DNA of 51,797 nt from Bacteroidaceae bacterium (GTDB lineage Bacteria; Bacteroidota; Bacteroidia; Bacteroidales; Bacteroidaceae): positions 1-51,797 of the forward strand of contig JAFTUK010000015.1 in the NCBI GenBank assembly GCA_017466325.1. The letters are read 5' to 3'. The notes under the pieces are model-generated. The model was not told the DNA's origin and did not search any database. It was given only the letters and a program-made list of their open reading frames with translations. How positions within the stretch are numbered: position 1 is the stretch's first letter; every line of letters starts with the position of its first letter. Position numbers and translations under genes: made by a program. This document shows positions 1-51,797 of the stretch, in pieces.

Positions 1-216
1 CATTACCTGAGCCTTGCTGTTCTTGATGTCTCCGCTTATCGCCAACAGGATAGGAATACAACGCTCTATCTCCTCATCAACGAGGTCGCGGTACTGCTCA
101 CGCTCTGCCTGTGCCTTGGCTTCAGCAGCCTTTTTTTCTTGGTCTCTTTTGAAGGCAGCGAACTGTGCTTGCTCTTCAGCCGTCATTTCAACGGTGGTGG
201 TTTTGTTCTCGTTCAT
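1..216 (-). CDS. DUF3164-like phage early protein, N-terminal part (truncated by window edge)
   Basis: An open frame starts at an ATG at 216 and runs off the left edge, giving the first 72 residues. It begins with a charged, Ala/Glu/Lys-rich helical stretch (residues 10-45) followed by a segment ending in LLAISGDIKNSKAQV. From memory this resembles the start of DUF3164 proteins, which are common beside GemA-type genes in Mu-like phages of Bacteroidota; their function is not established. It is the last gene seen in the leftward early operon, 12 bases after the 64-residue gene at 229-423. The family assignment rests on this partial sequence only. Confidence 0.6.
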   Translation of the reverse strand, partial: MNENKTTTVEMTAEEQAQFAAFKRDQEKKAAEAKAQAEREQYRDLVDEEIERCIPILLAISGDIKNSKAQVM

Positions 217-228
217 AGTGGTAGTATG

Positions 229-423
229 TTAATCTAACTTCTTGAATAACGAATTCATTGCGTTGCTACAGTTTTCACGTTCATTGAACGCTGCATAGAG
301 CACTGCAAGTGCAATCTCAAAAAGGGTGTCGGCTGTTACCTTCCCCAAAAGAAGGGGGGCTACAAGCATTACCTTCACTAACTTGGCGATGTATCCGCCT
401 ACTGCTTTCAAATTCTGTTTCAT
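229..423 (-). CDS. small hypothetical phage protein with a hydrophobic centre (64 aa)
   Basis: This 64-residue frame starts at 423 and fits tightly between its neighbours in the early operon. A hydrophobic segment around residues 16-30 (KVMLVAPLLLGKV) and another around 35-46 could lie in or on a membrane. The bases before the start contain AACCAATAAAATA, the same A/T-rich stretch seen before the Ner-position gene at 5961, which supports a real translation start. I recognise no family. Its position in the same strand order is the main evidence that it is a gene. Confidence 0.55.
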   Translation of the reverse strand: MKQNLKAVGGYIAKLVKVMLVAPLLLGKVTADTLFEIALAVLYAAFNERENCSNAMNSLFKKLD

Positions 424-434
424 TGTCTTATATT

Positions 435-611
435 TTATTGGTTGTCATTTTCGTAATCCTGCATCTCGCAATAGTCATCGATTGACATTGCTTCGTATTG
501 GGCGTATGCCCAGTCTGCGAGTTAGCTGAAGAACTGTGCAGCTTCGTCCCGTTCCATACCGAGGGACACTTCGGTTGCCTGTTGTTTCAGGGCCTTCAAT
601 TTATTATCCAT
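435..611 (-). pseudogene. small phage early gene interrupted by an in-frame TAA
   Basis: An ATG at 611 opens a frame that meets TAA at 524-522 after 29 codons. The same frame then continues without interruption for 28 more codons to a second TAA at 437-435. The downstream part still reads like protein (LADWAYAQYEAMSIDDYCEM, then an acidic end) and finishes just before the start region of the next gene. A single G-to-T change turning GAA into TAA would explain it. Alternatives are a sequencing error or a genuinely short 29-residue protein. I know of no readthrough signal here. Confidence 0.6.
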
Positions 612-615
612 AGCC

Positions 616-1083
616 TTAACATTTGAGGGTGCTCCCACCTAACGTAATCAAGTAGGTAACCTCACCCGATGGTTTAACTTCTTTTTTCTGTTTCAGTCCC
701 CCTTTGCGCTGGATGGCGCGGAGCTTCTCCGCAAGCGCATCGAGTTCTTCAATGGTCAAGCGTCCGAAGACCTTGCCTGAAATTCGCTGATCCTGGCAGA
801 AGGCATTGATACGCGTCCAGTCGGTAGTATCAATTCCCAACTTCTGCATCAGCTTCAGACAAAGGCTGCGTTTCTTCTTCTGCTCATCCTTGCGACCTGT
901 CAAACGCTCAATAGCCTCACAACAGGCTTCATACTCTGCCTTGGTCATCTCTCGAAGGCTGTCGGTTCTGTTCCAAGTCCACTGCCTCACGAGATCACGC
1001 TTCATATCGTCCCTGTCACCGCTACATGGCAACAGATTGAACGATGCGTAAAAGCGTGCGAAATTGGTTACTTCTTGTGCCAT
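616..1083 (-). CDS. GemA/Gp16-like phage regulatory protein (DUF1018 type)
   Basis: The 155-residue protein has the pattern of Mu GemA (gp16). A first helical half holds the segment MKRDLVRQWTWNRTDSLREM. A second half, from about residue 95, holds INAFCQDQRISGKVFGRLT and then LDALAEKLRAI, as in DUF1018 members. In Mu, GemA alters host gene expression and DNA topology during the early phase; carrying that role over to this phage is inference. It starts at 1083 just after the 81-residue gene and lies upstream of the interrupted small gene, all in one leftward operon. Confidence 0.75.
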   Translation of the reverse strand: MAQEVTNFARFYASFNLLPCSGDRDDMKRDLVRQWTWNRTDSLREMTKAEYEACCEAIERLTGRKDEQKKKRSLCLKLMQKLGIDTTDWTRINAFCQDQRISGKVFGRLTIEELDALAEKLRAIQRKGGLKQKKEVKPSGEVTYLITLGGSTLKC

Positions 1084-1095
1084 AATTTTACTTGT

Positions 1096-1341
1096 TTATT
1101 CGTAATACCAACCTACTAATCTGTAATAAGGGAGTCCAATACTGTGCTTTGTGTTTGGTCTCTTCAACACGATGTTATTCTCATCATCTTCTTCATCAAA
1201 GCCAACAACCCATCCCGAATAGATTTCACCGTTATTAAAGACCAAAGAGATTTCCTTGCTTCTATCACAGCTACCTAACTCGTCTGGATGTTTTAAAGTA
1301 ACTTTACGACCTGTGCTTAATGTTATTACAATCTTTGTCAT
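1096..1341 (-). CDS. small hypothetical phage protein (81 aa)
   Basis: I start this gene at the ATG at 1341 rather than at the longer upstream frame, because GGAGAATAACT lies just before it and the longer frame would overlap the DUF4406 gene. The product begins MTKIVITLSTGRKVTL, is rich in beta-forming residues, and carries an acidic loop (DEEDDEN) near residues 53-59, then ends in aromatic residues. It may be a small beta-barrel or modulator protein. I recognise no family. Confidence 0.6.
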   Translation of the reverse strand: MTKIVITLSTGRKVTLKHPDELGSCDRSKEISLVFNNGEIYSGWVVGFDEEDDENNIVLKRPNTKHSIGLPYYRLVGWYYE

Positions 1342-1343
1342 AG

Positions 1344-1793
1344 TTATTCTCCTTTCGATAATTGAAATCTTGTTGCCGTTACTTGCTTGTTGCACTCTGG
1401 GCAGCACTCGCCCCCGTGCTTCACTGGGTGCGGGTTGTGTCCGTAGCCTGAATGTGTCTCGCCACAGATGCAGCATACATATTCACGGCTTGACTTCTGC
1501 CCCTCGAACATCACCTTGATGCCGCAACTGCTTGCCACATCAAGCTCCAGCTTCGCGCCCTTTGAGAGTTCCCAGCCGTTGAGCATATAGATGTAGTCAC
1601 AGCCCACGAGCAAAGCAATGTCCGCCTTCATGTGCGCCATCCAATGGGCCTCTGCAGGGACACCGTTCTCAAAGGGGTTCACAGGTTCAAAGCCCTGCTC
1701 CTTCAATCGGAGAGCAGCTGCTTCAAATGTAGCCCGTCGCTCTTCCATTCCGTAGTGGGCTATCGCACCACTGATGTAAACTTTCTTCTTCAT
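1344..1793 (-). CDS. DUF4406-type nucleoside deoxyribosyltransferase-like protein with a C-terminal Cys/His cluster
   Basis: The first 90 residues follow the DUF4406 pattern, a relative of nucleoside 2-deoxyribosyltransferases. It starts KKKVYISGAI, contains NPFENG in the middle, and has CDYIYMLNGWELSKGAKLE, where the Glu after SKGAK is the usual last acidic residue. The final 45 residues carry a cysteine/histidine cluster (CCICGETH, then HPVKHGGECCPECN) that could bind zinc. Enzymatic activity is not proven for this family, although many phages carry members. It starts at 1793, where TGAGATG joins it to the stop codon of the preceding 59-codon gene, so the two are probably translated in sequence. 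Confidence 0.7.
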   Translation of the reverse strand: MKKKVYISGAIAHYGMEERRATFEAAALRLKEQGFEPVNPFENGVPAEAHWMAHMKADIALLVGCDYIYMLNGWELSKGAKLELDVASSCGIKVMFEGQKSSREYVCCICGETHSGYGHNPHPVKHGGECCPECNKQVTATRFQLSKGE

Positions 1794-1794
1794 C

Positions 1795-1974
1795 TCACTC
1801 TATTGTTAGTTGAACATTAAAATTGAATTCCTTACATAGTCGCCTTATCTGTATGACCTTCATCGGGTCCTTGTCGTAGGCGAAGTATATCTCTCTTGCC
1901 TTGGTGTTGCACCGAACTCCCTTCTTGCGTAGCCTATATAGGAGATTCGTCCGCCGTTTCAGTCTCGGGTCCAT
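1795..1974 (-). CDS. very small basic phage protein (59 aa)
   Basis: This frame starts at an ATG at 1974, inside the last 41 bases of the ATPase gene, and ends with TGA at 1797-1795, two bases before the DUF4406 start. It fills what would otherwise be an empty gap of about 140 bases. The product is strongly basic at the N-terminus (MDPRLKRRTNLLYRLRKKGV), with a later segment KVIQIRRLCKEFNFNV. It could bind nucleic acid, but I recognise no family. The overlap at both ends and uninterrupted coding support a real gene. Confidence 0.6.
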   Translation of the reverse strand: MDPRLKRRTNLLYRLRKKGVRCNTKAREIYFAYDKDPMKVIQIRRLCKEFNFNVQLTIE

Positions 1975-2608
1975 CGTTTAGCGTATTATAAACTTCAACT
2001 TCCTTCTCTTCCCAGATGCTGTAATAAGCACCCACCTGACCAGCATATCGTCCTTGGCAATAGGCTCGATAACCTTGCGTGCGAACTTTCACACCAGCCT
2101 TATACTTCAGCCTGATTGCTGGTTTGCCGAGGGGCTTACCTTTGTCCTCCTGGCTGATGAAGATGAATGTCTTCTTCGGGAAGCGTTCTATGAGTTCTGC
2201 GGTAAGTTTATATTCCCAACCAGCTTCATAAGCCTCTTGATAACTATCGACTATGATAAACTTGGCACTTTTGGGCTTTGCCAGTCGTTTGCCCAGCTCT
2301 TCTATATCGCCATCAGTTATGATGCGGAAAGAGCCTTGGACCTCGTTCATCTTGAAATGCTCGAGACGCTTCTGCATAGACAATCCGACACCTTCCTCAA
2401 GAGAGACATACAGCACGGAGCCGATACCACAAAGCATCTTGGCAAGCTGCATCACGAAGGAACTCTTACCGCTGGCACTGGGTCCAGTGATGAACCAGGT
2501 ATCACCCTGTTCAGGCTCTCCGAACACCTCTTTCCACTTGCCTGTAAACGGCAGCACCTTGTGGTTTATGCTTGCAACATCTTTCGGACTGTATGCTCTC
2601 TTTGCCAT
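1934..2608 (-). CDS. phage RecA-fold ATPase (224 aa)
   Basis: A Walker A motif, GPSASGKSS, lies at residues 42-50, and FIIVDSYQEAYEAG around residues 117-130 gives a Walker B strand. LYVSLEEG fits the RecA/DnaB-like fold, in which a Glu follows the second strand. The protein resembles short RadA/DnaB-core ATPases of Bacteroidota phages, probably acting on phage DNA in replication or transposition. It follows the MuB-like gene by three bases, so the phage has two consecutive P-loop ATPases downstream of the transposase. The last residues are acidic and low in complexity. Confidence 0.65.
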   Translation of the reverse strand: MAKRAYSPKDVASINHKVLPFTGKWKEVFGEPEQGDTWFITGPSASGKSSFVMQLAKMLCGIGSVLYVSLEEGVGLSMQKRLEHFKMNEVQGSFRIITDGDIEELGKRLAKPKSAKFIIVDSYQEAYEAGWEYKLTAELIERFPKKTFIFISQEDKGKPLGKPAIRLKYKAGVKVRTQGYRAYCQGRYAGQVGAYYSIWEEKEVEVYNTLNDGPETETADESPI

Positions 2609-2611
2609 CGC

Positions 2612-3484
2612 TTACGCCATTTTCAGTTTCTCAATCTCCGTATATACACGGCGGAGTCCACCGTTAGTCTTACGCACAAGGGTAGCGATATCGGTACCTG
2701 CAGGGGCATTCACCTTCGCCACGGCACAAACCTGGTCCTTCAGGAACTTCTCACGCTCCTTGCCGTCATCGGGTGTCACCTTGCTGTATCTGTCACCGTA
2801 ACGGCTCAACATCTCGGTGTAGCCCACCTTCTGGTGCTCTATCGAGCGTTCAATCTTCGCCTTCAGGCCATCGGCACCCATCATATACCAGGCGCAACAT
2901 CTCTCGGTAGCGTTCCACAAGGCTTTGAGTTCAAGGAACGCCTCATACTGAAGGTCGCCAGCTTCATCAAGAATGATAAGGGGAGTTTCGATAGAACGGA
3001 GATAGTACACAAGATCCTCGTAAACATCACTGTATCTGCCGTTGCTGTTCACGCCAAACTCATTGGCTATCTTACGCACCAGCTTCAGCTTTGTCTTCAC
3101 CTGTGAGCAGTCCACATAGATTGCGTTGCGGTGGCCCTGCACATAGTAGCGTGCAGTGAATGTCTTGCCGATATTCGGTATATCGCAAAGGATAGCACTC
3201 AAGCCGCTCTGCTGGCAAGCCTCCAACTGTATAGTGATAAAGTCAAAGGTGGCAGTCTTGGCGGCTTTCCACTCCATACCGCCTCGGAGGTTTACACCCA
3301 GACGGCGGGCAATGGTTATCCAGTTGGCATCACTCAACGCCTTGTCGGTCTGACCGTTCTTGATGGCGCTATAAACCGAGGTAGAGATACCCAACGAAGC
3401 AGCGTGCTTCGCATCGCTCGGGTAGTTTGCACGGTTGGCTGCTATCGCCTCCAATATCCGTTTCTTGTTGTCTGCTGTAATCAT
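2612..3484 (-). CDS. MuB-like transposition target-selection ATPase
   Basis: At 290 residues this is close to Mu B (312). Residues 1-65 form an HTH resembling the N-terminal domain of MuB. Residues 100-110 hold a degenerate Walker A (CDIPNIGKTFT), and residues 169-176 hold Walker B (LIILDEAG). A C-terminal AAA lid follows. In Mu, MuB binds target DNA, stimulates MuA and prevents insertion next to the element; the same role is expected here. It lies directly downstream of the transposase gene, with about 105 non-coding bases between, and begins after an A/T-rich leader. Confidence 0.85.
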   Translation of the reverse strand: MITADNKKRILEAIAANRANYPSDAKHAASLGISTSVYSAIKNGQTDKALSDANWITIARRLGVNLRGGMEWKAAKTATFDFITIQLEACQQSGLSAILCDIPNIGKTFTARYYVQGHRNAIYVDCSQVKTKLKLVRKIANEFGVNSNGRYSDVYEDLVYYLRSIETPLIILDEAGDLQYEAFLELKALWNATERCCAWYMMGADGLKAKIERSIEHQKVGYTEMLSRYGDRYSKVTPDDGKEREKFLKDQVCAVAKVNAPAGTDIATLVRKTNGGLRRVYTEIEKLKMA

Positions 3485-3590
3485 TGTCTCAAACTTATTT
3501 TAATGTTATTCTAATTATCGTGCAAATGAGCGTCATCGAGTTTACTCGTTTGACCGAGTGCAGCCGATAATCAGCTCAGCTAATGCTGTT

Positions 3591-5579
3591 CTAAAGGGAT
3601 TCCAATGCGCTTGGGACGTGGTAAGTAACCGCCTCTTCTGGTTCGCCCAGGGTCGGGAGTTCCAGAGCTTCAACCGCCACCTCGATAGGCTGCTCCACCT
3701 TTGCCACCCCTACAGGGACAATGGCATTGCGGTTCACATAGCCGTTGAAGTCCGCTATCTTCTTCTGCTGGGCAACGAATATCTCCCTGTCCTCATCCGT
3801 CTGTTCGGCATCGGCTGTGTTGAAAGTGCCGACATCCTCGAGCTTGTCAATCAGGCGGTCACTCTGGAAGACATACACATCGGTCACCTCGCCCTCATCA
3901 TTGGTCAGATAATAGGCATCCACCTTCCAGTTGTTGGGTTCCAGTTTTTCAATGACCTCGGTCTTGCTCAACCACCAGTCCTTATAAGCCACCTTGCAGT
4001 AGCTGTTACGGCGTATGGTTGTCGGTACCCGTTCACCGATGAAGCGTGCCCATACAGACTTATCCATTGGCTGGAGGGTCGGGTTCATATTCGCCTCAAG
4101 AACCTGCCAGCGTGTCATACCTGGATACTTCTTCTGGTTAGGGTGCAGGGAGTGGTTGAACTCCTGAATGTCGCGCATATCGTCAGCGATCAATTCATCC
4201 CAGGTGTAATACTGCTTATCCTCGTAGGTATCGTTTGCCGCATCAAACACCTTCTTCGACTCGGTACGGTAGGCACGCCCTTTGGCATAGAAGCGACCAA
4301 TACCGAGGTGGTTCTTGTGCTCAATGCTACGCTTCTTCGCTCCGTTCAAAGGCTCGGCATACTTCTCCTGCGAGTTCATAGGGGCACAGAAGCGGACGAA
4401 CGGAAACAACACTCCAGCCTTGAGGAAGCTGTCACGCCATTGGCTCATAAGGTGGTTCTCAACCTCCACCTGTGCAGGACACCCCCAACCGTGGCGTTCT
4501 ATCAATCGGAACATCGAGCGGAAGCAGTCTGTCACCAGGTCCACATTCTTGTAGCGGTTGTAGGCAAAGCCCACCACGCACTGGCTCGCCACATCGTAGG
4601 CGTAGTATGCTTTCGGGCGAATCTTTGTGTCTGCCAGCTTACGGGGAAGGTCGCGGTCATCGAATGACACCTTCGAGAATGAGAACTCAGGAGCGTGGCG
4701 GTGAACGTGTGGCATCTGCTCGTGCATAAAGGTCGTGTACGACATCTGTTTCTGGTCTATCAGCACACGGTTCTTCGGCATATTCAGATAGTTCGTGATG
4801 GTGCTTTCGCTGAGTGACATTGGTTCGCCGTTTTTGTCAGTCCAGTCTTCGGGGTTGAGAACTTCCCCTGTGTCATAAGCCCACACCTCCAGTTCGCCGC
4901 ATACGAAAGAGTTGTACATCTCCCAGACACTGGTGTTGTACGGCTTGTTGGGGAGTACCGCAATCGAAAGGATAAGGCGCTCGGTCTTGTGGTCAACCTT
5001 ACGGCGGCTCTGGTTGCCGAACTTGCCACTGATAAGGCAAGCATAGCCCTGTGCCTGGTACTCGTTCACCTTCTTGCGGAAACGGAGCATACTTGTGGGC
5101 AGGGTGTGGTTGGTCTTCATTCTGTAACCCTCCACCGCCTGGGACATCATCGACCAGTCGTATTTCAGTCCCATAGTCTTGTGTATCGCCTTGGCGTTGT
5201 TATACAAGCGAATGCAAGCGTTCAGCACACTGGCATTGGCAACATACTCGGCTACATGGGCATCGGTGGCATGGTCGTGTCCACACATGTTTCTCCAGTC
5301 AGCAAAATAGGCAACGGCAGCCTGGTCTATCTCATAGTTGGCATCCAGCCACGCAAGCAGCACCTCAAGAGACGGGTCAGGATACAAGGCTTTCACCTTA
5401 TCCTTGTAGGTATCAGGGAGGCTGCTTACGGATACAAGGGCGTAGCCACTTCTCCCACCACGGCGCACTACATCAAGCCGTCCGCGTGCAGCAAGCTGGC
5501 AATAGTTGCTATGCGACATAACACCACCGTCAACAAGTTCACGCATCGAAATGCAAAGTGTATTACCGTAGTATTCCAT
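3591..5579 (-). CDS. MuA-like DDE-family transposase
   Basis: At 662 residues this matches MuA (663). The N-terminus (1-70) is a winged-helix-like DNA-binding part (YCQLAARGRLDVVRRGG). The integrase-like core begins near residue 300 with SFDDRDLPRKL, which supplies the first catalytic Asp (307/308), followed by YYAYDVAS. The second acidic site appears as VEVENH (Glu372-374) and the third as SQEKYAE (Glu404/408). A MuA-type beta-barrel domain follows (residues 500-620). MuA homologues assemble on the phage ends and carry out strand transfer. The second position appears to be Glu rather than Asp, which may be normal for this Bacteroidota branch. Confidence 0.9.
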   Translation of the reverse strand: MEYYGNTLCISMRELVDGGVMSHSNYCQLAARGRLDVVRRGGRSGYALVSVSSLPDTYKDKVKALYPDPSLEVLLAWLDANYEIDQAAVAYFADWRNMCGHDHATDAHVAEYVANASVLNACIRLYNNAKAIHKTMGLKYDWSMMSQAVEGYRMKTNHTLPTSMLRFRKKVNEYQAQGYACLISGKFGNQSRRKVDHKTERLILSIAVLPNKPYNTSVWEMYNSFVCGELEVWAYDTGEVLNPEDWTDKNGEPMSLSESTITNYLNMPKNRVLIDQKQMSYTTFMHEQMPHVHRHAPEFSFSKVSFDDRDLPRKLADTKIRPKAYYAYDVASQCVVGFAYNRYKNVDLVTDCFRSMFRLIERHGWGCPAQVEVENHLMSQWRDSFLKAGVLFPFVRFCAPMNSQEKYAEPLNGAKKRSIEHKNHLGIGRFYAKGRAYRTESKKVFDAANDTYEDKQYYTWDELIADDMRDIQEFNHSLHPNQKKYPGMTRWQVLEANMNPTLQPMDKSVWARFIGERVPTTIRRNSYCKVAYKDWWLSKTEVIEKLEPNNWKVDAYYLTNDEGEVTDVYVFQSDRLIDKLEDVGTFNTADAEQTDEDREIFVAQQKKIADFNGYVNRNAIVPVGVAKVEQPIEVAVEALELPTLGEPEEAVTYHVPSALESL

Positions 5580-5589
5580 AAAGCCCTCC

Positions 5590-5961
5590 TTATCTCAAGG
5601 TCATCGCCCAGTTTTGGATTCCCTCAATATCCGACCAGAAAAGATTCTCATAATGTCTCACACACTTACCGTGGATATAGACATCACCGTCCCCATTATT
5701 CTTATTGAACTCCAGTACGGCTCCGTTGGGCAAATACTGACGCATATAGTTGTCGTGATCGTGAAGTGTTTCCAGAGCTGGAATCACATTCATCAAGATA
5801 CCGTAATTCTCATAGGCTGCCTTGCGAATCTTCTTCGCCAAATCCGAATTGCCTTTCTTTTCGTCAAACTGAAGTGCAAAAAACACCATACGCTCAGAGC
5901 AGCCAAAAATCTTCATCAATTTCTGACGTGTCTCCCTCGTTACATGAATGTACTGTTTCAT
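5590..5961 (-). CDS. small protein in the Ner position, possible DNA-binding regulator
   Basis: This is the first gene of the leftward early operon, directly upstream of the transposase gene (10 bases), where Mu carries ner. Residues 5-50 (HVTRETRQKLMKIFGCSERM and the helix after it) look like a helix-turn-helix, so a role in repressing early transcription is plausible. The C-terminal half (residues 75-123) has no recognisable motif. The sequence is not clearly related to Mu Ner; the call rests on position and the likely HTH. Its mRNA would start near 6041. Confidence 0.55.
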   Translation of the reverse strand: MKQYIHVTRETRQKLMKIFGCSERMVFFALQFDEKKGNSDLAKKIRKAAYENYGILMNVIPALETLHDHDNYMRQYLPNGAVLEFNKNNGDGDVYIHGKCVRHYENLFWSDIEGIQNWAMTLR

Positions 5962-6012
5962 ATCTCACTTATTTTATTGGTTCTAAAATTCGTTAATATC
6001 GGCTATTTTTAG

Positions 6013-6055
6013 TATCTTTGGCCGCCCGTTCGCTATTGAACTCGGTGCAAAGATA
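6013..6055. promoter_or_regulatory. face-to-face promoters controlling lysogeny and early phage transcription
   Basis: A Bacteroidota -7 box, TATCTTTG, lies at 6013-6020 on the plus strand, before the repressor gene. An identical box on the minus strand occupies 6055-6048, before the early operon. Start sites about seven bases downstream would be near 6027 and 6041, so the two transcripts would point at each other and overlap. Neither has a clear TTTG at the -33 position. Confidence 0.6.
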
Positions 6056-6313
6056 AACAAGATTTCTCGTCTATGCAAGAAAACAAACAAGAAAAATCGC
6101 TTATAAAGCAGAATATCTTGCTTTATTTGGAGAAAAAAGGAGTAACACCTTATGAATTTTATAAGATTTCAGGCGTTACAAGAGGCGTATTGGCACAAAA
6201 CAACGGAATTAGCGAAGATAATATTTCGAGATTTCTCGCCTATGCACCAGATGTAAATCCAACATGGTTATTAACGGGTAGGGGAGAAATGTTGCTCGAT
6301 AAACAAGATTTCT
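6052..6313 (+). repeat. operator-like direct repeats in and around the repressor gene start
   Basis: GATAAACAAGATTTCT occurs exactly at 6052-6067 and again at 6298-6313. GATTTCTCGTCTATGCA at 6061-6077 recurs with one mismatch at 6230-6246. The first copy of both overlaps the minus-strand promoter and the repressor start codon; the others lie inside the repressor coding sequence. This arrangement suggests multiple repressor-binding sites, but binding is inferred. Confidence 0.5.
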
Positions 6314-6768
6314 TTAATATACAAGAAAAAGAAGAAAAAAATCTTCCAATAGCACATCTAACGGGAAATCCGAAAGAAGGCATCCCGCTAATTCCTATTG
6401 AAGCTATGGCTGGAGCATTAACTTGCGAACAAACCGTCCTTGAATACGAATGCGAAAGATATGTAGTACCTGTATTCAAAGGGGCAGACTTCCTTATCCC
6501 AGTTAAGGGTTCAAGCATGTATCCCAAATACAGTTCTGGGGATATTGTGGCTTGTCAGCGTGTTGCCATGAGTAGTTTGTTTTTTCAATGGAATAAAGTC
6601 TATGTTATAGATACAGATCAGGGAGCTTTAATCAAGAGAATAAAACCAGGTTGCGACAAGGGTCATGTACTGATAGTTTCAGACAATGAAAAATACGATC
6701 CATTTGAACTTCCCATTACTGCAATTCATGAAGTCGCATTAGTAATAGGCGTAATAAGATTAGAATGA
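6073..6768 (+). CDS. LexA/CI-like phage repressor with S24 autoprotease domain
   Basis: Residues 8-70 form an N-terminal HTH domain (EFYKISGVTRGVL, then NPTWLLTGRGEML, typical of Bacteroidota phage repressors). The C-terminal S24 peptidase domain shows Ser148 in KGSSMYP and Lys188 in ALIKRIK as the likely catalytic pair. An Ala113-Gly114 bond in EAMAGA is a plausible self-cleavage site. The expected role is to maintain lysogeny and to be cleaved upon RecA activation during DNA damage. It is read from a promoter facing the early operon and is followed, with overlap, by a membrane-protein gene. Confidence 0.88.
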   Translation: MQENKQEKSLIKQNILLYLEKKGVTPYEFYKISGVTRGVLAQNNGISEDNISRFLAYAPDVNPTWLLTGRGEMLLDKQDFFNIQEKEEKNLPIAHLTGNPKEGIPLIPIEAMAGALTCEQTVLEYECERYVVPVFKGADFLIPVKGSSMYPKYSSGDIVACQRVAMSSLFFQWNKVYVIDTDQGALIKRIKPGCDKGHVLIVSDNEKYDPFELPITAIHEVALVIGVIRLE

Positions 6769-7304
6769 TGTGGATATATATAACAATTGGCGCAATACTC
6801 ATCTTATATATCGTGGGGGTATTAAAACTGCGAAAATTGGCGAGTGACATATACGAAGGGCTTATTGAGATAAAGGAAATACAGCAAACATCTGATTATA
6901 GCTTATTTTCAAAGCGTCTAATACAGTTAAGTGCTATTTCTGAAAAAATTTCCAAGGCCCCTAAAAACAATATAGAAACAGCCAAGTTAATAGCAAGCAA
7001 AAAATACCAGAAACATCACCAGGCATTAAACAGACGGCAAAAAGATTTCATTGAAGATCCCGACATTAAATCGAACCACCGACTCATAGGTTTATTAATA
7101 TCCAGGTTTTATATCGAGTTCTGCGAACAGTCTGCAGTTCTAATCTCTGAAGCAACCACAGAAGACGAAAAACAGCTTTATATAGAACTGATAAAAGAAG
7201 TGGGAGATAATTTTAGAAAATACCTAACAACAAACAATCATATAGGATTAGCAAATATGATAAGGAGCAGCGCAAAAGAAACAGCAGGGATTATCATCCC
7301 GTAA
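6765..7304 (+). CDS. lysogeny-expressed membrane-anchored protein of unknown function (179 aa)
   Basis: The start codon overlaps the repressor stop (ATGATG over TGA), so the two genes are translationally linked and this protein should be made in lysogens. One membrane helix covers residues 3-20 (IYITIGAILILYIVGVL). The rest, about 155 residues, is a soluble, mostly helical domain rich in Lys and Glu. I recognise no family. Position beside the repressor is typical of superinfection-exclusion or lysogenic-conversion genes, but that role is an inference from context alone. Confidence 0.7.
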   Translation: MMWIYITIGAILILYIVGVLKLRKLASDIYEGLIEIKEIQQTSDYSLFSKRLIQLSAISEKISKAPKNNIETAKLIASKKYQKHHQALNRRQKDFIEDPDIKSNHRLIGLLISRFYIEFCEQSAVLISEATTEDEKQLYIELIKEVGDNFRKYLTTNNHIGLANMIRSSAKETAGIIIP

Positions 7305-7375
7305 CGAAGCGTATGTACCTCGTACCCCCTAAATACCCCACATTAGGGTAGGGTACCCCCCCCTCTAATAACCAT

Positions 7376-7411
7376 AAAACCCCGTAGAAACCGCATTCTA
7401 ACGGGGTTTTT
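7376..7411 (+). terminator. terminator of the repressor operon
   Basis: AAAACCCCGT at 7376-7385 pairs perfectly with ACGGGGTTTT at 7401-7410, and a T tract ends the stem. It lies 72 bases after the membrane-protein stop codon. Confidence 0.8.
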
Positions 7412-7839
7412 ACATTATTGAACCCCCAAAAACTATATCGCAAATGGGCAGTTTCCCCCACTCTACCACTTCAAAACGGCAAGTTCCCTCCCCTCTACCC
7501 CCCCCCTCTAAAACCCTGAATGTGTAATTCCTAATTTGAGATTTTGTATTTCCTATGTGTAATAACTATTGTAATATCTAAGCCAAAATCAAGGATTTTT
7601 CGCCCTTCTACCCTACCCCACTTCAGCCGCCTTTCAAAGCACATTCGAACCTCATCCCAACAGAGCCAGCACAAAGCCCATAAAAGCCCCAAATACGCGC
7701 TCAAACCGCTCCACACAAGGGTTTTACCGTCTGCACACAAAAAAGGCCGCAGGTGCAAACCCACAGCCTCATAGATGTAAACCAGACGCAAACCTGCGCC
7801 TCCGTTTATGCCGTCAAAATTAAACCGAAATTAAACCAA

Positions 7840-7953
7840 TGTAAACGCTTCGTTTTGTGCCGCTCAACAGAGCAAACCGACCTAACCGACTGAAACACAA
7901 AGCAATTAACCCTCAAAAGGCTCTACCCTACATTATACACTTCGTTCTGTGCC
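7840..7953 (+). repeat. paired direct repeats, candidate transposase-binding sites at the phage end
   Basis: GTAAACGCTTCGTTTTGTGCC (ending at 7861) and TATACACTTCGTTCTGTGCC (ending at 7953) share TA-AC-CTTCGTT-TGTGCC and lie 92 bases apart. A third, inverted partial copy (ACGAAGCGTATGTAC) spans 7303-7318. Mu-type ends carry several transposase-binding sites at similar spacing, so this is a plausible attachment end; it is not demonstrated. Confidence 0.4.
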
Positions 7954-8171
7954 CCGTACATACGCGGGGCGTATGCAGAGTACAGTTCTCCAAATGCGTC
8001 TCTGTCTCCTTGTTTACAACGTTCTATAAGGCTCGTTTTATCCATCAACGACTCTATGCATCCTTTTATTATGTCCTGAAATGAATAAAAAGACTGCATG
8101 AGTAGGATTTTTTTACCTTGTTTTCAAGAAAAACATCAAAAGCCCCCCGAAGATGCCATTCATATACCCTG

Positions 8172-8239
8172 CCAGTACTCTCGTGGGAGTACTGCAGTTT
8201 CCCCGTGAGAGTACTGCAATACTCTCACGAGAGTACTGG
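8172..8239. repeat. array of three tandem 22-base palindromic units inside a 14-base inverted repeat
   Basis: Units occupy 8173-8194, 8195-8216 and 8217-8238, with no spacer. Each ends in GAGTACTG and is an imperfect palindrome around TCGTGG/CCGTGA-type centres. The outer 14 bases (8172-8185, CCAGTACTCTCGTG) are exactly complementary to 8226-8239. It lies 123 bases beyond the pyrC stop codon and might end that transcript. A second locus at 34511 has the same plan with different bases. Confidence 0.8.
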
Positions 8240-8361
8240 AACATGACTGGAAAATATTGGCAAAATCCCATGAACCTCTCCATGGAACATTTAGCCGTCT
8301 ATAATATGACTTTGAGTGTCCTATGCAAAAAACTTGCCAATAACATGCAAGTTAATTTCTG

Positions 8362-9681
8362 TCATAAAAAAGACAAAGCCGCACCATAAACATCCTCACG
8401 AACCTTGGCACCGTCCCACACGCATTTGCCATTGACCCATGTGGACATCACGCGCCAGTGCAGGGCATCGCCCTCGCGTGGCGACCATCCGCACTTGCTC
8501 AGCACATCCGACGATGCAATGGTGTACGGGACCTCGTCGCGACGGACAAGCACCAGGTCGGCCATCATGCCCTCGCGGATGAAACCACGGTCCTGTATGC
8601 CGAAGAGGGTGGCGGGATTGTGGCACATGAGTTGCACCATCCTTTCCATGGACAGGACACCCTCGTCCACCATTTCCAGCATGCTCACCAGCGAGAACTG
8701 GACCATGGGCATGCCACTGACGGCGGTACGCGCCCCACCCTGCTTCTCACTGAGCAAATGCGGTGCATGGTCGGTGCCTATGCAGGTGATGCGTCCGTCG
8801 GTAAGGCCGCGGCGCAAGGCCTCGCGGTCGCCCTCCGACTTGATTGCGGGATTGCACTTGATGCGTCCGCGCAGACGGGCATAGTCCTGGTCGGTGTACA
8901 GAAGGTGCGCCACGCATGCCTCGCCGGTGATGTTGCCGCCAAGGAGCGCCAACTCCCTTTCCGTGGAGATGTGCGCTATGTGCAGGCGTGCCCCGCTTGC
9001 CTTTGCCATTTCTGCCGCCAGGGCGGAACTCTGCCAGCATGCCTCGGCATCGCGTATTTCGGCATGGTGGGTTATGTCCGGGTCATCGCCGTACTTCTGC
9101 CTGGCCTCTGCCATGTTGGCGTTTATGCGTGCCGTGTCCTCGCAATGGGTCATGATGAGTTTCGGAGTCTTGGCAAAGAGTTCCTCCAGCATCTCGCGCT
9201 TGTCCACAAGCATGTTGCCCGTGCTGCTTCCCATGAAGAGTTTCACGGCAGGGTACTCTGTGGGGGGCATGGCCAGGATTTCATCAAGGTTGTCGTTGGT
9301 AGCGCCTATGAAGAAGCCGTAGTTCACGTGCATGCGCTCCCTGGCCAGAGCCATGCGCTGGCGCCAACGCTCCACGGTGGTTGTCTGCGGAACCACGTTG
9401 GGCATGTCCAGCACTGATGTCACGCCACCTGCTGTCGCCGCCATGCTCTCCGTGTGCATATCGGCCTTGGCGGTCATGCCCGGCTCGCGGAAATGCACGT
9501 GGTCGTCTATCACACCGGGCAGAAGGTACATGCCCGTGGCATCCACCACCCGGCAACCGTCCTGAGGTTCTATCTCGCCACCAAGGACGATGCGCTCTAT
9601 CCTGCCCTCACATACCAACAAGGAGCCGACGTGCGACTCCCCATTGTTTACTATCGTTGCATTGTTGATTATCGTCTTCAT
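8362..9681 (-). CDS. pyrC: dihydroorotase (class I, pyrimidine biosynthesis)
   Basis: The 439-residue protein closes carbamoyl aspartate to dihydroorotate in the cytoplasm. Visible motifs are DDHVHFREPG (metal-binding His pair) near residue 60, KLFMGSS (likely carbamylated Lys region), THCED, HIAHIS (metal-binding His) and TDHAPH (catalytic Asp). I start it at the ATG at 9681, because the longer frame upstream is the neighbouring gene read out of frame. Its ATG overlaps the glycosyltransferase stop codon by four bases, so the two are co-translated. It is the nearest host gene to the prophage and appears complete. Confidence 0.92.
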   Translation of the reverse strand: MKTIINNATIVNNGESHVGSLLVCEGRIERIVLGGEIEPQDGCRVVDATGMYLLPGVIDDHVHFREPGMTAKADMHTESMAATAGGVTSVLDMPNVVPQTTTVERWRQRMALARERMHVNYGFFIGATNDNLDEILAMPPTEYPAVKLFMGSSTGNMLVDKREMLEELFAKTPKLIMTHCEDTARINANMAEARQKYGDDPDITHHAEIRDAEACWQSSALAAEMAKASGARLHIAHISTERELALLGGNITGEACVAHLLYTDQDYARLRGRIKCNPAIKSEGDREALRRGLTDGRITCIGTDHAPHLLSEKQGGARTAVSGMPMVQFSLVSMLEMVDEGVLSMERMVQLMCHNPATLFGIQDRGFIREGMMADLVLVRRDEVPYTIASSDVLSKCGWSPREGDALHWRVMSTWVNGKCVWDGAKVREDVYGAALSFL

Positions 9682-10409
9682 GCCTTTCTTCTCTTGAAGT
9701 TGGTCATACGCAGTCTCATCACACCGAAAAGCGCCTCGCTGAATATGCCGCCCGACATCTTGCTTGTTCCCAACTCGCGGTTCACGAACACCACGGGCAC
9801 CTCCTTTATCTTGAAGCCCAGGCGCAGAGCCGTGTACTTCATCTCTATCTGGAAGGCATAGCCCTTGAAGCGGACATCGTCCAGCGACATGGTTTCCAGC
9901 ACCTTGCGTGTCCAGCACACGAAACCTGCGGTGGTGTCCCTGAGTTTTATGCCCAATACGGTGCGCACATAGGCGGAGGCATAGTAGGACATCAGCACAC
10001 GGCCTATAGGCCAGTTCACCACGTTCACACCGGTGATGTAGCGGCTTCCCACGGAAACGTCGTAACCCTCGTCGTGGCATGCGGCATACAGGCGCGGCAG
10101 GTCGGCAGGAGCGTGGGAGAAGTCGGCATCCATCTCGAAGATGTACTCGTAGCCGTGCTCCAGCGCCCACTTGAAACCGCAGATATAGGCCGTGCCCAGA
10201 CCCAGTTTGCCGGAACGCTCCACGATGTTCACGCGTCCCTTGAACTCGTCAGCCATCAGGCCCTTCACAATGGCGGCCGTTCCGTCGGGACTTCCGTCGT
10301 CTATCACCAGCACGTCAAAGTCCTTTTCCAGGGACGTCACGGCACGTATGATGGCCTCTATGTTTTCCTTCTCGTTATAGGTGGGGATGATAATTACGCT
10401 GTCGCTCAT
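9678..10409 (-). CDS. polyprenol-phosphate mannosyltransferase-like glycosyltransferase (GT2, DPM1 type)
   Basis: At 243 residues it matches the short DPM1-type enzymes that move a sugar from a nucleotide sugar to a lipid phosphate on the inner membrane face. It begins with the GT2 signature VIIIPTYNEKENIE. VLVIDDGSPDGT follows near residue 35, and a DxD-type motif EMDADFSH near residue 93 binds the metal-sugar complex. There is no C-terminal membrane domain. It lies upstream of pyrC in one leftward unit; such pairing is common in Bacteroidales. The exact sugar donor cannot be read from sequence. Confidence 0.85.
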   Translation of the reverse strand: MSDSVIIIPTYNEKENIEAIIRAVTSLEKDFDVLVIDDGSPDGTAAIVKGLMADEFKGRVNIVERSGKLGLGTAYICGFKWALEHGYEYIFEMDADFSHAPADLPRLYAACHDEGYDVSVGSRYITGVNVVNWPIGRVLMSYYASAYVRTVLGIKLRDTTAGFVCWTRKVLETMSLDDVRFKGYAFQIEMKYTALRLGFKIKEVPVVFVNRELGTSKMSGGIFSEALFGVMRLRMTNFKRRKA

Positions 10410-10435
10410 GAATTGTTTTAGGTTGTTTTCTCAAA

Positions 10436-10443
10436 CAAAGATA
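10436..10443 (-). promoter_or_regulatory. promoter (-7 box) for the glycosyltransferase-pyrC unit
   Basis: TATCTTTG on the minus strand lies 27 bases before the glycosyltransferase start codon. The -33 region (GTTG on the minus strand, 20 bases further) is weak. Confidence 0.6.
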
Positions 10444-10614
10444 CATCTTTTCTCTGTTACCCACAACTATTTTGCCCGCCAAACACACGCAAACGATATA
10501 TTTTCATTGCCTTTGCACGTGAAAGCCATTTGAAAACAGACAATACTGTTGGATATACGATTAAGGAGAGTACGCAAATTGCTCTTTGTTTACCCAAGCC
10601 CTTCATTCGTTTTA

Positions 10615-11898
10615 TTACTCCTCTACTCTATCTCTATGATGAAAACGGAACAATCTTCCAACCATAAGATAGTTGTTGTCTCTATCCACATCTATACTTC
10701 CTGCGAGAGCGGAGAGTTTCTTGCGTATGGATGGCGTAAGGCTGTCTTTGCTTAGCGCCTCCTGCAATTCTGCCTTTAAGGTCTGCGGAGAGAGGTTGCG
10801 AACGTAATATCCACCACTCGAGTGCTTAAGCCAGTATGTTCTGGTACCACCCAGAAAGTCGTTATAGACACTGTACTTACCGCCACGCAATGTGCGCTTG
10901 TCTATAATATATTCATTGTGTCCGTATGTTATGGTTGATTCAAGACCAGACTCCTGCATTCCGTCCATCGTAGTAACGAGGAAACAGGTTGGGTGCTCCA
11001 AATAGGAGTGCGGCAATATCCTGTCCTCAGGAAAAGACATTGTAAAGACCGGCTGCAGTATGTTACTCTCCTTTACATAGTGATACAAGGTATCGTTCCT
11101 TTGTGGATAAAACTCCAATACGGAGAAGTCAAATGCACAGGTATTCTGCCTGCTATAGGTTTCTACGCTATAAGTGTCGCTAACCAGAAAAGGATTGTAC
11201 GCCAGTTCGCGTAACACATTGCCTTTGAAATCCTGTACCCATACGATATGCGGATTACGCTTCCATGGAATTGAGGCAATGGTTATTTCCTCGTGCTCTC
11301 CATCCACTCTGAACACTGGTTTGCCGTAGGTCTTCGTCTGCCCGCCTGATTGATTCAAAGGAATATAGCCCTGAAACTGCCCCTGCATATCATAAACGAG
11401 CAGTTCGCGTGCCGCCCATGGCATAATGTAGATACGGTTGTGTTTTTCGTCCATTTGAAAGTCATAAACCTGTCCGTAGTTGCCACGTCCATTCCCTGAA
11501 GACCCGATATTGCACACGAATTTCCCTTCGCGAGTAAATAGTTTGAAGGGCATATTTCTACTGTTATTAAGCAGGAAATAGTTATCAGTTACGTAGACGC
11601 CGGTATTTCGCACATAAGCCCCGTCGCTTGCCTCGAGAGGAACAATCTCCAAATCTTCCACGAAATGACTCAAAGGAAGTGCTATGCTGTCAGTCAACCT
11701 CTCCGGATGGCACACTACCACCGTGTCGCCATCTATAAGGACACGCTCTGCCACCACCGGCAGTTCATCTAAACGCGTAACATAATTCTTGGCTCCGTTC
11801 AATAAAGAAGTGAAAGCTTTTCCGCTATCTGTATTTCGCTCTCCGCAAGAGGCAAACAATACAATCGCTGTAATAAGAGAAAATATCATCCTATCCAT
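10615..11898 (-). CDS. lipoprotein, putative six-bladed beta-propeller
   Basis: I begin at 11898, where AAGGAGGA lies just upstream and a lipoprotein signal starts (MDRMIFSLITAIVLFASC, Cys18). The 427-residue product resembles the Bacteroidota six-bladed beta-propeller lipoproteins (DUF4934/BF3164-like). It shows repeated strand pairs such as FVCNIGSSGNGRGNYGQV (the Gly-rich turn typical of this group) and NRIYIMPWAARELLVYD. These proteins are outer-membrane or periplasmic and of unknown function. It follows the TPR-HTH regulator by 19 bases and probably shares its transcript. Two relatives are encoded divergently (13976 and 15152). Confidence 0.75.
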   Translation of the reverse strand: MDRMIFSLITAIVLFASCGERNTDSGKAFTSLLNGAKNYVTRLDELPVVAERVLIDGDTVVVCHPERLTDSIALPLSHFVEDLEIVPLEASDGAYVRNTGVYVTDNYFLLNNSRNMPFKLFTREGKFVCNIGSSGNGRGNYGQVYDFQMDEKHNRIYIMPWAARELLVYDMQGQFQGYIPLNQSGGQTKTYGKPVFRVDGEHEEITIASIPWKRNPHIVWVQDFKGNVLRELAYNPFLVSDTYSVETYSRQNTCAFDFSVLEFYPQRNDTLYHYVKESNILQPVFTMSFPEDRILPHSYLEHPTCFLVTTMDGMQESGLESTITYGHNEYIIDKRTLRGGKYSVYNDFLGGTRTYWLKHSSGGYYVRNLSPQTLKAELQEALSKDSLTPSIRKKLSALAGSIDVDRDNNYLMVGRLFRFHHRDRVEE

Positions 11899-11917
11899 AC
11901 ATACATCCTCCTTGTGC

Positions 11918-13510
11918 TCAAAATCTCTGAAGGAAATCATCCAAGGTCTGTCCGTGCAACAAAGCATCGCCCATCTTCTCCTTCAGCCTCTGCTTCCTAC
12001 GACTTACAGAGGCCTTGTTGATACAATAGATATTGGCCAAATCGTGCATACTGACATTGATTTTCAGCAGACAACAGAAGTTAAGGTCTGCCACATTCAA
12101 ATCCGGCACAACCCTTTGCAATCGAGCAGTAAACTGATCATACTCCGTATCCATCAGCATACGAATCTCCTTCCACTCCCTTTCGCTGATAGCAATGGCC
12201 TTGTCGTTTTCCTTCAGTTCATAATTGAGAGAGGGGAGTTTCTGAAACACAGACATCTTCCTTATCAACTGCTCTCGCAATCTGTTGGCCTTCTCTCGCA
12301 ATCTGCCCAGTTCCTCTGCCTGTCGCAATAGGCGGTTCTCCTGCTCCATTTGTATCTGCCTTGCCTCCATCTCCTTCCTCTTCTTTATCTGGAAGACGAA
12401 AACAAAGCCTGCCGAAACCAAGGAAAGCACAAAGAGCAGCGAGACGATGACTATCACCTGTTGCTGACGACTGATTTTCAGAGCATCTATCTCAGTGGTC
12501 AGTTTCAATTCCTTGAAAGCATTGTCCCTGGCCTGTCTGCCGTACGAGGCAAACACCTGACCGATATACCCCGACACATCCTGATGATACTGATAGGATT
12601 TTTCAGCATCTCCCATGGTAAGGTAGTATTGCGACAAGTGATACATTGCCTCGGTGGCAAGGAAAAGGTTCTCCGAGCATGCCACCAAATGATAGTACTG
12701 CAGGGCAGAATCTTGCTGATGTTTCAAGTCGTGCAACTGCGCTTTGTACATATTATGAGCCGCCACATCACTCCGTCTCATATATCGGCGACTATCATGA
12801 AGCAGCCGCATCAGTTCGTCATAGCGATACTGCTCATGATAAAGTCTGCGATAACGCTCTTGCAGATAAGCAAGATATTCCACATCATTCGCCTTCTCCG
12901 CCATGGACTGAATTGAATCAAGATAATTCTCGGCCTCATCATATCGCTTCAAATCCAAGAGGTACTCAGCCTTGAGGCACAGAAGATTGCGAACCTTTTC
13001 CCCCTCTGTATTCATGGCAATACGTTTGTCTATATAGTGCAATGCAGAATCTGCCACGCCTTGCTGCCTGAATATTGTTGCCTTCATGGAATAACACCAT
13101 CGAATACCAGCGCTGTCGGCAGAAAGCACAAAATCTTGATATAGCAAATGCATCAGAGAATCAACCTTCTGATATTCGTTCCTGTAGCAATGGTTTGAGA
13201 CCAACACACTGCGCATTGTCCTCAGATTGGCTGTATCTTTCATCTCCTCGTAATAAGCCATCGTTTCATACAACTGCTCCATTTCTGCAGGAACACTGGC
13301 CAACATACAACCGGACATCAGTCTGTGGAAGGTGTGCTTCTCCTCGCCAACCAATTTCTCCTCATTGATTTTATACAATATCTGCAGGACGCTGTCTCTA
13401 TCTCCATTCCTACTGTGCCTCTCTGCCTCCAGTAGCCACTGGGCAGTTCTGTTCTGTGACATGCATGCCACCATCAGCAGCAGTGAAAATAATATAGACA
13501 TGTATTTCAT
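11918..13510 (-). CDS. membrane-spanning TPR-HTH regulator with a lipoprotein-type N-terminus
   Basis: I choose the ATG at 13510 because it begins a lipoprotein-like signal (MKYMSILFSLLLMVAC, Cys16). The 530 residues comprise TPR-like helical repeats (about 25-340), one membrane helix (351-373), a coiled coil (375-420) and a C-terminal HTH (about 474-512, ADLNFCCLLKINVSMHDLAN, then KASVSRRKQRLKEKMG). This suggests a periplasmic sensor joined through the membrane to a cytoplasmic DNA-binding domain. Its likely targets are the divergent promoters at 13541-13943. A similar plan occurs in Bacteroidota regulators; the signal sensed is unknown. Confidence 0.75.
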   Translation of the reverse strand: MKYMSILFSLLLMVACMSQNRTAQWLLEAERHSRNGDRDSVLQILYKINEEKLVGEEKHTFHRLMSGCMLASVPAEMEQLYETMAYYEEMKDTANLRTMRSVLVSNHCYRNEYQKVDSLMHLLYQDFVLSADSAGIRWCYSMKATIFRQQGVADSALHYIDKRIAMNTEGEKVRNLLCLKAEYLLDLKRYDEAENYLDSIQSMAEKANDVEYLAYLQERYRRLYHEQYRYDELMRLLHDSRRYMRRSDVAAHNMYKAQLHDLKHQQDSALQYYHLVACSENLFLATEAMYHLSQYYLTMGDAEKSYQYHQDVSGYIGQVFASYGRQARDNAFKELKLTTEIDALKISRQQQVIVIVSLLFVLSLVSAGFVFVFQIKKRKEMEARQIQMEQENRLLRQAEELGRLREKANRLREQLIRKMSVFQKLPSLNYELKENDKAIAISEREWKEIRMLMDTEYDQFTARLQRVVPDLNVADLNFCCLLKINVSMHDLANIYCINKASVSRRKQRLKEKMGDALLHGQTLDDFLQRF

Positions 13511-13547
13511 AAGAGAAAAGAAAGAAATAACTATTGGTTTCTGAACG

Positions 13548-13579
13548 CAAAGATACAACAATATGTTGGTGCAGACAAG
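13548..13579 (-). promoter_or_regulatory. promoter for the TPR-HTH regulator unit
   Basis: On the minus strand CTTG (13579-13576), 20 bases, then TATCTTTG (13555-13548) precede the regulator start at 13510. The expected start site is near 13541. Confidence 0.65.
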
Positions 13580-13826
13580 AAAAGTGATGTACAATGCAGA
13601 AGCACTAAACACTTATAATTCAGCAACATCACATATTGTCATGATGTACATTTTCAATAATATCAATATTCGCACGCTCTACAAGAGATATTACAAGTTT
13701 TGAAACCCATAGCGAACTCTACCGAAGCTTTTCCTTTGTTTTCAAGTCGCGAGGGACGCCCGAAAGAATAGTTTCAGGACCATCTGGGGTCCTATACGAC
13801 ACTGCACTTTCTATCCAAAAGTATCA

Positions 13827-13912
13827 ATGTACATCGGTATCTGTACTTACTTACAGAACAAACCACTGATTTGCAACCTTTTCAGACAGGAGCACATGTA
13901 CATCGGCATTTG
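13827..13912 (+). promoter_or_regulatory. tandem 17-base direct repeats upstream of the efflux operon
   Basis: ATGTACATCGGTATCTG at 13827-13843 recurs as ATGTACATCGGCATTTG at 13896-13912, 15 of 17 bases identical and 69 bases apart. The end of the second copy forms the TTTG of the -33 element, a placement typical of activator sites. Confidence 0.55.
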
Positions 13913-13943
13913 CGCCAGTAGCGGCACAATTGCCATACCTTTG
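13909..13943 (+). promoter_or_regulatory. promoter of the propeller-lipoprotein/RND operon
   Basis: TTTG at 13909-13912 and TACCTTTG at 13936-13943 are 23 bases apart, slightly longer than the usual 19-21, which fits a promoter that needs an activator. The first gene starts at 13976. Confidence 0.65.
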
Positions 13944-13975
13944 CAACGGCCAAACAAACCTATATATGTATTATC

Positions 13976-15106
13976 ATGAAAACACATGCATTTAACATTG
14001 CCTTCGTAGCAGTATGCCTGCTAACCGGATGCACAGGAAAAAGTGTAAATGACTCATCCGCTAATATCTGGACATTTGATGTAACAAAGGAATATCCCAA
14101 AAAGGAAATGTATATCCAAGACATTGCCGATGTGAAATATATACCCTTGGAAAGCAACGACTCCATGTTGTGGCTCGGAAGCGAAATAGCATTCCTTGAC
14201 GAAGACTATATCATCGGTGCCAATCCACGCTCTGGCATATTGGTTCACGACAATAAGGGAAAAGCGCTGCATAGTTTTCATCGCAAAGGCAGTGGACCTG
14301 GAGAATACAACTGGTTGTCCTTTGCACAATACGATAAGACACAGAATGAGATATACATCCTTAGTTATTCCGAATGCAAGTTCTATGTATATGATATAAA
14401 AGGTAACTTCAAGCGTTCCTTTCCCACACACTGCAACACACAGAACATAATGGAGAGATTCTTCCTGATGGGTGATGAAATAATAGGATATTGCAGAGAA
14501 AACACCTATTTGTGCCTAGACAAAAAGAGCGGTTCTGTCCTTGGGAAATACTCTTTCGGAGCATCTGCCAACTTTGGCGGTTCGTATTATTCGGACAATA
14601 TGCGAGTCAACAATCAGGTTACGACATTTGTCAAGGACAGCAATGGCTATATCCTCACATCATACGCATCAGACACCACATGGCTTCTGACCACGGAAAA
14701 GATATTAGTACCAATAGGTGTAAGAACACCATCGGCACTTACCATGGAGGAACCAATATTCCTCTTGCCTGTAAAGAACACTCCAAGGTACTACTTTACT
14801 TATACGCAAAAGAAAGCCGTAGGTTATCCAGAGGTAATGTATATGGTGGATAAAGCGGAAAATAGGATATACTCACTGGAATCCGAACTTAAAAACAAGG
14901 ATTGCGTTGGTCAAAAGGTTTCTTTCTACGGAATGTTTATTACCCAAGCCAACTTACAGAGCAGTATCGCCGTACAAACAATGAGCGCATCCTTCCTGAT
15001 TGATTCATATGAAGATGGTCGCCTATCGGGAAGGTTGAAAGAGATAGCCTCTAACCTCAAAGAGGATGACAATCCCGTGTTGATGATAATAGCGTTCAAG
15101 GAATGA
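13976..15106 (+). CDS. lipoprotein, putative six-bladed beta-propeller
   Basis: The 376-residue protein has a lipoprotein signal (MKTHAFNIAFVAVCLLTGC, Cys19). It then shows the pattern of this propeller group: DIADVKYIPLES near residue 50, FHRKGSGPGEYN near residue 100 and EIYILSYSECKFYVYDIKG near 125. The Gly-Pro-Gly-Glu-Tyr turn is shared with the next gene. Such proteins face the periplasm or the outer surface, and their ligand is unknown. It is the first gene of the operon that continues with a second propeller protein and a tripartite pump, so a sensing or substrate-handling role is possible. Confidence 0.78.
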   Translation: MKTHAFNIAFVAVCLLTGCTGKSVNDSSANIWTFDVTKEYPKKEMYIQDIADVKYIPLESNDSMLWLGSEIAFLDEDYIIGANPRSGILVHDNKGKALHSFHRKGSGPGEYNWLSFAQYDKTQNEIYILSYSECKFYVYDIKGNFKRSFPTHCNTQNIMERFFLMGDEIIGYCRENTYLCLDKKSGSVLGKYSFGASANFGGSYYSDNMRVNNQVTTFVKDSNGYILTSYASDTTWLLTTEKILVPIGVRTPSALTMEEPIFLLPVKNTPRYYFTYTQKKAVGYPEVMYMVDKAENRIYSLESELKNKDCVGQKVSFYGMFITQANLQSSIAVQTMSASFLIDSYEDGRLSGRLKEIASNLKEDDNPVLMIIAFKE

Positions 15107-15151
15107 ACAGATATCGTTTCAAATCAATTACTAACTAAAAACATTAGCGTT

Positions 15152-16351
15152 ATGAAAAATTACATTTTAGGATGTTTGACCCTGGGTATGATGACTGCTT
15201 GCACAAATGCCCAATCCAAAGACACTAAAACAGAGGAGAAGAAACCTATTCAACAAACCATTCATGTTCCTTTTGAAAAGGGAATGGAAATCGAGCGCGA
15301 AGTGAAACTAAGCGATATTGCCAGTTCGGTGGAATACGTAAGATTGGAGACTACCGACGAAGGATTGGTTCACTACCTGATGCCCAACATGATGCACCGT
15401 ACTTCGAAATACTTCATCTTTGGAGACAGGAAAAACGTAATGCAATTTACTATAGATGGTAAGTTTGTCCGCAACATTGGTCGTCAAGGCAAGGGACCCG
15501 GCGAATACAATTATATCCGTCAGGTAGATGTTGATGAAAAGGCAGGAAAAGTGTATATTCTCTCCACAGGCAGACGCTTCAATGTTTATGATCTTGAAAC
15601 AGGAAAATTCCTTCAATCAGGGGCACTAGCAAATAAGAAACCGGATACGTTCTTGATGCTCAACGACTCTACCATGGTGGCATATCAACAGAATTCCAAC
15701 GGACAAGAACAAACAATGGCATATATCAGTACTCTGAGCGGAAACATCCAGAAGGAATACTCACGACACCAATTATTTGAAATAAAAAGCAGAACATCCT
15801 ACATGTATGGAGGCCTGCATGATTTCAATCTGCAGAGATACGACGGCACTATCAACCTGAAAGAATATGAAAATGACACCGTCTATTCTGTCACTCCGGA
15901 TGGAATGAAGAAACGATACATCTTCGACACAGGAAAATACGGAATCAAGTTGGAGCACACGTATCATGCATTGGATGGAGATGATGAGGCCTTCAACAGG
16001 CTGTCGGCCGGATATATCAGATATTCAGTCTTGGAAACAAAGAATTATCTATTTCTTCCCTATCTCTATTGGGCAGGGAAAGGCAAAAACAAACCAAGAA
16101 CGGCCATCTACGACAAACGCACGGGCGAATGCTATAAAATAAAGAACAATATATTTAAGGATGACATTACCAACGGACTATATCTGTATTTTCCACATTG
16201 TGCCTTAGACGAAAATACTTTGATTATATCCTTCGAAGCAGACCAGATATTTCAGATAGCAGAAGGTAATCCAGAACTCTTGAAGCATCCGCAACTGAAA
16301 GGATTACAAGAAGGAGACAATCCTGTCTTGATGATAGTTAAACTGAAATAA
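15152..16351 (+). CDS. lipoprotein, putative six-bladed beta-propeller
   Basis: At 399 residues it is a close relative in plan of the preceding protein: lipoprotein signal (MKNYILGCLTLGMMTAC, Cys17), LSDIASSVEYVRLETTDEG near residue 52, then RNIGRQGKGPGEYNYIRQV near 107 and VYILSTGRRFNVYD near 132. Both proteins end in NPVLMI followed by a few residues, which suggests gene duplication. It lies 45 bases after the first propeller gene and 13 bases before the membrane-fusion gene, with which it shares an N-terminal coding sequence of 14 identical bases. Confidence 0.78.
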   Translation: MKNYILGCLTLGMMTACTNAQSKDTKTEEKKPIQQTIHVPFEKGMEIEREVKLSDIASSVEYVRLETTDEGLVHYLMPNMMHRTSKYFIFGDRKNVMQFTIDGKFVRNIGRQGKGPGEYNYIRQVDVDEKAGKVYILSTGRRFNVYDLETGKFLQSGALANKKPDTFLMLNDSTMVAYQQNSNGQEQTMAYISTLSGNIQKEYSRHQLFEIKSRTSYMYGGLHDFNLQRYDGTINLKEYENDTVYSVTPDGMKKRYIFDTGKYGIKLEHTYHALDGDDEAFNRLSAGYIRYSVLETKNYLFLPYLYWAGKGKNKPRTAIYDKRTGECYKIKNNIFKDDITNGLYLYFPHCALDENTLIISFEADQIFQIAEGNPELLKHPQLKGLQEGDNPVLMIVKLK

Positions 16352-16364
16352 GGAATAATATAAA

Positions 16365-17432
16365 ATGAGGAATAAACTTTTAGGATGTTTGCTCTCAACC
16401 ATGCTTATTTCCTGTTCGGGAACACAAACCAATACTCCCGAACAGGAAAATACAAGCACTAATCTCCCCGTAGAAAGGGAAGGCGTAAAGGTGATGACTC
16501 TTACAAAAGGAGACTTTCATCACGAACTGGTAAGCAATGGCAAAATAGTGGCCAGGGAGAGTGCAGAATTGTATTTCCGTACATCTGAAGTTATAGCAAA
16601 GATATGGGTGAAGAACGGCACCAGTGTACGCAAAGGTCAGAAACTGGCTGAGTTGGATATGTTTAAATTGAACAACATCTTGGCCCAGCGCAAGAATTCC
16701 TTGGCACAAGCTACACTGGAAATGCAGGATGTGCTCATCGGACAAGGCTATGCCATAGACAATATCAGCGCTATACCTGAAGACATTGTAGAACTTGCAA
16801 GAATCAAGAGCGGTTATCATCAGGCAAAGGTACAATACGAAGCAGCACTACATGATGTGGAACAAGCCACACTCGTTGCTCCCTTTGATGGGATAGTAGC
16901 CAATCTGTTTGACAAACCATATAATACATCCAAAAGTGGCTCTGCGTTCTGCCGTATTGTCGGTTGCTCCGCCATGGATGTTGACTTTACTGTTTTGGAA
17001 AGTGAATTTCCACTAATAAAACTGGGCGACAAAGTGGAGATAAAGCCTTATACCTCCACACAGGAAACGTTTACTGGCAAAATCACCGAAATAAACCCTT
17101 TGGTTGACAGTAACGGTATGGTTCGTGTAAAAGCAACGATAAACGACGGGCAAGAACTGTTTGACGGCATGAATGTGCGTGTTAGTGTAAAGCGTGTTGT
17201 GCCCGATCAATTTGTTGTACCCAAAACTGCTATCGTTTTACGCTCTGGCAAACAGGTGCTTTTCACTCTGCAAGACAGCATCGCCATGTGGAACTATGTT
17301 CAAACAGGGTTGGAAAATATGACCGAATACACCCTTATGAATACAGAAGGCAGCGAGTTAAAAGAGGGGATGACTGTAATTACTGCGGGCAATGTCAATC
17401 TGGCACATGAAAGCATTGTGAAAACAGACTAG
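16365..17432 (+). CDS. RND efflux membrane-fusion (adaptor) lipoprotein
   Basis: The 355-residue protein carries a lipoprotein signal (MRNKLLGCLLSTMLISC, Cys17). The adaptor plan follows: a first lipoyl half with SNGKIVARESAELYFRTSE near 55-75 and KNGTSVRKGQKLAELD near 85-100, a helical hairpin (100-160), the second lipoyl half VAPFDGIVANLFDKP near 170, and beta-barrel segments. Adaptors of this kind link an inner-membrane RND pump to a TolC channel. It lies directly after two propeller lipoproteins and 69 bases before the pump gene. Confidence 0.88.
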   Translation: MRNKLLGCLLSTMLISCSGTQTNTPEQENTSTNLPVEREGVKVMTLTKGDFHHELVSNGKIVARESAELYFRTSEVIAKIWVKNGTSVRKGQKLAELDMFKLNNILAQRKNSLAQATLEMQDVLIGQGYAIDNISAIPEDIVELARIKSGYHQAKVQYEAALHDVEQATLVAPFDGIVANLFDKPYNTSKSGSAFCRIVGCSAMDVDFTVLESEFPLIKLGDKVEIKPYTSTQETFTGKITEINPLVDSNGMVRVKATINDGQELFDGMNVRVSVKRVVPDQFVVPKTAIVLRSGKQVLFTLQDSIAMWNYVQTGLENMTEYTLMNTEGSELKEGMTVITAGNVNLAHESIVKTD

Positions 17433-17501
17433 CGAAGTTTGATGAACTTTAGCGAATAAGTCTGCGCATTGCCAAAAGCGGATTCTATATAACTTAGTCT
17501 T

Positions 17502-20500
17502 ATGGTAAAGTTTCTATTACAACGACCTATCGCGGTGATGATGGCATTTACAGCGTGCTTCGTTATCGGTATAATTACGTATTTTACATTACCAGTATCG
17601 CTACTACCAGATATTGCCATACCACAAATCACCGTGCAAGTTTCTGGCGAGAATTCTTCTGCCAGAGAACTGGAAAAAACGGTGGTGGCTCCATTGCGCC
17701 GACAATTATTGCAAGTATCTGGATTACGTGAAATAAAAAGTGAGACACGCGACGGAGATGGCATCATACGCCTGGAGTTTGATTTTGGAGTAAATACCGA
17801 CTTGGCATTTATCGAAGTGAACGAGAAGATTGATGCCGCTATGAACAGTCTGCCAAAGGAAACGGAGCGTCCCAAGGCCATCAAGGCAAGTGCAACGGAC
17901 ATACCTGTACTATACCTTAATATGACCTTGAAAGACGACAAGTCCTATGAAGATACTGACGAGGTACGCTTTCTGAATATGTGCGAGTTGGCAGAGAATG
18001 TGGTTAAAAGGCGTATAGAGCAGTTGTCCGAAGTAGCAATGGCAGACATCACCGGTGTGCCAGGACGTATGCTTCAGATAGTACCCGACCAGGAAAAACT
18101 TTCCATCACTGGCATAACCATTGCCGACATAGAGAGTGCCTTGGCCTCTAACAACGTGGAACCAGGCAGTATGCTGATACGCGACGGTTATTACGAATAT
18201 AACGTGCGTATCTCCACCCTACTCCGTACTCAGCAGGATGTGGAAAACATCTACATCCGCAAGGGAGAAAGACTTATGCAACTGAAAGATCTTTGCAAGG
18301 TGGATATTGTGTCGCAAAAACGACAGGGAATATCTGTTGCTGGTGGCAAGCGTGCCGTAACACTGGCAATCATCAAACAGGGCGACGAGAACATGGATGC
18401 GATGAAGGCAAAGCTGAAGGAAACAACAGACCATTTTGCTACAATGTATCCAGACATTGAATTTCAGGTATGCCGCAATCAGACAGAACTGTTAGACTAC
18501 AGTATCTCCAACTTGCAGGAGAACTTCATTATAGGCTTTCTGCTGATTTTCTTCGTGGCAATATATTTCCTGGGCGATGTACGTTCGCCAATGGTAATAG
18601 GACTGAGCATGACAGTGTCGGTGGTTATTACATTCTTCTTATTCTATCTGTTCAAGATATCATTGAATATCATTTCACTATCGGGCTTGATACTGGCCGT
18701 GGGTATGATGATAGACAATTCCATTATCGTAACGGAAAATATATCGCAGTATCGTGAACATGGATATTCCTTGCGGAGGGCGTGTGCAACAGGGACTACC
18801 GAGGTCATCACCCCAATGCTCAGTTCCATGCTAACCACAGTGGCGGTGTTCGTACCTCTGATATTCATGAGCGGCATTGCAGGTGCTATTTTCATGGACC
18901 AGGCCTTTTCCATAGCGACTGGTTTGTCGGTATCATATATAATAGGTATTATGCTGTTGCCGGTTATCTATCTTTTGTTCTATCGAATGGGGATACGCAG
19001 GAAAGGATTCCTCTCAAAGAGATTCTACAAGAATGAAAAGAAGAATGGCTGGTTAGAACGCTTCTACGATGAAGGCATCCTTTGGGTGTTCAGGCACAAG
19101 AAACTGAGCATTGCCATGACCTTGGCTACACTACCACTATGCTTCTTCCTATTTTCATATCTGGAGAAGGAGCGCATGCCGGAAATTAAGCAGAACGAAC
19201 TGGTCATGCGCATAGATTGGAACGAGAACATACATGTGGACGAGAACCATAGGCGCATCAACGCACTGACAAAAAGAATTGACAAACTGGTGACTGAGCA
19301 CACTGCCTATGTGGGCATACAGGACTATATTCTGAATGACGGCAGCAAGTTGTCTGCTACCGAAGCAGAACTTTACTTCAAAACGGAGCAATCGGAAGGA
19401 ATAAAAACATTGCAGGAAGAACTTGACAAAATCGTCAGGGACAAGTATCCTTTGGCGGTGCTGACTTTCTCACCTCCTGAAACTATCTTTGAAAAGTTGT
19501 TCGTCACGAGCGAAGCTGACATCGTGGCACAGTTGCATCCCAGCAGCCATTCACTAACGCCTGACCCATCTTCGCTACATAATGTGGAAAATGCCATCAT
19601 GCGACAAACGGGAATCAAGAGCGAAGGCATAGCATTGCGCAATCAGATGAACATCGTGGTGAACCGAGAGCGCCTTTTGCTGTATAATGTTTCCTACAAT
19701 GAAGTGACGCGCTTACTGCGCACAGCCTTTAAGGATAACAAGGTATCCACACTTCGTTCCTTCCAACAATACCTGCCCATTAGCATTGTCGGCGAAGAGC
19801 AAAGTATCAACGAAATACTGATGAATACCTTGGTACAATCACAAGCAGAAAAGAATGGTGAGGTAAGCCACATTCCATTGGATTGGTTGGTAAAGGTGGT
19901 TCCATCTGAAGACCTGAAATGTATTACGGCTGGAAAAGACGGCGAATATATCCCCATCAGTTTCTTTGATATCGAGGATGCGCCCCAACTGATGAACGAC
20001 ATTAGGAAGGCAGTAAGACAAACAGGCGACTGGGAGGCAGACTTCTCTGGCAGTTTCTTCTCCAACAAGAAGATGATAGGCGAACTGACGGTAATCCTGT
20101 TTGTATCCATCCTGCTGATGTACTTCATCCTCTGCGCTCAGTTTGAAAGTTTCCTGCAACCTTTGATTGTTTTGGTGGAGATACCCATTGATGTAGCCTT
20201 CGCTCTGGCATCTTTGTGGGTCTTCGGTCACACGCTCAATCTTATGTCGGCCATAGGTATCATAGTAACTTGTGGCATTGTGGTGAACGACTCGATACTG
20301 AAGATTGACTCTATCAACGAATTGCGCAAGGCCGGCACTCCGCTTATGCAGGCAATACATACGGCAGGCATCAGACGCTTGCGACCCATAGTGATGACAT
20401 CGCTCACAACCATTGTAGCGATGGCACCTCTGCTATTCTCAAACGATATGGGGTCGGAATTGCAGAGGCCTTTGGCAATAGCGATGACAGGTTCAATGCT

Positions 20501-20579
20501 ATTGGGTACACTGGTGAGTCTGTTCATCATCCCACTAATCTATTGGTTTATCTACAGAAGAAAAGAATCGCTAATATGA
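17502..20579 (+). CDS. RND-family efflux permease (first of two)
   Basis: At 1,025 residues it has the full two-half RND structure: first membrane helix (residues 10-30), a periplasmic porter domain, a helix bundle from about 340 (IIGFLLIFFVAIYFLGDVRS), and the second half with ILMYFILCAQFESF late in the protein. In TM4 a single Asp (D405 in GMMIDNSIIV) stands where AcrB has two. The TM10 segment reads GIVVNDSILKID and lacks the Lys that AcrB uses for proton coupling. It probably exports a small molecule or lipid with the adjacent adaptor and TolC; the substrate is unknown. Confidence 0.88.
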   Translation: MVKFLLQRPIAVMMAFTACFVIGIITYFTLPVSLLPDIAIPQITVQVSGENSSARELEKTVVAPLRRQLLQVSGLREIKSETRDGDGIIRLEFDFGVNTDLAFIEVNEKIDAAMNSLPKETERPKAIKASATDIPVLYLNMTLKDDKSYEDTDEVRFLNMCELAENVVKRRIEQLSEVAMADITGVPGRMLQIVPDQEKLSITGITIADIESALASNNVEPGSMLIRDGYYEYNVRISTLLRTQQDVENIYIRKGERLMQLKDLCKVDIVSQKRQGISVAGGKRAVTLAIIKQGDENMDAMKAKLKETTDHFATMYPDIEFQVCRNQTELLDYSISNLQENFIIGFLLIFFVAIYFLGDVRSPMVIGLSMTVSVVITFFLFYLFKISLNIISLSGLILAVGMMIDNSIIVTENISQYREHGYSLRRACATGTTEVITPMLSSMLTTVAVFVPLIFMSGIAGAIFMDQAFSIATGLSVSYIIGIMLLPVIYLLFYRMGIRRKGFLSKRFYKNEKKNGWLERFYDEGILWVFRHKKLSIAMTLATLPLCFFLFSYLEKERMPEIKQNELVMRIDWNENIHVDENHRRINALTKRIDKLVTEHTAYVGIQDYILNDGSKLSATEAELYFKTEQSEGIKTLQEELDKIVRDKYPLAVLTFSPPETIFEKLFVTSEADIVAQLHPSSHSLTPDPSSLHNVENAIMRQTGIKSEGIALRNQMNIVVNRERLLLYNVSYNEVTRLLRTAFKDNKVSTLRSFQQYLPISIVGEEQSINEILMNTLVQSQAEKNGEVSHIPLDWLVKVVPSEDLKCITAGKDGEYIPISFFDIEDAPQLMNDIRKAVRQTGDWEADFSGSFFSNKKMIGELTVILFVSILLMYFILCAQFESFLQPLIVLVEIPIDVAFALASLWVFGHTLNLMSAIGIIVTCGIVVNDSILKIDSINELRKAGTPLMQAIHTAGIRRLRPIVMTSLTTIVAMAPLLFSNDMGSELQRPLAIAMTGSMLLGTLVSLFIIPLIYWFIYRRKESLI

Positions 20580-22060
20580 AGAGGATAACAACAACTGTAT
20601 GCCTATGTCTGTCAATGCTCGTAGGCTATGCACAGCACACGGTGAGGCTGAACCTCGCCAAAACATTAGAACTGGCCAAGGAGAGTTCGCTTGCGGCATT
20701 CAGATACAAAAATATGTATCTGTCGGGCTATTGGGAATATCGAACATACAAGGCCAACCGTCTGCCCAGTATGACGTTGGATCTGATGCCGGCACGATAC
20801 TATCGCTACATCACACAACGGTATGATTCGGATAACGACACGGATGTGTATCGCCAGCAACAGATGTTCAGTGCCGGCGGAGGACTTAGCATCCGCCAGA
20901 ACTTTGATTGGTTGGGTGGCACATTCTATATTGATTCCAATCTGGAATATATGCGCAATTTTGGAGAAACAAAGTCCACACAGTTCTCCAGCATACCACT
21001 ACGCATAGGCTACTCCCAGAACCTGATTGGCTACAATGCATTCCGTTGGGAAAGAAAGATAGAACCGCTGAAATTTGAGAGAGCCAAGAAAGAGTTTATC
21101 TATAACACCGAGGTTCTTTCTGAGGAGGCCGTCAGGCATTTCTTCAATCTGGCAATGGCACAGGCCGACCATAGATTGGCAAAGGAGAATATGATATCCA
21201 CCGACACTCTGTATAAAATCGGGCTGGAGCGCCAGAAGATAGCCGTCATATCACAGGCCGACCTGCTGACATTGCAGTTGGACAGGGTGAATGCACAAAA
21301 CACGCTGGAGAACGCGCATATGGCCTTGAAACGTGCCAGGTTTGCCTTGGCCCTGTTCTTGAATATGGACAAGGATACGGAAATAGAAATAGACCTGCCT
21401 GGACGTCCGCACGATATATCCATACCCTTGGAAGAGGCGTTGGACATGGCAAAGAGAAACAATCCGCAATATCTGCATCAAAGGCAGAACATACTGGAGG
21501 CGGAAAGGAATGTGAACAAGACCAGAGTAGAGTCGCGCATGAATGCCAGTGTGAATGCCAGCATAGGTTTCAATCAGGTGGCAGAAACATTAAAGGGTGC
21601 CTATTCCAATCCATTGCAACAGGAACTCGTGAGCGTGAGCATCTCCATTCCATTGGTAGATTGGGGGGTAAGGAAGGGTAAGTTCAATATGGCGATTAAC
21701 AATCTGAATGTGGCGAAGATTACAGCCAGACAGGAAGAGATAAATCTGGAAGAAGAGGTTAGTATGACTGTTAACGACTTCACCATACAACAGCATCTGA
21801 TTGCCAGCGCCGCAGAGGCTTTGGAACTGGCAGAAATTGCCTACGACCAGACCAAGAAGCGCTTTATAATAGGCAAAGCAGATGTCAATAGTCTCACCCT
21901 CTCGCTTGCCCGTCAGCAGGAGGCACACAAAAACTATATCTCAGCACTACAGAACTACTGGCTGAACTACTACAAGATACGCCAATTGACCTTGCACGAC
22001 TTTGCCACCGGCATATCGCTTGCAGACAGATTTGACTTTGATAATGGACAATACAGATGA
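20576..22060 (+). CDS. TolC-like outer-membrane efflux channel
   Basis: The start is the ATG at 20576, which overlaps the pump stop codon (ATGA) and begins a signal peptide (MKRITTTVCLCLSMLVGYAQ). The 494 residues have the two-repeat OEP pattern: long amphipathic helices with ARQEEINLEEEVSMTVNDF in the second repeat, and ARQQEAHKNYISALQNYW near the C-terminus. There is no lipobox, so it should be inserted in the outer membrane without a lipid anchor. It completes the tripartite pump, and its stop overlaps the start of the second pump gene by four bases. Confidence 0.88.
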   Translation: MKRITTTVCLCLSMLVGYAQHTVRLNLAKTLELAKESSLAAFRYKNMYLSGYWEYRTYKANRLPSMTLDLMPARYYRYITQRYDSDNDTDVYRQQQMFSAGGGLSIRQNFDWLGGTFYIDSNLEYMRNFGETKSTQFSSIPLRIGYSQNLIGYNAFRWERKIEPLKFERAKKEFIYNTEVLSEEAVRHFFNLAMAQADHRLAKENMISTDTLYKIGLERQKIAVISQADLLTLQLDRVNAQNTLENAHMALKRARFALALFLNMDKDTEIEIDLPGRPHDISIPLEEALDMAKRNNPQYLHQRQNILEAERNVNKTRVESRMNASVNASIGFNQVAETLKGAYSNPLQQELVSVSISIPLVDWGVRKGKFNMAINNLNVAKITARQEEINLEEEVSMTVNDFTIQQHLIASAAEALELAEIAYDQTKKRFIIGKADVNSLTLSLARQQEAHKNYISALQNYWLNYYKIRQLTLHDFATGISLADRFDFDNGQYR

Positions 22061-25000
22061 GAACGGAAAGGGGAAATGTGAAAACGGAGAACGGACTTGC
22101 GAACTTTACCATAATAATTATATTCCTTTGCCTGTCATTAGTGGGATTGGCATTGATGCCTATGCTTTCGGTGAAGCTATCTCCTTCGCGCACATTACAG
22201 TCTTTGACTGTTTCGTACGGTATGCCTGGCAATTCGTCGCGCATCATCGAGGCTGAGGTGACAAGCAGGCTGGAGGCTATGCTAAACCGTGTGGAGGGTG
22301 TGAAAAGAATATATTCCACTTCCGATAACGGTAGCGGAAGCATCACTCTGGACATGGACAAACACGCCGATATGGATGCCGTGCGCTTTGAGGTGTCTAC
22401 AATCGTGCGCCAGATATGGCCACAGTTGCCAAAGGGGGTGAGTTATCCGCAGATATGGACAAGCCGTTCAAACGACAAGGCTTCGCGTCCGTTTATGTCC
22501 TACACACTTAATGCACCAGCCTCGCCCATACTGATAATGCGATATGCCGAGGACCACATCAAACCGGTGCTTGGGCAATTGAAGGGTGTAGAAAGTGTTG
22601 AACTCTCGGGTGCAACACCTATGCAGTGGCAACTGGAGTACGACAATATGCAATTGGCAAGCCTTGGCATCGGTATGAGCGACATTCTTACGGCCATCCG
22701 AGAGCATTACGGGAAAGAGTTCCTGGGAATGTGCCCTATGGAAAAAGGGACAGATGGCAGAGAGTGGATACGGTTGCTTCGCACATCTGTGGAAGGGGAA
22801 ACGGGGTTCCATCCGGAGAGGATTCTACTGAAAACGGCAGACGGGAGTATAATAGGTCTGGACAAGCTCATCAAGGTAAGGCATATAGAGGCAGAGCCCG
22901 CGGGGTATTATCGCATTAATGGTTTGAATTCCATATACCTTAACATTACCGCCCAGGAAAGTGCCAACCAGTTGGAACTTGGCAGAGAGGTGAGGCAGAA
23001 GATGGCAGAGTTGGAACAGACTATACCAAAGGGATATGAGGTACATTGCGGTTATGACGCTACGGAGTACATCAGTCAGGAACTGGACAAGATATATTTC
23101 CGCACTGGGTTGACGATATTGATATTGCTGGCATTTGTTTTGCTGGTAACGGGGAGCATGCGCTATCTGATACTGATAACGGCAAGTCTGTCGGTCAATC
23201 TTGCCATAGCTTTCATCCTCTATTATGCCTTGGAAGTGGAGATGCAGCTTTATTCCTTAGCTGGCATTACAATTTCGCTGAATCTGGTTATAGACAACAT
23301 CATTGTGATGGCTGAGCACATCAGGCACCGCCATAACCTGAAGGCTTTCCTTGCAATACTGGCTGCCACGTTGACAACGGTAGGTGCACTGGGGATTGTC
23401 TTCTTTCTGGAAGAAAGGATGAGGATGGAGCTGCAAGACTTTGCCGCGGTGGTCATCATAAATCTGCTGGTGTCCTTGCTGGTGGCACTATTCTTTGTCC
23501 CAGCCATGATGGAGAAGAGTGGAATGCTGATGCATAGGCAGAGGACATCATCATACAGGTTCAGGCGTATTCTCTGTATATGCAACCGCCTGTATGCTGT
23601 CATTGTCGTATGGCTTGGCAGGTATCGTATCGTGACTTGTGGCGTGTTGATATTGGTCTTCGGATTGCCGGTGTTCCTTATGCCGAAGAGCATGAGCGAG
23701 GAAGACGGCATGCTTGCCGTATATTATAATAAGGTATTTGACAATGCCGTCTACCAAGAGAAGATAAGACCCATTGTGGACAAGGCTTTGGGAGGCACCC
23801 TGCGCTTGTTTGTAGAGGATGTGTACACAGGCAGTTACTTCAATCGCGAGGAAGGAGAACCAGTTCTTTCCGTATATGCCTCTCTTCCCAACGGCAATAC
23901 TTTAGAACAGATGAATACGCTGATAAAGAAGATGGAGTCGTATCTGAGCAAGTTCAGCGAAATCAGGCAATTCCAGACTTCCATCTATAATGCCCGCCAC
24001 GCTACCATACAAATCTATTTTGAGAAGGAGTATCAAACAGGTACCTTTCCTTACACACTGAAGTCCGAGATAATAAGCAAAGCCTTACAACTGGGTGGTG
24101 GCAGTTGGAGTGTATACGGCTTGAAGGAGCAGGGGTTCAGCAACGAAGTGCACGAAACGGCAGGAACATTCCGTGTGAAGATGAACGGTTACAACTACGA
24201 CGAACTCTCCCATTGGGGAGAAAGGCTAAAGGAAAGACTGCTTGAACATAGACGAATAAAAGAGGTAACTATGGGTTCGGAATTTTCCTTTTGGAAGGAT
24301 GATTACAGCGAGTTCTATCTTGACATGAACAAGGAGCTGTTGGCAAGGCAGAATATCAGCAGCATACAACTATTTACTGCCCTTAACTCTGTCTTCGGAA
24401 AAGACATTTCGTGTGGCAACATCATTTATGAGAATCATCTGGAAGCACTGACATTGAACTCGCATCAAGGAAAGGAATACGATGTATGGAGTCTGGCCAA
24501 TGTTCCTGTCCACATCAATGGCAACCCCTATAAACTTGCAGATTTTGCATCTATCAAAAAAGGGGCGTCTGCACAGAAAATTGTTAAGGAAGACCAGCAG
24601 TACCAACTTTGTCTGCAATATAACTATATCGGTTCTGCCAGTGCAGGTCAGCGCCTGCTGAAAAAGGACCTGGAACAACTACAACAGGAAATGCCCATGG
24701 GATACACGGCAGAAATAGAACAGGCCAACTATTCCTGGGGGAGGAAGGAAAACAAGCAATACGGACTTCTGCTGATAGTCATAGTTATAATATTCTTCAT
24801 AACATGCATCCTGTTCAATTCGCTGAAACAACCCTTGGCTATAATCTTCGTTATACCCATATCCTATATCGGCGTATTCCTTACCTTCTATCTATTCGGT
24901 TTGAATTTCGACCAAGGAGGATTTGCCTCCTTCGTACTTCTGTGTGGTATCACCGTTAATGCCAGTATCTACATACTGAACGAATACAACAATCTCCGCC

Positions 25001-25242
25001 AACGCCTTCAAAGGCAGACACCTGTGCGTTGCTATGTCAAGGCATGCAATGCCAAGATTATCCCCATCCTGCTTACGGTCTTGTCCACCATCCTTGGTTT
25101 CATCCCCTTTATGGTAGGTACAGACAAGACCGCATTCTGGTTTCCCTTGGCAGCAGGCACAATAGGCGGATTGGTGATGTCATTGCTCGGAGTCTTCCTC
25201 TTTCTGCCTCTGCTTTCCGTACCTGATACCAAGAACATTTAA
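22057..25242 (+). CDS. RND-family efflux permease (second of two)
   Basis: This 1,061-residue permease shares the RND fold but is clearly distinct from the first. Its first helix (residues 18-37, TIIIIFLCLSLVGLALMPM) is followed by LTVSYGMPGNSSRIIEAEV, typical of HAE-type pumps. TM4 reads LNLVIDNIIVMAEHI, with one Asp. TM10 reads LLCGITVNASIYILNEY, without an obvious coupling Lys. It follows the TolC gene with a four-base overlap and has no adaptor of its own, so it may share the adaptor or pair with the first permease as a heteromer. Its stop codon runs into a dispersed repeat. Confidence 0.87.
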   Translation: MRTERGNVKTENGLANFTIIIIFLCLSLVGLALMPMLSVKLSPSRTLQSLTVSYGMPGNSSRIIEAEVTSRLEAMLNRVEGVKRIYSTSDNGSGSITLDMDKHADMDAVRFEVSTIVRQIWPQLPKGVSYPQIWTSRSNDKASRPFMSYTLNAPASPILIMRYAEDHIKPVLGQLKGVESVELSGATPMQWQLEYDNMQLASLGIGMSDILTAIREHYGKEFLGMCPMEKGTDGREWIRLLRTSVEGETGFHPERILLKTADGSIIGLDKLIKVRHIEAEPAGYYRINGLNSIYLNITAQESANQLELGREVRQKMAELEQTIPKGYEVHCGYDATEYISQELDKIYFRTGLTILILLAFVLLVTGSMRYLILITASLSVNLAIAFILYYALEVEMQLYSLAGITISLNLVIDNIIVMAEHIRHRHNLKAFLAILAATLTTVGALGIVFFLEERMRMELQDFAAVVIINLLVSLLVALFFVPAMMEKSGMLMHRQRTSSYRFRRILCICNRLYAVIVVWLGRYRIVTCGVLILVFGLPVFLMPKSMSEEDGMLAVYYNKVFDNAVYQEKIRPIVDKALGGTLRLFVEDVYTGSYFNREEGEPVLSVYASLPNGNTLEQMNTLIKKMESYLSKFSEIRQFQTSIYNARHATIQIYFEKEYQTGTFPYTLKSEIISKALQLGGGSWSVYGLKEQGFSNEVHETAGTFRVKMNGYNYDELSHWGERLKERLLEHRRIKEVTMGSEFSFWKDDYSEFYLDMNKELLARQNISSIQLFTALNSVFGKDISCGNIIYENHLEALTLNSHQGKEYDVWSLANVPVHINGNPYKLADFASIKKGASAQKIVKEDQQYQLCLQYNYIGSASAGQRLLKKDLEQLQQEMPMGYTAEIEQANYSWGRKENKQYGLLLIVIVIIFFITCILFNSLKQPLAIIFVIPISYIGVFLTFYLFGLNFDQGGFASFVLLCGITVNASIYILNEYNNLRQRLQRQTPVRCYVKACNAKIIPILLTVLSTILGFIPFMVGTDKTAFWFPLAAGTIGGLVMSLLGVFLFLPLLSVPDTKNI

Positions 25243-25299
25243 CCCAAATCAGTTAATTGGCGTTATGATGATAAAAAACTTTATTTTTGAACTTATGGA
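25241..25299 (+). repeat. dispersed intergenic repeat, copy 1 (full)
   Basis: It starts AACCCAAATC at 25241 within the permease stop, then GGCGTTATGATGATAA and CTTTATTTTTGAAC. It is one of five related copies in the window and is the downstream end of the efflux operon. Confidence 0.7.
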
Positions 25300-25352
25300 A
25301 ATATGTCCTAGCAAAGACACAAAGGCGTTCTCCTTGATGAGACTTAAATAGA

Positions 25353-25394
25353 AACATTGCCCCTGAATGAGGTCATCATTGTTCAAGGGCAATG
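25353..25394. terminator. bidirectional terminator between the efflux operon and serB
   Basis: ACATTGCCC at 25353-25361 pairs with GGGCAATGT at 25386-25394, with further pairing inside (TGAA with TTCA). The two genes converge here, so it could serve both strands; T tracts are short. Confidence 0.6.
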
Positions 25395-25425
25395 TAAAAC
25401 TTTTATACTACTCCATCATACGGCA

Positions 25426-26655
25426 CTACTGTGCCTTTGCATCCAGATAACTGTCCTTGAATCCTAGGAAATACAGGACACCGTCCAAACCTATGGTGTT
25501 GATAGACTGGCGTGCATTGGCCACCACTCGTGGCTTGGCATGGAAGGCAATTCCCAAACCTGCGGCGGCAAGCATGGGCAGGTCGTTAGCACCATCACCA
25601 ACGGCGATTGTCTGCTCCATATCCACCTTTTCCACCTGGGCTATGAGACGAAGCAACTCGGCTTTGCGCTTTCCGTCCACCACCTCTCCAACGTAGTTTC
25701 CTGTCAGGTGTCCCGTCTCGTCCACCTCCAGTTCGTTGGCATATACATAGTCAATGCCGTACTTCTTCTGTATGTATTCCCCGAAATAGGTGAATCCGCC
25801 AGAGAGGATGGCTATCTTATAACCGTAACTCTTCAGTACATACATGAGCCTGTCCACACCTTCCGTGAAGGGCAGGTTTTCGGCTATGTCCTGCATCACG
25901 CTCACATCAAGACCTTTGAGCAACTGGCACCTGCGTCTGAAGGACTCGCAGAAATCTATCTCGCCGCGCATGGCCTGTTCCGTGATGGAGGCAACCTCGT
26001 CATACACTCCATGACGGCGTGCCAGTTCGTCTATAACCTCTGCCTGAATGAGTGTGGAATCCATATCGAAGCATATCAGGCGGCGCATTCTGCGGTACAT
26101 ATTGTCGCGCTGGAAGGAGCAGTCTATTTCCATCTCGGCGGACAGGCGCAACAGGTCTGCCTGCATCTGCTCCCTATCGTGGGGAGTACCACGCAAGGAG
26201 AATTGTATGCATGCACGGGTCTTCTCTGCCGGACGCTCTATGCTCTGCCTGCCCGACATACGGCGTACTGCATCTATATTCAAGCCCTGCTTCACCACCA
26301 GATTGGTTACTGCACCTATCTGGCGTGCCTCCAGTCTACGGCCAAGGATGGTGAGGATGTAGCGGTTCTTGCCCTGACGTGACACCCACGCCTCGTATTC
26401 TTCCATGGTGACTGGTGCGAACTTGATGTTGAAACCCATCTCACTGGTCTTGAAGAGCAGTTCCTTCATTACACGGCCACTGCGTTCCTCATCCACCCTG
26501 ATCAATATACCCAAACTCAGAGTAGCATGTATCACAGCCTGGCCTATATCCTGAATATGGACATCGTGACCAGAAAGAATGTTCATTATCTCTGCGGTAA
26601 GTCCTGGACGATCAACTCCCGTGATGCGTACCAGCATCAATTCTTCCTTATTCAT
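25426..26655 (-). CDS. serB: phosphoserine phosphatase with N-terminal ACT domains
   Basis: The 409-residue enzyme removes phosphate from phosphoserine, the last step of serine synthesis. Residues 1-190 form two ACT-type regulatory domains (ITGVDRPGLTAEIMNILSGH at the start, ILGRRLEARQIGAV later). The HAD domain begins near residue 190 with CFDMDSTLIQAEV (Asp197 nucleophile, Asp199). It continues with ILSGGFTYF (motif II Ser) and VGDGANDLPML (motif IV acidic pair). This ACT-HAD form is common in Bacteroidota. It runs toward the efflux operon and ends at a shared terminator; an S1/P1-type nuclease gene lies upstream. Confidence 0.93.
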   Translation of the reverse strand: MNKEELMLVRITGVDRPGLTAEIMNILSGHDVHIQDIGQAVIHATLSLGILIRVDEERSGRVMKELLFKTSEMGFNIKFAPVTMEEYEAWVSRQGKNRYILTILGRRLEARQIGAVTNLVVKQGLNIDAVRRMSGRQSIERPAEKTRACIQFSLRGTPHDREQMQADLLRLSAEMEIDCSFQRDNMYRRMRRLICFDMDSTLIQAEVIDELARRHGVYDEVASITEQAMRGEIDFCESFRRRCQLLKGLDVSVMQDIAENLPFTEGVDRLMYVLKSYGYKIAILSGGFTYFGEYIQKKYGIDYVYANELEVDETGHLTGNYVGEVVDGKRKAELLRLIAQVEKVDMEQTIAVGDGANDLPMLAAAGLGIAFHAKPRVVANARQSINTIGLDGVLYFLGFKDSYLDAKAQ

Positions 26656-26680
26656 AATGATGCGTTTATTCTTCTGCCAA

Positions 26681-27460
26681 TCAGAATATTTTGTTCAATA
26701 AATATGCAAGTCTCAATCCGCCACGAAGCAACTGCAGCTCAACCACAGGTGTCCATTGTGCAAGATAGTCGTAAGACAGCTTTGATTGCTGGGGTGTGGA
26801 ATCATAGACATCGGTGGCTACGGCAAATGTCTCGCGTGCCCAATCTTCTATTGTCCCACAGCAAATTTCCTTTCTCTCTGCCCTGTTCACACAGTCTATC
26901 TCTGTTGCCCACTCCTCGTAACTCCATTTATGCCCTCTCTCCAACACATCGGTATCCCAAATGCCATGCAGGTTCTTCTCGCTTCCGAAGAAAGACACTA
27001 TCCACATGTTACCTCCCAAGTCTGTCTTGTGCCCCATGTGCATGGGTTGGTGCAGATCTCCTACCAGATGCACGAGCATTTTCAGGGCCACACGCTTATC
27101 GTCAGTTGTCGCTTTCTTGTCGGAAAGAACCTCTATCTGTTTGTAGATAGCAGTAACCACATCTCCCTTAGGTTCCAGTTCGGCATCCTCAAAACGCACA
27201 CCGGCATCAATGTTCTTGTAGTGCCAGGTCTTAGTATAGGCATACTCCTGTGTGTGGCTTGCATTATCAAGCCAGTTGCTCCAGTACACCATGCTCTTTC
27301 CCTCGAGTAACTTCTTCACAGCCTTTTGGGCACCTCTGTCCAGATGCCGTTCTGCTATTTCACACGTCACATCATGTCCTTTCTGCCCCCATGCATAGAC
27401 ATCTGGAATAAAAAGGACTAAAACAAGAGATAGGCTTAAAATACGGACAAAAGTTCTCAT
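26681..27460 (-). CDS. secreted S1/P1-type nuclease
   Basis: The start is placed at the ATG at 27460: the promoter elements lie upstream of it, and the earlier GTG frame start falls in the -33 box. A signal peptide of about 23 residues (MRTFVRILSLSLVLVLFIPD) ends before WGQKGHD. In this family the mature N-terminal Trp is itself a zinc ligand. Further zinc-site segments are visible: NWLDNASH, TKTWHYKNID and HLVGDLHQPMHMG (His and Asp ligands). The 259-residue protein probably cleaves single-stranded nucleic acid or removes 3' phosphates in the periplasm. It is upstream of serB with 25 bases between. Confidence 0.85.
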   Translation of the reverse strand: MRTFVRILSLSLVLVLFIPDVYAWGQKGHDVTCEIAERHLDRGAQKAVKKLLEGKSMVYWSNWLDNASHTQEYAYTKTWHYKNIDAGVRFEDAELEPKGDVVTAIYKQIEVLSDKKATTDDKRVALKMLVHLVGDLHQPMHMGHKTDLGGNMWIVSFFGSEKNLHGIWDTDVLERGHKWSYEEWATEIDCVNRAERKEICCGTIEDWARETFAVATDVYDSTPQQSKLSYDYLAQWTPVVELQLLRGGLRLAYLLNKIF

Positions 27461-27479
27461 AAAAACTATTTTTACTATA

Positions 27480-27511
27480 CAAAGATAAAGTTTAATAATT
27501 GAATCCACAAA
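27480..27511 (-). promoter_or_regulatory. promoter of the S1/P1-nuclease gene
   Basis: On the minus strand TTTG (27511-27508), 20 bases, then TATCTTTG (27487-27480). The start site is near 27473, just before the ATG at 27460. Confidence 0.8.
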
Positions 27512-27531
27512 TATTAGGCACTAAATAATTA

Positions 27532-27580
27532 AACCCAAATCGGTCATTAGGCAGTTATGCGCTAATAAAGACATCTTCTT
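27532..27580 (+). repeat. dispersed intergenic repeat, copy 2 (diverged 5' part)
   Basis: It begins AACCCAAATCGGTCATTAGG and keeps GTTATG; the second half differs. It faces copy 3 across about 60 bases in the same intergenic region. Confidence 0.55.
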
Positions 27581-27641
27581 GTCACCTGTTTAGTCGTTTA
27601 TCGGTTATAATGGAACCCATTACGTCCCCAAAGCGGCAAAA

Positions 27642-27697
27642 CATGTGTTCAAAAATAAAGTCTATTGACATCATGAGGCTAATGAACGATTTGAGTT
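27642..27697 (-). repeat. dispersed intergenic repeat, copy 3 (inverted)
   Basis: On the minus strand it reads AACTCAAATCGTTCATTAGC, then CATGATG and CTTTATTTTTGAAC, matching copies 1 and 5 in both halves. It lies between the nuclease gene and the ABC-exporter operon. Confidence 0.65.
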
Positions 27698-27731
27698 AAA
27701 CGTAGCCATACTGCACACAACCCAACATTAC

Positions 27732-28826
27732 TTATTCAATTATCTGCGGTCCACGGATAATGTCTTTCTCTGAAATGCCTTTTTTGATTTCTATCTTCAC
27801 GCCGTCGCTAAGACCAGTCACCACGTGTGTGCGTACATAATTTTTCTTATCTCCATCTCCCCGAACCACGTACACGTAAGTGGAATCACCGCTAAACTCA
27901 ATGGCACTCTCCGGCACACTGAGCACCTCCTGAGACTCGGCAAGGACAATCTCGGCATTGGCGCTATAACCGGAACGCATCTGTACGCTGTCCCTTATCG
28001 TTACAGAGGCCTTTATTTCGAACTGGTTGGCACCGTTACTCTGCACTGCCTTGGGAGAGATGTATTCCAATATGGCATCAAAATTAAGGTCCTGCAATGC
28101 GCCTATAGTTATGTTCATGGACATGCCGGTATGGATGCGCCCAACCTCGCTCTCGTCTATATTGCCACGGAAAATCAGGTCGTTCATGTTTGCCACGCTG
28201 GCTATGGTGGTACCTTCGTTGAAAGTATTGCTAAGGATGACAGAATTGCCCACCTTCACCGGCACGTCCAAAATCAGACCCGAGATAGTGGAACGTATCA
28301 GTGTACTGCTGGCATTGGCATTGCTTCGGGATATGCCCTCGCTCACAACGAGCAGAGCGTCGTCCGCCGCAACCTTCTCTTCCTGGGCTTGCCTGTACTG
28401 CTGGCGTATCTTCTCGTATTCTGAGGCACTTACAAGTTCCTTGTCGAACAGGCGCTGGTAACGCTCGTAATCCGTCTTCACCTGGTTAAGGTTTATGTCT
28501 GCTATCCTGACACGGCTTTGGGCTGCTGTCAACTGGTTCATTTCCGGTATGACCTTCACCTTGGCAATAACCTCATCGGCCTTAACGGTCTCACCGGCCT
28601 CCTTGTATATCTCTGAGATGATACCGCTTATCTGCGGTTTCACATTTACCTCATCACGAGGTTCGATCCTGCCCGTAATGATGGTGCTCTTGACGATATT
28701 TTCCCTCTTGGGAGTGAATTCATTGTACTTCACCTCCTGGGGGAGTGACTTCCTCCACAAGAAGACGAATGTGCCCACAAACACTACCAGTGCCATGACG
28801 GCGAAGATCAGTTTTGAATATTTCAT
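27732..28826 (-). CDS. membrane-fusion protein of an ABC exporter (MacA-like)
   Basis: The 364-residue adaptor begins with a membrane anchor (residues 4-23, YSKLIFAVMALVVFVGTFVF). It has the lipoyl halves (RIEPRDEVNVKPQISGII and KEAGETVKADEVIAKVKV, then STISGLILDVPVKVGNSV), a helical hairpin and beta-barrel regions. It is the last gene of a leftward operon behind an ATPase and two MacB-type permeases, so the pump it belongs to is ATP-driven. No outer-membrane channel is encoded nearby. The product exported cannot be told from sequence. Confidence 0.87.
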   Translation of the reverse strand: MKYSKLIFAVMALVVFVGTFVFLWRKSLPQEVKYNEFTPKRENIVKSTIITGRIEPRDEVNVKPQISGIISEIYKEAGETVKADEVIAKVKVIPEMNQLTAAQSRVRIADINLNQVKTDYERYQRLFDKELVSASEYEKIRQQYRQAQEEKVAADDALLVVSEGISRSNANASSTLIRSTISGLILDVPVKVGNSVILSNTFNEGTTIASVANMNDLIFRGNIDESEVGRIHTGMSMNITIGALQDLNFDAILEYISPKAVQSNGANQFEIKASVTIRDSVQMRSGYSANAEIVLAESQEVLSVPESAIEFSGDSTYVYVVRGDGDKKNYVRTHVVTGLSDGVKIEIKKGISEKDIIRGPQIIE

Positions 28827-28853
28827 TATTATAATATATGTTATTAGTTCCTT

Positions 28854-30089
28854 TTATTCATCCCTCATGGCATCAACCGGTTTGATGGCCATGGCTCTGA
28901 GGGCTGGCGCCATACCTGCCATGCCTCCCAGCAGACATAGGAGCAACGTGGCTGCAACTGCCGTCCAGAAGTCCACCTGGAAGTGGGCCGAAGGGACTCC
29001 GTCCGTTGTATTTGCCAACTCTACCATCTGCAATATGAATACGGCCAGCAATATGCCCATCATACCGGCTACGGCCGTCAACACCATGCTTTCGCAGATT
29101 ATCTGCGTCAATATCATCCTGGGGGTGGCTCCTATGGCACGGCGTATGCCTATCTCCACGGTCCTTTCCTTTACCGTCACCATCATGATGTTGCTCACGC
29201 CGATGGCTCCTGCCAGCAGGGTGCCTATGCCAACGAGCCAACTGAGGAACGTCACGCCACGGAACAGACTGTCCATTATGCCGAAGAGAACTTCGGTGTT
29301 GAAGACCCTTAATGCCAGTTCGTCCTGAGGATTCACGATATGATTGCGTGCTATGACCTGACGTATGCGGTCCGTCAGTTCGCCTATCTTCACACCGTCC
29401 TTTGCCGTAAAACTTATGAAATGAACCACGTCGCCATAGTTGTACACCCTTTGCATCACGCTGATAGGAGTAAGGATGATCTCCGCGGCACTCTCTCCTG
29501 TGGTGAGGACACCGGGGTTGAAGTCCACGCCTACAAGACTGTAGTAGGTGGAGTCTATGCGTATGCTGCTGCCAACGGGATTTCCGCCTTCCGGAAACAG
29601 ATTCTCGTAAACACGCTTGCCTATGACACAGACCTTGCGCTCCATTTTCACGTCCATAGCGTTAATGTATCGGCCATACCTGATCTCCGGCATACATACA
29701 TGCCTGTAATTATGGTCCGCTCCATATATGGTAGCCGAAAACTTATTGGCTCCGCATACCGCCACTCTCGTTCCTGTATAGTTCTGTGGAGTGATAACGT
29801 CCAGTTCGGGTATCGCATTGCGCAGGCGAGCCACGTCGTCCGTCTCCATATCCCATTCCCTGCCCTTGGCAAAGCCTTTGTATGCCTTCGTTGTGGGAGA
29901 AGACCACACTGTTGCCGAGTTCGTGGCAAAATTGCTGAAGTTGCTGTTCAGCAAGTCCTTTAGCCCATGGGTGCCGCCTATCAGGAGCACAAGCATGAAG
30001 ATGCCCCAGAACACACCGAAGGCAGTCAGCAGGCTGCGGCTCTTGTTGCGCGATATGGTGTCAAGTATCTCTGTCAGGAATTCAGTCAT
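28854..30089 (-). CDS. MacB/LolC-type ABC transporter permease (second in operon)
   Basis: I start at the ATG at 30089 (MTEFLTEILDTISRNKSRSL) because it follows AAGGATT and does not overlap the preceding gene. The 411 residues have one N-terminal helix (about 20-42), a MacB periplasmic domain, and three C-terminal helices ending in the conserved AIKPVDAMRDE. The FtsX-type pattern KERTVEIGIRRAIGATPRMI lies near residue 310. It is paired with a second permease in the same operon and should form the membrane part of the exporter. Confidence 0.87.
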   Translation of the reverse strand: MTEFLTEILDTISRNKSRSLLTAFGVFWGIFMLVLLIGGTHGLKDLLNSNFSNFATNSATVWSSPTTKAYKGFAKGREWDMETDDVARLRNAIPELDVITPQNYTGTRVAVCGANKFSATIYGADHNYRHVCMPEIRYGRYINAMDVKMERKVCVIGKRVYENLFPEGGNPVGSSIRIDSTYYSLVGVDFNPGVLTTGESAAEIILTPISVMQRVYNYGDVVHFISFTAKDGVKIGELTDRIRQVIARNHIVNPQDELALRVFNTEVLFGIMDSLFRGVTFLSWLVGIGTLLAGAIGVSNIMMVTVKERTVEIGIRRAIGATPRMILTQIICESMVLTAVAGMMGILLAVFILQMVELANTTDGVPSAHFQVDFWTAVAATLLLCLLGGMAGMAPALRAMAIKPVDAMRDE

Positions 30090-30105
30090 AATCCTTACTA
30101 CACTG

Positions 30106-31365
30106 TTATTTGGCATTAAGTGCCACTATGGGGCGCATGCGTGCGGCTTTGTAGGCCGGCACAAATCCTGCTACCGTACCTGCCAGTATCATCACCAGGG
30201 TGGCCTGCAGACAGACTCCGACGCCCACCGTGGGATTGAGGAACATGGTTGCCTGGAATATGCCTGCATCCACAACCTGGTTTCCCAACGTGGCATTCAT
30301 GTACTCATTTACAATTACGCCGCATACCATACCTATGTAACCGAAAAACGTGGTTATTGCCATACTCTCCACAATGACCATACGCAGGATGGACCATGTG
30401 CCTGCTCCGAGAGCCTTGCGTATGCCGAACTCGCGCGTACGCTCCTTTACCGTAATGAGCATGATGTTGCTCACGCCTACTACACCGCTCAGCAGGGTCA
30501 ACAATCCTACTATCCAAAGCGATGTGCGCAATATTGACATGCCGGAATTCATCTGCATGCTCTGGGAAAGTCTGTTCCATATCCACAAGGCTCCATCATC
30601 ATCGGGGGCGGCTTCGTGATTGGGGTTTATACATTCGCGGTATTTCTTCACAAAGGCTTCGCTTTCCTCTTCCGTGGCTATGCCGGTCACGCTGAACTCG
30701 ATCCTGTCCACACGGTGTCCGTAGTTGTACATTGCGGATATTGTGGAAAAGGGGGCATAGGCCACACTGTTGGAGGAAGAACTGTCGTCCTTGGAAATTC
30801 CTATCACCCTGAATACGGCTCCGTTTACGATGATGTCCTTGCCAAGCAATCCGCTCCCTTCTCTGAAAAGTTCCTTTGTCTGCGTCTGCGACAAGACTAT
30901 CACCTTGCGCTTTTCCCTAATATCTATGTCGTTGATAAATCGGCCGTGCACAATCTCTATCTTGTCTATCTCCACCCTCATGGGAAAAGTACCTTCAATG
31001 GTTTGGTTCGTCATGTAATTGGGTCCCAGCCTCATGATGACGCTGCTTTTCCATAGCGAGGCTCCCGTTTTCCTGATATTTTCAGTGAAGTTGCTGGACG
31101 TCACCTGCAAGTCCCTGCTGTCCAACTCTATGCGTCTGCCTATATCGAAACCGGCATGTGCCTTGGTTGTCATTCCTCCGTACACGACCATAGAGTTTTT
31201 CAGGAATTGCTCCGACTGCTTCATCTGTGCGTTTATCAGTCCGTTGCCGGCACCAAGCAGGAAGATGAGGATGAAGATACCCCATCCCACGGCAAAGCCC
31301 GTCAGGGCGGTGCGCAACTTGTTGTGGCTCACCGTTGCCCATATTTCCTTCAGGAGTTCTATCAT
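30106..31365 (-). CDS. MacB/LolC-type ABC transporter permease (first in operon)
   Basis: The 419-residue protein has an N-terminal helix (about 20-40), a large periplasmic domain and three C-terminal helices. The FtsX signature VKERTREFGIRKALGAGTWS lies near residue 320 and the protein ends AARMRPIVALNAK. It overlaps the ATPase gene by four bases and is followed, 16 bases on, by a second permease. Two half-permeases suggest a heterodimer. With the periplasmic domain and the adaptor, this is a MacAB-like exporter rather than a nutrient importer. Confidence 0.87.
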   Translation of the reverse strand: MIELLKEIWATVSHNKLRTALTGFAVGWGIFILIFLLGAGNGLINAQMKQSEQFLKNSMVVYGGMTTKAHAGFDIGRRIELDSRDLQVTSSNFTENIRKTGASLWKSSVIMRLGPNYMTNQTIEGTFPMRVEIDKIEIVHGRFINDIDIREKRKVIVLSQTQTKELFREGSGLLGKDIIVNGAVFRVIGISKDDSSSSNSVAYAPFSTISAMYNYGHRVDRIEFSVTGIATEEESEAFVKKYRECINPNHEAAPDDDGALWIWNRLSQSMQMNSGMSILRTSLWIVGLLTLLSGVVGVSNIMLITVKERTREFGIRKALGAGTWSILRMVIVESMAITTFFGYIGMVCGVIVNEYMNATLGNQVVDAGIFQATMFLNPTVGVGVCLQATLVMILAGTVAGFVPAYKAARMRPIVALNAK

Positions 31366-32081
31366 TTCATGTATCCGTTTATGCCGAAGGGCGATGCGTT
31401 GTGCTCCCCGTTTATCTCTATGTTGCCTATTATGCCGTCCTGTATCCGGATGATCTTGTTTGTCTCGTTTGCCACACCGCTTTCGTGCGTAACCACCACT
31501 ATGGTCATGCCCTGCTCGCGGTTCAGTTCCTTCAGCAGCTGCATCACCTCCACACTGGTCTTGGAGTCAAGGGCACCTGTAGGTTCGTCTGCCAGGATTA
31601 TCTTGGGTTTGGTTATCAGGGCACGCGCTATTGCCACACGCTGCTTCTGTCCGCCGGACATCTCGTTGGGGTAATGCTCTGCCCATTGTGCCAGTCCGAG
31701 ACGGTCCAGATACTCCATGGCCATACGGTGCCTTTCCTTGCGCCCGACACCCTGATAGTAAAGGGGCAGTTCCACGTTCTCCACCGCATTCTTGAAACCG
31801 ATCAGGTTGAAAGACTGGAATATGAAGCCTATCATCCTGTTGCGGTAATATGCCGCCTTGGATTCGGACAGGTTCCATATCCTTGTGCCTGCCAGGGTGT
31901 ATTCGCCCGAGTCGTAATTGTCCAGTATGCCCAATATATTGAGCAGGGTGGACTTGCCCGAACCAGATTGTCCCATTATGGAGACGAACTCTCCCTCTCC
32001 GACGTCCAGGTTTATGCCCTTGAGCACATGCAGGGGCTGTGCTCCGAAGTATGTCTTGTTGATGTCCCTGAGGTGTATCAT
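31362..32081 (-). CDS. ABC transporter ATPase (MacB/LolD type)
   Basis: The 239-residue subunit has Walker A GQSGSGKST near residue 37, the signature MSGGQKQRVAIARALI near 141, and Walker B ILADEPTGALDSKT, with the catalytic Glu after the Asp. It ends with the His switch VVVTHES. It powers the exporter encoded by the three genes that follow, all in one leftward operon starting near 32100. The family also includes LolD and FtsE; the neighbours favour MacB-like function. Confidence 0.92.
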   Translation of the reverse strand: MIHLRDINKTYFGAQPLHVLKGINLDVGEGEFVSIMGQSGSGKSTLLNILGILDNYDSGEYTLAGTRIWNLSESKAAYYRNRMIGFIFQSFNLIGFKNAVENVELPLYYQGVGRKERHRMAMEYLDRLGLAQWAEHYPNEMSGGQKQRVAIARALITKPKIILADEPTGALDSKTSVEVMQLLKELNREQGMTIVVVTHESGVANETNKIIRIQDGIIGNIEINGEHNASPFGINGYMK

Positions 32082-32107
32082 CCGATAACTGTGTCTTGTC
32101 TTTAGTG

Positions 32108-32115
32108 CAAAGATA
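32108..32115 (-). promoter_or_regulatory. promoter (-7 box) of the ABC exporter operon
   Basis: TATCTTTG on the minus strand lies 27 bases before the ATPase start. The -33 element is not clear. Confidence 0.6.
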
Positions 32116-32229
32116 CGAAATACAATGATAGCATCATCAGTATGCCGGTTTTATTTTGGCAAAAACATCATATAGGTGGCATTTTCATGGGAAATCCTTA
32201 CACATACGCATCAATTATCCTGCAAGGAC

Positions 32230-32260
32230 TTGGCAAAATGAAATGAAACACGTATCTTTA
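32230..32260 (+). promoter_or_regulatory. promoter of the flavodoxin-ferredoxin redox cluster
   Basis: TTGG at 32230-32233, 19 bases, then TATCTTTA at 32253-32260; one base from the consensus in each box. The gene starts at 32278. Confidence 0.6.
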
Positions 32261-32277
32261 CGTTTGTAAAAAACAAA

Positions 32278-33102
32278 ATGAAGAAGATGGAACTGCACAT
32301 ACTTACATTTTCCCCTACCGGCACATCCCGTCGGGTAGCCGAAGGGATAGCAAAAGGAACAGGCGGACAGGATATGCATTTCACGGACATTACCCGTCAG
32401 ACTTCTGTTAGCCTGAATTTCAATTCCGACCAGTTACTACTTGTCTGCGTTCCCGTATATGGAGGACATGTAGCCCCAACCGCAATGCAACGCCTGGATG
32501 CTATACGTGGCAACGACACGCCTGCCGTGCCCGTTGTGGTTTACGGGAACCGTCATTACGAACAGGCGCTTGAAGAACTATCATCCTTCCTCACCGAAAG
32601 GGGCTTCCGGACAATGGCGGCGGCAACATTCATTGGAGAACATTCCTATTCCACAGAGCAGACACCCATTGCCGTGGGCAGACCCGATGCCGCCGACATC
32701 CTGTTTGCAGAACAGTTCGGGCAGGAGATAGCCAAGAAATGGAATGAAGGCCGAATCGCTGAAACCATAGATGCCAGTGCCATAGAACAGCCCCATCAGG
32801 ATGCCGGGACAATGATGCACTTCAAGCAAACCGTAATGACCTGGATGCAGTCGGGAGTGCCTATGCCTGTATCTCCGCTTGCCGACACCTCGCTGTGCAA
32901 TGCATGCGGTACATGCGCCGACTTGTGCCCCACATCGGCAATTAGCAGGAGCAACCCGCAGGAAACGGATGCCTCACTATGTATCAAATGCTGTGCATGC
33001 GTGAAAGGCTGTCCGGCTAATGCCCGCACCTACCCCACTCCTTTCGCACCGCTGCTGGCAGAGATTTTCTCCCTGCGCAAGGAGAACAAGTACCTGATTT
33101 GA
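32278..33102 (+). CDS. flavodoxin fused to a two-[4Fe-4S] ferredoxin (EFR1-like)
   Basis: The first 170 residues are a flavodoxin-like domain with the FMN-phosphate loop TFSPTGTSRRVAEGI near the start. The C-terminus carries two ferredoxin motifs, CNACGTCADLCP (near residue 208) and CIKCCACVKGCP (near 235), each with four Cys for a cubane cluster. Such fusions move electrons between flavin and Fe-S partners in anaerobes; the partner enzyme is not identified. It heads a cluster with a small conserved protein and a glutaredoxin-like protein, suggesting a shared redox role. Confidence 0.85.
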   Translation: MKKMELHILTFSPTGTSRRVAEGIAKGTGGQDMHFTDITRQTSVSLNFNSDQLLLVCVPVYGGHVAPTAMQRLDAIRGNDTPAVPVVVYGNRHYEQALEELSSFLTERGFRTMAAATFIGEHSYSTEQTPIAVGRPDAADILFAEQFGQEIAKKWNEGRIAETIDASAIEQPHQDAGTMMHFKQTVMTWMQSGVPMPVSPLADTSLCNACGTCADLCPTSAISRSNPQETDASLCIKCCACVKGCPANARTYPTPFAPLLAEIFSLRKENKYLI

Positions 33103-33116
33103 ATACAGACACTGCC

Positions 33117-33410
33117 ATGTATCAGAAATTCATCATAACACAGGACGGCATATTGAAGTTCGGCAGAGTCTATCTGCATCACGATCTCCTGTCGTACGGA
33201 GAAGACGGTACGGGAGGCGGAGGACTGTGGAAACACGACCCTCTGCGTGGTGCCGTATTGCTGTACGGACGTTCGTTCGAATTCGGGCCTCCCGACTTCT
33301 CTTTCCTCAGAAAGATTGACTGGCAGGGAATGGGCGGCAAACCTTCGGCATTGCTGTATCTGCCTAAATGGCCGGATGAATCTATTGCAGAACCTGTTTT
33401 TGTCAAATAA
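33117..33410 (+). CDS. conserved small protein of unknown function (97 aa)
   Basis: The ATG at 33117 lies 14 bases after the ferredoxin stop; the earlier in-frame TTG at 33099 would overlap it. The product is rich in Gly, Asp and aromatic residues (MYQKFIITQDGILKFGRVYL, then GGGGLWKHD and FEFGPPDF) and looks like a compact beta protein. I do not recognise a family. Tight spacing on both sides argues that it is a real operon gene. Confidence 0.7.
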   Translation: MYQKFIITQDGILKFGRVYLHHDLLSYGEDGTGGGGLWKHDPLRGAVLLYGRSFEFGPPDFSFLRKIDWQGMGGKPSALLYLPKWPDESIAEPVFVK

Positions 33411-33426
33411 GAAAAACCATACAACT

Positions 33427-33753
33427 ATGATCAAAGTCTACGTAATGCAAACATGTCCCGACTGCACTGCGGTCAAGCAACTGCTAAAGGACGACCCGCG
33501 CTTTCTGCTGACCGACATCGGAGAGCAGGCAAGAAACCTGAAACAGTTTCTATCTCTCCGCGACAACAACCCTGCCTTTGAACGGGTACGCCAGCGCGGA
33601 ACAATAGGAATACCGTGCTTCGTGTTTGAAGACGGAAACATTGTCTTTTCCTTGGATAAGGCAATGGAAATAATCAAGGACATGCCGCAGATACTACCTG
33701 AGGAGGAACCTGAGGAAGGTGCTTCGTGCAGCATTGACGGAAAAGGATGTTAG
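33427..33753 (+). CDS. glutaredoxin-like thiol-redox protein
   Basis: The ATG at 33427 is the correct start, because the longer frame runs through the previous gene. The 108-residue protein has MIKVYVMQTCPDC with the thiol pair CPDC at residues 10-13. A later GTIGIPCFVF is the cis-proline region of the thioredoxin fold. A Cys-rich tail (ASCSIDGKGC) ends the protein, which is unusual. It probably reduces disulfides in the cytoplasm and closes the redox cluster. Confidence 0.8.
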   Translation: MIKVYVMQTCPDCTAVKQLLKDDPRFLLTDIGEQARNLKQFLSLRDNNPAFERVRQRGTIGIPCFVFEDGNIVFSLDKAMEIIKDMPQILPEEEPEEGASCSIDGKGC

Positions 33754-33880
33754 ACAATTATATCCGTACTTTACAGGCAGGTTCTGTAAATCAGTTTTGA
33801 GGTTTCTGATGTTTACTCTACCGCAGATTCTGTTTATAGAGCCTACCCTTACCTTATATAATATATAATACCGAACACTC

Positions 33881-34369
33881 ATGGCAGAGTCACTCGTCAT
33901 CCAAGGCAACAGCAAGGAAGAACTGTATCAAAACCTTTTTCCCCAGATTAAGTCAATCTTAGAGGATGAAAAAGACACTATTGCCAACATGGCAAACATA
34001 TCGGCATGCCTTTATGAAACCTTCCGCTTCTGGTGGGTAGGTTTCTATCGCGTTGTCGGCGACGAACTGGTACTTGGTCCCTTCCAAGGTCCTGTTGCCT
34101 GCACACGCATCAGGAAAGGACGCGGAGTATGCGGCACCTCATGGCAAAGGGAAGAAACTATCATCGTGCCCGACGTGGATCAGTTTCCTGGCCACATAGC
34201 ATGCAGCAGCGCCTCCCGCTCGGAAATTGTTGTGCCCGTTTTCCACAATGGCAAAGTGACTGCTGTACTTGATATTGACAGTGAATTACTCAATACCTTT
34301 GACGATACTGACAAACTATGGCTTGAACGGATTGCGGCACTCCTCATAGACAAAAACACCAATCCCTGA
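33881..34369 (+). CDS. free methionine-(R)-sulfoxide reductase (GAF domain)
   Basis: The 162-residue GAF-domain enzyme repairs oxidised free methionine. Its three cysteines fall at residues 74 (GPVACTRI), 84 (GVCGTSWQ) and 108 (HIACSS). The spacing of 10 and 24 residues equals that of the E. coli and yeast enzymes, where the pair forms the catalytic disulfide. Motifs WWVGFYR and SEIVVPVF are also typical. It is expressed alone after an A/T-rich leader; the long repeat-filled region follows it. Confidence 0.9.
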   Translation: MAESLVIQGNSKEELYQNLFPQIKSILEDEKDTIANMANISACLYETFRFWWVGFYRVVGDELVLGPFQGPVACTRIRKGRGVCGTSWQREETIIVPDVDQFPGHIACSSASRSEIVVPVFHNGKVTAVLDIDSELLNTFDDTDKLWLERIAALLIDKNTNP

Positions 34370-34402
34370 CAGGCATTTTTCCTTAACAGATCATTGCACT
34401 TC

Positions 34403-34446
34403 ACCCCAAATAAGTCATTTGCGTTATGATGATAATGATGATTTGG
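34403..34446 (+). repeat. dispersed intergenic repeat, copy 4 (partial)
   Basis: It reads ACCCCAAATAAGTCATTT, then GCGTTATGATGATAA; the second half is lost. Confidence 0.6.
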
Positions 34447-34510
34447 GAGTGACTATGTCGTCAAAGGTTTTTACCCCTTGAATATTCCATAAGACCTACA
34501 GGTAACTTAA

Positions 34511-34599
34511 ATTAGTCCTCGGTGGCGGTAAAATGAACCGCCCTCGGCGATAAAATTTACCGCCAGTGGCGGTGAGATTTGCCGCCACCGAGGACTAAT
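34511..34599. repeat. array of three tandem 22-base palindromic units inside an 18-base inverted repeat
   Basis: Units at 34521-34542, 34543-34564 and 34565-34586 each have the form GGCG(G/A)T, an A/T centre, then CCGCC. The flanks ATTAGTCCTCGGTGGCGG (34511-34528) and CCGCCACCGAGGACTAAT (34582-34599) are exactly complementary over 18 bases. The plan equals that of 8172-8239 but the bases differ. Confidence 0.8.
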
Positions 34600-34661
34600 C
34601 AAGTCACCCTATAAGACGAGTTCAAACTTCGCCATATAATCGCCTTTTCCCTCACTTATTT

Positions 34662-34717
34662 ATCCAAAATAGGTCTTAGCGTTACGATGATAATAGTCTT
34701 TATTTTTGAACATATGG
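34662..34717 (+). repeat. dispersed intergenic repeat, copy 5 (full)
   Basis: It reads ATCCAAAATAGGTCTTAGCG, then TTACGATGATAATAG and CTTTATTTTTGAACATATGG. With copies 1 and 3 it keeps the TATTTTTG box. Confidence 0.7.
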
Positions 34718-34859
34718 GTGCTATTGCACCGATCTTTGGCTGAAGGCACTTGCATTAGGAAAAACATAAATAATTTGATTTTTCCACCACTTATTCACAC
34801 CTTTAACCCTTGACCTAAGGTACTTTCACTCGGAAATAGCAAAAATAAATAGGATTTAT

Positions 34860-34890
34860 TTTGTTTTTCGCCCGCTTACTCGTACCTTTG
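34860..34890 (+). promoter_or_regulatory. promoter of cytidine deaminase
   Basis: TTTG at 34860-34863, 19 bases, then TACCTTTG at 34883-34890: an exact Bacteroidota promoter. The ATG is at 34913. Confidence 0.85.
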
Positions 34891-34912
34891 CAAAGCAAAT
34901 ACCTATCATACC

Positions 34913-35395
34913 ATGAAAGAGTACGAGATTCGCACACGTGTGAATGTGCTTGTGATGGAGGATATGAGCGCACCTGAGCGCGAACTGGTTGAAGCGGCCA
35001 AGAAGGCAACGGAAAGCAGTTATTCCCCCTACAGCCATTTCCAAGTGGGCGCTGCCTTGCGCCTGTATAGCGGCGAAATAATCACAGGCAGCAATCAGGA
35101 GAATGCGGCATACCCGGTGGGCAGTTGTGCAGAACGGACGGCACTGTTCTGGTGCGGAGCCAACAGACCTGGCGAAACGATAACCGCCATAGCCATAGCG
35201 GCACAGACAGGAGGGCGCTTCACGAAAGATCCGATTGCCCCATGCGGAATGTGCAGACAGGCACTGCTGGAAGTGGAACACAAACAGGGTTCGCCGATAA
35301 AAGTGATGCTCTATGGCGAGGATGGTACACACTGCATAGAAAGCGTGGAGGCACTGATGCCACTCACCTTCAATGCAGAAAGCATGGATATATAG
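34913..35395 (+). CDS. cdd: cytidine deaminase
   Basis: The 160-residue enzyme deaminates cytidine and deoxycytidine. Zinc ligands are Cys72 in SCAERTAL (with the catalytic Glu74) and the pair Cys111/Cys114 in PCGMCRQ. SYSPYSHFQVGAAL and NQENAAYP are substrate-site signatures. Its length suits the homotetrameric form, though an N-terminal extension of about 20 residues precedes the usual start. It has its own strong promoter and is followed by an ABC-F gene after 17 bases. Confidence 0.93.
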   Translation: MKEYEIRTRVNVLVMEDMSAPERELVEAAKKATESSYSPYSHFQVGAALRLYSGEIITGSNQENAAYPVGSCAERTALFWCGANRPGETITAIAIAAQTGGRFTKDPIAPCGMCRQALLEVEHKQGSPIKVMLYGEDGTHCIESVEALMPLTFNAESMDI

Positions 35396-35400
35396 GATAA

Positions 35401-37029
<1,629 letters not shown>

Positions 37030-37075
37030 CTGACAGAACTACACATTATATATAATATATAGGTGCCTTAATGAC

Positions 37076-37110
37076 ATAAAACGTGCCAAAATGACAATGG
37101 CACGTTTTAT
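37076..37110 (+). terminator. terminator after the ABC-F gene
   Basis: ATAAAACGTGCC (37076-37087) pairs perfectly over 12 bases with GGCACGTTTTAT (37099-37110). It lies before grpE, so grpE should have its own promoter, which I cannot identify. Confidence 0.8.
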
Positions 37111-37150
37111 GCGATATAACAGGCAGAACAAACAATCAACAAGACAACAC

Positions 37151-37732
37151 ATGGCAACAGAAGAAAAACTCAATAACGAAGAGCAGATTCTGGAAGAGGC
37201 AAACGTAGACCATGCAGAAGAGACACCTCAGCAGAACGAAACCGAAACTACAGAACAGGAGGAGACTCCCGAGGTGGAGGTTGACCCGCTTGAGGCTGCT
37301 CAGGCAGAAATAGCAGAACTGAAGAAGCAGATACTGTACAAAGTGGCCGAGTTCGACAACTACCGCAAGCGCGTCATCAAGGAAAAAGCCGACCTCATTC
37401 TGAACGGAGGCGAGAAGGTCATCACTGCCATCCTCCCCGTTATGGACGACATGGAACGTGCCCTGGAGCAGATGAAGAAAGCCGACGACGTACAGGCCGT
37501 TGTAGAAGGTGTGGAACTGATACAGAAGAAGTTCATGGGCATACTGGAAAAGCAAGGCGTAAAGCCCATTGAAACCAAGGAGGCAGACTTCGACGTAGAG
37601 ATACATGAGGCCGTTGCCCAGTTTCCTGCACCCACACCAGAGATGAAGAACAAGGTGGTAGACTGCACACTGAAGGGCTACAAACTGAACGAGAAGGTTA
37701 TCCGTCATGCCCAAGTTGTAGTTGGCATTTAA
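37151..37732 (+). CDS. grpE: GrpE nucleotide exchange factor
   Basis: I take the ATG at 37151, because the longer frame starts inside the terminator. The 193-residue protein has an acidic N-terminal tail (residues 1-60), a long helix with AEFDNYRKRVIKEKADLI, and the beta domain ending HEAVAQFPAP and VIRHAQVVVG, which is the GrpE signature. It exchanges ADP for ATP on DnaK. dnaJ follows after 39 bases, the normal grpE-dnaJ arrangement in Bacteroidota; dnaK is not in the window. Confidence 0.93.
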   Translation: MATEEKLNNEEQILEEANVDHAEETPQQNETETTEQEETPEVEVDPLEAAQAEIAELKKQILYKVAEFDNYRKRVIKEKADLILNGGEKVITAILPVMDDMERALEQMKKADDVQAVVEGVELIQKKFMGILEKQGVKPIETKEADFDVEIHEAVAQFPAPTPEMKNKVVDCTLKGYKLNEKVIRHAQVVVGI

Positions 37733-37771
37733 TGAATGACTGAAACGTACGTCTATAAATAACACAAGAAC

Positions 37772-38947
37772 ATGGCAGAAAAGAGAGATTACTACGAAGT
37801 GCTTGGCGTACAGAAGGGTGCTTCGGAAGACGAGATAAAGAAGGCCTATAAGAAAATGGCCATCAAGTATCACCCCGACCGCAATCCGGGTGACAAAGAA
37901 GCCGAGGAGAAGTTCAAGGAGGCTGCCGAAGCCTATGACGTACTCCGCGACCCTGACAAACGTGCCCGTTACGACCAGTTCGGCCATGCCGGCATGGGTG
38001 GTGCCGGGGGCTTCGGAGGCCAAGGCTTTGACATGAACGACATCTTCTCCATGTTCGGCGACATCTTCGGCGGTCACATGGGGGGCGGTGGAGGCTTCGG
38101 AGGTTTCAGTGGCTTCGGAGGTTTCGGAGGCGGCGGTAGCCGTGGCGCACAGAAACATCAGGGTGGCGACCTGCGCTTGAAAGTAAAACTCACACTGGAA
38201 GAAGTTGCCAAGGGCGCCACAAAGAAGTTCAAGGTAAAGAAGGATGTCACCTGCTCGCATTGCCATGGTTCCGGTTCACAGGACGGCAAGACAGAATCAT
38301 GCGGAACATGCCACGGCACAGGTTATGTGACACGTCAGGTGAACACCATGTTCGGACGCATGCAGCAGCAGAGTGTCTGCAATGTGTGTGGTGGCAAAGG
38401 CACGACCATCAAGAACAAATGCCAGCACTGCTCCGGCACCGGCGTGGTCAGCGGCGAAGAGGTCGTTGAGGTACAGATACCTGCAGGCGTACAGGATGGC
38501 ATGATACTTACCGTTCAGGGCAAGGGTAATGCCGGACACAACAACGGCTATGCAGGTGACATACAGGTCTACGTCGAGGTTGAGCAACACAGCGAACTGA
38601 GCCGTCGTGACAATGACCTCGTCTACAATCTGCTCCTCGACCTTCCCACGGCTGTATTGGGCGGACCTGCCGAGATACCTACCATTGACGGTCGTGTGAA
38701 GATAAAGATTGAGCCCGGCACACAGCCCGGCAAGACGGTGCGCCTTCGCGGCAAGGGTCTTCCTGCCTTGCAGGGTTATGGCTATGGATACGGAGACCTC
38801 ATAGTGAATATATCCATATACATACCTGAGACTCTTACAAAGGAAGAACACGATGCCTTTGAGAAGATGAAGGGAAGCGACAGCTTCAAACCCTCGCAGA
38901 CCACGAAGAATTCATTCTTCCAGAAGTTCAAGAACCTATTTAGTTAA
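37772..38947 (+). CDS. dnaJ: chaperone DnaJ
   Basis: The 391-residue protein has all DnaJ parts in order: J domain (residues 4-70, HPD in KYHPDRNPG), Gly/Phe-rich linker (70-128), four zinc motifs ([32 protein letters not shown]), and the C-terminal substrate-binding domain ([11 protein letters not shown]). It stimulates DnaK ATPase and delivers unfolded proteins. It is cotranscribed with grpE; folC follows after 37 bases. Confidence 0.95.
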
Positions 38948-38984
38948 ATAGCAGTAAAACACTGAACAGAAGACTTTTCTAACT

Positions 38985-40241
38985 ATGACATATAGTGAAG
39001 CTACAGAATACCTGTTCACCTCAGCCCCGTTGTTTCAGAACATCGGGGCTGGTGCATATAAGGAGGGACTGGGGAATACAGAAACACTGGACTCCCACTT
39101 CTGCCATCCGCATACAAAATACCAGACAATACACGTTGCCGGCACAAATGGCAAGGGCAGCGTCAGCCACACGCTGGCAGCCATCCTCCAGAGCGCAGGA
39201 TATAAGGTCGGCCTTTACACAAGTCCGCATTTGGTGGACTTCCGCGAACGTATCCGGGTTAACGGAAAGATGATACCCGAAGAGAGGGTTGTACGCTTTG
39301 TAGAGGAAGAACGTGCCTTCTTTGAACCTCTCCACCCCTCATTCTTTGAACTTGCCACAGCCCTTGCCTTCAAATATTTTGAAGAAACAGGGGTGGACAT
39401 TGCCGTCATAGAAACCGGACTTGGTGGCAGGTTAGACTGCACAAACATCATAAAGCCCATACTATCCATCATCACAAACATCAGTTTCGACCATGTCCAG
39501 TTCCTCGGCAACACTCTTGAAGCGATAGCAGGAGAGAAGGCTGGTATCATCAAGGCAGACACGCCTGTTGTCGTAGGAGAGACGGGAGGCAACCCTGAAG
39601 TACGACGAGTTTTTGCCGACAAGGCCAAGGAGATGCACTCCTCCATCCTCTTTGCCGACGAGTTGTCTCACCCCAAGGTAGAAGGCGAGCTGAAGGGATA
39701 CTGCCAGGAGAAAAACACGCAGACCATACTCACAGCCCTAGACTTCCTCCGAGGGACAGCAAATGGACATTCCGATCGTGCCACATTGAACATAAGCGAG
39801 GAGGACATCAACAATGGCTTCATGCACGTATGCGAACTGACGGGCCTCATGGGGCGCTGGCAAACGCTTTCCGAAAAGCCCCTAACCATCTGCGACACCG
39901 GACATAATGTCGGCGGGTGGGAATACATCAGCAAGCAGCTGGAACAGACTCCTGGGAGATTGCACATCGTCATCGGCATGGTAGGCGACAAGGACGTAAG
40001 AAAAGTTGTGGCCATGCTTCCCAAGAGAGCAAGATACTATTTCACACAGGCAAGTGTGAAGCGGGCTATGCCTGCAACAGAGTTCGCAGAAATAGCAAAA
40101 GAACACGGATTGGAAGGTAGCGTGTACAATAGTGTTGTCGAAGCATACGAAGAAGCCAAACAGCAGGCTTCCGAAAACGACACTATCTTCATCGGGGGAA
40201 GCACCTTCATTGTCGCCGACATGCTGGAGAGCATTTCCTAA
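38985..40241 (+). CDS. folC: bifunctional folylpolyglutamate/dihydrofolate synthase
   Basis: The 418-residue enzyme adds glutamates to folates (and, in many bacteria, makes dihydrofolate). HVAGTNGKGSVSHTLAAIL is the ATP loop, GLYTSPHLVDFRERI the folate-site signature, and VIETGLGGRLDCTNI the Mg/ATP site. HNVGGWEY near residue 305 belongs to the C-terminal domain. It is the last gene of the unit that starts with grpE or further upstream. Confidence 0.93.
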   Translation: MTYSEATEYLFTSAPLFQNIGAGAYKEGLGNTETLDSHFCHPHTKYQTIHVAGTNGKGSVSHTLAAILQSAGYKVGLYTSPHLVDFRERIRVNGKMIPEERVVRFVEEERAFFEPLHPSFFELATALAFKYFEETGVDIAVIETGLGGRLDCTNIIKPILSIITNISFDHVQFLGNTLEAIAGEKAGIIKADTPVVVGETGGNPEVRRVFADKAKEMHSSILFADELSHPKVEGELKGYCQEKNTQTILTALDFLRGTANGHSDRATLNISEEDINNGFMHVCELTGLMGRWQTLSEKPLTICDTGHNVGGWEYISKQLEQTPGRLHIVIGMVGDKDVRKVVAMLPKRARYYFTQASVKRAMPATEFAEIAKEHGLEGSVYNSVVEAYEEAKQQASENDTIFIGGSTFIVADMLESIS

Positions 40242-40295
40242 CTCAACGGAAAACGCCTTTGGACCCTCCCTTGCAACTTTTTCCATTCATAAGTA

Positions 40296-40326
40296 TTGGC
40301 GGTATTAGGATTATTTTGTATATTTG
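40296..40326 (+). promoter_or_regulatory. promoter of the galactose operon
   Basis: TTGG at 40296-40299, 19 bases, then TATATTTG at 40319-40326. galM starts at 40360. Confidence 0.75.
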
Positions 40327-40359
40327 CATCGAAAGAATACACTCTAAATACTAATCCCA

Positions 40360-41439
40360 ATGGAGAACAAGTTGATTTCCGGCCTGAAGCGCGAAGACTT
40401 TCAGGCCATGGTACAGGGCAAGGAAACTGACCTGTACACTCTGACCAATGCTCAGGGCATGGAAGTAAGCATAACAAATTACGGTGGCTCTCTGGTGTCC
40501 ATCATGGTACCCGACAGAGACGGCAACATGGCCAACGTAATACAGGGTCACGACAGCATCCAGGATTGCCTTAGCAGTCCCGAACCATTCCTTTCCACCC
40601 TCGTGGGCAGATATGGCAACCGCATCTGCCGTGGCAAGTTCACCATGAACGGCAAGGAGTACAGCCTCGCCATCAACAATGGCCCCAACCACCTTCATGG
40701 CGGTCCCACAGGATGTCATGCACGTGTGTGGGATGCAGAGCAGCTGAACGATCAGGAACTGGTACTGCGCTACACCTTCGCTTATTATGAAGAAGGTTTC
40801 CCCGGCGAGGTAAAGATGACCGTAAAGTACTCTCTGACAAATGACAACGAACTGGTTATCGACTACCGTGGCACAACCAACAAGAAGACCGTTGTCAATA
40901 TGACCAGCCACGGCTTCTTCTCTCTGACCGGTATCGGAACCCCCACCCCTTCACAGTTGGACACCATCCTGACCATCAATGCAGACTTCTATGTTCCCAT
41001 TGATGAGAACAGCATACCCACCGGCGAGATTCGCAAGGTAGAGGGCACTCCCTTCGACTTCCGCACACCAAAGCCTGTAGGTCGCGACATTGCTGCCGAT
41101 GACGAGCAGATAAAGAACGGCACTGGTTATGACCACTGCTACGTTCTGAACAAGCACGAACCCGGAGAACTGACTTTGGCAGCCTCCATGGTTGAGCCCT
41201 CAACAGGCCGTACAATGGAATGCTGGACCACCGAACCCGGCGTACAGTTCTACAGCGACAACTGGGCAGACGGATACAAGGGGCAGCACGGAGCCACCTT
41301 CGGCAAGCACTCTGGCCTTTGCTTCGAGGCACAGCACTTCCCCGACTCGCCAAACCGTGCACATTTCCCCAACACACAGTTGAAACCCGGAGAAGTTTAC
41401 GTTCAAAAGACCGTTTACAAGTTCGGCACAGACAAGTAA
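40360..41439 (+). CDS. galM: aldose 1-epimerase (mutarotase)
   Basis: The 359-residue enzyme interconverts alpha and beta forms of galactose and glucose. NNGPNHLHGG holds the first catalytic His; SHGFFSLTG (NMTSHGFFSL) and YDHCYVLN follow; the conserved Glu lies in SGLCFEAQHFPDSPN. No signal peptide is present, so it is cytoplasmic. It opens an operon with a sugar transporter and galactokinase. A hairpin lies between it and the transporter. Confidence 0.93.
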   Translation: MENKLISGLKREDFQAMVQGKETDLYTLTNAQGMEVSITNYGGSLVSIMVPDRDGNMANVIQGHDSIQDCLSSPEPFLSTLVGRYGNRICRGKFTMNGKEYSLAINNGPNHLHGGPTGCHARVWDAEQLNDQELVLRYTFAYYEEGFPGEVKMTVKYSLTNDNELVIDYRGTTNKKTVVNMTSHGFFSLTGIGTPTPSQLDTILTINADFYVPIDENSIPTGEIRKVEGTPFDFRTPKPVGRDIAADDEQIKNGTGYDHCYVLNKHEPGELTLAASMVEPSTGRTMECWTTEPGVQFYSDNWADGYKGQHGATFGKHSGLCFEAQHFPDSPNRAHFPNTQLKPGEVYVQKTVYKFGTDK

Positions 41440-41447
41440 GACACACG

Positions 41448-41488
41448 AAGCCGCTCTTTCTTCCACTAACGAAGAAAGGGTGGCTTTC
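41448..41488 (+). terminator. hairpin between galM and the transporter gene, possible attenuator
   Basis: AAGCC-CTTTCTTC (41448-41463) pairs with GAAGAAAG-GGCTT (41471-41487) with small bulges, without a long T tract. It may lower or stabilise expression of the downstream genes rather than end all transcripts. Confidence 0.5.
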
Positions 41489-41540
41489 ATTGATTATAAT
41501 CATTTATTCACTAATAACTTAAACAAACAAAATTAAAGTA

Positions 41541-42815
41541 ATGGCTCAAAAAACAAAACAATGGGGCGCTATTATCGTGATGATTGCGCTCTTCGCTATG
41601 ATTGCCTTCGTGACCAACTTGTGTACTCCCATGGCAACCATCATCAAGAACCAAGGCGAAATCTCCAATGTTCTCGCTCAGATTGGTAACTATGGTAACT
41701 TTGTTGCATACCTGGTTATGGGTATCCCTGCCGGCATGCTCATCGCCAAGTTCGGTTACAAGAAGACTGCTCTTATTGGTCTTGTTGTAGGTAGTGCAGG
41801 TATCCTTATCCAGTGGTTGAGCGGCCAGTTCAATGCACAGGAGAACATCGGTCTGGTATTCGGCATCTACCTTATCGGTGCTTTCATTGCCGGTCTTTGC
41901 ATGTGTATCCTCAACTGTGTGGTTAACCCCATGCTGAATCTGCTCGGCGGCGGTGGCAACTCCGGTAACCAGCTCATCCAGATCGGTGGTGTATTCAACT
42001 CTTCTGCTGCCGTAGCATGCTACATCCTGATGGGTGCCTTGATTGCTGACGCCTCCAAGGCAAAGATTGCTGACGCTACTCCCGCTCTCATGATTGCTCT
42101 CGCTATCTTCGTGATTGCTTTCATCGTTATCCTCTTCACCAAGATTGAGGAACCCGAGCAGGCTCCCGTCCGCGTAGACCTCATCAAGGGTGCCATGAGC
42201 CACAGCCACTTCGCACTCGGTGCTCTGGCCATCTTCCTGTATATGGGTATCGAGGTAGGTGTTCCCAACGCTGTTCAGCAGATGCTCACCTCCGAACCCT
42301 ACTCTATCCCCGCAGCTACAGTAGGTATGATTGTTGCCGTTTACTGGGCAATGATGCTCGTTGGCCGCTTCGTTGGCGCATCCATTGGTTCTAAGGTTAG
42401 CGCACGCGCCATGATTACAACCGTATCTATCGCCACCCTGGCATTGGTAATCTTCGGTATGTATGCACCTGCCGACGTTCTTGTAAACTTCCCTGGTGTT
42501 GACTGGGGCAAGCTGGAACTCATCTGGCAGCCTGTTCCCCTGGGCATCTTCTCTTTCCTCCTTGTTGGTCTTTGCACATCTGTAATGTGGGGTGCAATCT
42601 TCAACATGGCAGTTGAGGGTCTGGGCAAGTACACCGCTATCGCATCCGGTATCTTCATGACCATGGTATTCGGTTGTGCTGTAATGATGGGTATCCAGGG
42701 CTACGTTGCAGACCTGACAGACTACATGACCAGCTTCTGGGTAATCGTATTCTGTGCTGCCTACCTCCTGTTCTATGCCCTTATCGGTAGCCGTGTGACA
42801 AAGCGTTCTGAGTAA
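41541..42815 (+). CDS. MFS sugar transporter (FucP/glucose-galactose type)
   Basis: The 424-residue membrane protein has about twelve hydrophobic helices. LVMGIPAGMLIAKFGYKKTALIGL (between helices 2 and 3) carries the conserved turn between MFS helices, in the form seen in FucP-like proteins. It lies between galM and galK, so import of galactose (or glucose/galactose with protons) is the likely role. Codon use is very biased (GGT, GCT, GTT), as in highly expressed genes. Substrate specificity is inferred from position. Confidence 0.85.
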   Translation: MAQKTKQWGAIIVMIALFAMIAFVTNLCTPMATIIKNQGEISNVLAQIGNYGNFVAYLVMGIPAGMLIAKFGYKKTALIGLVVGSAGILIQWLSGQFNAQENIGLVFGIYLIGAFIAGLCMCILNCVVNPMLNLLGGGGNSGNQLIQIGGVFNSSAAVACYILMGALIADASKAKIADATPALMIALAIFVIAFIVILFTKIEEPEQAPVRVDLIKGAMSHSHFALGALAIFLYMGIEVGVPNAVQQMLTSEPYSIPAATVGMIVAVYWAMMLVGRFVGASIGSKVSARAMITTVSIATLALVIFGMYAPADVLVNFPGVDWGKLELIWQPVPLGIFSFLLVGLCTSVMWGAIFNMAVEGLGKYTAIASGIFMTMVFGCAVMMGIQGYVADLTDYMTSFWVIVFCAAYLLFYALIGSRVTKRSE

Positions 42816-42841
42816 TAACAACCCTAAATCCTAAAAAAACT

Positions 42842-44002
42842 ATGAGACTTACAATTGATGACGTAAGAAGTCGCTTCATCAAGCACTTCGATGGAACAAC
42901 TGGCAGTGTTTATGCTTCTCCCGGTCGTATCAACCTGATCGGTGAGCACACTGACTACAACAACGGTTTCGTATTCCCCGGTGCAGTGCAGCAGGGTATG
43001 ATTGCAGAAATCAAGCCCAATGGCACCCGCAACGTTAATGCATATTCTATTGACCTGAAGGACAAGGTTACCTTCTCTTTGGACGATCCCGAAGGTCCCA
43101 AGGCAACTTGGGCTCGCTACATCTACGGTGTTTGCCGTGAGATGATGGCTCTGGGTGTGCCCGTTGAGGGTTTCAACACTGCTTTCGCAGGTGATGTGCC
43201 CCTCGGTGCAGGCATGAGTTCTTCTGCCGCTCTGGAGAGCACCTTCGCATTTGCCTGCAACGACCTGTGGGGCGACAACAAGATCGAGAAGATGGAGTTG
43301 GCACGCGTAGGCCAGCGCACCGAGCACAAGTACATCGGTTGCAACTGCGGTATCATGGACCAGTTTGCCAGCGTACATGGTAAGGCCGGCAGCCTGATGC
43401 GCCTTGACTGCCGTAGCGGCGAATTCGCATACTTCCCCTGGAATCCCCAGGGCTACAAGCTGGTTCTGGTGAACAGTTGTGTCAAGCACGAGTTGGCTGG
43501 CAGCCCCTACAACGAGCGTCGTCTTTCCTGCGAGCGCGTTGCTGCTGTCATCAACAAGCACCATCCCGAGGTTGAGACCCTCCGCGATGCCAACATGGCT
43601 CTGCTGGACGAGGTTAAGGCCGAGGTTAGCGAAGAGGATTACAAGAGAGCACGCTACGTCATCGGTGAGGTTGACCGCGTATTGGCAGTCTGCGATGCTC
43701 TGGAGCGTGGCGACTACGAGACCGTTGGCCAGAAGATGTACGAGACCCACTACGGTCTGAGCCAGGAGTACGAGGTATCATGCGAAGAGCTTGACTTCCT
43801 CAACGAGATTGCCAAGGAAGAGGGCGTTACCGGCAGCCGCATCATGGGCGGTGGTTTCGGTGGCTGTACCATCAACCTGGTTGCTGACGAACTGTACGAC
43901 AACTTCGTGAAGGTTGTTAAGGAGAAGTTCGCCGCCAAGTACGGCAAGGCTCCCATCGTCATCGACGTTGTTATCGGCGATGGTTCTCGCAAGCTCTGCT
44001 AA
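42842..44002 (+). CDS. galK: galactokinase
   Basis: The 386-residue GHMP kinase phosphorylates galactose at C1. SPGRINLIGEHTDYNNGFV (near residue 25) is the galactokinase signature, PLGAGMSSSAALE (near 120) the ATP loop, CGIMDQFASVHG holds the catalytic Asp, and GGGFGGCTI the third GHMP motif. It ends the galM-transporter-galK operon. No galT or galE lies in the window, so the rest of the Leloir pathway is elsewhere. A strong terminator follows. Confidence 0.95.
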   Translation: MRLTIDDVRSRFIKHFDGTTGSVYASPGRINLIGEHTDYNNGFVFPGAVQQGMIAEIKPNGTRNVNAYSIDLKDKVTFSLDDPEGPKATWARYIYGVCREMMALGVPVEGFNTAFAGDVPLGAGMSSSAALESTFAFACNDLWGDNKIEKMELARVGQRTEHKYIGCNCGIMDQFASVHGKAGSLMRLDCRSGEFAYFPWNPQGYKLVLVNSCVKHELAGSPYNERRLSCERVAAVINKHHPEVETLRDANMALLDEVKAEVSEEDYKRARYVIGEVDRVLAVCDALERGDYETVGQKMYETHYGLSQEYEVSCEELDFLNEIAKEEGVTGSRIMGGGFGGCTINLVADELYDNFVKVVKEKFAAKYGKAPIVIDVVIGDGSRKLC

Positions 44003-44028
44003 ACCCAAACGAATACACTATCACGACA

Positions 44029-44066
44029 CGTCCCTGTTCCTCCATGCGAGGAGCAGGGATGTTTTT
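44029..44066 (+). terminator. terminator of the galactose operon
   Basis: CGTCCCTGTTCCTC (44029-44042) pairs with GAGGAGCAGGGATG (44048-44061), followed by TTTTTG. Confidence 0.88.
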
Positions 44067-44199
44067 GTGCCTTTGCACAGCACTCAAAGGACAGCAAATA
44101 TGCCCAAGCATCACCGCGCAAAGCCCTTTTCTTATACATTTATATATATACATGGGGATAAAAGTGTACTTAATACCATTAAATACAAAATAATATTCG

Positions 44200-44207
44200 T
44201 ATCTTTG
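44200..44207 (+). promoter_or_regulatory. promoter (-7 box) of the Nudix-regulator gene
   Basis: TATCTTTG at 44200-44207 precedes the ATG at 44237. The region before is A/T-rich, without a clear TTTG. Confidence 0.6.
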
Positions 44208-44236
44208 CGCAAGAATAAAGCATTCCCGACATATAA

Positions 44237-44917
44237 ATGACACATAAGTACTATGCCGACGAGCCATCATTCCATGTTGCAGTGGACTGCATCATTTTCG
44301 GCTTTGAAGACGGAAACCTGCAGGTCCTGTTCCAACACCGCAACATAGAACCCTTCAACGGCGAACTGACGCCGATGGGAGGTTTCGTGCAGGAGGACGA
44401 GACCCTGGACGAGGCGGCATACCGCGTACTTACGGAACGGACGGGAATAAAGGACCTGTTCCTGGAGCAGCTGGAAGCCTTCGGCGACATAAACAGAGAC
44501 CCGGGAGGACGTGTCATAAGCGTGGCGTACTATGCCCTGCTGGACAAGGCCCACTACGACAACAAACTGCTGGAGAAGTTCAACTGCAAGTGGGTGGATG
44601 CCAACAACCTGCCAACACTCTACTTCGACCACATGAAGATGATGAAGAAGGCCATAAACAGGTTGCAGGATAAAATCAGTTACACCCCCATTGCGTTGAA
44701 ACTACTGCCGGAGGAGTTCACCATGAGCCAGATTCAGAAGTTGTACGAGGCCATACTGGACGAGAAACTGGACAAACGCAATTTCCGCAAGAAAGTTTGC
44801 GAAATGCCCTACTTCGTGAAGACCGGCAAAATAGACAAGAGTTGCAGCAAGCGCGGAGCGGCCATCTACGTGTTCGACTACAACATGTATCAAGAACACA
44901 GAGACTTTCATCTGTAG
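44237..44917 (+). CDS. Nudix-domain transcription regulator (NrtR/AraR-like)
   Basis: The 226 residues combine a Nudix domain (1-145) with a C-terminal winged-helix domain (about 150-226, with FRKKVCEMPYF as a likely recognition helix), the NrtR architecture. The Nudix box reads GGFVQEDETLDEAAYRVLTE then RTG: the REx2EE core is degenerate (RVLTER), so hydrolysis is unlikely and the domain probably senses a sugar-related ligand. In Bacteroides, AraR of this group controls arabinose use. Here it precedes tkt and rpiB, and the bases between show no promoter, so it may control or share transcription with pentose-phosphate genes. Confidence 0.8.
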   Translation: MTHKYYADEPSFHVAVDCIIFGFEDGNLQVLFQHRNIEPFNGELTPMGGFVQEDETLDEAAYRVLTERTGIKDLFLEQLEAFGDINRDPGGRVISVAYYALLDKAHYDNKLLEKFNCKWVDANNLPTLYFDHMKMMKKAINRLQDKISYTPIALKLLPEEFTMSQIQKLYEAILDEKLDKRNFRKKVCEMPYFVKTGKIDKSCSKRGAAIYVFDYNMYQEHRDFHL

Positions 44918-44972
44918 CGCACCCACAGGGAACATTCACTCAAACAGAAGATAAACAATTCCAAAATACACT

Positions 44973-47009
44973 ATGCATTCCATCGAGACTCTTAACAAGG
45001 CAGCAGACAATATCCGCATCCTGTCTGCAGCAATGGTAGAGAAAGCAAAAAGCGGTCATCCTGGCGGTGCTATGGGAGGCGCGGACTTCATTTCCGTACT
45101 CTATAGCGAGTATCTGAACTACGACCCCGAGAATCCACTGTGGGAAGGTCGCGACCGTTTCTTCCTTGACCCCGGTCACATGTCGCCCATGCTTTACGCA
45201 CAGCTCACCATGACCGGCCATTTCACAATGGACGAACTCAAGCAGTTGCGCCAGTGGGGCTCCCCCACCCCCGGACATCCCGAACTCAACTATGCCCGCG
45301 GCATAGAGAACAGTTCAGGTCCTCTGGGTCAGGGCCACACCTATGCCGTAGGTGCAGCCATTGCAGCCAAGTGTCTGTATGCACGCACTGGCAACCCCAC
45401 TTTCCAGAAGGAGACCATCTATGCCTACATTTCCGATGGCGGCATACAGGAAGAAATCTCACAGGGTGCGGCTCGCATAGCCGGCACACTGGGACTGGAC
45501 AACCTTGTCATGTTCTACGACGCCAACGACATCCAGCTGTCCACAGAAACAAGCGTGGTCACCAGCGAAGACACAGCAGCCAAGTACCGTGCCCTCGGAT
45601 GGGAGGTATTCTGCATAGACGGTAACAACGTCACCGAAATACGCCAGGCACTGGATGCAGCCAAGAAAGTCAGCGGCAAGCCCTCACTTATCATAGGCCA
45701 CTGCATCATGGGCAAGGGAGCCCTGAAAGCAGACGGCACCAGTTACGAGCGCAACTGCGGTACACACGGAGCACCCTTGGGCGGAGACGCATACCGCAAC
45801 ACCGTGAAGAACCTGGGCGGTGACCCCGACAATGCCTTCATCATCTGGGACGAGGTACAGGAAATCTTCAACGTACGCCGTCAGGAACTCAAGGCCATCT
45901 GCGCCGAGCGTCATGCGGAAGAGAAGGCCTGGGCCGAAGCAAATCCCGAGAAGGCAGCACAGCAGGCCGACTGGTTTGCCGGCCGTCTGCCCGAGATACC
46001 CTGGGACAGCATAGAGCAGAAGCAGGGCGAACCCACACGAAACGCATCCAGTGCATGCCTCAGCCTTCTGGCCAAGACCGTGCCCAATATGATAGTATCC
46101 AGTGCCGACCTCTGCAACTCCGACAAGACCGACGGATTCATCAAGGGCGGTGCCACCGTCATCTCACGCGACAACTTCGCGGGCGGATTCCTGCAGGCAG
46201 GTGTAGCCGAACTGACCATGGCATGCGTCTGCATAGGCATCACCCTGCACGGCGGCATGCTGGCAGCCTGTGGCACATTCTTCGTGTTCTCCGACTACAT
46301 GAAACCTGCCATCCGCATGGCAGCGCTGATGGAACTGCCCGTCAAGTTCATCTGGAGCCACGACGCATTCCGCGTAGGTGAAGACGGTCCCACACACGAA
46401 CCCGTAGAACAGGAGGCACAGATACGCCTGATGGAGAAGATGAAGAACCACTCCGGACGCAACTCCATGCTTGTTCTCCGTCCTGCCGACTGCAACGCCA
46501 CTACAGTATGCTGGGCCATGGCCATGGAGAACATGACAAGCCCCTCCGCTCTCATACTCTCACGCCAGAACATTGAGCCCCTGCCCGAGGGCACTCCCTA
46601 CGAATATTGCCGCAAGGGTGCATACATCAGCGCAGAGAGCGATGAGAACCCCGACATCATCTTCGTGGGCAACGGTTCTGAAGTGAGCACACTCATAGCT
46701 GGTGCACGACTGGTACGCCAGGAGGGCTATAAGGTAAGAGTAATCAGCGCACCCTCCGAAGGCCTCTTCCGCGAGCAGCCCATAGAATACCAGCGCGAAC
46801 TCTTCCCCATCGGCAGCAAGGTATTCGGCCTCAGCGCCGGTCTGCCCGTCAACTTAGAGGGCTTCCTCGTGGGAGCACATCCCAGTAGCCGCGTCTTCGG
46901 TCTGGAGAGTTTCGGTTTCTCCGCTCCCTACAAGGTGCTGGACGAGAAGTTGGGCTACACTGCTGAGAACGTTTACAACCAGGCAAAGAGCATCCTGCTT
47001 GCAGAATAA
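44973..47009 (+). CDS. tkt: transketolase
   Basis: The 678-residue, single-chain enzyme moves two-carbon units in the pentose-phosphate pathway. AKSGHPGGAMGGAD near residue 25 is the transketolase signature. YISDGGIQEEISQGAARIAG (around 150) contains the thiamine-diphosphate motif, with Asp at GDG's position and Gln-Glu-Glu after it. HDAFRVGEDGPTHEPVEQ marks the second signature, in the middle domain. It sits between the Nudix regulator and rpiB, a pentose-phosphate group. A strong hairpin ends it. Confidence 0.95.
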   Translation: MHSIETLNKAADNIRILSAAMVEKAKSGHPGGAMGGADFISVLYSEYLNYDPENPLWEGRDRFFLDPGHMSPMLYAQLTMTGHFTMDELKQLRQWGSPTPGHPELNYARGIENSSGPLGQGHTYAVGAAIAAKCLYARTGNPTFQKETIYAYISDGGIQEEISQGAARIAGTLGLDNLVMFYDANDIQLSTETSVVTSEDTAAKYRALGWEVFCIDGNNVTEIRQALDAAKKVSGKPSLIIGHCIMGKGALKADGTSYERNCGTHGAPLGGDAYRNTVKNLGGDPDNAFIIWDEVQEIFNVRRQELKAICAERHAEEKAWAEANPEKAAQQADWFAGRLPEIPWDSIEQKQGEPTRNASSACLSLLAKTVPNMIVSSADLCNSDKTDGFIKGGATVISRDNFAGGFLQAGVAELTMACVCIGITLHGGMLAACGTFFVFSDYMKPAIRMAALMELPVKFIWSHDAFRVGEDGPTHEPVEQEAQIRLMEKMKNHSGRNSMLVLRPADCNATTVCWAMAMENMTSPSALILSRQNIEPLPEGTPYEYCRKGAYISAESDENPDIIFVGNGSEVSTLIAGARLVRQEGYKVRVISAPSEGLFREQPIEYQRELFPIGSKVFGLSAGLPVNLEGFLVGAHPSSRVFGLESFGFSAPYKVLDEKLGYTAENVYNQAKSILLAE

Positions 47010-47018
47010 ACCACACAC

Positions 47019-47065
47019 AAAGAGGGCTATCGCACGTCACCAAGGTGCGGTAGCCTCTTTCTTTC
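47019..47065 (+). terminator. terminator after tkt
   Basis: AAAGAGGGCTA-CGCAC (47019-47035) pairs with GTGCG-TAGCCTCTTT (47045-47060), then T-rich bases. rpiB may be reached by readthrough or have its own promoter. Confidence 0.85.
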
Positions 47066-47111
47066 ATCATAAAGGCAAACACATCACTTATAACCAAAAC
47101 CATCATCTCCT

Positions 47112-47552
47112 ATGGAAACAAAGATTGTAGGTCTCGCATCAGATCATGCAGCATACCCCCTCAAAGAGTTCGTAAAGCAGTATCTGGAAGAAAAGGGTAT
47201 CCCCTATAAGGACTATGGTACACACTCTGAGGAAAGTTGCAACTATGCCACCTTCGGCCACCTGCTGGCAGAAGGCGTGGAAAGTGGCGAAGTGTATCCC
47301 GGCATTGCTATGTGCGGTTCGGGTGAAGGTATCTCCATGACACTGAACAAGCACCAGGGCATACGTGCAGGTCTGTGCTGGATGCCGGAGATAGCGCACC
47401 TCATCCGTCAGCACAACGACGCCAACGTTTTGGTAATGCCCGGTCGTTTCATTGACAACGACACTGCCCGCGCCATCATGGACGAATTCTTCCAGACTCC
47501 CTTTGAAGGCGGCCGTCACATGCAGCGCATTGCCGACATTCCCTTGAAGTAA
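47112..47552 (+). CDS. rpiB: ribose 5-phosphate isomerase B
   Basis: The 146-residue protein matches RpiB: GLASDHAAYPLKEFVKQYL at the start, DYGTHSEESCNY near residue 36, and the active-site Cys in AMCGSGEGISM. NKHQGIRAGLC and NDANVLVMPGRF are also conserved. It interconverts ribulose 5-phosphate and ribose 5-phosphate (or related aldoses) and follows transketolase, so the two supply the non-oxidative pentose-phosphate pathway. Confidence 0.93.
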   Translation: METKIVGLASDHAAYPLKEFVKQYLEEKGIPYKDYGTHSEESCNYATFGHLLAEGVESGEVYPGIAMCGSGEGISMTLNKHQGIRAGLCWMPEIAHLIRQHNDANVLVMPGRFIDNDTARAIMDEFFQTPFEGGRHMQRIADIPLK

Positions 47553-47609
47553 GTTCCGCCTTGCCCATTCACAGGAAAGCTTAACATCATCCGTTTTATC
47601 CTCTTAGCA

Positions 47610-48641
47610 ATGCAAAGTAAAAGGGTTCAATTGTTTGTCATCTCCTTGTTGTACAGTCTTCTTGTATTGTCACAGGGCAAAACCAACAGAGCATACTGGT
47701 CCTATATTGACAAATACAAGAATATGGCCATCGAGCAGCAGATAAAGTATAAAATACCCGCCAGCATCACATTAGCCCAAGGACTATTGGAGAGTGCTGC
47801 AGGAACAAGCCGCCTGGCCGTAAAGGCAAACAACCACTTTGGTATCAAAGCGCATGGGGGGTGGACAGGACCTTACATTCGAGTTGACGATGACCTGCCA
47901 AACGAAAAGTTCAGAAAATACAAATCTGTGCGCGACAGTTACGAAGACCATTCTGTGTTCCTGTTAAAACCAAGATATGAAAGGCTGTTTAAATATCGCA
48001 TAACAGATTACAAGTCATGGGCCAAGGGACTAAAAGCTTGCGGCTATGCCACAAGTCCTACATATGCCAGTAACCTTATCCGGATAATAGAGATGTATTC
48101 TCTGCACCAATTTGATAAAGTCAAGACCATACAGCAAACCACAACACCCTCTTCGCCTGCAACAAGTAATACCGGCACAAAAACACCCTCAACCAAATAC
48201 AGCATCTCTGATATCGAGAGACTGTCGATTGTGTATTTAAAGAGACTTGCCAACCATAAAATCAAAGAAAGTAAATTATCTGAATTCTTCCGTACACACA
48301 CCGTATATAAAAATAACCACAATTATTTTATTATCGTACAAAACGGAGATAATCTGGCAGCAATTAGCCGCGCTACAGGTCTTACCATACACGAACTGAT
48401 GGACTTCAACGATTTGGCCAAGAACTATACCCTTTCTGTGGGTGACATCATCTACCTAAGAAAAAAGAAAAAGCGCGCTTCCAGCGAGTATAAGAATAAA
48501 CCCCATCAAGTACAGGAAGGCCAAAGCATGTATGACATCTCACAAATGTATGGGATACGACTAAAGAACCTATATATTCTGAATGGTCTTTCCCCTCGTG
48601 AGTACCACATCAAAGTTGGAGATCTTATTTGGTTAAGATAG
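47610..48641 (+). CDS. secreted N-acetylglucosaminidase (GH73) with two LysM domains
   Basis: A short signal-like helix (residues 5-22) is followed by a GH73 domain (about 35-175). ITLAQGLLESAAGTSRLA carries the catalytic Glu, NNHFGIKAHGGW follows, and YEDHSVFLLKPRYERLF is also conserved. After a Thr/Ser-rich linker (175-200) two LysM modules bind cell wall: one near 240-285 (IVQNGDNLAAISRATG) and one near 300-343 (HQVQEGQSMYDISQMYG). It should cut peptidoglycan glycan strands in the periplasm. The same plan is common in Bacteroidota. Confidence 0.88.
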   Translation: MQSKRVQLFVISLLYSLLVLSQGKTNRAYWSYIDKYKNMAIEQQIKYKIPASITLAQGLLESAAGTSRLAVKANNHFGIKAHGGWTGPYIRVDDDLPNEKFRKYKSVRDSYEDHSVFLLKPRYERLFKYRITDYKSWAKGLKACGYATSPTYASNLIRIIEMYSLHQFDKVKTIQQTTTPSSPATSNTGTKTPSTKYSISDIERLSIVYLKRLANHKIKESKLSEFFRTHTVYKNNHNYFIIVQNGDNLAAISRATGLTIHELMDFNDLAKNYTLSVGDIIYLRKKKKRASSEYKNKPHQVQEGQSMYDISQMYGIRLKNLYILNGLSPREYHIKVGDLIWLR

Positions 48642-48697
48642 CAAAACCAGGCATGGGGGGGCAAAAACAAGATTACACCAGATACTCGCAAACAGAA

Positions 48698-48729
48698 TAA
48701 CCCAGGAACCGCAATGATTTCCTGGGTTA
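48698..48729. terminator. bidirectional terminator between the glucosaminidase gene and aspS
   Basis: TAACCCAGGAA (48698-48708) pairs with TTCCTGGGTTA (48719-48729); the two genes converge on it. Confidence 0.82.
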
Positions 48730-48753
48730 CTTATATTCTGTCACAAATATGAA

Positions 48754-50544
48754 CTATTCTGTCAGGTTTATTGCCAAGGAGAGTTCATCCAATTGCTTCT
48801 GGTCGATAACACCTGGGGCGTCGAGCATGACATCGCGGCCACTATTGTTCTTGGGGAAGGCAATGACATCGCGGATGCTGTCCAACTCTGCAAATAGGCT
48901 GACGAAGCGGTCCAAACCATAGGCTAGACCTCCATGAGGGGGGGCGCCATACTTGAAGGCGTTCATCAGGAAGCCGAACTTCTCATGTGCCTGTTCGGGG
49001 GTAAAGCCAAGAATCTCAAATATCTTCTGCTGCAACTTGGCATCGTGGATACGGATGCTGCCACCTCCAACTTCAACACCGTTGATTACCATATCATAGG
49101 CATTGGCACGGACACGTGCGGGGTCGGTGTCCAGCAGGGGCACGTCCTCGGGTTTGGGAGAGGTGAAGGGATGGTGCATGGCCATCAGGCGCTGCTCCTC
49201 GTCGCTCCATTCGTACATGGGGAAGTCAACAATCCAAAGGCATGAATACTTGTCCTTGGGACGAAGGCCCATGCGCTGGCCCATCTCCAGGCGGAGTTCA
49301 CAAAGTTGCTTTCTCACCTTCATGGCATCCTCGCCGGAGAGGATGAGGATGAGGTCGCCTGGCTTGGCGTTCATCTTCTCCTTCAGCACCTGCAGGGTGT
49401 CCTGATTATAGAACTTGTCTACACTGCTCTTCACATTGCCGTCGGTTTCCACACGGGCATACACAAGTCCCTTGGCTCCAATTTGGGGGCGCTTTACGAA
49501 GTCTGTCAGCTGTTCAATCTGCTTGCGGGTCAACACAGCCTGACCTTCACAACAGATGGCGCCGATATACTGGGCAGAATCGAATACGCCGAAACCCTCG
49601 GGGAAGATGCTCTCAACGATTTCCGTGGAGGCGTTGTCTTGCTGGAGATTCTTCAGTTCCACGAACTTCATCTCGAAACGTGTGTCGGGCTTGTCGCTAC
49701 CGTAGAACTTCATGGCATCGGCCCATGTCATGCGTGGCAAGGCAGGGATGTCTATGCCCTTCAGTTCCTTGAAGAGATGACGGCTCATGCCTTCAAACAC
49801 CTGCAGTACATCCTCCTGCTCAACAAAAGACATCTCGCAGTCAATCTGCGTGAACTCGGGTTGGCGGTCGGCACGAAGGTCCTCGTCGCGGAAACACTTT
49901 ACTATCTGGAAGTAGCGGTCCATGCCGGCCACCATCAGCAACTGCTTCAGGGTCTGAGGACTCTGGGGCAAGGCATAGAACTGACCGGGATTCATGCGTG
50001 AGGGTACAACAAAGTCGCGTGCTCCCTCGGGGGTGGAGTTTACAAGAACAGGGGTCTCTATCTCAAGGAAACCCTGCTGGTCAAGATAACGGCGAACCTC
50101 GAAAGCAAACTTGTGGCGAAGTTCCAGATTCTTGCGTACGTTGGGACGACGAAGGTCAAGATAGCGGTACTTCATGCGGATGTCATCGCCACCATCGCTC
50201 TGCTCCTCTATGGTGAAGGGAGGAGTCATGGATTCGTTTACGATATTCAACTCGTTTACCATGATTTCTATCTCACCGGTAGGCAGGTTCTTGTTCTTGG
50301 AATATCGTTCGGCAACGGTTCCCTTGGCCTGAACCACAAATTCACGTCCCAATTTGCCAGCCTTGGACTTCAGGTCATCGCTGCTGTCCTCGTTGAAGGC
50401 AAGCTGGGTGATACCATAGCGGTCGCGAAGATCCACAAAAGTCAGCGCACCCAGATTGTGTACGCTCTGCACCCAACCGGCAAGGGTAACTTCCTCGCCC
50501 ACATTGGCAAGACGAAGCTCGCCACAGTTTTTTGTTCTGTACAT
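48754..50544 (-). CDS. aspS: aspartyl-tRNA synthetase
   Basis: The 596-residue class II synthetase charges tRNA-Asp. An OB-fold anticodon domain (1-110, [19 protein letters not shown]) leads to the catalytic core: motif 2 near residue 215 ([20 protein letters not shown]) and motif 3 near 545 ([13 protein letters not shown]). A bacterial insertion domain lies between. Length and ATG match the bacterial D-type enzyme. A tRNA-Lys gene lies immediately upstream on the same strand, separated by a terminator. Confidence 0.96.
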
Positions 50545-50579
50545 CTTTTATATATTTTATTAACTACTTCATGAAATCA

Positions 50580-50613
50580 AAAAGGGATGACCTCGCTTGA
50601 AGTCATCCCTTTT
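50580..50613 (-). terminator. terminator of tRNA-Lys
   Basis: AAAAGGGATGAC (50580-50591) pairs with GTCATCCCTTT (50602-50612). Read leftward it follows the tRNA 3' end by five bases. Confidence 0.83.
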
Positions 50614-50617
50614 CCTG

Positions 50618-50690
50618 TACGCCCTCAGGGGCTCGAACCCTGGACCCATTGATTAAGAGTCAATTGCTCTACCAACTGAGCTAAGGACGC
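50618..50690 (-). tRNA. tRNA-Lys (anticodon CTT)
   Basis: On the minus strand the 73 bases fold as a tRNA: acceptor GCGTCCT with AGGGCGT (two G-T pairs), D arm with AGTTGGTAGAGC, anticodon stem ATTGA/TCAAT around the loop CTCTTAA (anticodon CTT), and T arm CCAGG-TTCGAGC. CCA is not encoded. A clean promoter (50713-50744) and terminator bracket it. Confidence 0.94.
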
Positions 50691-50712
50691 ATTGTTTTTG
50701 TTTTTCCGTGTG

Positions 50713-50744
50713 CAAAGGTACGGACTTTATTCGGAATGACCAAA
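50713..50744 (-). promoter_or_regulatory. promoter of tRNA-Lys
   Basis: On the minus strand TTTG (50744-50741), 20 bases, then TACCTTTG (50720-50713), an exact Bacteroidota promoter. Confidence 0.87.
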
Positions 50745-50774
50745 TTTTCCTTAAACTTTTTTCACTTTTTCATC

Positions 50775-51581
50775 TCAAACAGTCAAAATCATCATTTCAC
50801 TGGCCTGTTTTCTACGCAAGACGTCCAATTTGAAGTCCACTCCGGCAATAAGTCCGTATTCGCGCAACACCGTTTCGTACGTCTTTCTCGCCAATTCCGG
50901 ATGATTGTTCTCTTCGCTGAGATGACATAGCCATACACGGCGGAGAGCCGGTGAGGCATGCTCGGCAATGAGTTTGGCGCTGTCAGCATTGGAGATGTGA
51001 CCGCGTCCACTACGTATACGGCCCTTCAGGTATGCAGGATAAGGTCCCATCATGAGCATATCCACATCGTGGTTTGACTCTATGACAATAAAGTTTGCCT
51101 GAGAAACCTCCTGTTGGATTATCTCCGTGGCATGACCGATGTCCGTAATTATCAGAAATATCTCTTCGTCAGTCTCTATTCTATAGCCTACGCAATCGCT
51201 ACTATCATGCGGTACGCTGAAGGCCGTCACTCTTAGGTCCCCAATCTCCGTTGTCTGGGACTTCTGTATAATCCTTGTATATTCGGGTGTCAGTTTTGTC
51301 GTTACACAATAGTTGCGGTTTATGCCCCTGTGAACTTCCTCTGTGGCATAGATGGGCAACTGGTAGTCGTGCGCAAGATGCCCCACAGCCTTGATATGGT
51401 CTGCATGGTCGTGGGTGATGAAAACCGCGTCAATATCGGTCAGCATCACTCCCCTATCCTTAAGATCATGCCTCAGGCTTTTGACTGCTATACCAGCATC
51501 CACGAGAATTTGTGCATTATCCGTTGCCAGATAATAACAATTGCCACTGCTGCTGCTGCCCAAGGATATGAATTTTATCAT
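50775..51581 (-). CDS. metallo-beta-lactamase-fold hydrolase (YycJ/WalJ-like)
   Basis: The ATG at 51581 (MIKFISLGSSSSGNCYYLA) is the usual start of this family and follows a promoter at 51607. The 268-residue protein has the metal-binding motif THDHADHIKAV near residue 57. PHDSSDCVGYRI and ITDIGHAT follow, and VIESNHDVDMLMMGPYP is characteristic. In Firmicutes the homologue is linked to cell-wall and DNA-repair processes; in Bacteroidota the role is unknown. It probably acts as a phosphodiesterase on nucleic acid. Confidence 0.85.
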   Translation of the reverse strand: MIKFISLGSSSSGNCYYLATDNAQILVDAGIAVKSLRHDLKDRGVMLTDIDAVFITHDHADHIKAVGHLAHDYQLPIYATEEVHRGINRNYCVTTKLTPEYTRIIQKSQTTEIGDLRVTAFSVPHDSSDCVGYRIETDEEIFLIITDIGHATEIIQQEVSQANFIVIESNHDVDMLMMGPYPAYLKGRIRSGRGHISNADSAKLIAEHASPALRRVWLCHLSEENNHPELARKTYETVLREYGLIAGVDFKLDVLRRKQASEMMILTV

Positions 51582-51599
51582 ACGTGCATATTTTAACGA

Positions 51600-51630
51600 C
51601 AAAGATATGAAAACTTGGGCAATCTTCAAA
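51600..51630 (-). promoter_or_regulatory. promoter of the metallo-beta-lactamase-fold gene
   Basis: On the minus strand TTTG (51630-51627), 19 bases, then TATCTTTG (51607-51600). Confidence 0.82.
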
Positions 51631-51700
51631 AGAATGATATTATAATAAATCTAAAAATATTATTGGTGTCCGATAAAACTTTTTTGCCAGAATAAAAATT

Positions 51701-51736
51701 AGGGCTGTTTCCATTTGTAGGATTCAGCCCTTTTTC
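51701..51736. terminator. terminator-like hairpin at the right edge
   Basis: AGGGCTG (51701-51707) pairs with CAGCCCT (51725-51731), with TTTTT after it on the plus strand and A/T-rich bases on the other side. It probably ends a leftward gene beyond the window. Confidence 0.65.
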
Positions 51737-51797
51737 GTTATTTAGCGGTTACCACACTCATCCAAATAACTATGGGCAAAAGTACACATTTTATCGG

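What the first reader, a model, noticed from the sequence alone, without database searches (positions are those of the whole stretch)
8172..34599. Two distant loci share one architecture, three tandem 22-base palindromes in a long inverted repeat, but not one sequence
At 8172-8239 and 34511-34599 the same plan appears: exactly three 22-base units with no spacer, each an imperfect palindrome, bracketed by an outer perfect inverted repeat (14 and 18 bases). The unit sequences are unrelated (GAGTACTG-based versus GGCGGT/ACCGCC-based). Conserved geometry with free sequence, where both arms have changed together, argues for selection on structure, with roles such as RNA hairpins, transcription end, or a DNA site for a protein that reads spacing (22 bases is about two helical turns). 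I know of no named element with this description; it may be a family of elements specific to Prevotella-like genomes.
Basis: partly seen in the sequence, partly recalled or inferred. Interest (0 to 1): 0.72.

Follow-up and report, generated by a model that had tools for sequence, protein, structure and literature searches.

The report
Sequence-free tandem 22-base hairpin arrays
Two odd DNA repeats in a gut bacterium turn out to belong to a large class of short intergenic arrays, typically three 22-base palindromes in a row, whose shape recurs in many families while their letters differ; they resemble the known REP-type palindromic repeats but lack the partner gene looked for.

Summary
Both loci carry three 22-base units with the outer inverted repeats described. 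Neither is unique: A (8172-8239) has 13 places, B (34515-34595) at least 40, in the same genome. A scan scoring pairing only finds 42 triple-palindrome loci in 844 kb, 31 at period 22, against none in two Markov sets. Pooled over 2.64 Mb of this genome and relatives, 121 loci form 32 sequence clusters, 19 at 22-23 bases (12 of those 19 singletons). So 'same geometry, different sequence' is real between families; within a family the sequence is copied. Three units is usual, not fixed (B: mostly three, some four, one single); orthologous arrays differ by whole units. Arrays are intergenic and scarce between divergent genes. Gaps holding B are synteny breaks against the nearest relative in 17 of 18 testable cases, gaps without an array in 21 of 127. 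No Y1 transposase in this draft genome and no clear target duplication. Best reading: REP/BIME-like, non-autonomous hairpin minisatellites, dispersed by unknown machinery that may read shape more than sequence.

The parts
8172..8239 (.). Array A: three 22-base palindromic units (8173-8194, 8195-8216, 8217-8238) inside a 14-base perfect outer inverted repeat
8240..8262 (+). One-sided conserved tail of family A; the best copies elsewhere align from about 8163-8171 to 8256-8262
34515..34595 (.). Array B: cap 34515-34522, units 34523-34544, 34545-34566, 34567-34588, cap 34588-34595 (one base shared with the last unit); dispersed family with a sharp boundary at the caps
34511..34528 (+). Left arm of the 18-base perfect outer inverted repeat (its first four bases are flank, not part of the family consensus)
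34582..34599 (+). Right arm of the 18-base perfect outer inverted repeat
33881..34369 (+). Gene upstream of B: GAF-domain protein, 162 aa; in relative G047 its match lies on another contig than the match of the gene after B
34913..35395 (+). Gene downstream of B: cytidine/deoxycytidylate deaminase-like, 160 aa
8362..10170 (-). ORF ending beside A; amidohydrolase family match over the piece 8365-9702

Best explanation
A and B are copies of two families of dispersed, non-autonomous, hairpin-forming minisatellites that work like REP/BIME repeats. Shown: intergenic tandem arrays of a 22- or 23-base palindromic unit, most often three in B; many sequence families in one genome; a sharp boundary for B; gain and loss of whole units between two species; B abundant here and rare in the nearest relative. 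Inferred: the machinery that copies arrays to new places, or the replication process that spreads units, depends on fold and pitch (a hairpin every 22 bases) more than on the letters. New sequence families arise when whole units are replaced within an array and then spread through it, which is why all arms differ together between families while single compensatory pairs are rare within B. The host tolerates arrays beside gene ends, where they are probably transcribed as RNA hairpins of mild or no regulatory effect. Family B lies almost only where gene order differs from the nearest relative, so its spread and rearrangement are linked; which causes which is not shown.
For: Copy number: A 13 places, B at least 40 (40 of 70 first-look candidates scored). 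Geometry without sequence. Palindromic consensus in 30 of 60 TRF arrays of period 22-23 against 9 of 82 of other periods in this genome; shuffled-consensus rate 0.021 over all 142. Sharp boundary: 61 cap ends, near-invariant inward, near background outward. Unit steps: of 36 B places in the sample 22 have a core of 81 bases (three units) and 4 of 103 (four units), one is a single unit; the others have a worn cap or end at a contig edge. Whole-unit differences between orthologues: two 22-base units at C49:22846, two 23-base units at C49:25376, one 22-base unit at C18:24145. Mixed arrays: C5:18426 has one AGTTTCC unit before three AGTCCTC units; A has a hybrid middle unit (read by eye). Placement: of 100 arrays of period 20-24 or families A/B in two genomes, 51 same-direction, 38 convergent, 8 divergent, 2 edge, 1 in a gene, after ORFs under 160 codons overlapping an array were dropped; random intergenic placements 983:346:317 (another ORF cut). 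Sense-strand hairpin the more stable in 33 of 50 same-direction placements, one tie left out, p 0.033. Turnover: B in 3 of 139 genomes of the genus. Synteny: B gaps 17 breaks, 1 continuous; adjusted odds ratio for any array 6.4, p 6e-5, 158 gaps.
Against: No enzyme was found: no Y1 transposase in this genome, 88% complete; the three DDE loci match A or B only at chance level. No clear target duplication. No clean empty site of a B copy was obtained. Period-22 tandem arrays below the palindrome cut also exist (24 of 48 in this genome), so pitch may matter more than pairing. 12 of the 19 clusters at 22-23 are single loci. The covariance model misses B and several other families. The synteny excess comes from B: other families 3 breaks, 10 continuous. 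In the first, smaller test convergent gaps without arrays also broke, 7 of 8 (in the larger set 8 of 24). Recombination between two B copies is not the general cause: 1 of 18 joins in the relative unites two B-flanked ends.
Confidence: 0.55

Rival explanations
1. Purely mutational minisatellites: replication slippage and template switching at quasi-palindromes create and tidy 22-base arrays in neutral intergenic DNA; no mobile machinery and no selection on structure.
For: Exact unit differences between species; period-22 arrays without a palindrome coexist; mixed arrays; little pairwise compensation.
Against: B is at 40 or more places with a sharp boundary and unrelated flanks, which slippage in place cannot produce; the 22-23 peak among unrelated sequences is not explained.
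Confidence: 0.2
2. RNA elements at gene ends: transcribed hairpin arrays that protect or end transcripts on both strands, with selection on pairing only.
For: Intergenic, few between divergent genes, many between convergent genes; sense hairpin more stable in 33 of 50; very strong folds.
Against: No T-tailed hairpin at A; a separate terminator-like hairpin, read by eye, lies beside the B copy at C11:29461 and beside the same gene in G047; distance from the upstream stop varies widely, median 133; the centre pair of B stays mismatched in 20 of 22 copies.
Confidence: 0.15
3. MITEs mobilised by a DDE transposase through the terminal inverted repeats.
For: B has symmetric 8-base caps and a sharp boundary; DDE transposases exist in the genome.
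Against: No clear target duplication; no parent element with the caps in 1.23 Mb: the 16 cap matches within one mismatch and without a recognised partner are B arrays or coding sequence by eye.
Confidence: 0.07
4. Chance or assembly artefact.
For: Two contigs of the draft genome begin inside a B copy, so B does disturb assembly.
Against: Markov controls give 0 or 2 per full set; one B array and several other arrays are shared in place with an independently assembled relative.
Confidence: 0.02

Closest known systems
REP / BIME / REPIN palindromes (PMC3733652: start of abstract in the listing, and passages)
   Same: Short palindromes, intergenic, between convergent and same-direction genes, grouped and tandem forms, several types in one genome
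   Different: No Y1 (RAYT) transposase found in this genome; no GTAG or CGTC tag at the B ends (GTCC); 22-23-base head-to-tail pitch; sequence families unrelated to one another
BrickBuilt MITE minisatellite of Porphyromonas gingivalis (PMC4596501: passages; a review, PMC10969869: passages)
   Same: A Bacteroidales intergenic element with a 23-base tandem repeat predicted to form long stem-loops; the paper also mentions 22-base tandem repeats in that species
   Different: BrickBuilt has leader and tail regions and terminal inverted repeats; one element family, not many sequence families with a common pitch
PINSR, the 188-bp Prevotella intermedia repeat (PMC4755523: abstract and passages)
   Same: Highly amplified, lineage-specific, probably non-coding repeat in a relative
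   Different: 188 bp, without terminal inverted repeats; no tandem palindromes in the passages seen
Variable-number tandem repeats (minisatellites) in general (recalled)
   Same: Whole-unit copy-number differences between orthologues
   Different: Here the arrays are also dispersed as short capped copies, and often palindromic

Membership tests
REP/BIME | Short palindromic unit, many intergenic copies | tested here: met
REP/BIME | Preference for gaps between convergent or same-direction genes | tested here: met
   literature statement
REP/BIME | GTAG or CGTC tag at one end of the palindrome | tested here: not met
   B end profile GTCCTCGG; the other families were not profiled
REP/BIME | Cognate Y1 (RAYT) transposase in the genome | tested here: not met
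   none in this genome, 88% complete; 62 of 139 genomes of the genus have a Y1 match at E <= 0.001, 53 over the cut-off
MITE | Terminal inverted repeats | tested here: met
   B caps
MITE | Target-site duplication | tested here: not met
   29 copies, 16 offsets at each of 11 lengths: lowest p 0.0045 (five bases), uncorrected
MITE | Parent insertion sequence with the same ends | tested here: inconclusive
   none in 1.23 Mb of this genome nor at three DDE loci; about half of the draft genome examined
BrickBuilt | 23-base direct repeats between leader and tail with terminal repeats | tested here: not met
   B is caps plus units only; A has a tail on one side; no sequence comparison with BrickBuilt was made
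Intrinsic terminator | GC hairpin followed by a T run | tested here: not met
   A: none at the array; B: two weak 6-pair stems inside the array
CRISPR array | Repeats separated by unique spacers, cas genes | tested here: not met
   head-to-tail units without unique spacers; cas genes not searched
Known Rfam RNA family | Covariance model match | tested here: not met
   only a tRNA in the window at gathering score

The most novel reading that the evidence does not exclude
A genus-wide class of elements is maintained by shape alone: a dedicated enzyme or replication-linked process recognises single-stranded DNA folded into a hairpin every 22 bases and copies or recombines it whatever its letters, in the manner of folded integron attC sites (comparison recalled). 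Its action leaves arrays at new chromosomal joins, so it drives gene-order change between species.
Probability: 0.17. Interest if true: 0.87.

Novelty: new variant of a known kind. Interest (0 to 1): 0.62.

Why it matters
Repeat families are normally recognised by sequence. Here unrelated sequences share a pitch and a fold, so a sequence search sees small unconnected families while the class stays hidden: a search with A alone finds 22 of 139 genomes of the genus, a model of ten arrays finds 41. If shape is what is copied, this is a natural test case for structure-recognised mobility outside IS200/REP systems and integrons. Family B also marks synteny breaks between two close species.

Tried and rejected
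Rejected: intrinsic terminator for A; a Y1 transposase partner in this genome, and the species with family A show no evident link to Y1 (read by eye, not tested); MITE with target duplication; a larger hairpin including the B flanks (within-copy flank complementarity not above between-copy, p 0.81, 29 copies); long-hairpin covariation inside B (mostly negative); reciprocal recombination between B copies as the general cause of breaks (1 of 18 joins); viral carriage of one exact 20-base B motif (0 contigs). The first cap search (three mismatches) was too loose to use and was repeated with one mismatch. One search listed cores of 37 (2), 59 (1), 81 (22) and 103 (4) bases for 29 of 36 places; rereading shows that one 37 (C33:14506) and the 59 (C11:69174) are arrays that run on past a false cap, so only C26:32092 is a true single unit. 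Literature: seven searches showed no named element of this description in their listings; only open-licence papers are held and the term sets were narrow.

Limits: this genome and the relatives are draft assemblies. Samples: 1.229 of 2.59 Mb of this genome, 1.056 of about 2.6 Mb of G047, 0.35 Mb of other species, the last mostly brought in by searches and so not random. Genes were called by a simple ORF rule that differs between (80 codons; 100 codons, ORFs under 160 codons overlapping an array dropped). The model R1 has three invariant pairs, so its hits in G191 and G233, which look like the AGTTTCC family, are not purely structural. Model searches over more than 40 genomes use stricter filters and a capped number of scored candidates, so counts are lower bounds. 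Stretches from other genera of the order could not be fetched, so the structure-only scan was not run as a sample outside the genus; the only outside control for tandem arrays is 100 kb of E. coli with TRF.
Full report
What was checked. A has units 8173-8194, 8195-8216, 8217-8238 inside a 14-base perfect inverted repeat. B has three 22-base units between symmetric caps inside an 18-base perfect inverted repeat. Each folds far beyond 200 shuffles on both strands. No Rfam family fits at gathering score (one tRNA only in the window).

They are dispersed repeats. In the same draft genome (2.59 Mb, 56 contigs, 88% complete) A has 20 matches at 13 places and B 77 matches at 40 places, with 40 of 70 first-look candidates scored. 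The 19 best-scoring other B copies are 84-94% identical. In the genus A is found in 22 of 139 genomes and B in 3 of 139, this genome included in both. In the order, A by sequence is found in none of the other 147 genomes searched.

Geometry without sequence. I scored pairing only: seven outer pairs in each of three consecutive units plus seven pairs between the outermost arms (maximum 28, cut 22, each unit at least 4), periods 14 to 39. In 844 kb of this genome this gives 42 loci, 31 at period 22 and 4 at 23, against none in two 2nd-order Markov sets. Two earlier scorings were less clear: 3 real against 0 and 1 against 0; 2 against 0 at a strict cut and 40 against 22 at a loose one. In 656 kb of G047, the relative with the best gene matches (93-97%), the scan gives 28 loci: 7 at period 22, 9 at 23, 8 at 18, 4 others. 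In 362 kb of 83 loci mostly from other species it gives 16 loci, 10 at 22 (a few of these loci are from G047 and many were brought in by searches). Pooled over 2.64 Mb there are 121 loci in 32 sequence clusters (blastn, single linkage). By modal period 14 clusters lie at 22, 5 at 23, 4 at 18, and 9 between 16 and 36. Twenty-one clusters are single loci, 12 of them at 22 or 23. Two 3rd-order Markov sets together gave 4 hits, none at 22 or 23.

Independent check by Tandem Repeats Finder: in 1.23 Mb of this genome 142 arrays of period 15-60, 48 at 22 and 12 at 23. The consensus is palindromic (circular reverse-complement identity at least 0.7) in 30 of these 60 and in 9 of the other 82; the shuffled rate is 0.021. 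G047: 16 of 48 against 4 of 87, shuffled 0.009. The 83 other loci: 5 of 25 against 2 of 33, shuffled 0.023. E. coli K-12: one array in 100 kb. So half of the period-22 arrays here and more elsewhere fall below the palindrome cut, which suggests that the pitch is at least as basic as the pairing.

Covariance model. Ten arrays of several sequence families align without gaps at 66 columns. On the three-hairpin structure 87.6% of cells pair, against 62.4% when partners are shuffled and at most 51.1% when slid; 17 of 21 pairs have two-sided changes. The rows were chosen as palindromic and three rows that misaligned were dropped, so this describes the set and is not proof of selection. In 19 chosen sources the model R1 finds A and four other families (TTGTTG, GTACCG, AGTTTCC and AGTCCTC types) and nothing in 100 kb of E. 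coli; it does not find B, nor anything in L100, L109, L124, L137, L143, L162, L177 or L240, at E <= 1. It matches 41 of 139 genomes of the genus and 3 of 119 of the order: this genome, G191 (same family, other genus, 26 matches) and G233 (1 match). The seven G191 loci and the G233 locus read out are 22-base arrays, nearly all with GTTTC...GAAAC arms, so part of that match is sequence.

Anatomy of B. The boundary is sharp: near-invariant from GTCCTCGG inward and close to background outward, with weak bias in parts of the 45 bases outside (61 ends with at most two mismatches). Of 36 places in the sample, 22 have a core of 81 bases (three units) and 4 of 103 (four units); one is a single unit; the other nine have a worn or missing cap or begin at a contig edge. 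No clear target duplication. Flank complementarity within copies is not above that between copies. Inside 22 three-unit copies, arms co-vary only at the outermost arms (p 0.014); five other segment tests of the long hairpin are not significant, and pair 36/46 is A-C or G-T in 20 of 22 copies. Change thus looks like replacement of whole units rather than pairwise compensation. A mixed array (C5:18426) and whole-unit differences between orthologues (C49:22846, C49:25376, C18:24145) fit that; arrays at C20:74233 and C5:18426 and one B at C22:20835 are shared with G047 in place.

Placement. Of 100 arrays in the two genomes, 51 lie between same-direction genes, 38 between convergent, 8 between divergent, 2 at edges, 1 in a gene (after dropping ORFs under 160 codons that overlap an array), against 983, 346 and 317 for random intergenic placements in this genome. 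In the first count of 42 arrays in this genome 15 were convergent, 16 same-direction, 2 divergent, 2 at edges and 7 in ORFs, six of these ORFs with 88-127 codons and one with 676. In same-direction gaps the sense-strand hairpin is the more stable in 33 of 50 (p 0.033, one tie left out); this is weak.

Gene order. Between 1.229 Mb of this genome and 1.056 Mb of G047 there are 45 collinear blocks, 421 kb at 93% identity. Of 70 testable block ends, 22 lie within 300 bases of an array, against 4% of random positions. By gap of at least 100 bases: with array 20 breaks and 11 continuous, without 21 and 106, p 3e-7 unadjusted. Single strata are weaker (convergent p 0.05, same-direction p 0.003, length-restricted strata 0.003 to 0.58). 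In a first, smaller test convergent gaps without arrays broke in 7 of 8 cases; in the larger set in 8 of 24. In a logistic model with gap length (array length removed) and gene orientation the odds ratio is 6.4, p 6e-5, 158 gaps. The excess is B's: 17 breaks, 1 continuous; other families 3 and 10. Gaps whose flanks were not aligned are left out of these counts; they are many, since G047 was sampled in part. Of 18 joins in G047 that unite two block ends of this genome, 8 have B within 400 bases of one or both ends and only 1 of both, so exchange between two B copies is not the usual route. Whether B follows breaks or causes them is open.

Search for a mover. No Y1 transposase (PF01797) in this genome, although 62 of 139 genomes of the genus have a match. 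Three DDE (PF01609) loci match A or B only at E 0.12 or worse. The B motif CCTCGGTGGCGGTAAAATGA is in two records of the 84,980-species collection, both Bacteroidaceae MAGs from ruminants (one has the contig length of G047:C29), and in no viral contig.

Known kinds. REP palindromes share the size, intergenic placement and grouping (PMC3733652, passages) but B lacks the tag and the genome the transposase, so I do not file the arrays as REPs. BrickBuilt of P. gingivalis is a 23-base stem-loop minisatellite in a MITE, and 22-base tandem repeats are mentioned there (PMC4596501, passages; PMC10969869, passages). PINSR is a 188-bp repeat without inverted ends (PMC4755523, abstract and passages). I saw no paper describing a sequence-free 22-base class in the listings. 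The attC comparison is recalled, not tested.

Verdict. Observation confirmed and extended; interpretation partly supported. The most economical account is a REP/BIME-like class of hairpin minisatellites with a preferred pitch and turnover of sequence by whole units. The mover, and the reason for 22, are unknown.

Noticed in passing
34398-34438, 34658-34717, 25237-25298, 27642-27700: A second dispersed repeat (core TTAGCGTTANGATGATAATAG) flanks B on both sides in the same orientation and recurs elsewhere in the window and genome sample (three of the four window copies also by pattern).
   Followed up: partly
34742-34890: AT-rich stretch before the deaminase gene that resembles several other stretches of the genome sample, ending in TTTG...TTTGC as in Bacteroidetes promoters (motif recalled).
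   Followed up: no
G047 C20:128226-128341, C8:50619-50765, C15:66811-66963 and others: In the relative G047 a 23-base GTCACC/GGTGAC array family is common, also at a join where this genome has B.
   Followed up: partly
G129, some 30 places: Species G129 has 33 model matches, many with identical scores, as if it had amplified its own 22-base family recently; its sequences could not be read.
   Followed up: no
L054:9134-9186, L056:2222-2272; G047 L159:13210-13260: Arrays of period 18 made of 9-base units such as GAATACTCC also occur between genes.
   Followed up: no
G000:C50:1-54 and G000:C43:1-66: Two contigs of the draft assembly begin inside a B copy, so B interrupts assembly.
   Followed up: no
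B flanks, mainly 7-22 bases outside the caps: Weak shared bias outside the sharp B boundary (up to 0.66 bits at a column), perhaps a target preference.
   Followed up: partly
G000:C33:34618-34785 and similar: Period-15, -18, -21, -24 and -27 arrays are multiples of three and many are presumably coding, unlike the 22-23 class.
   Followed up: no
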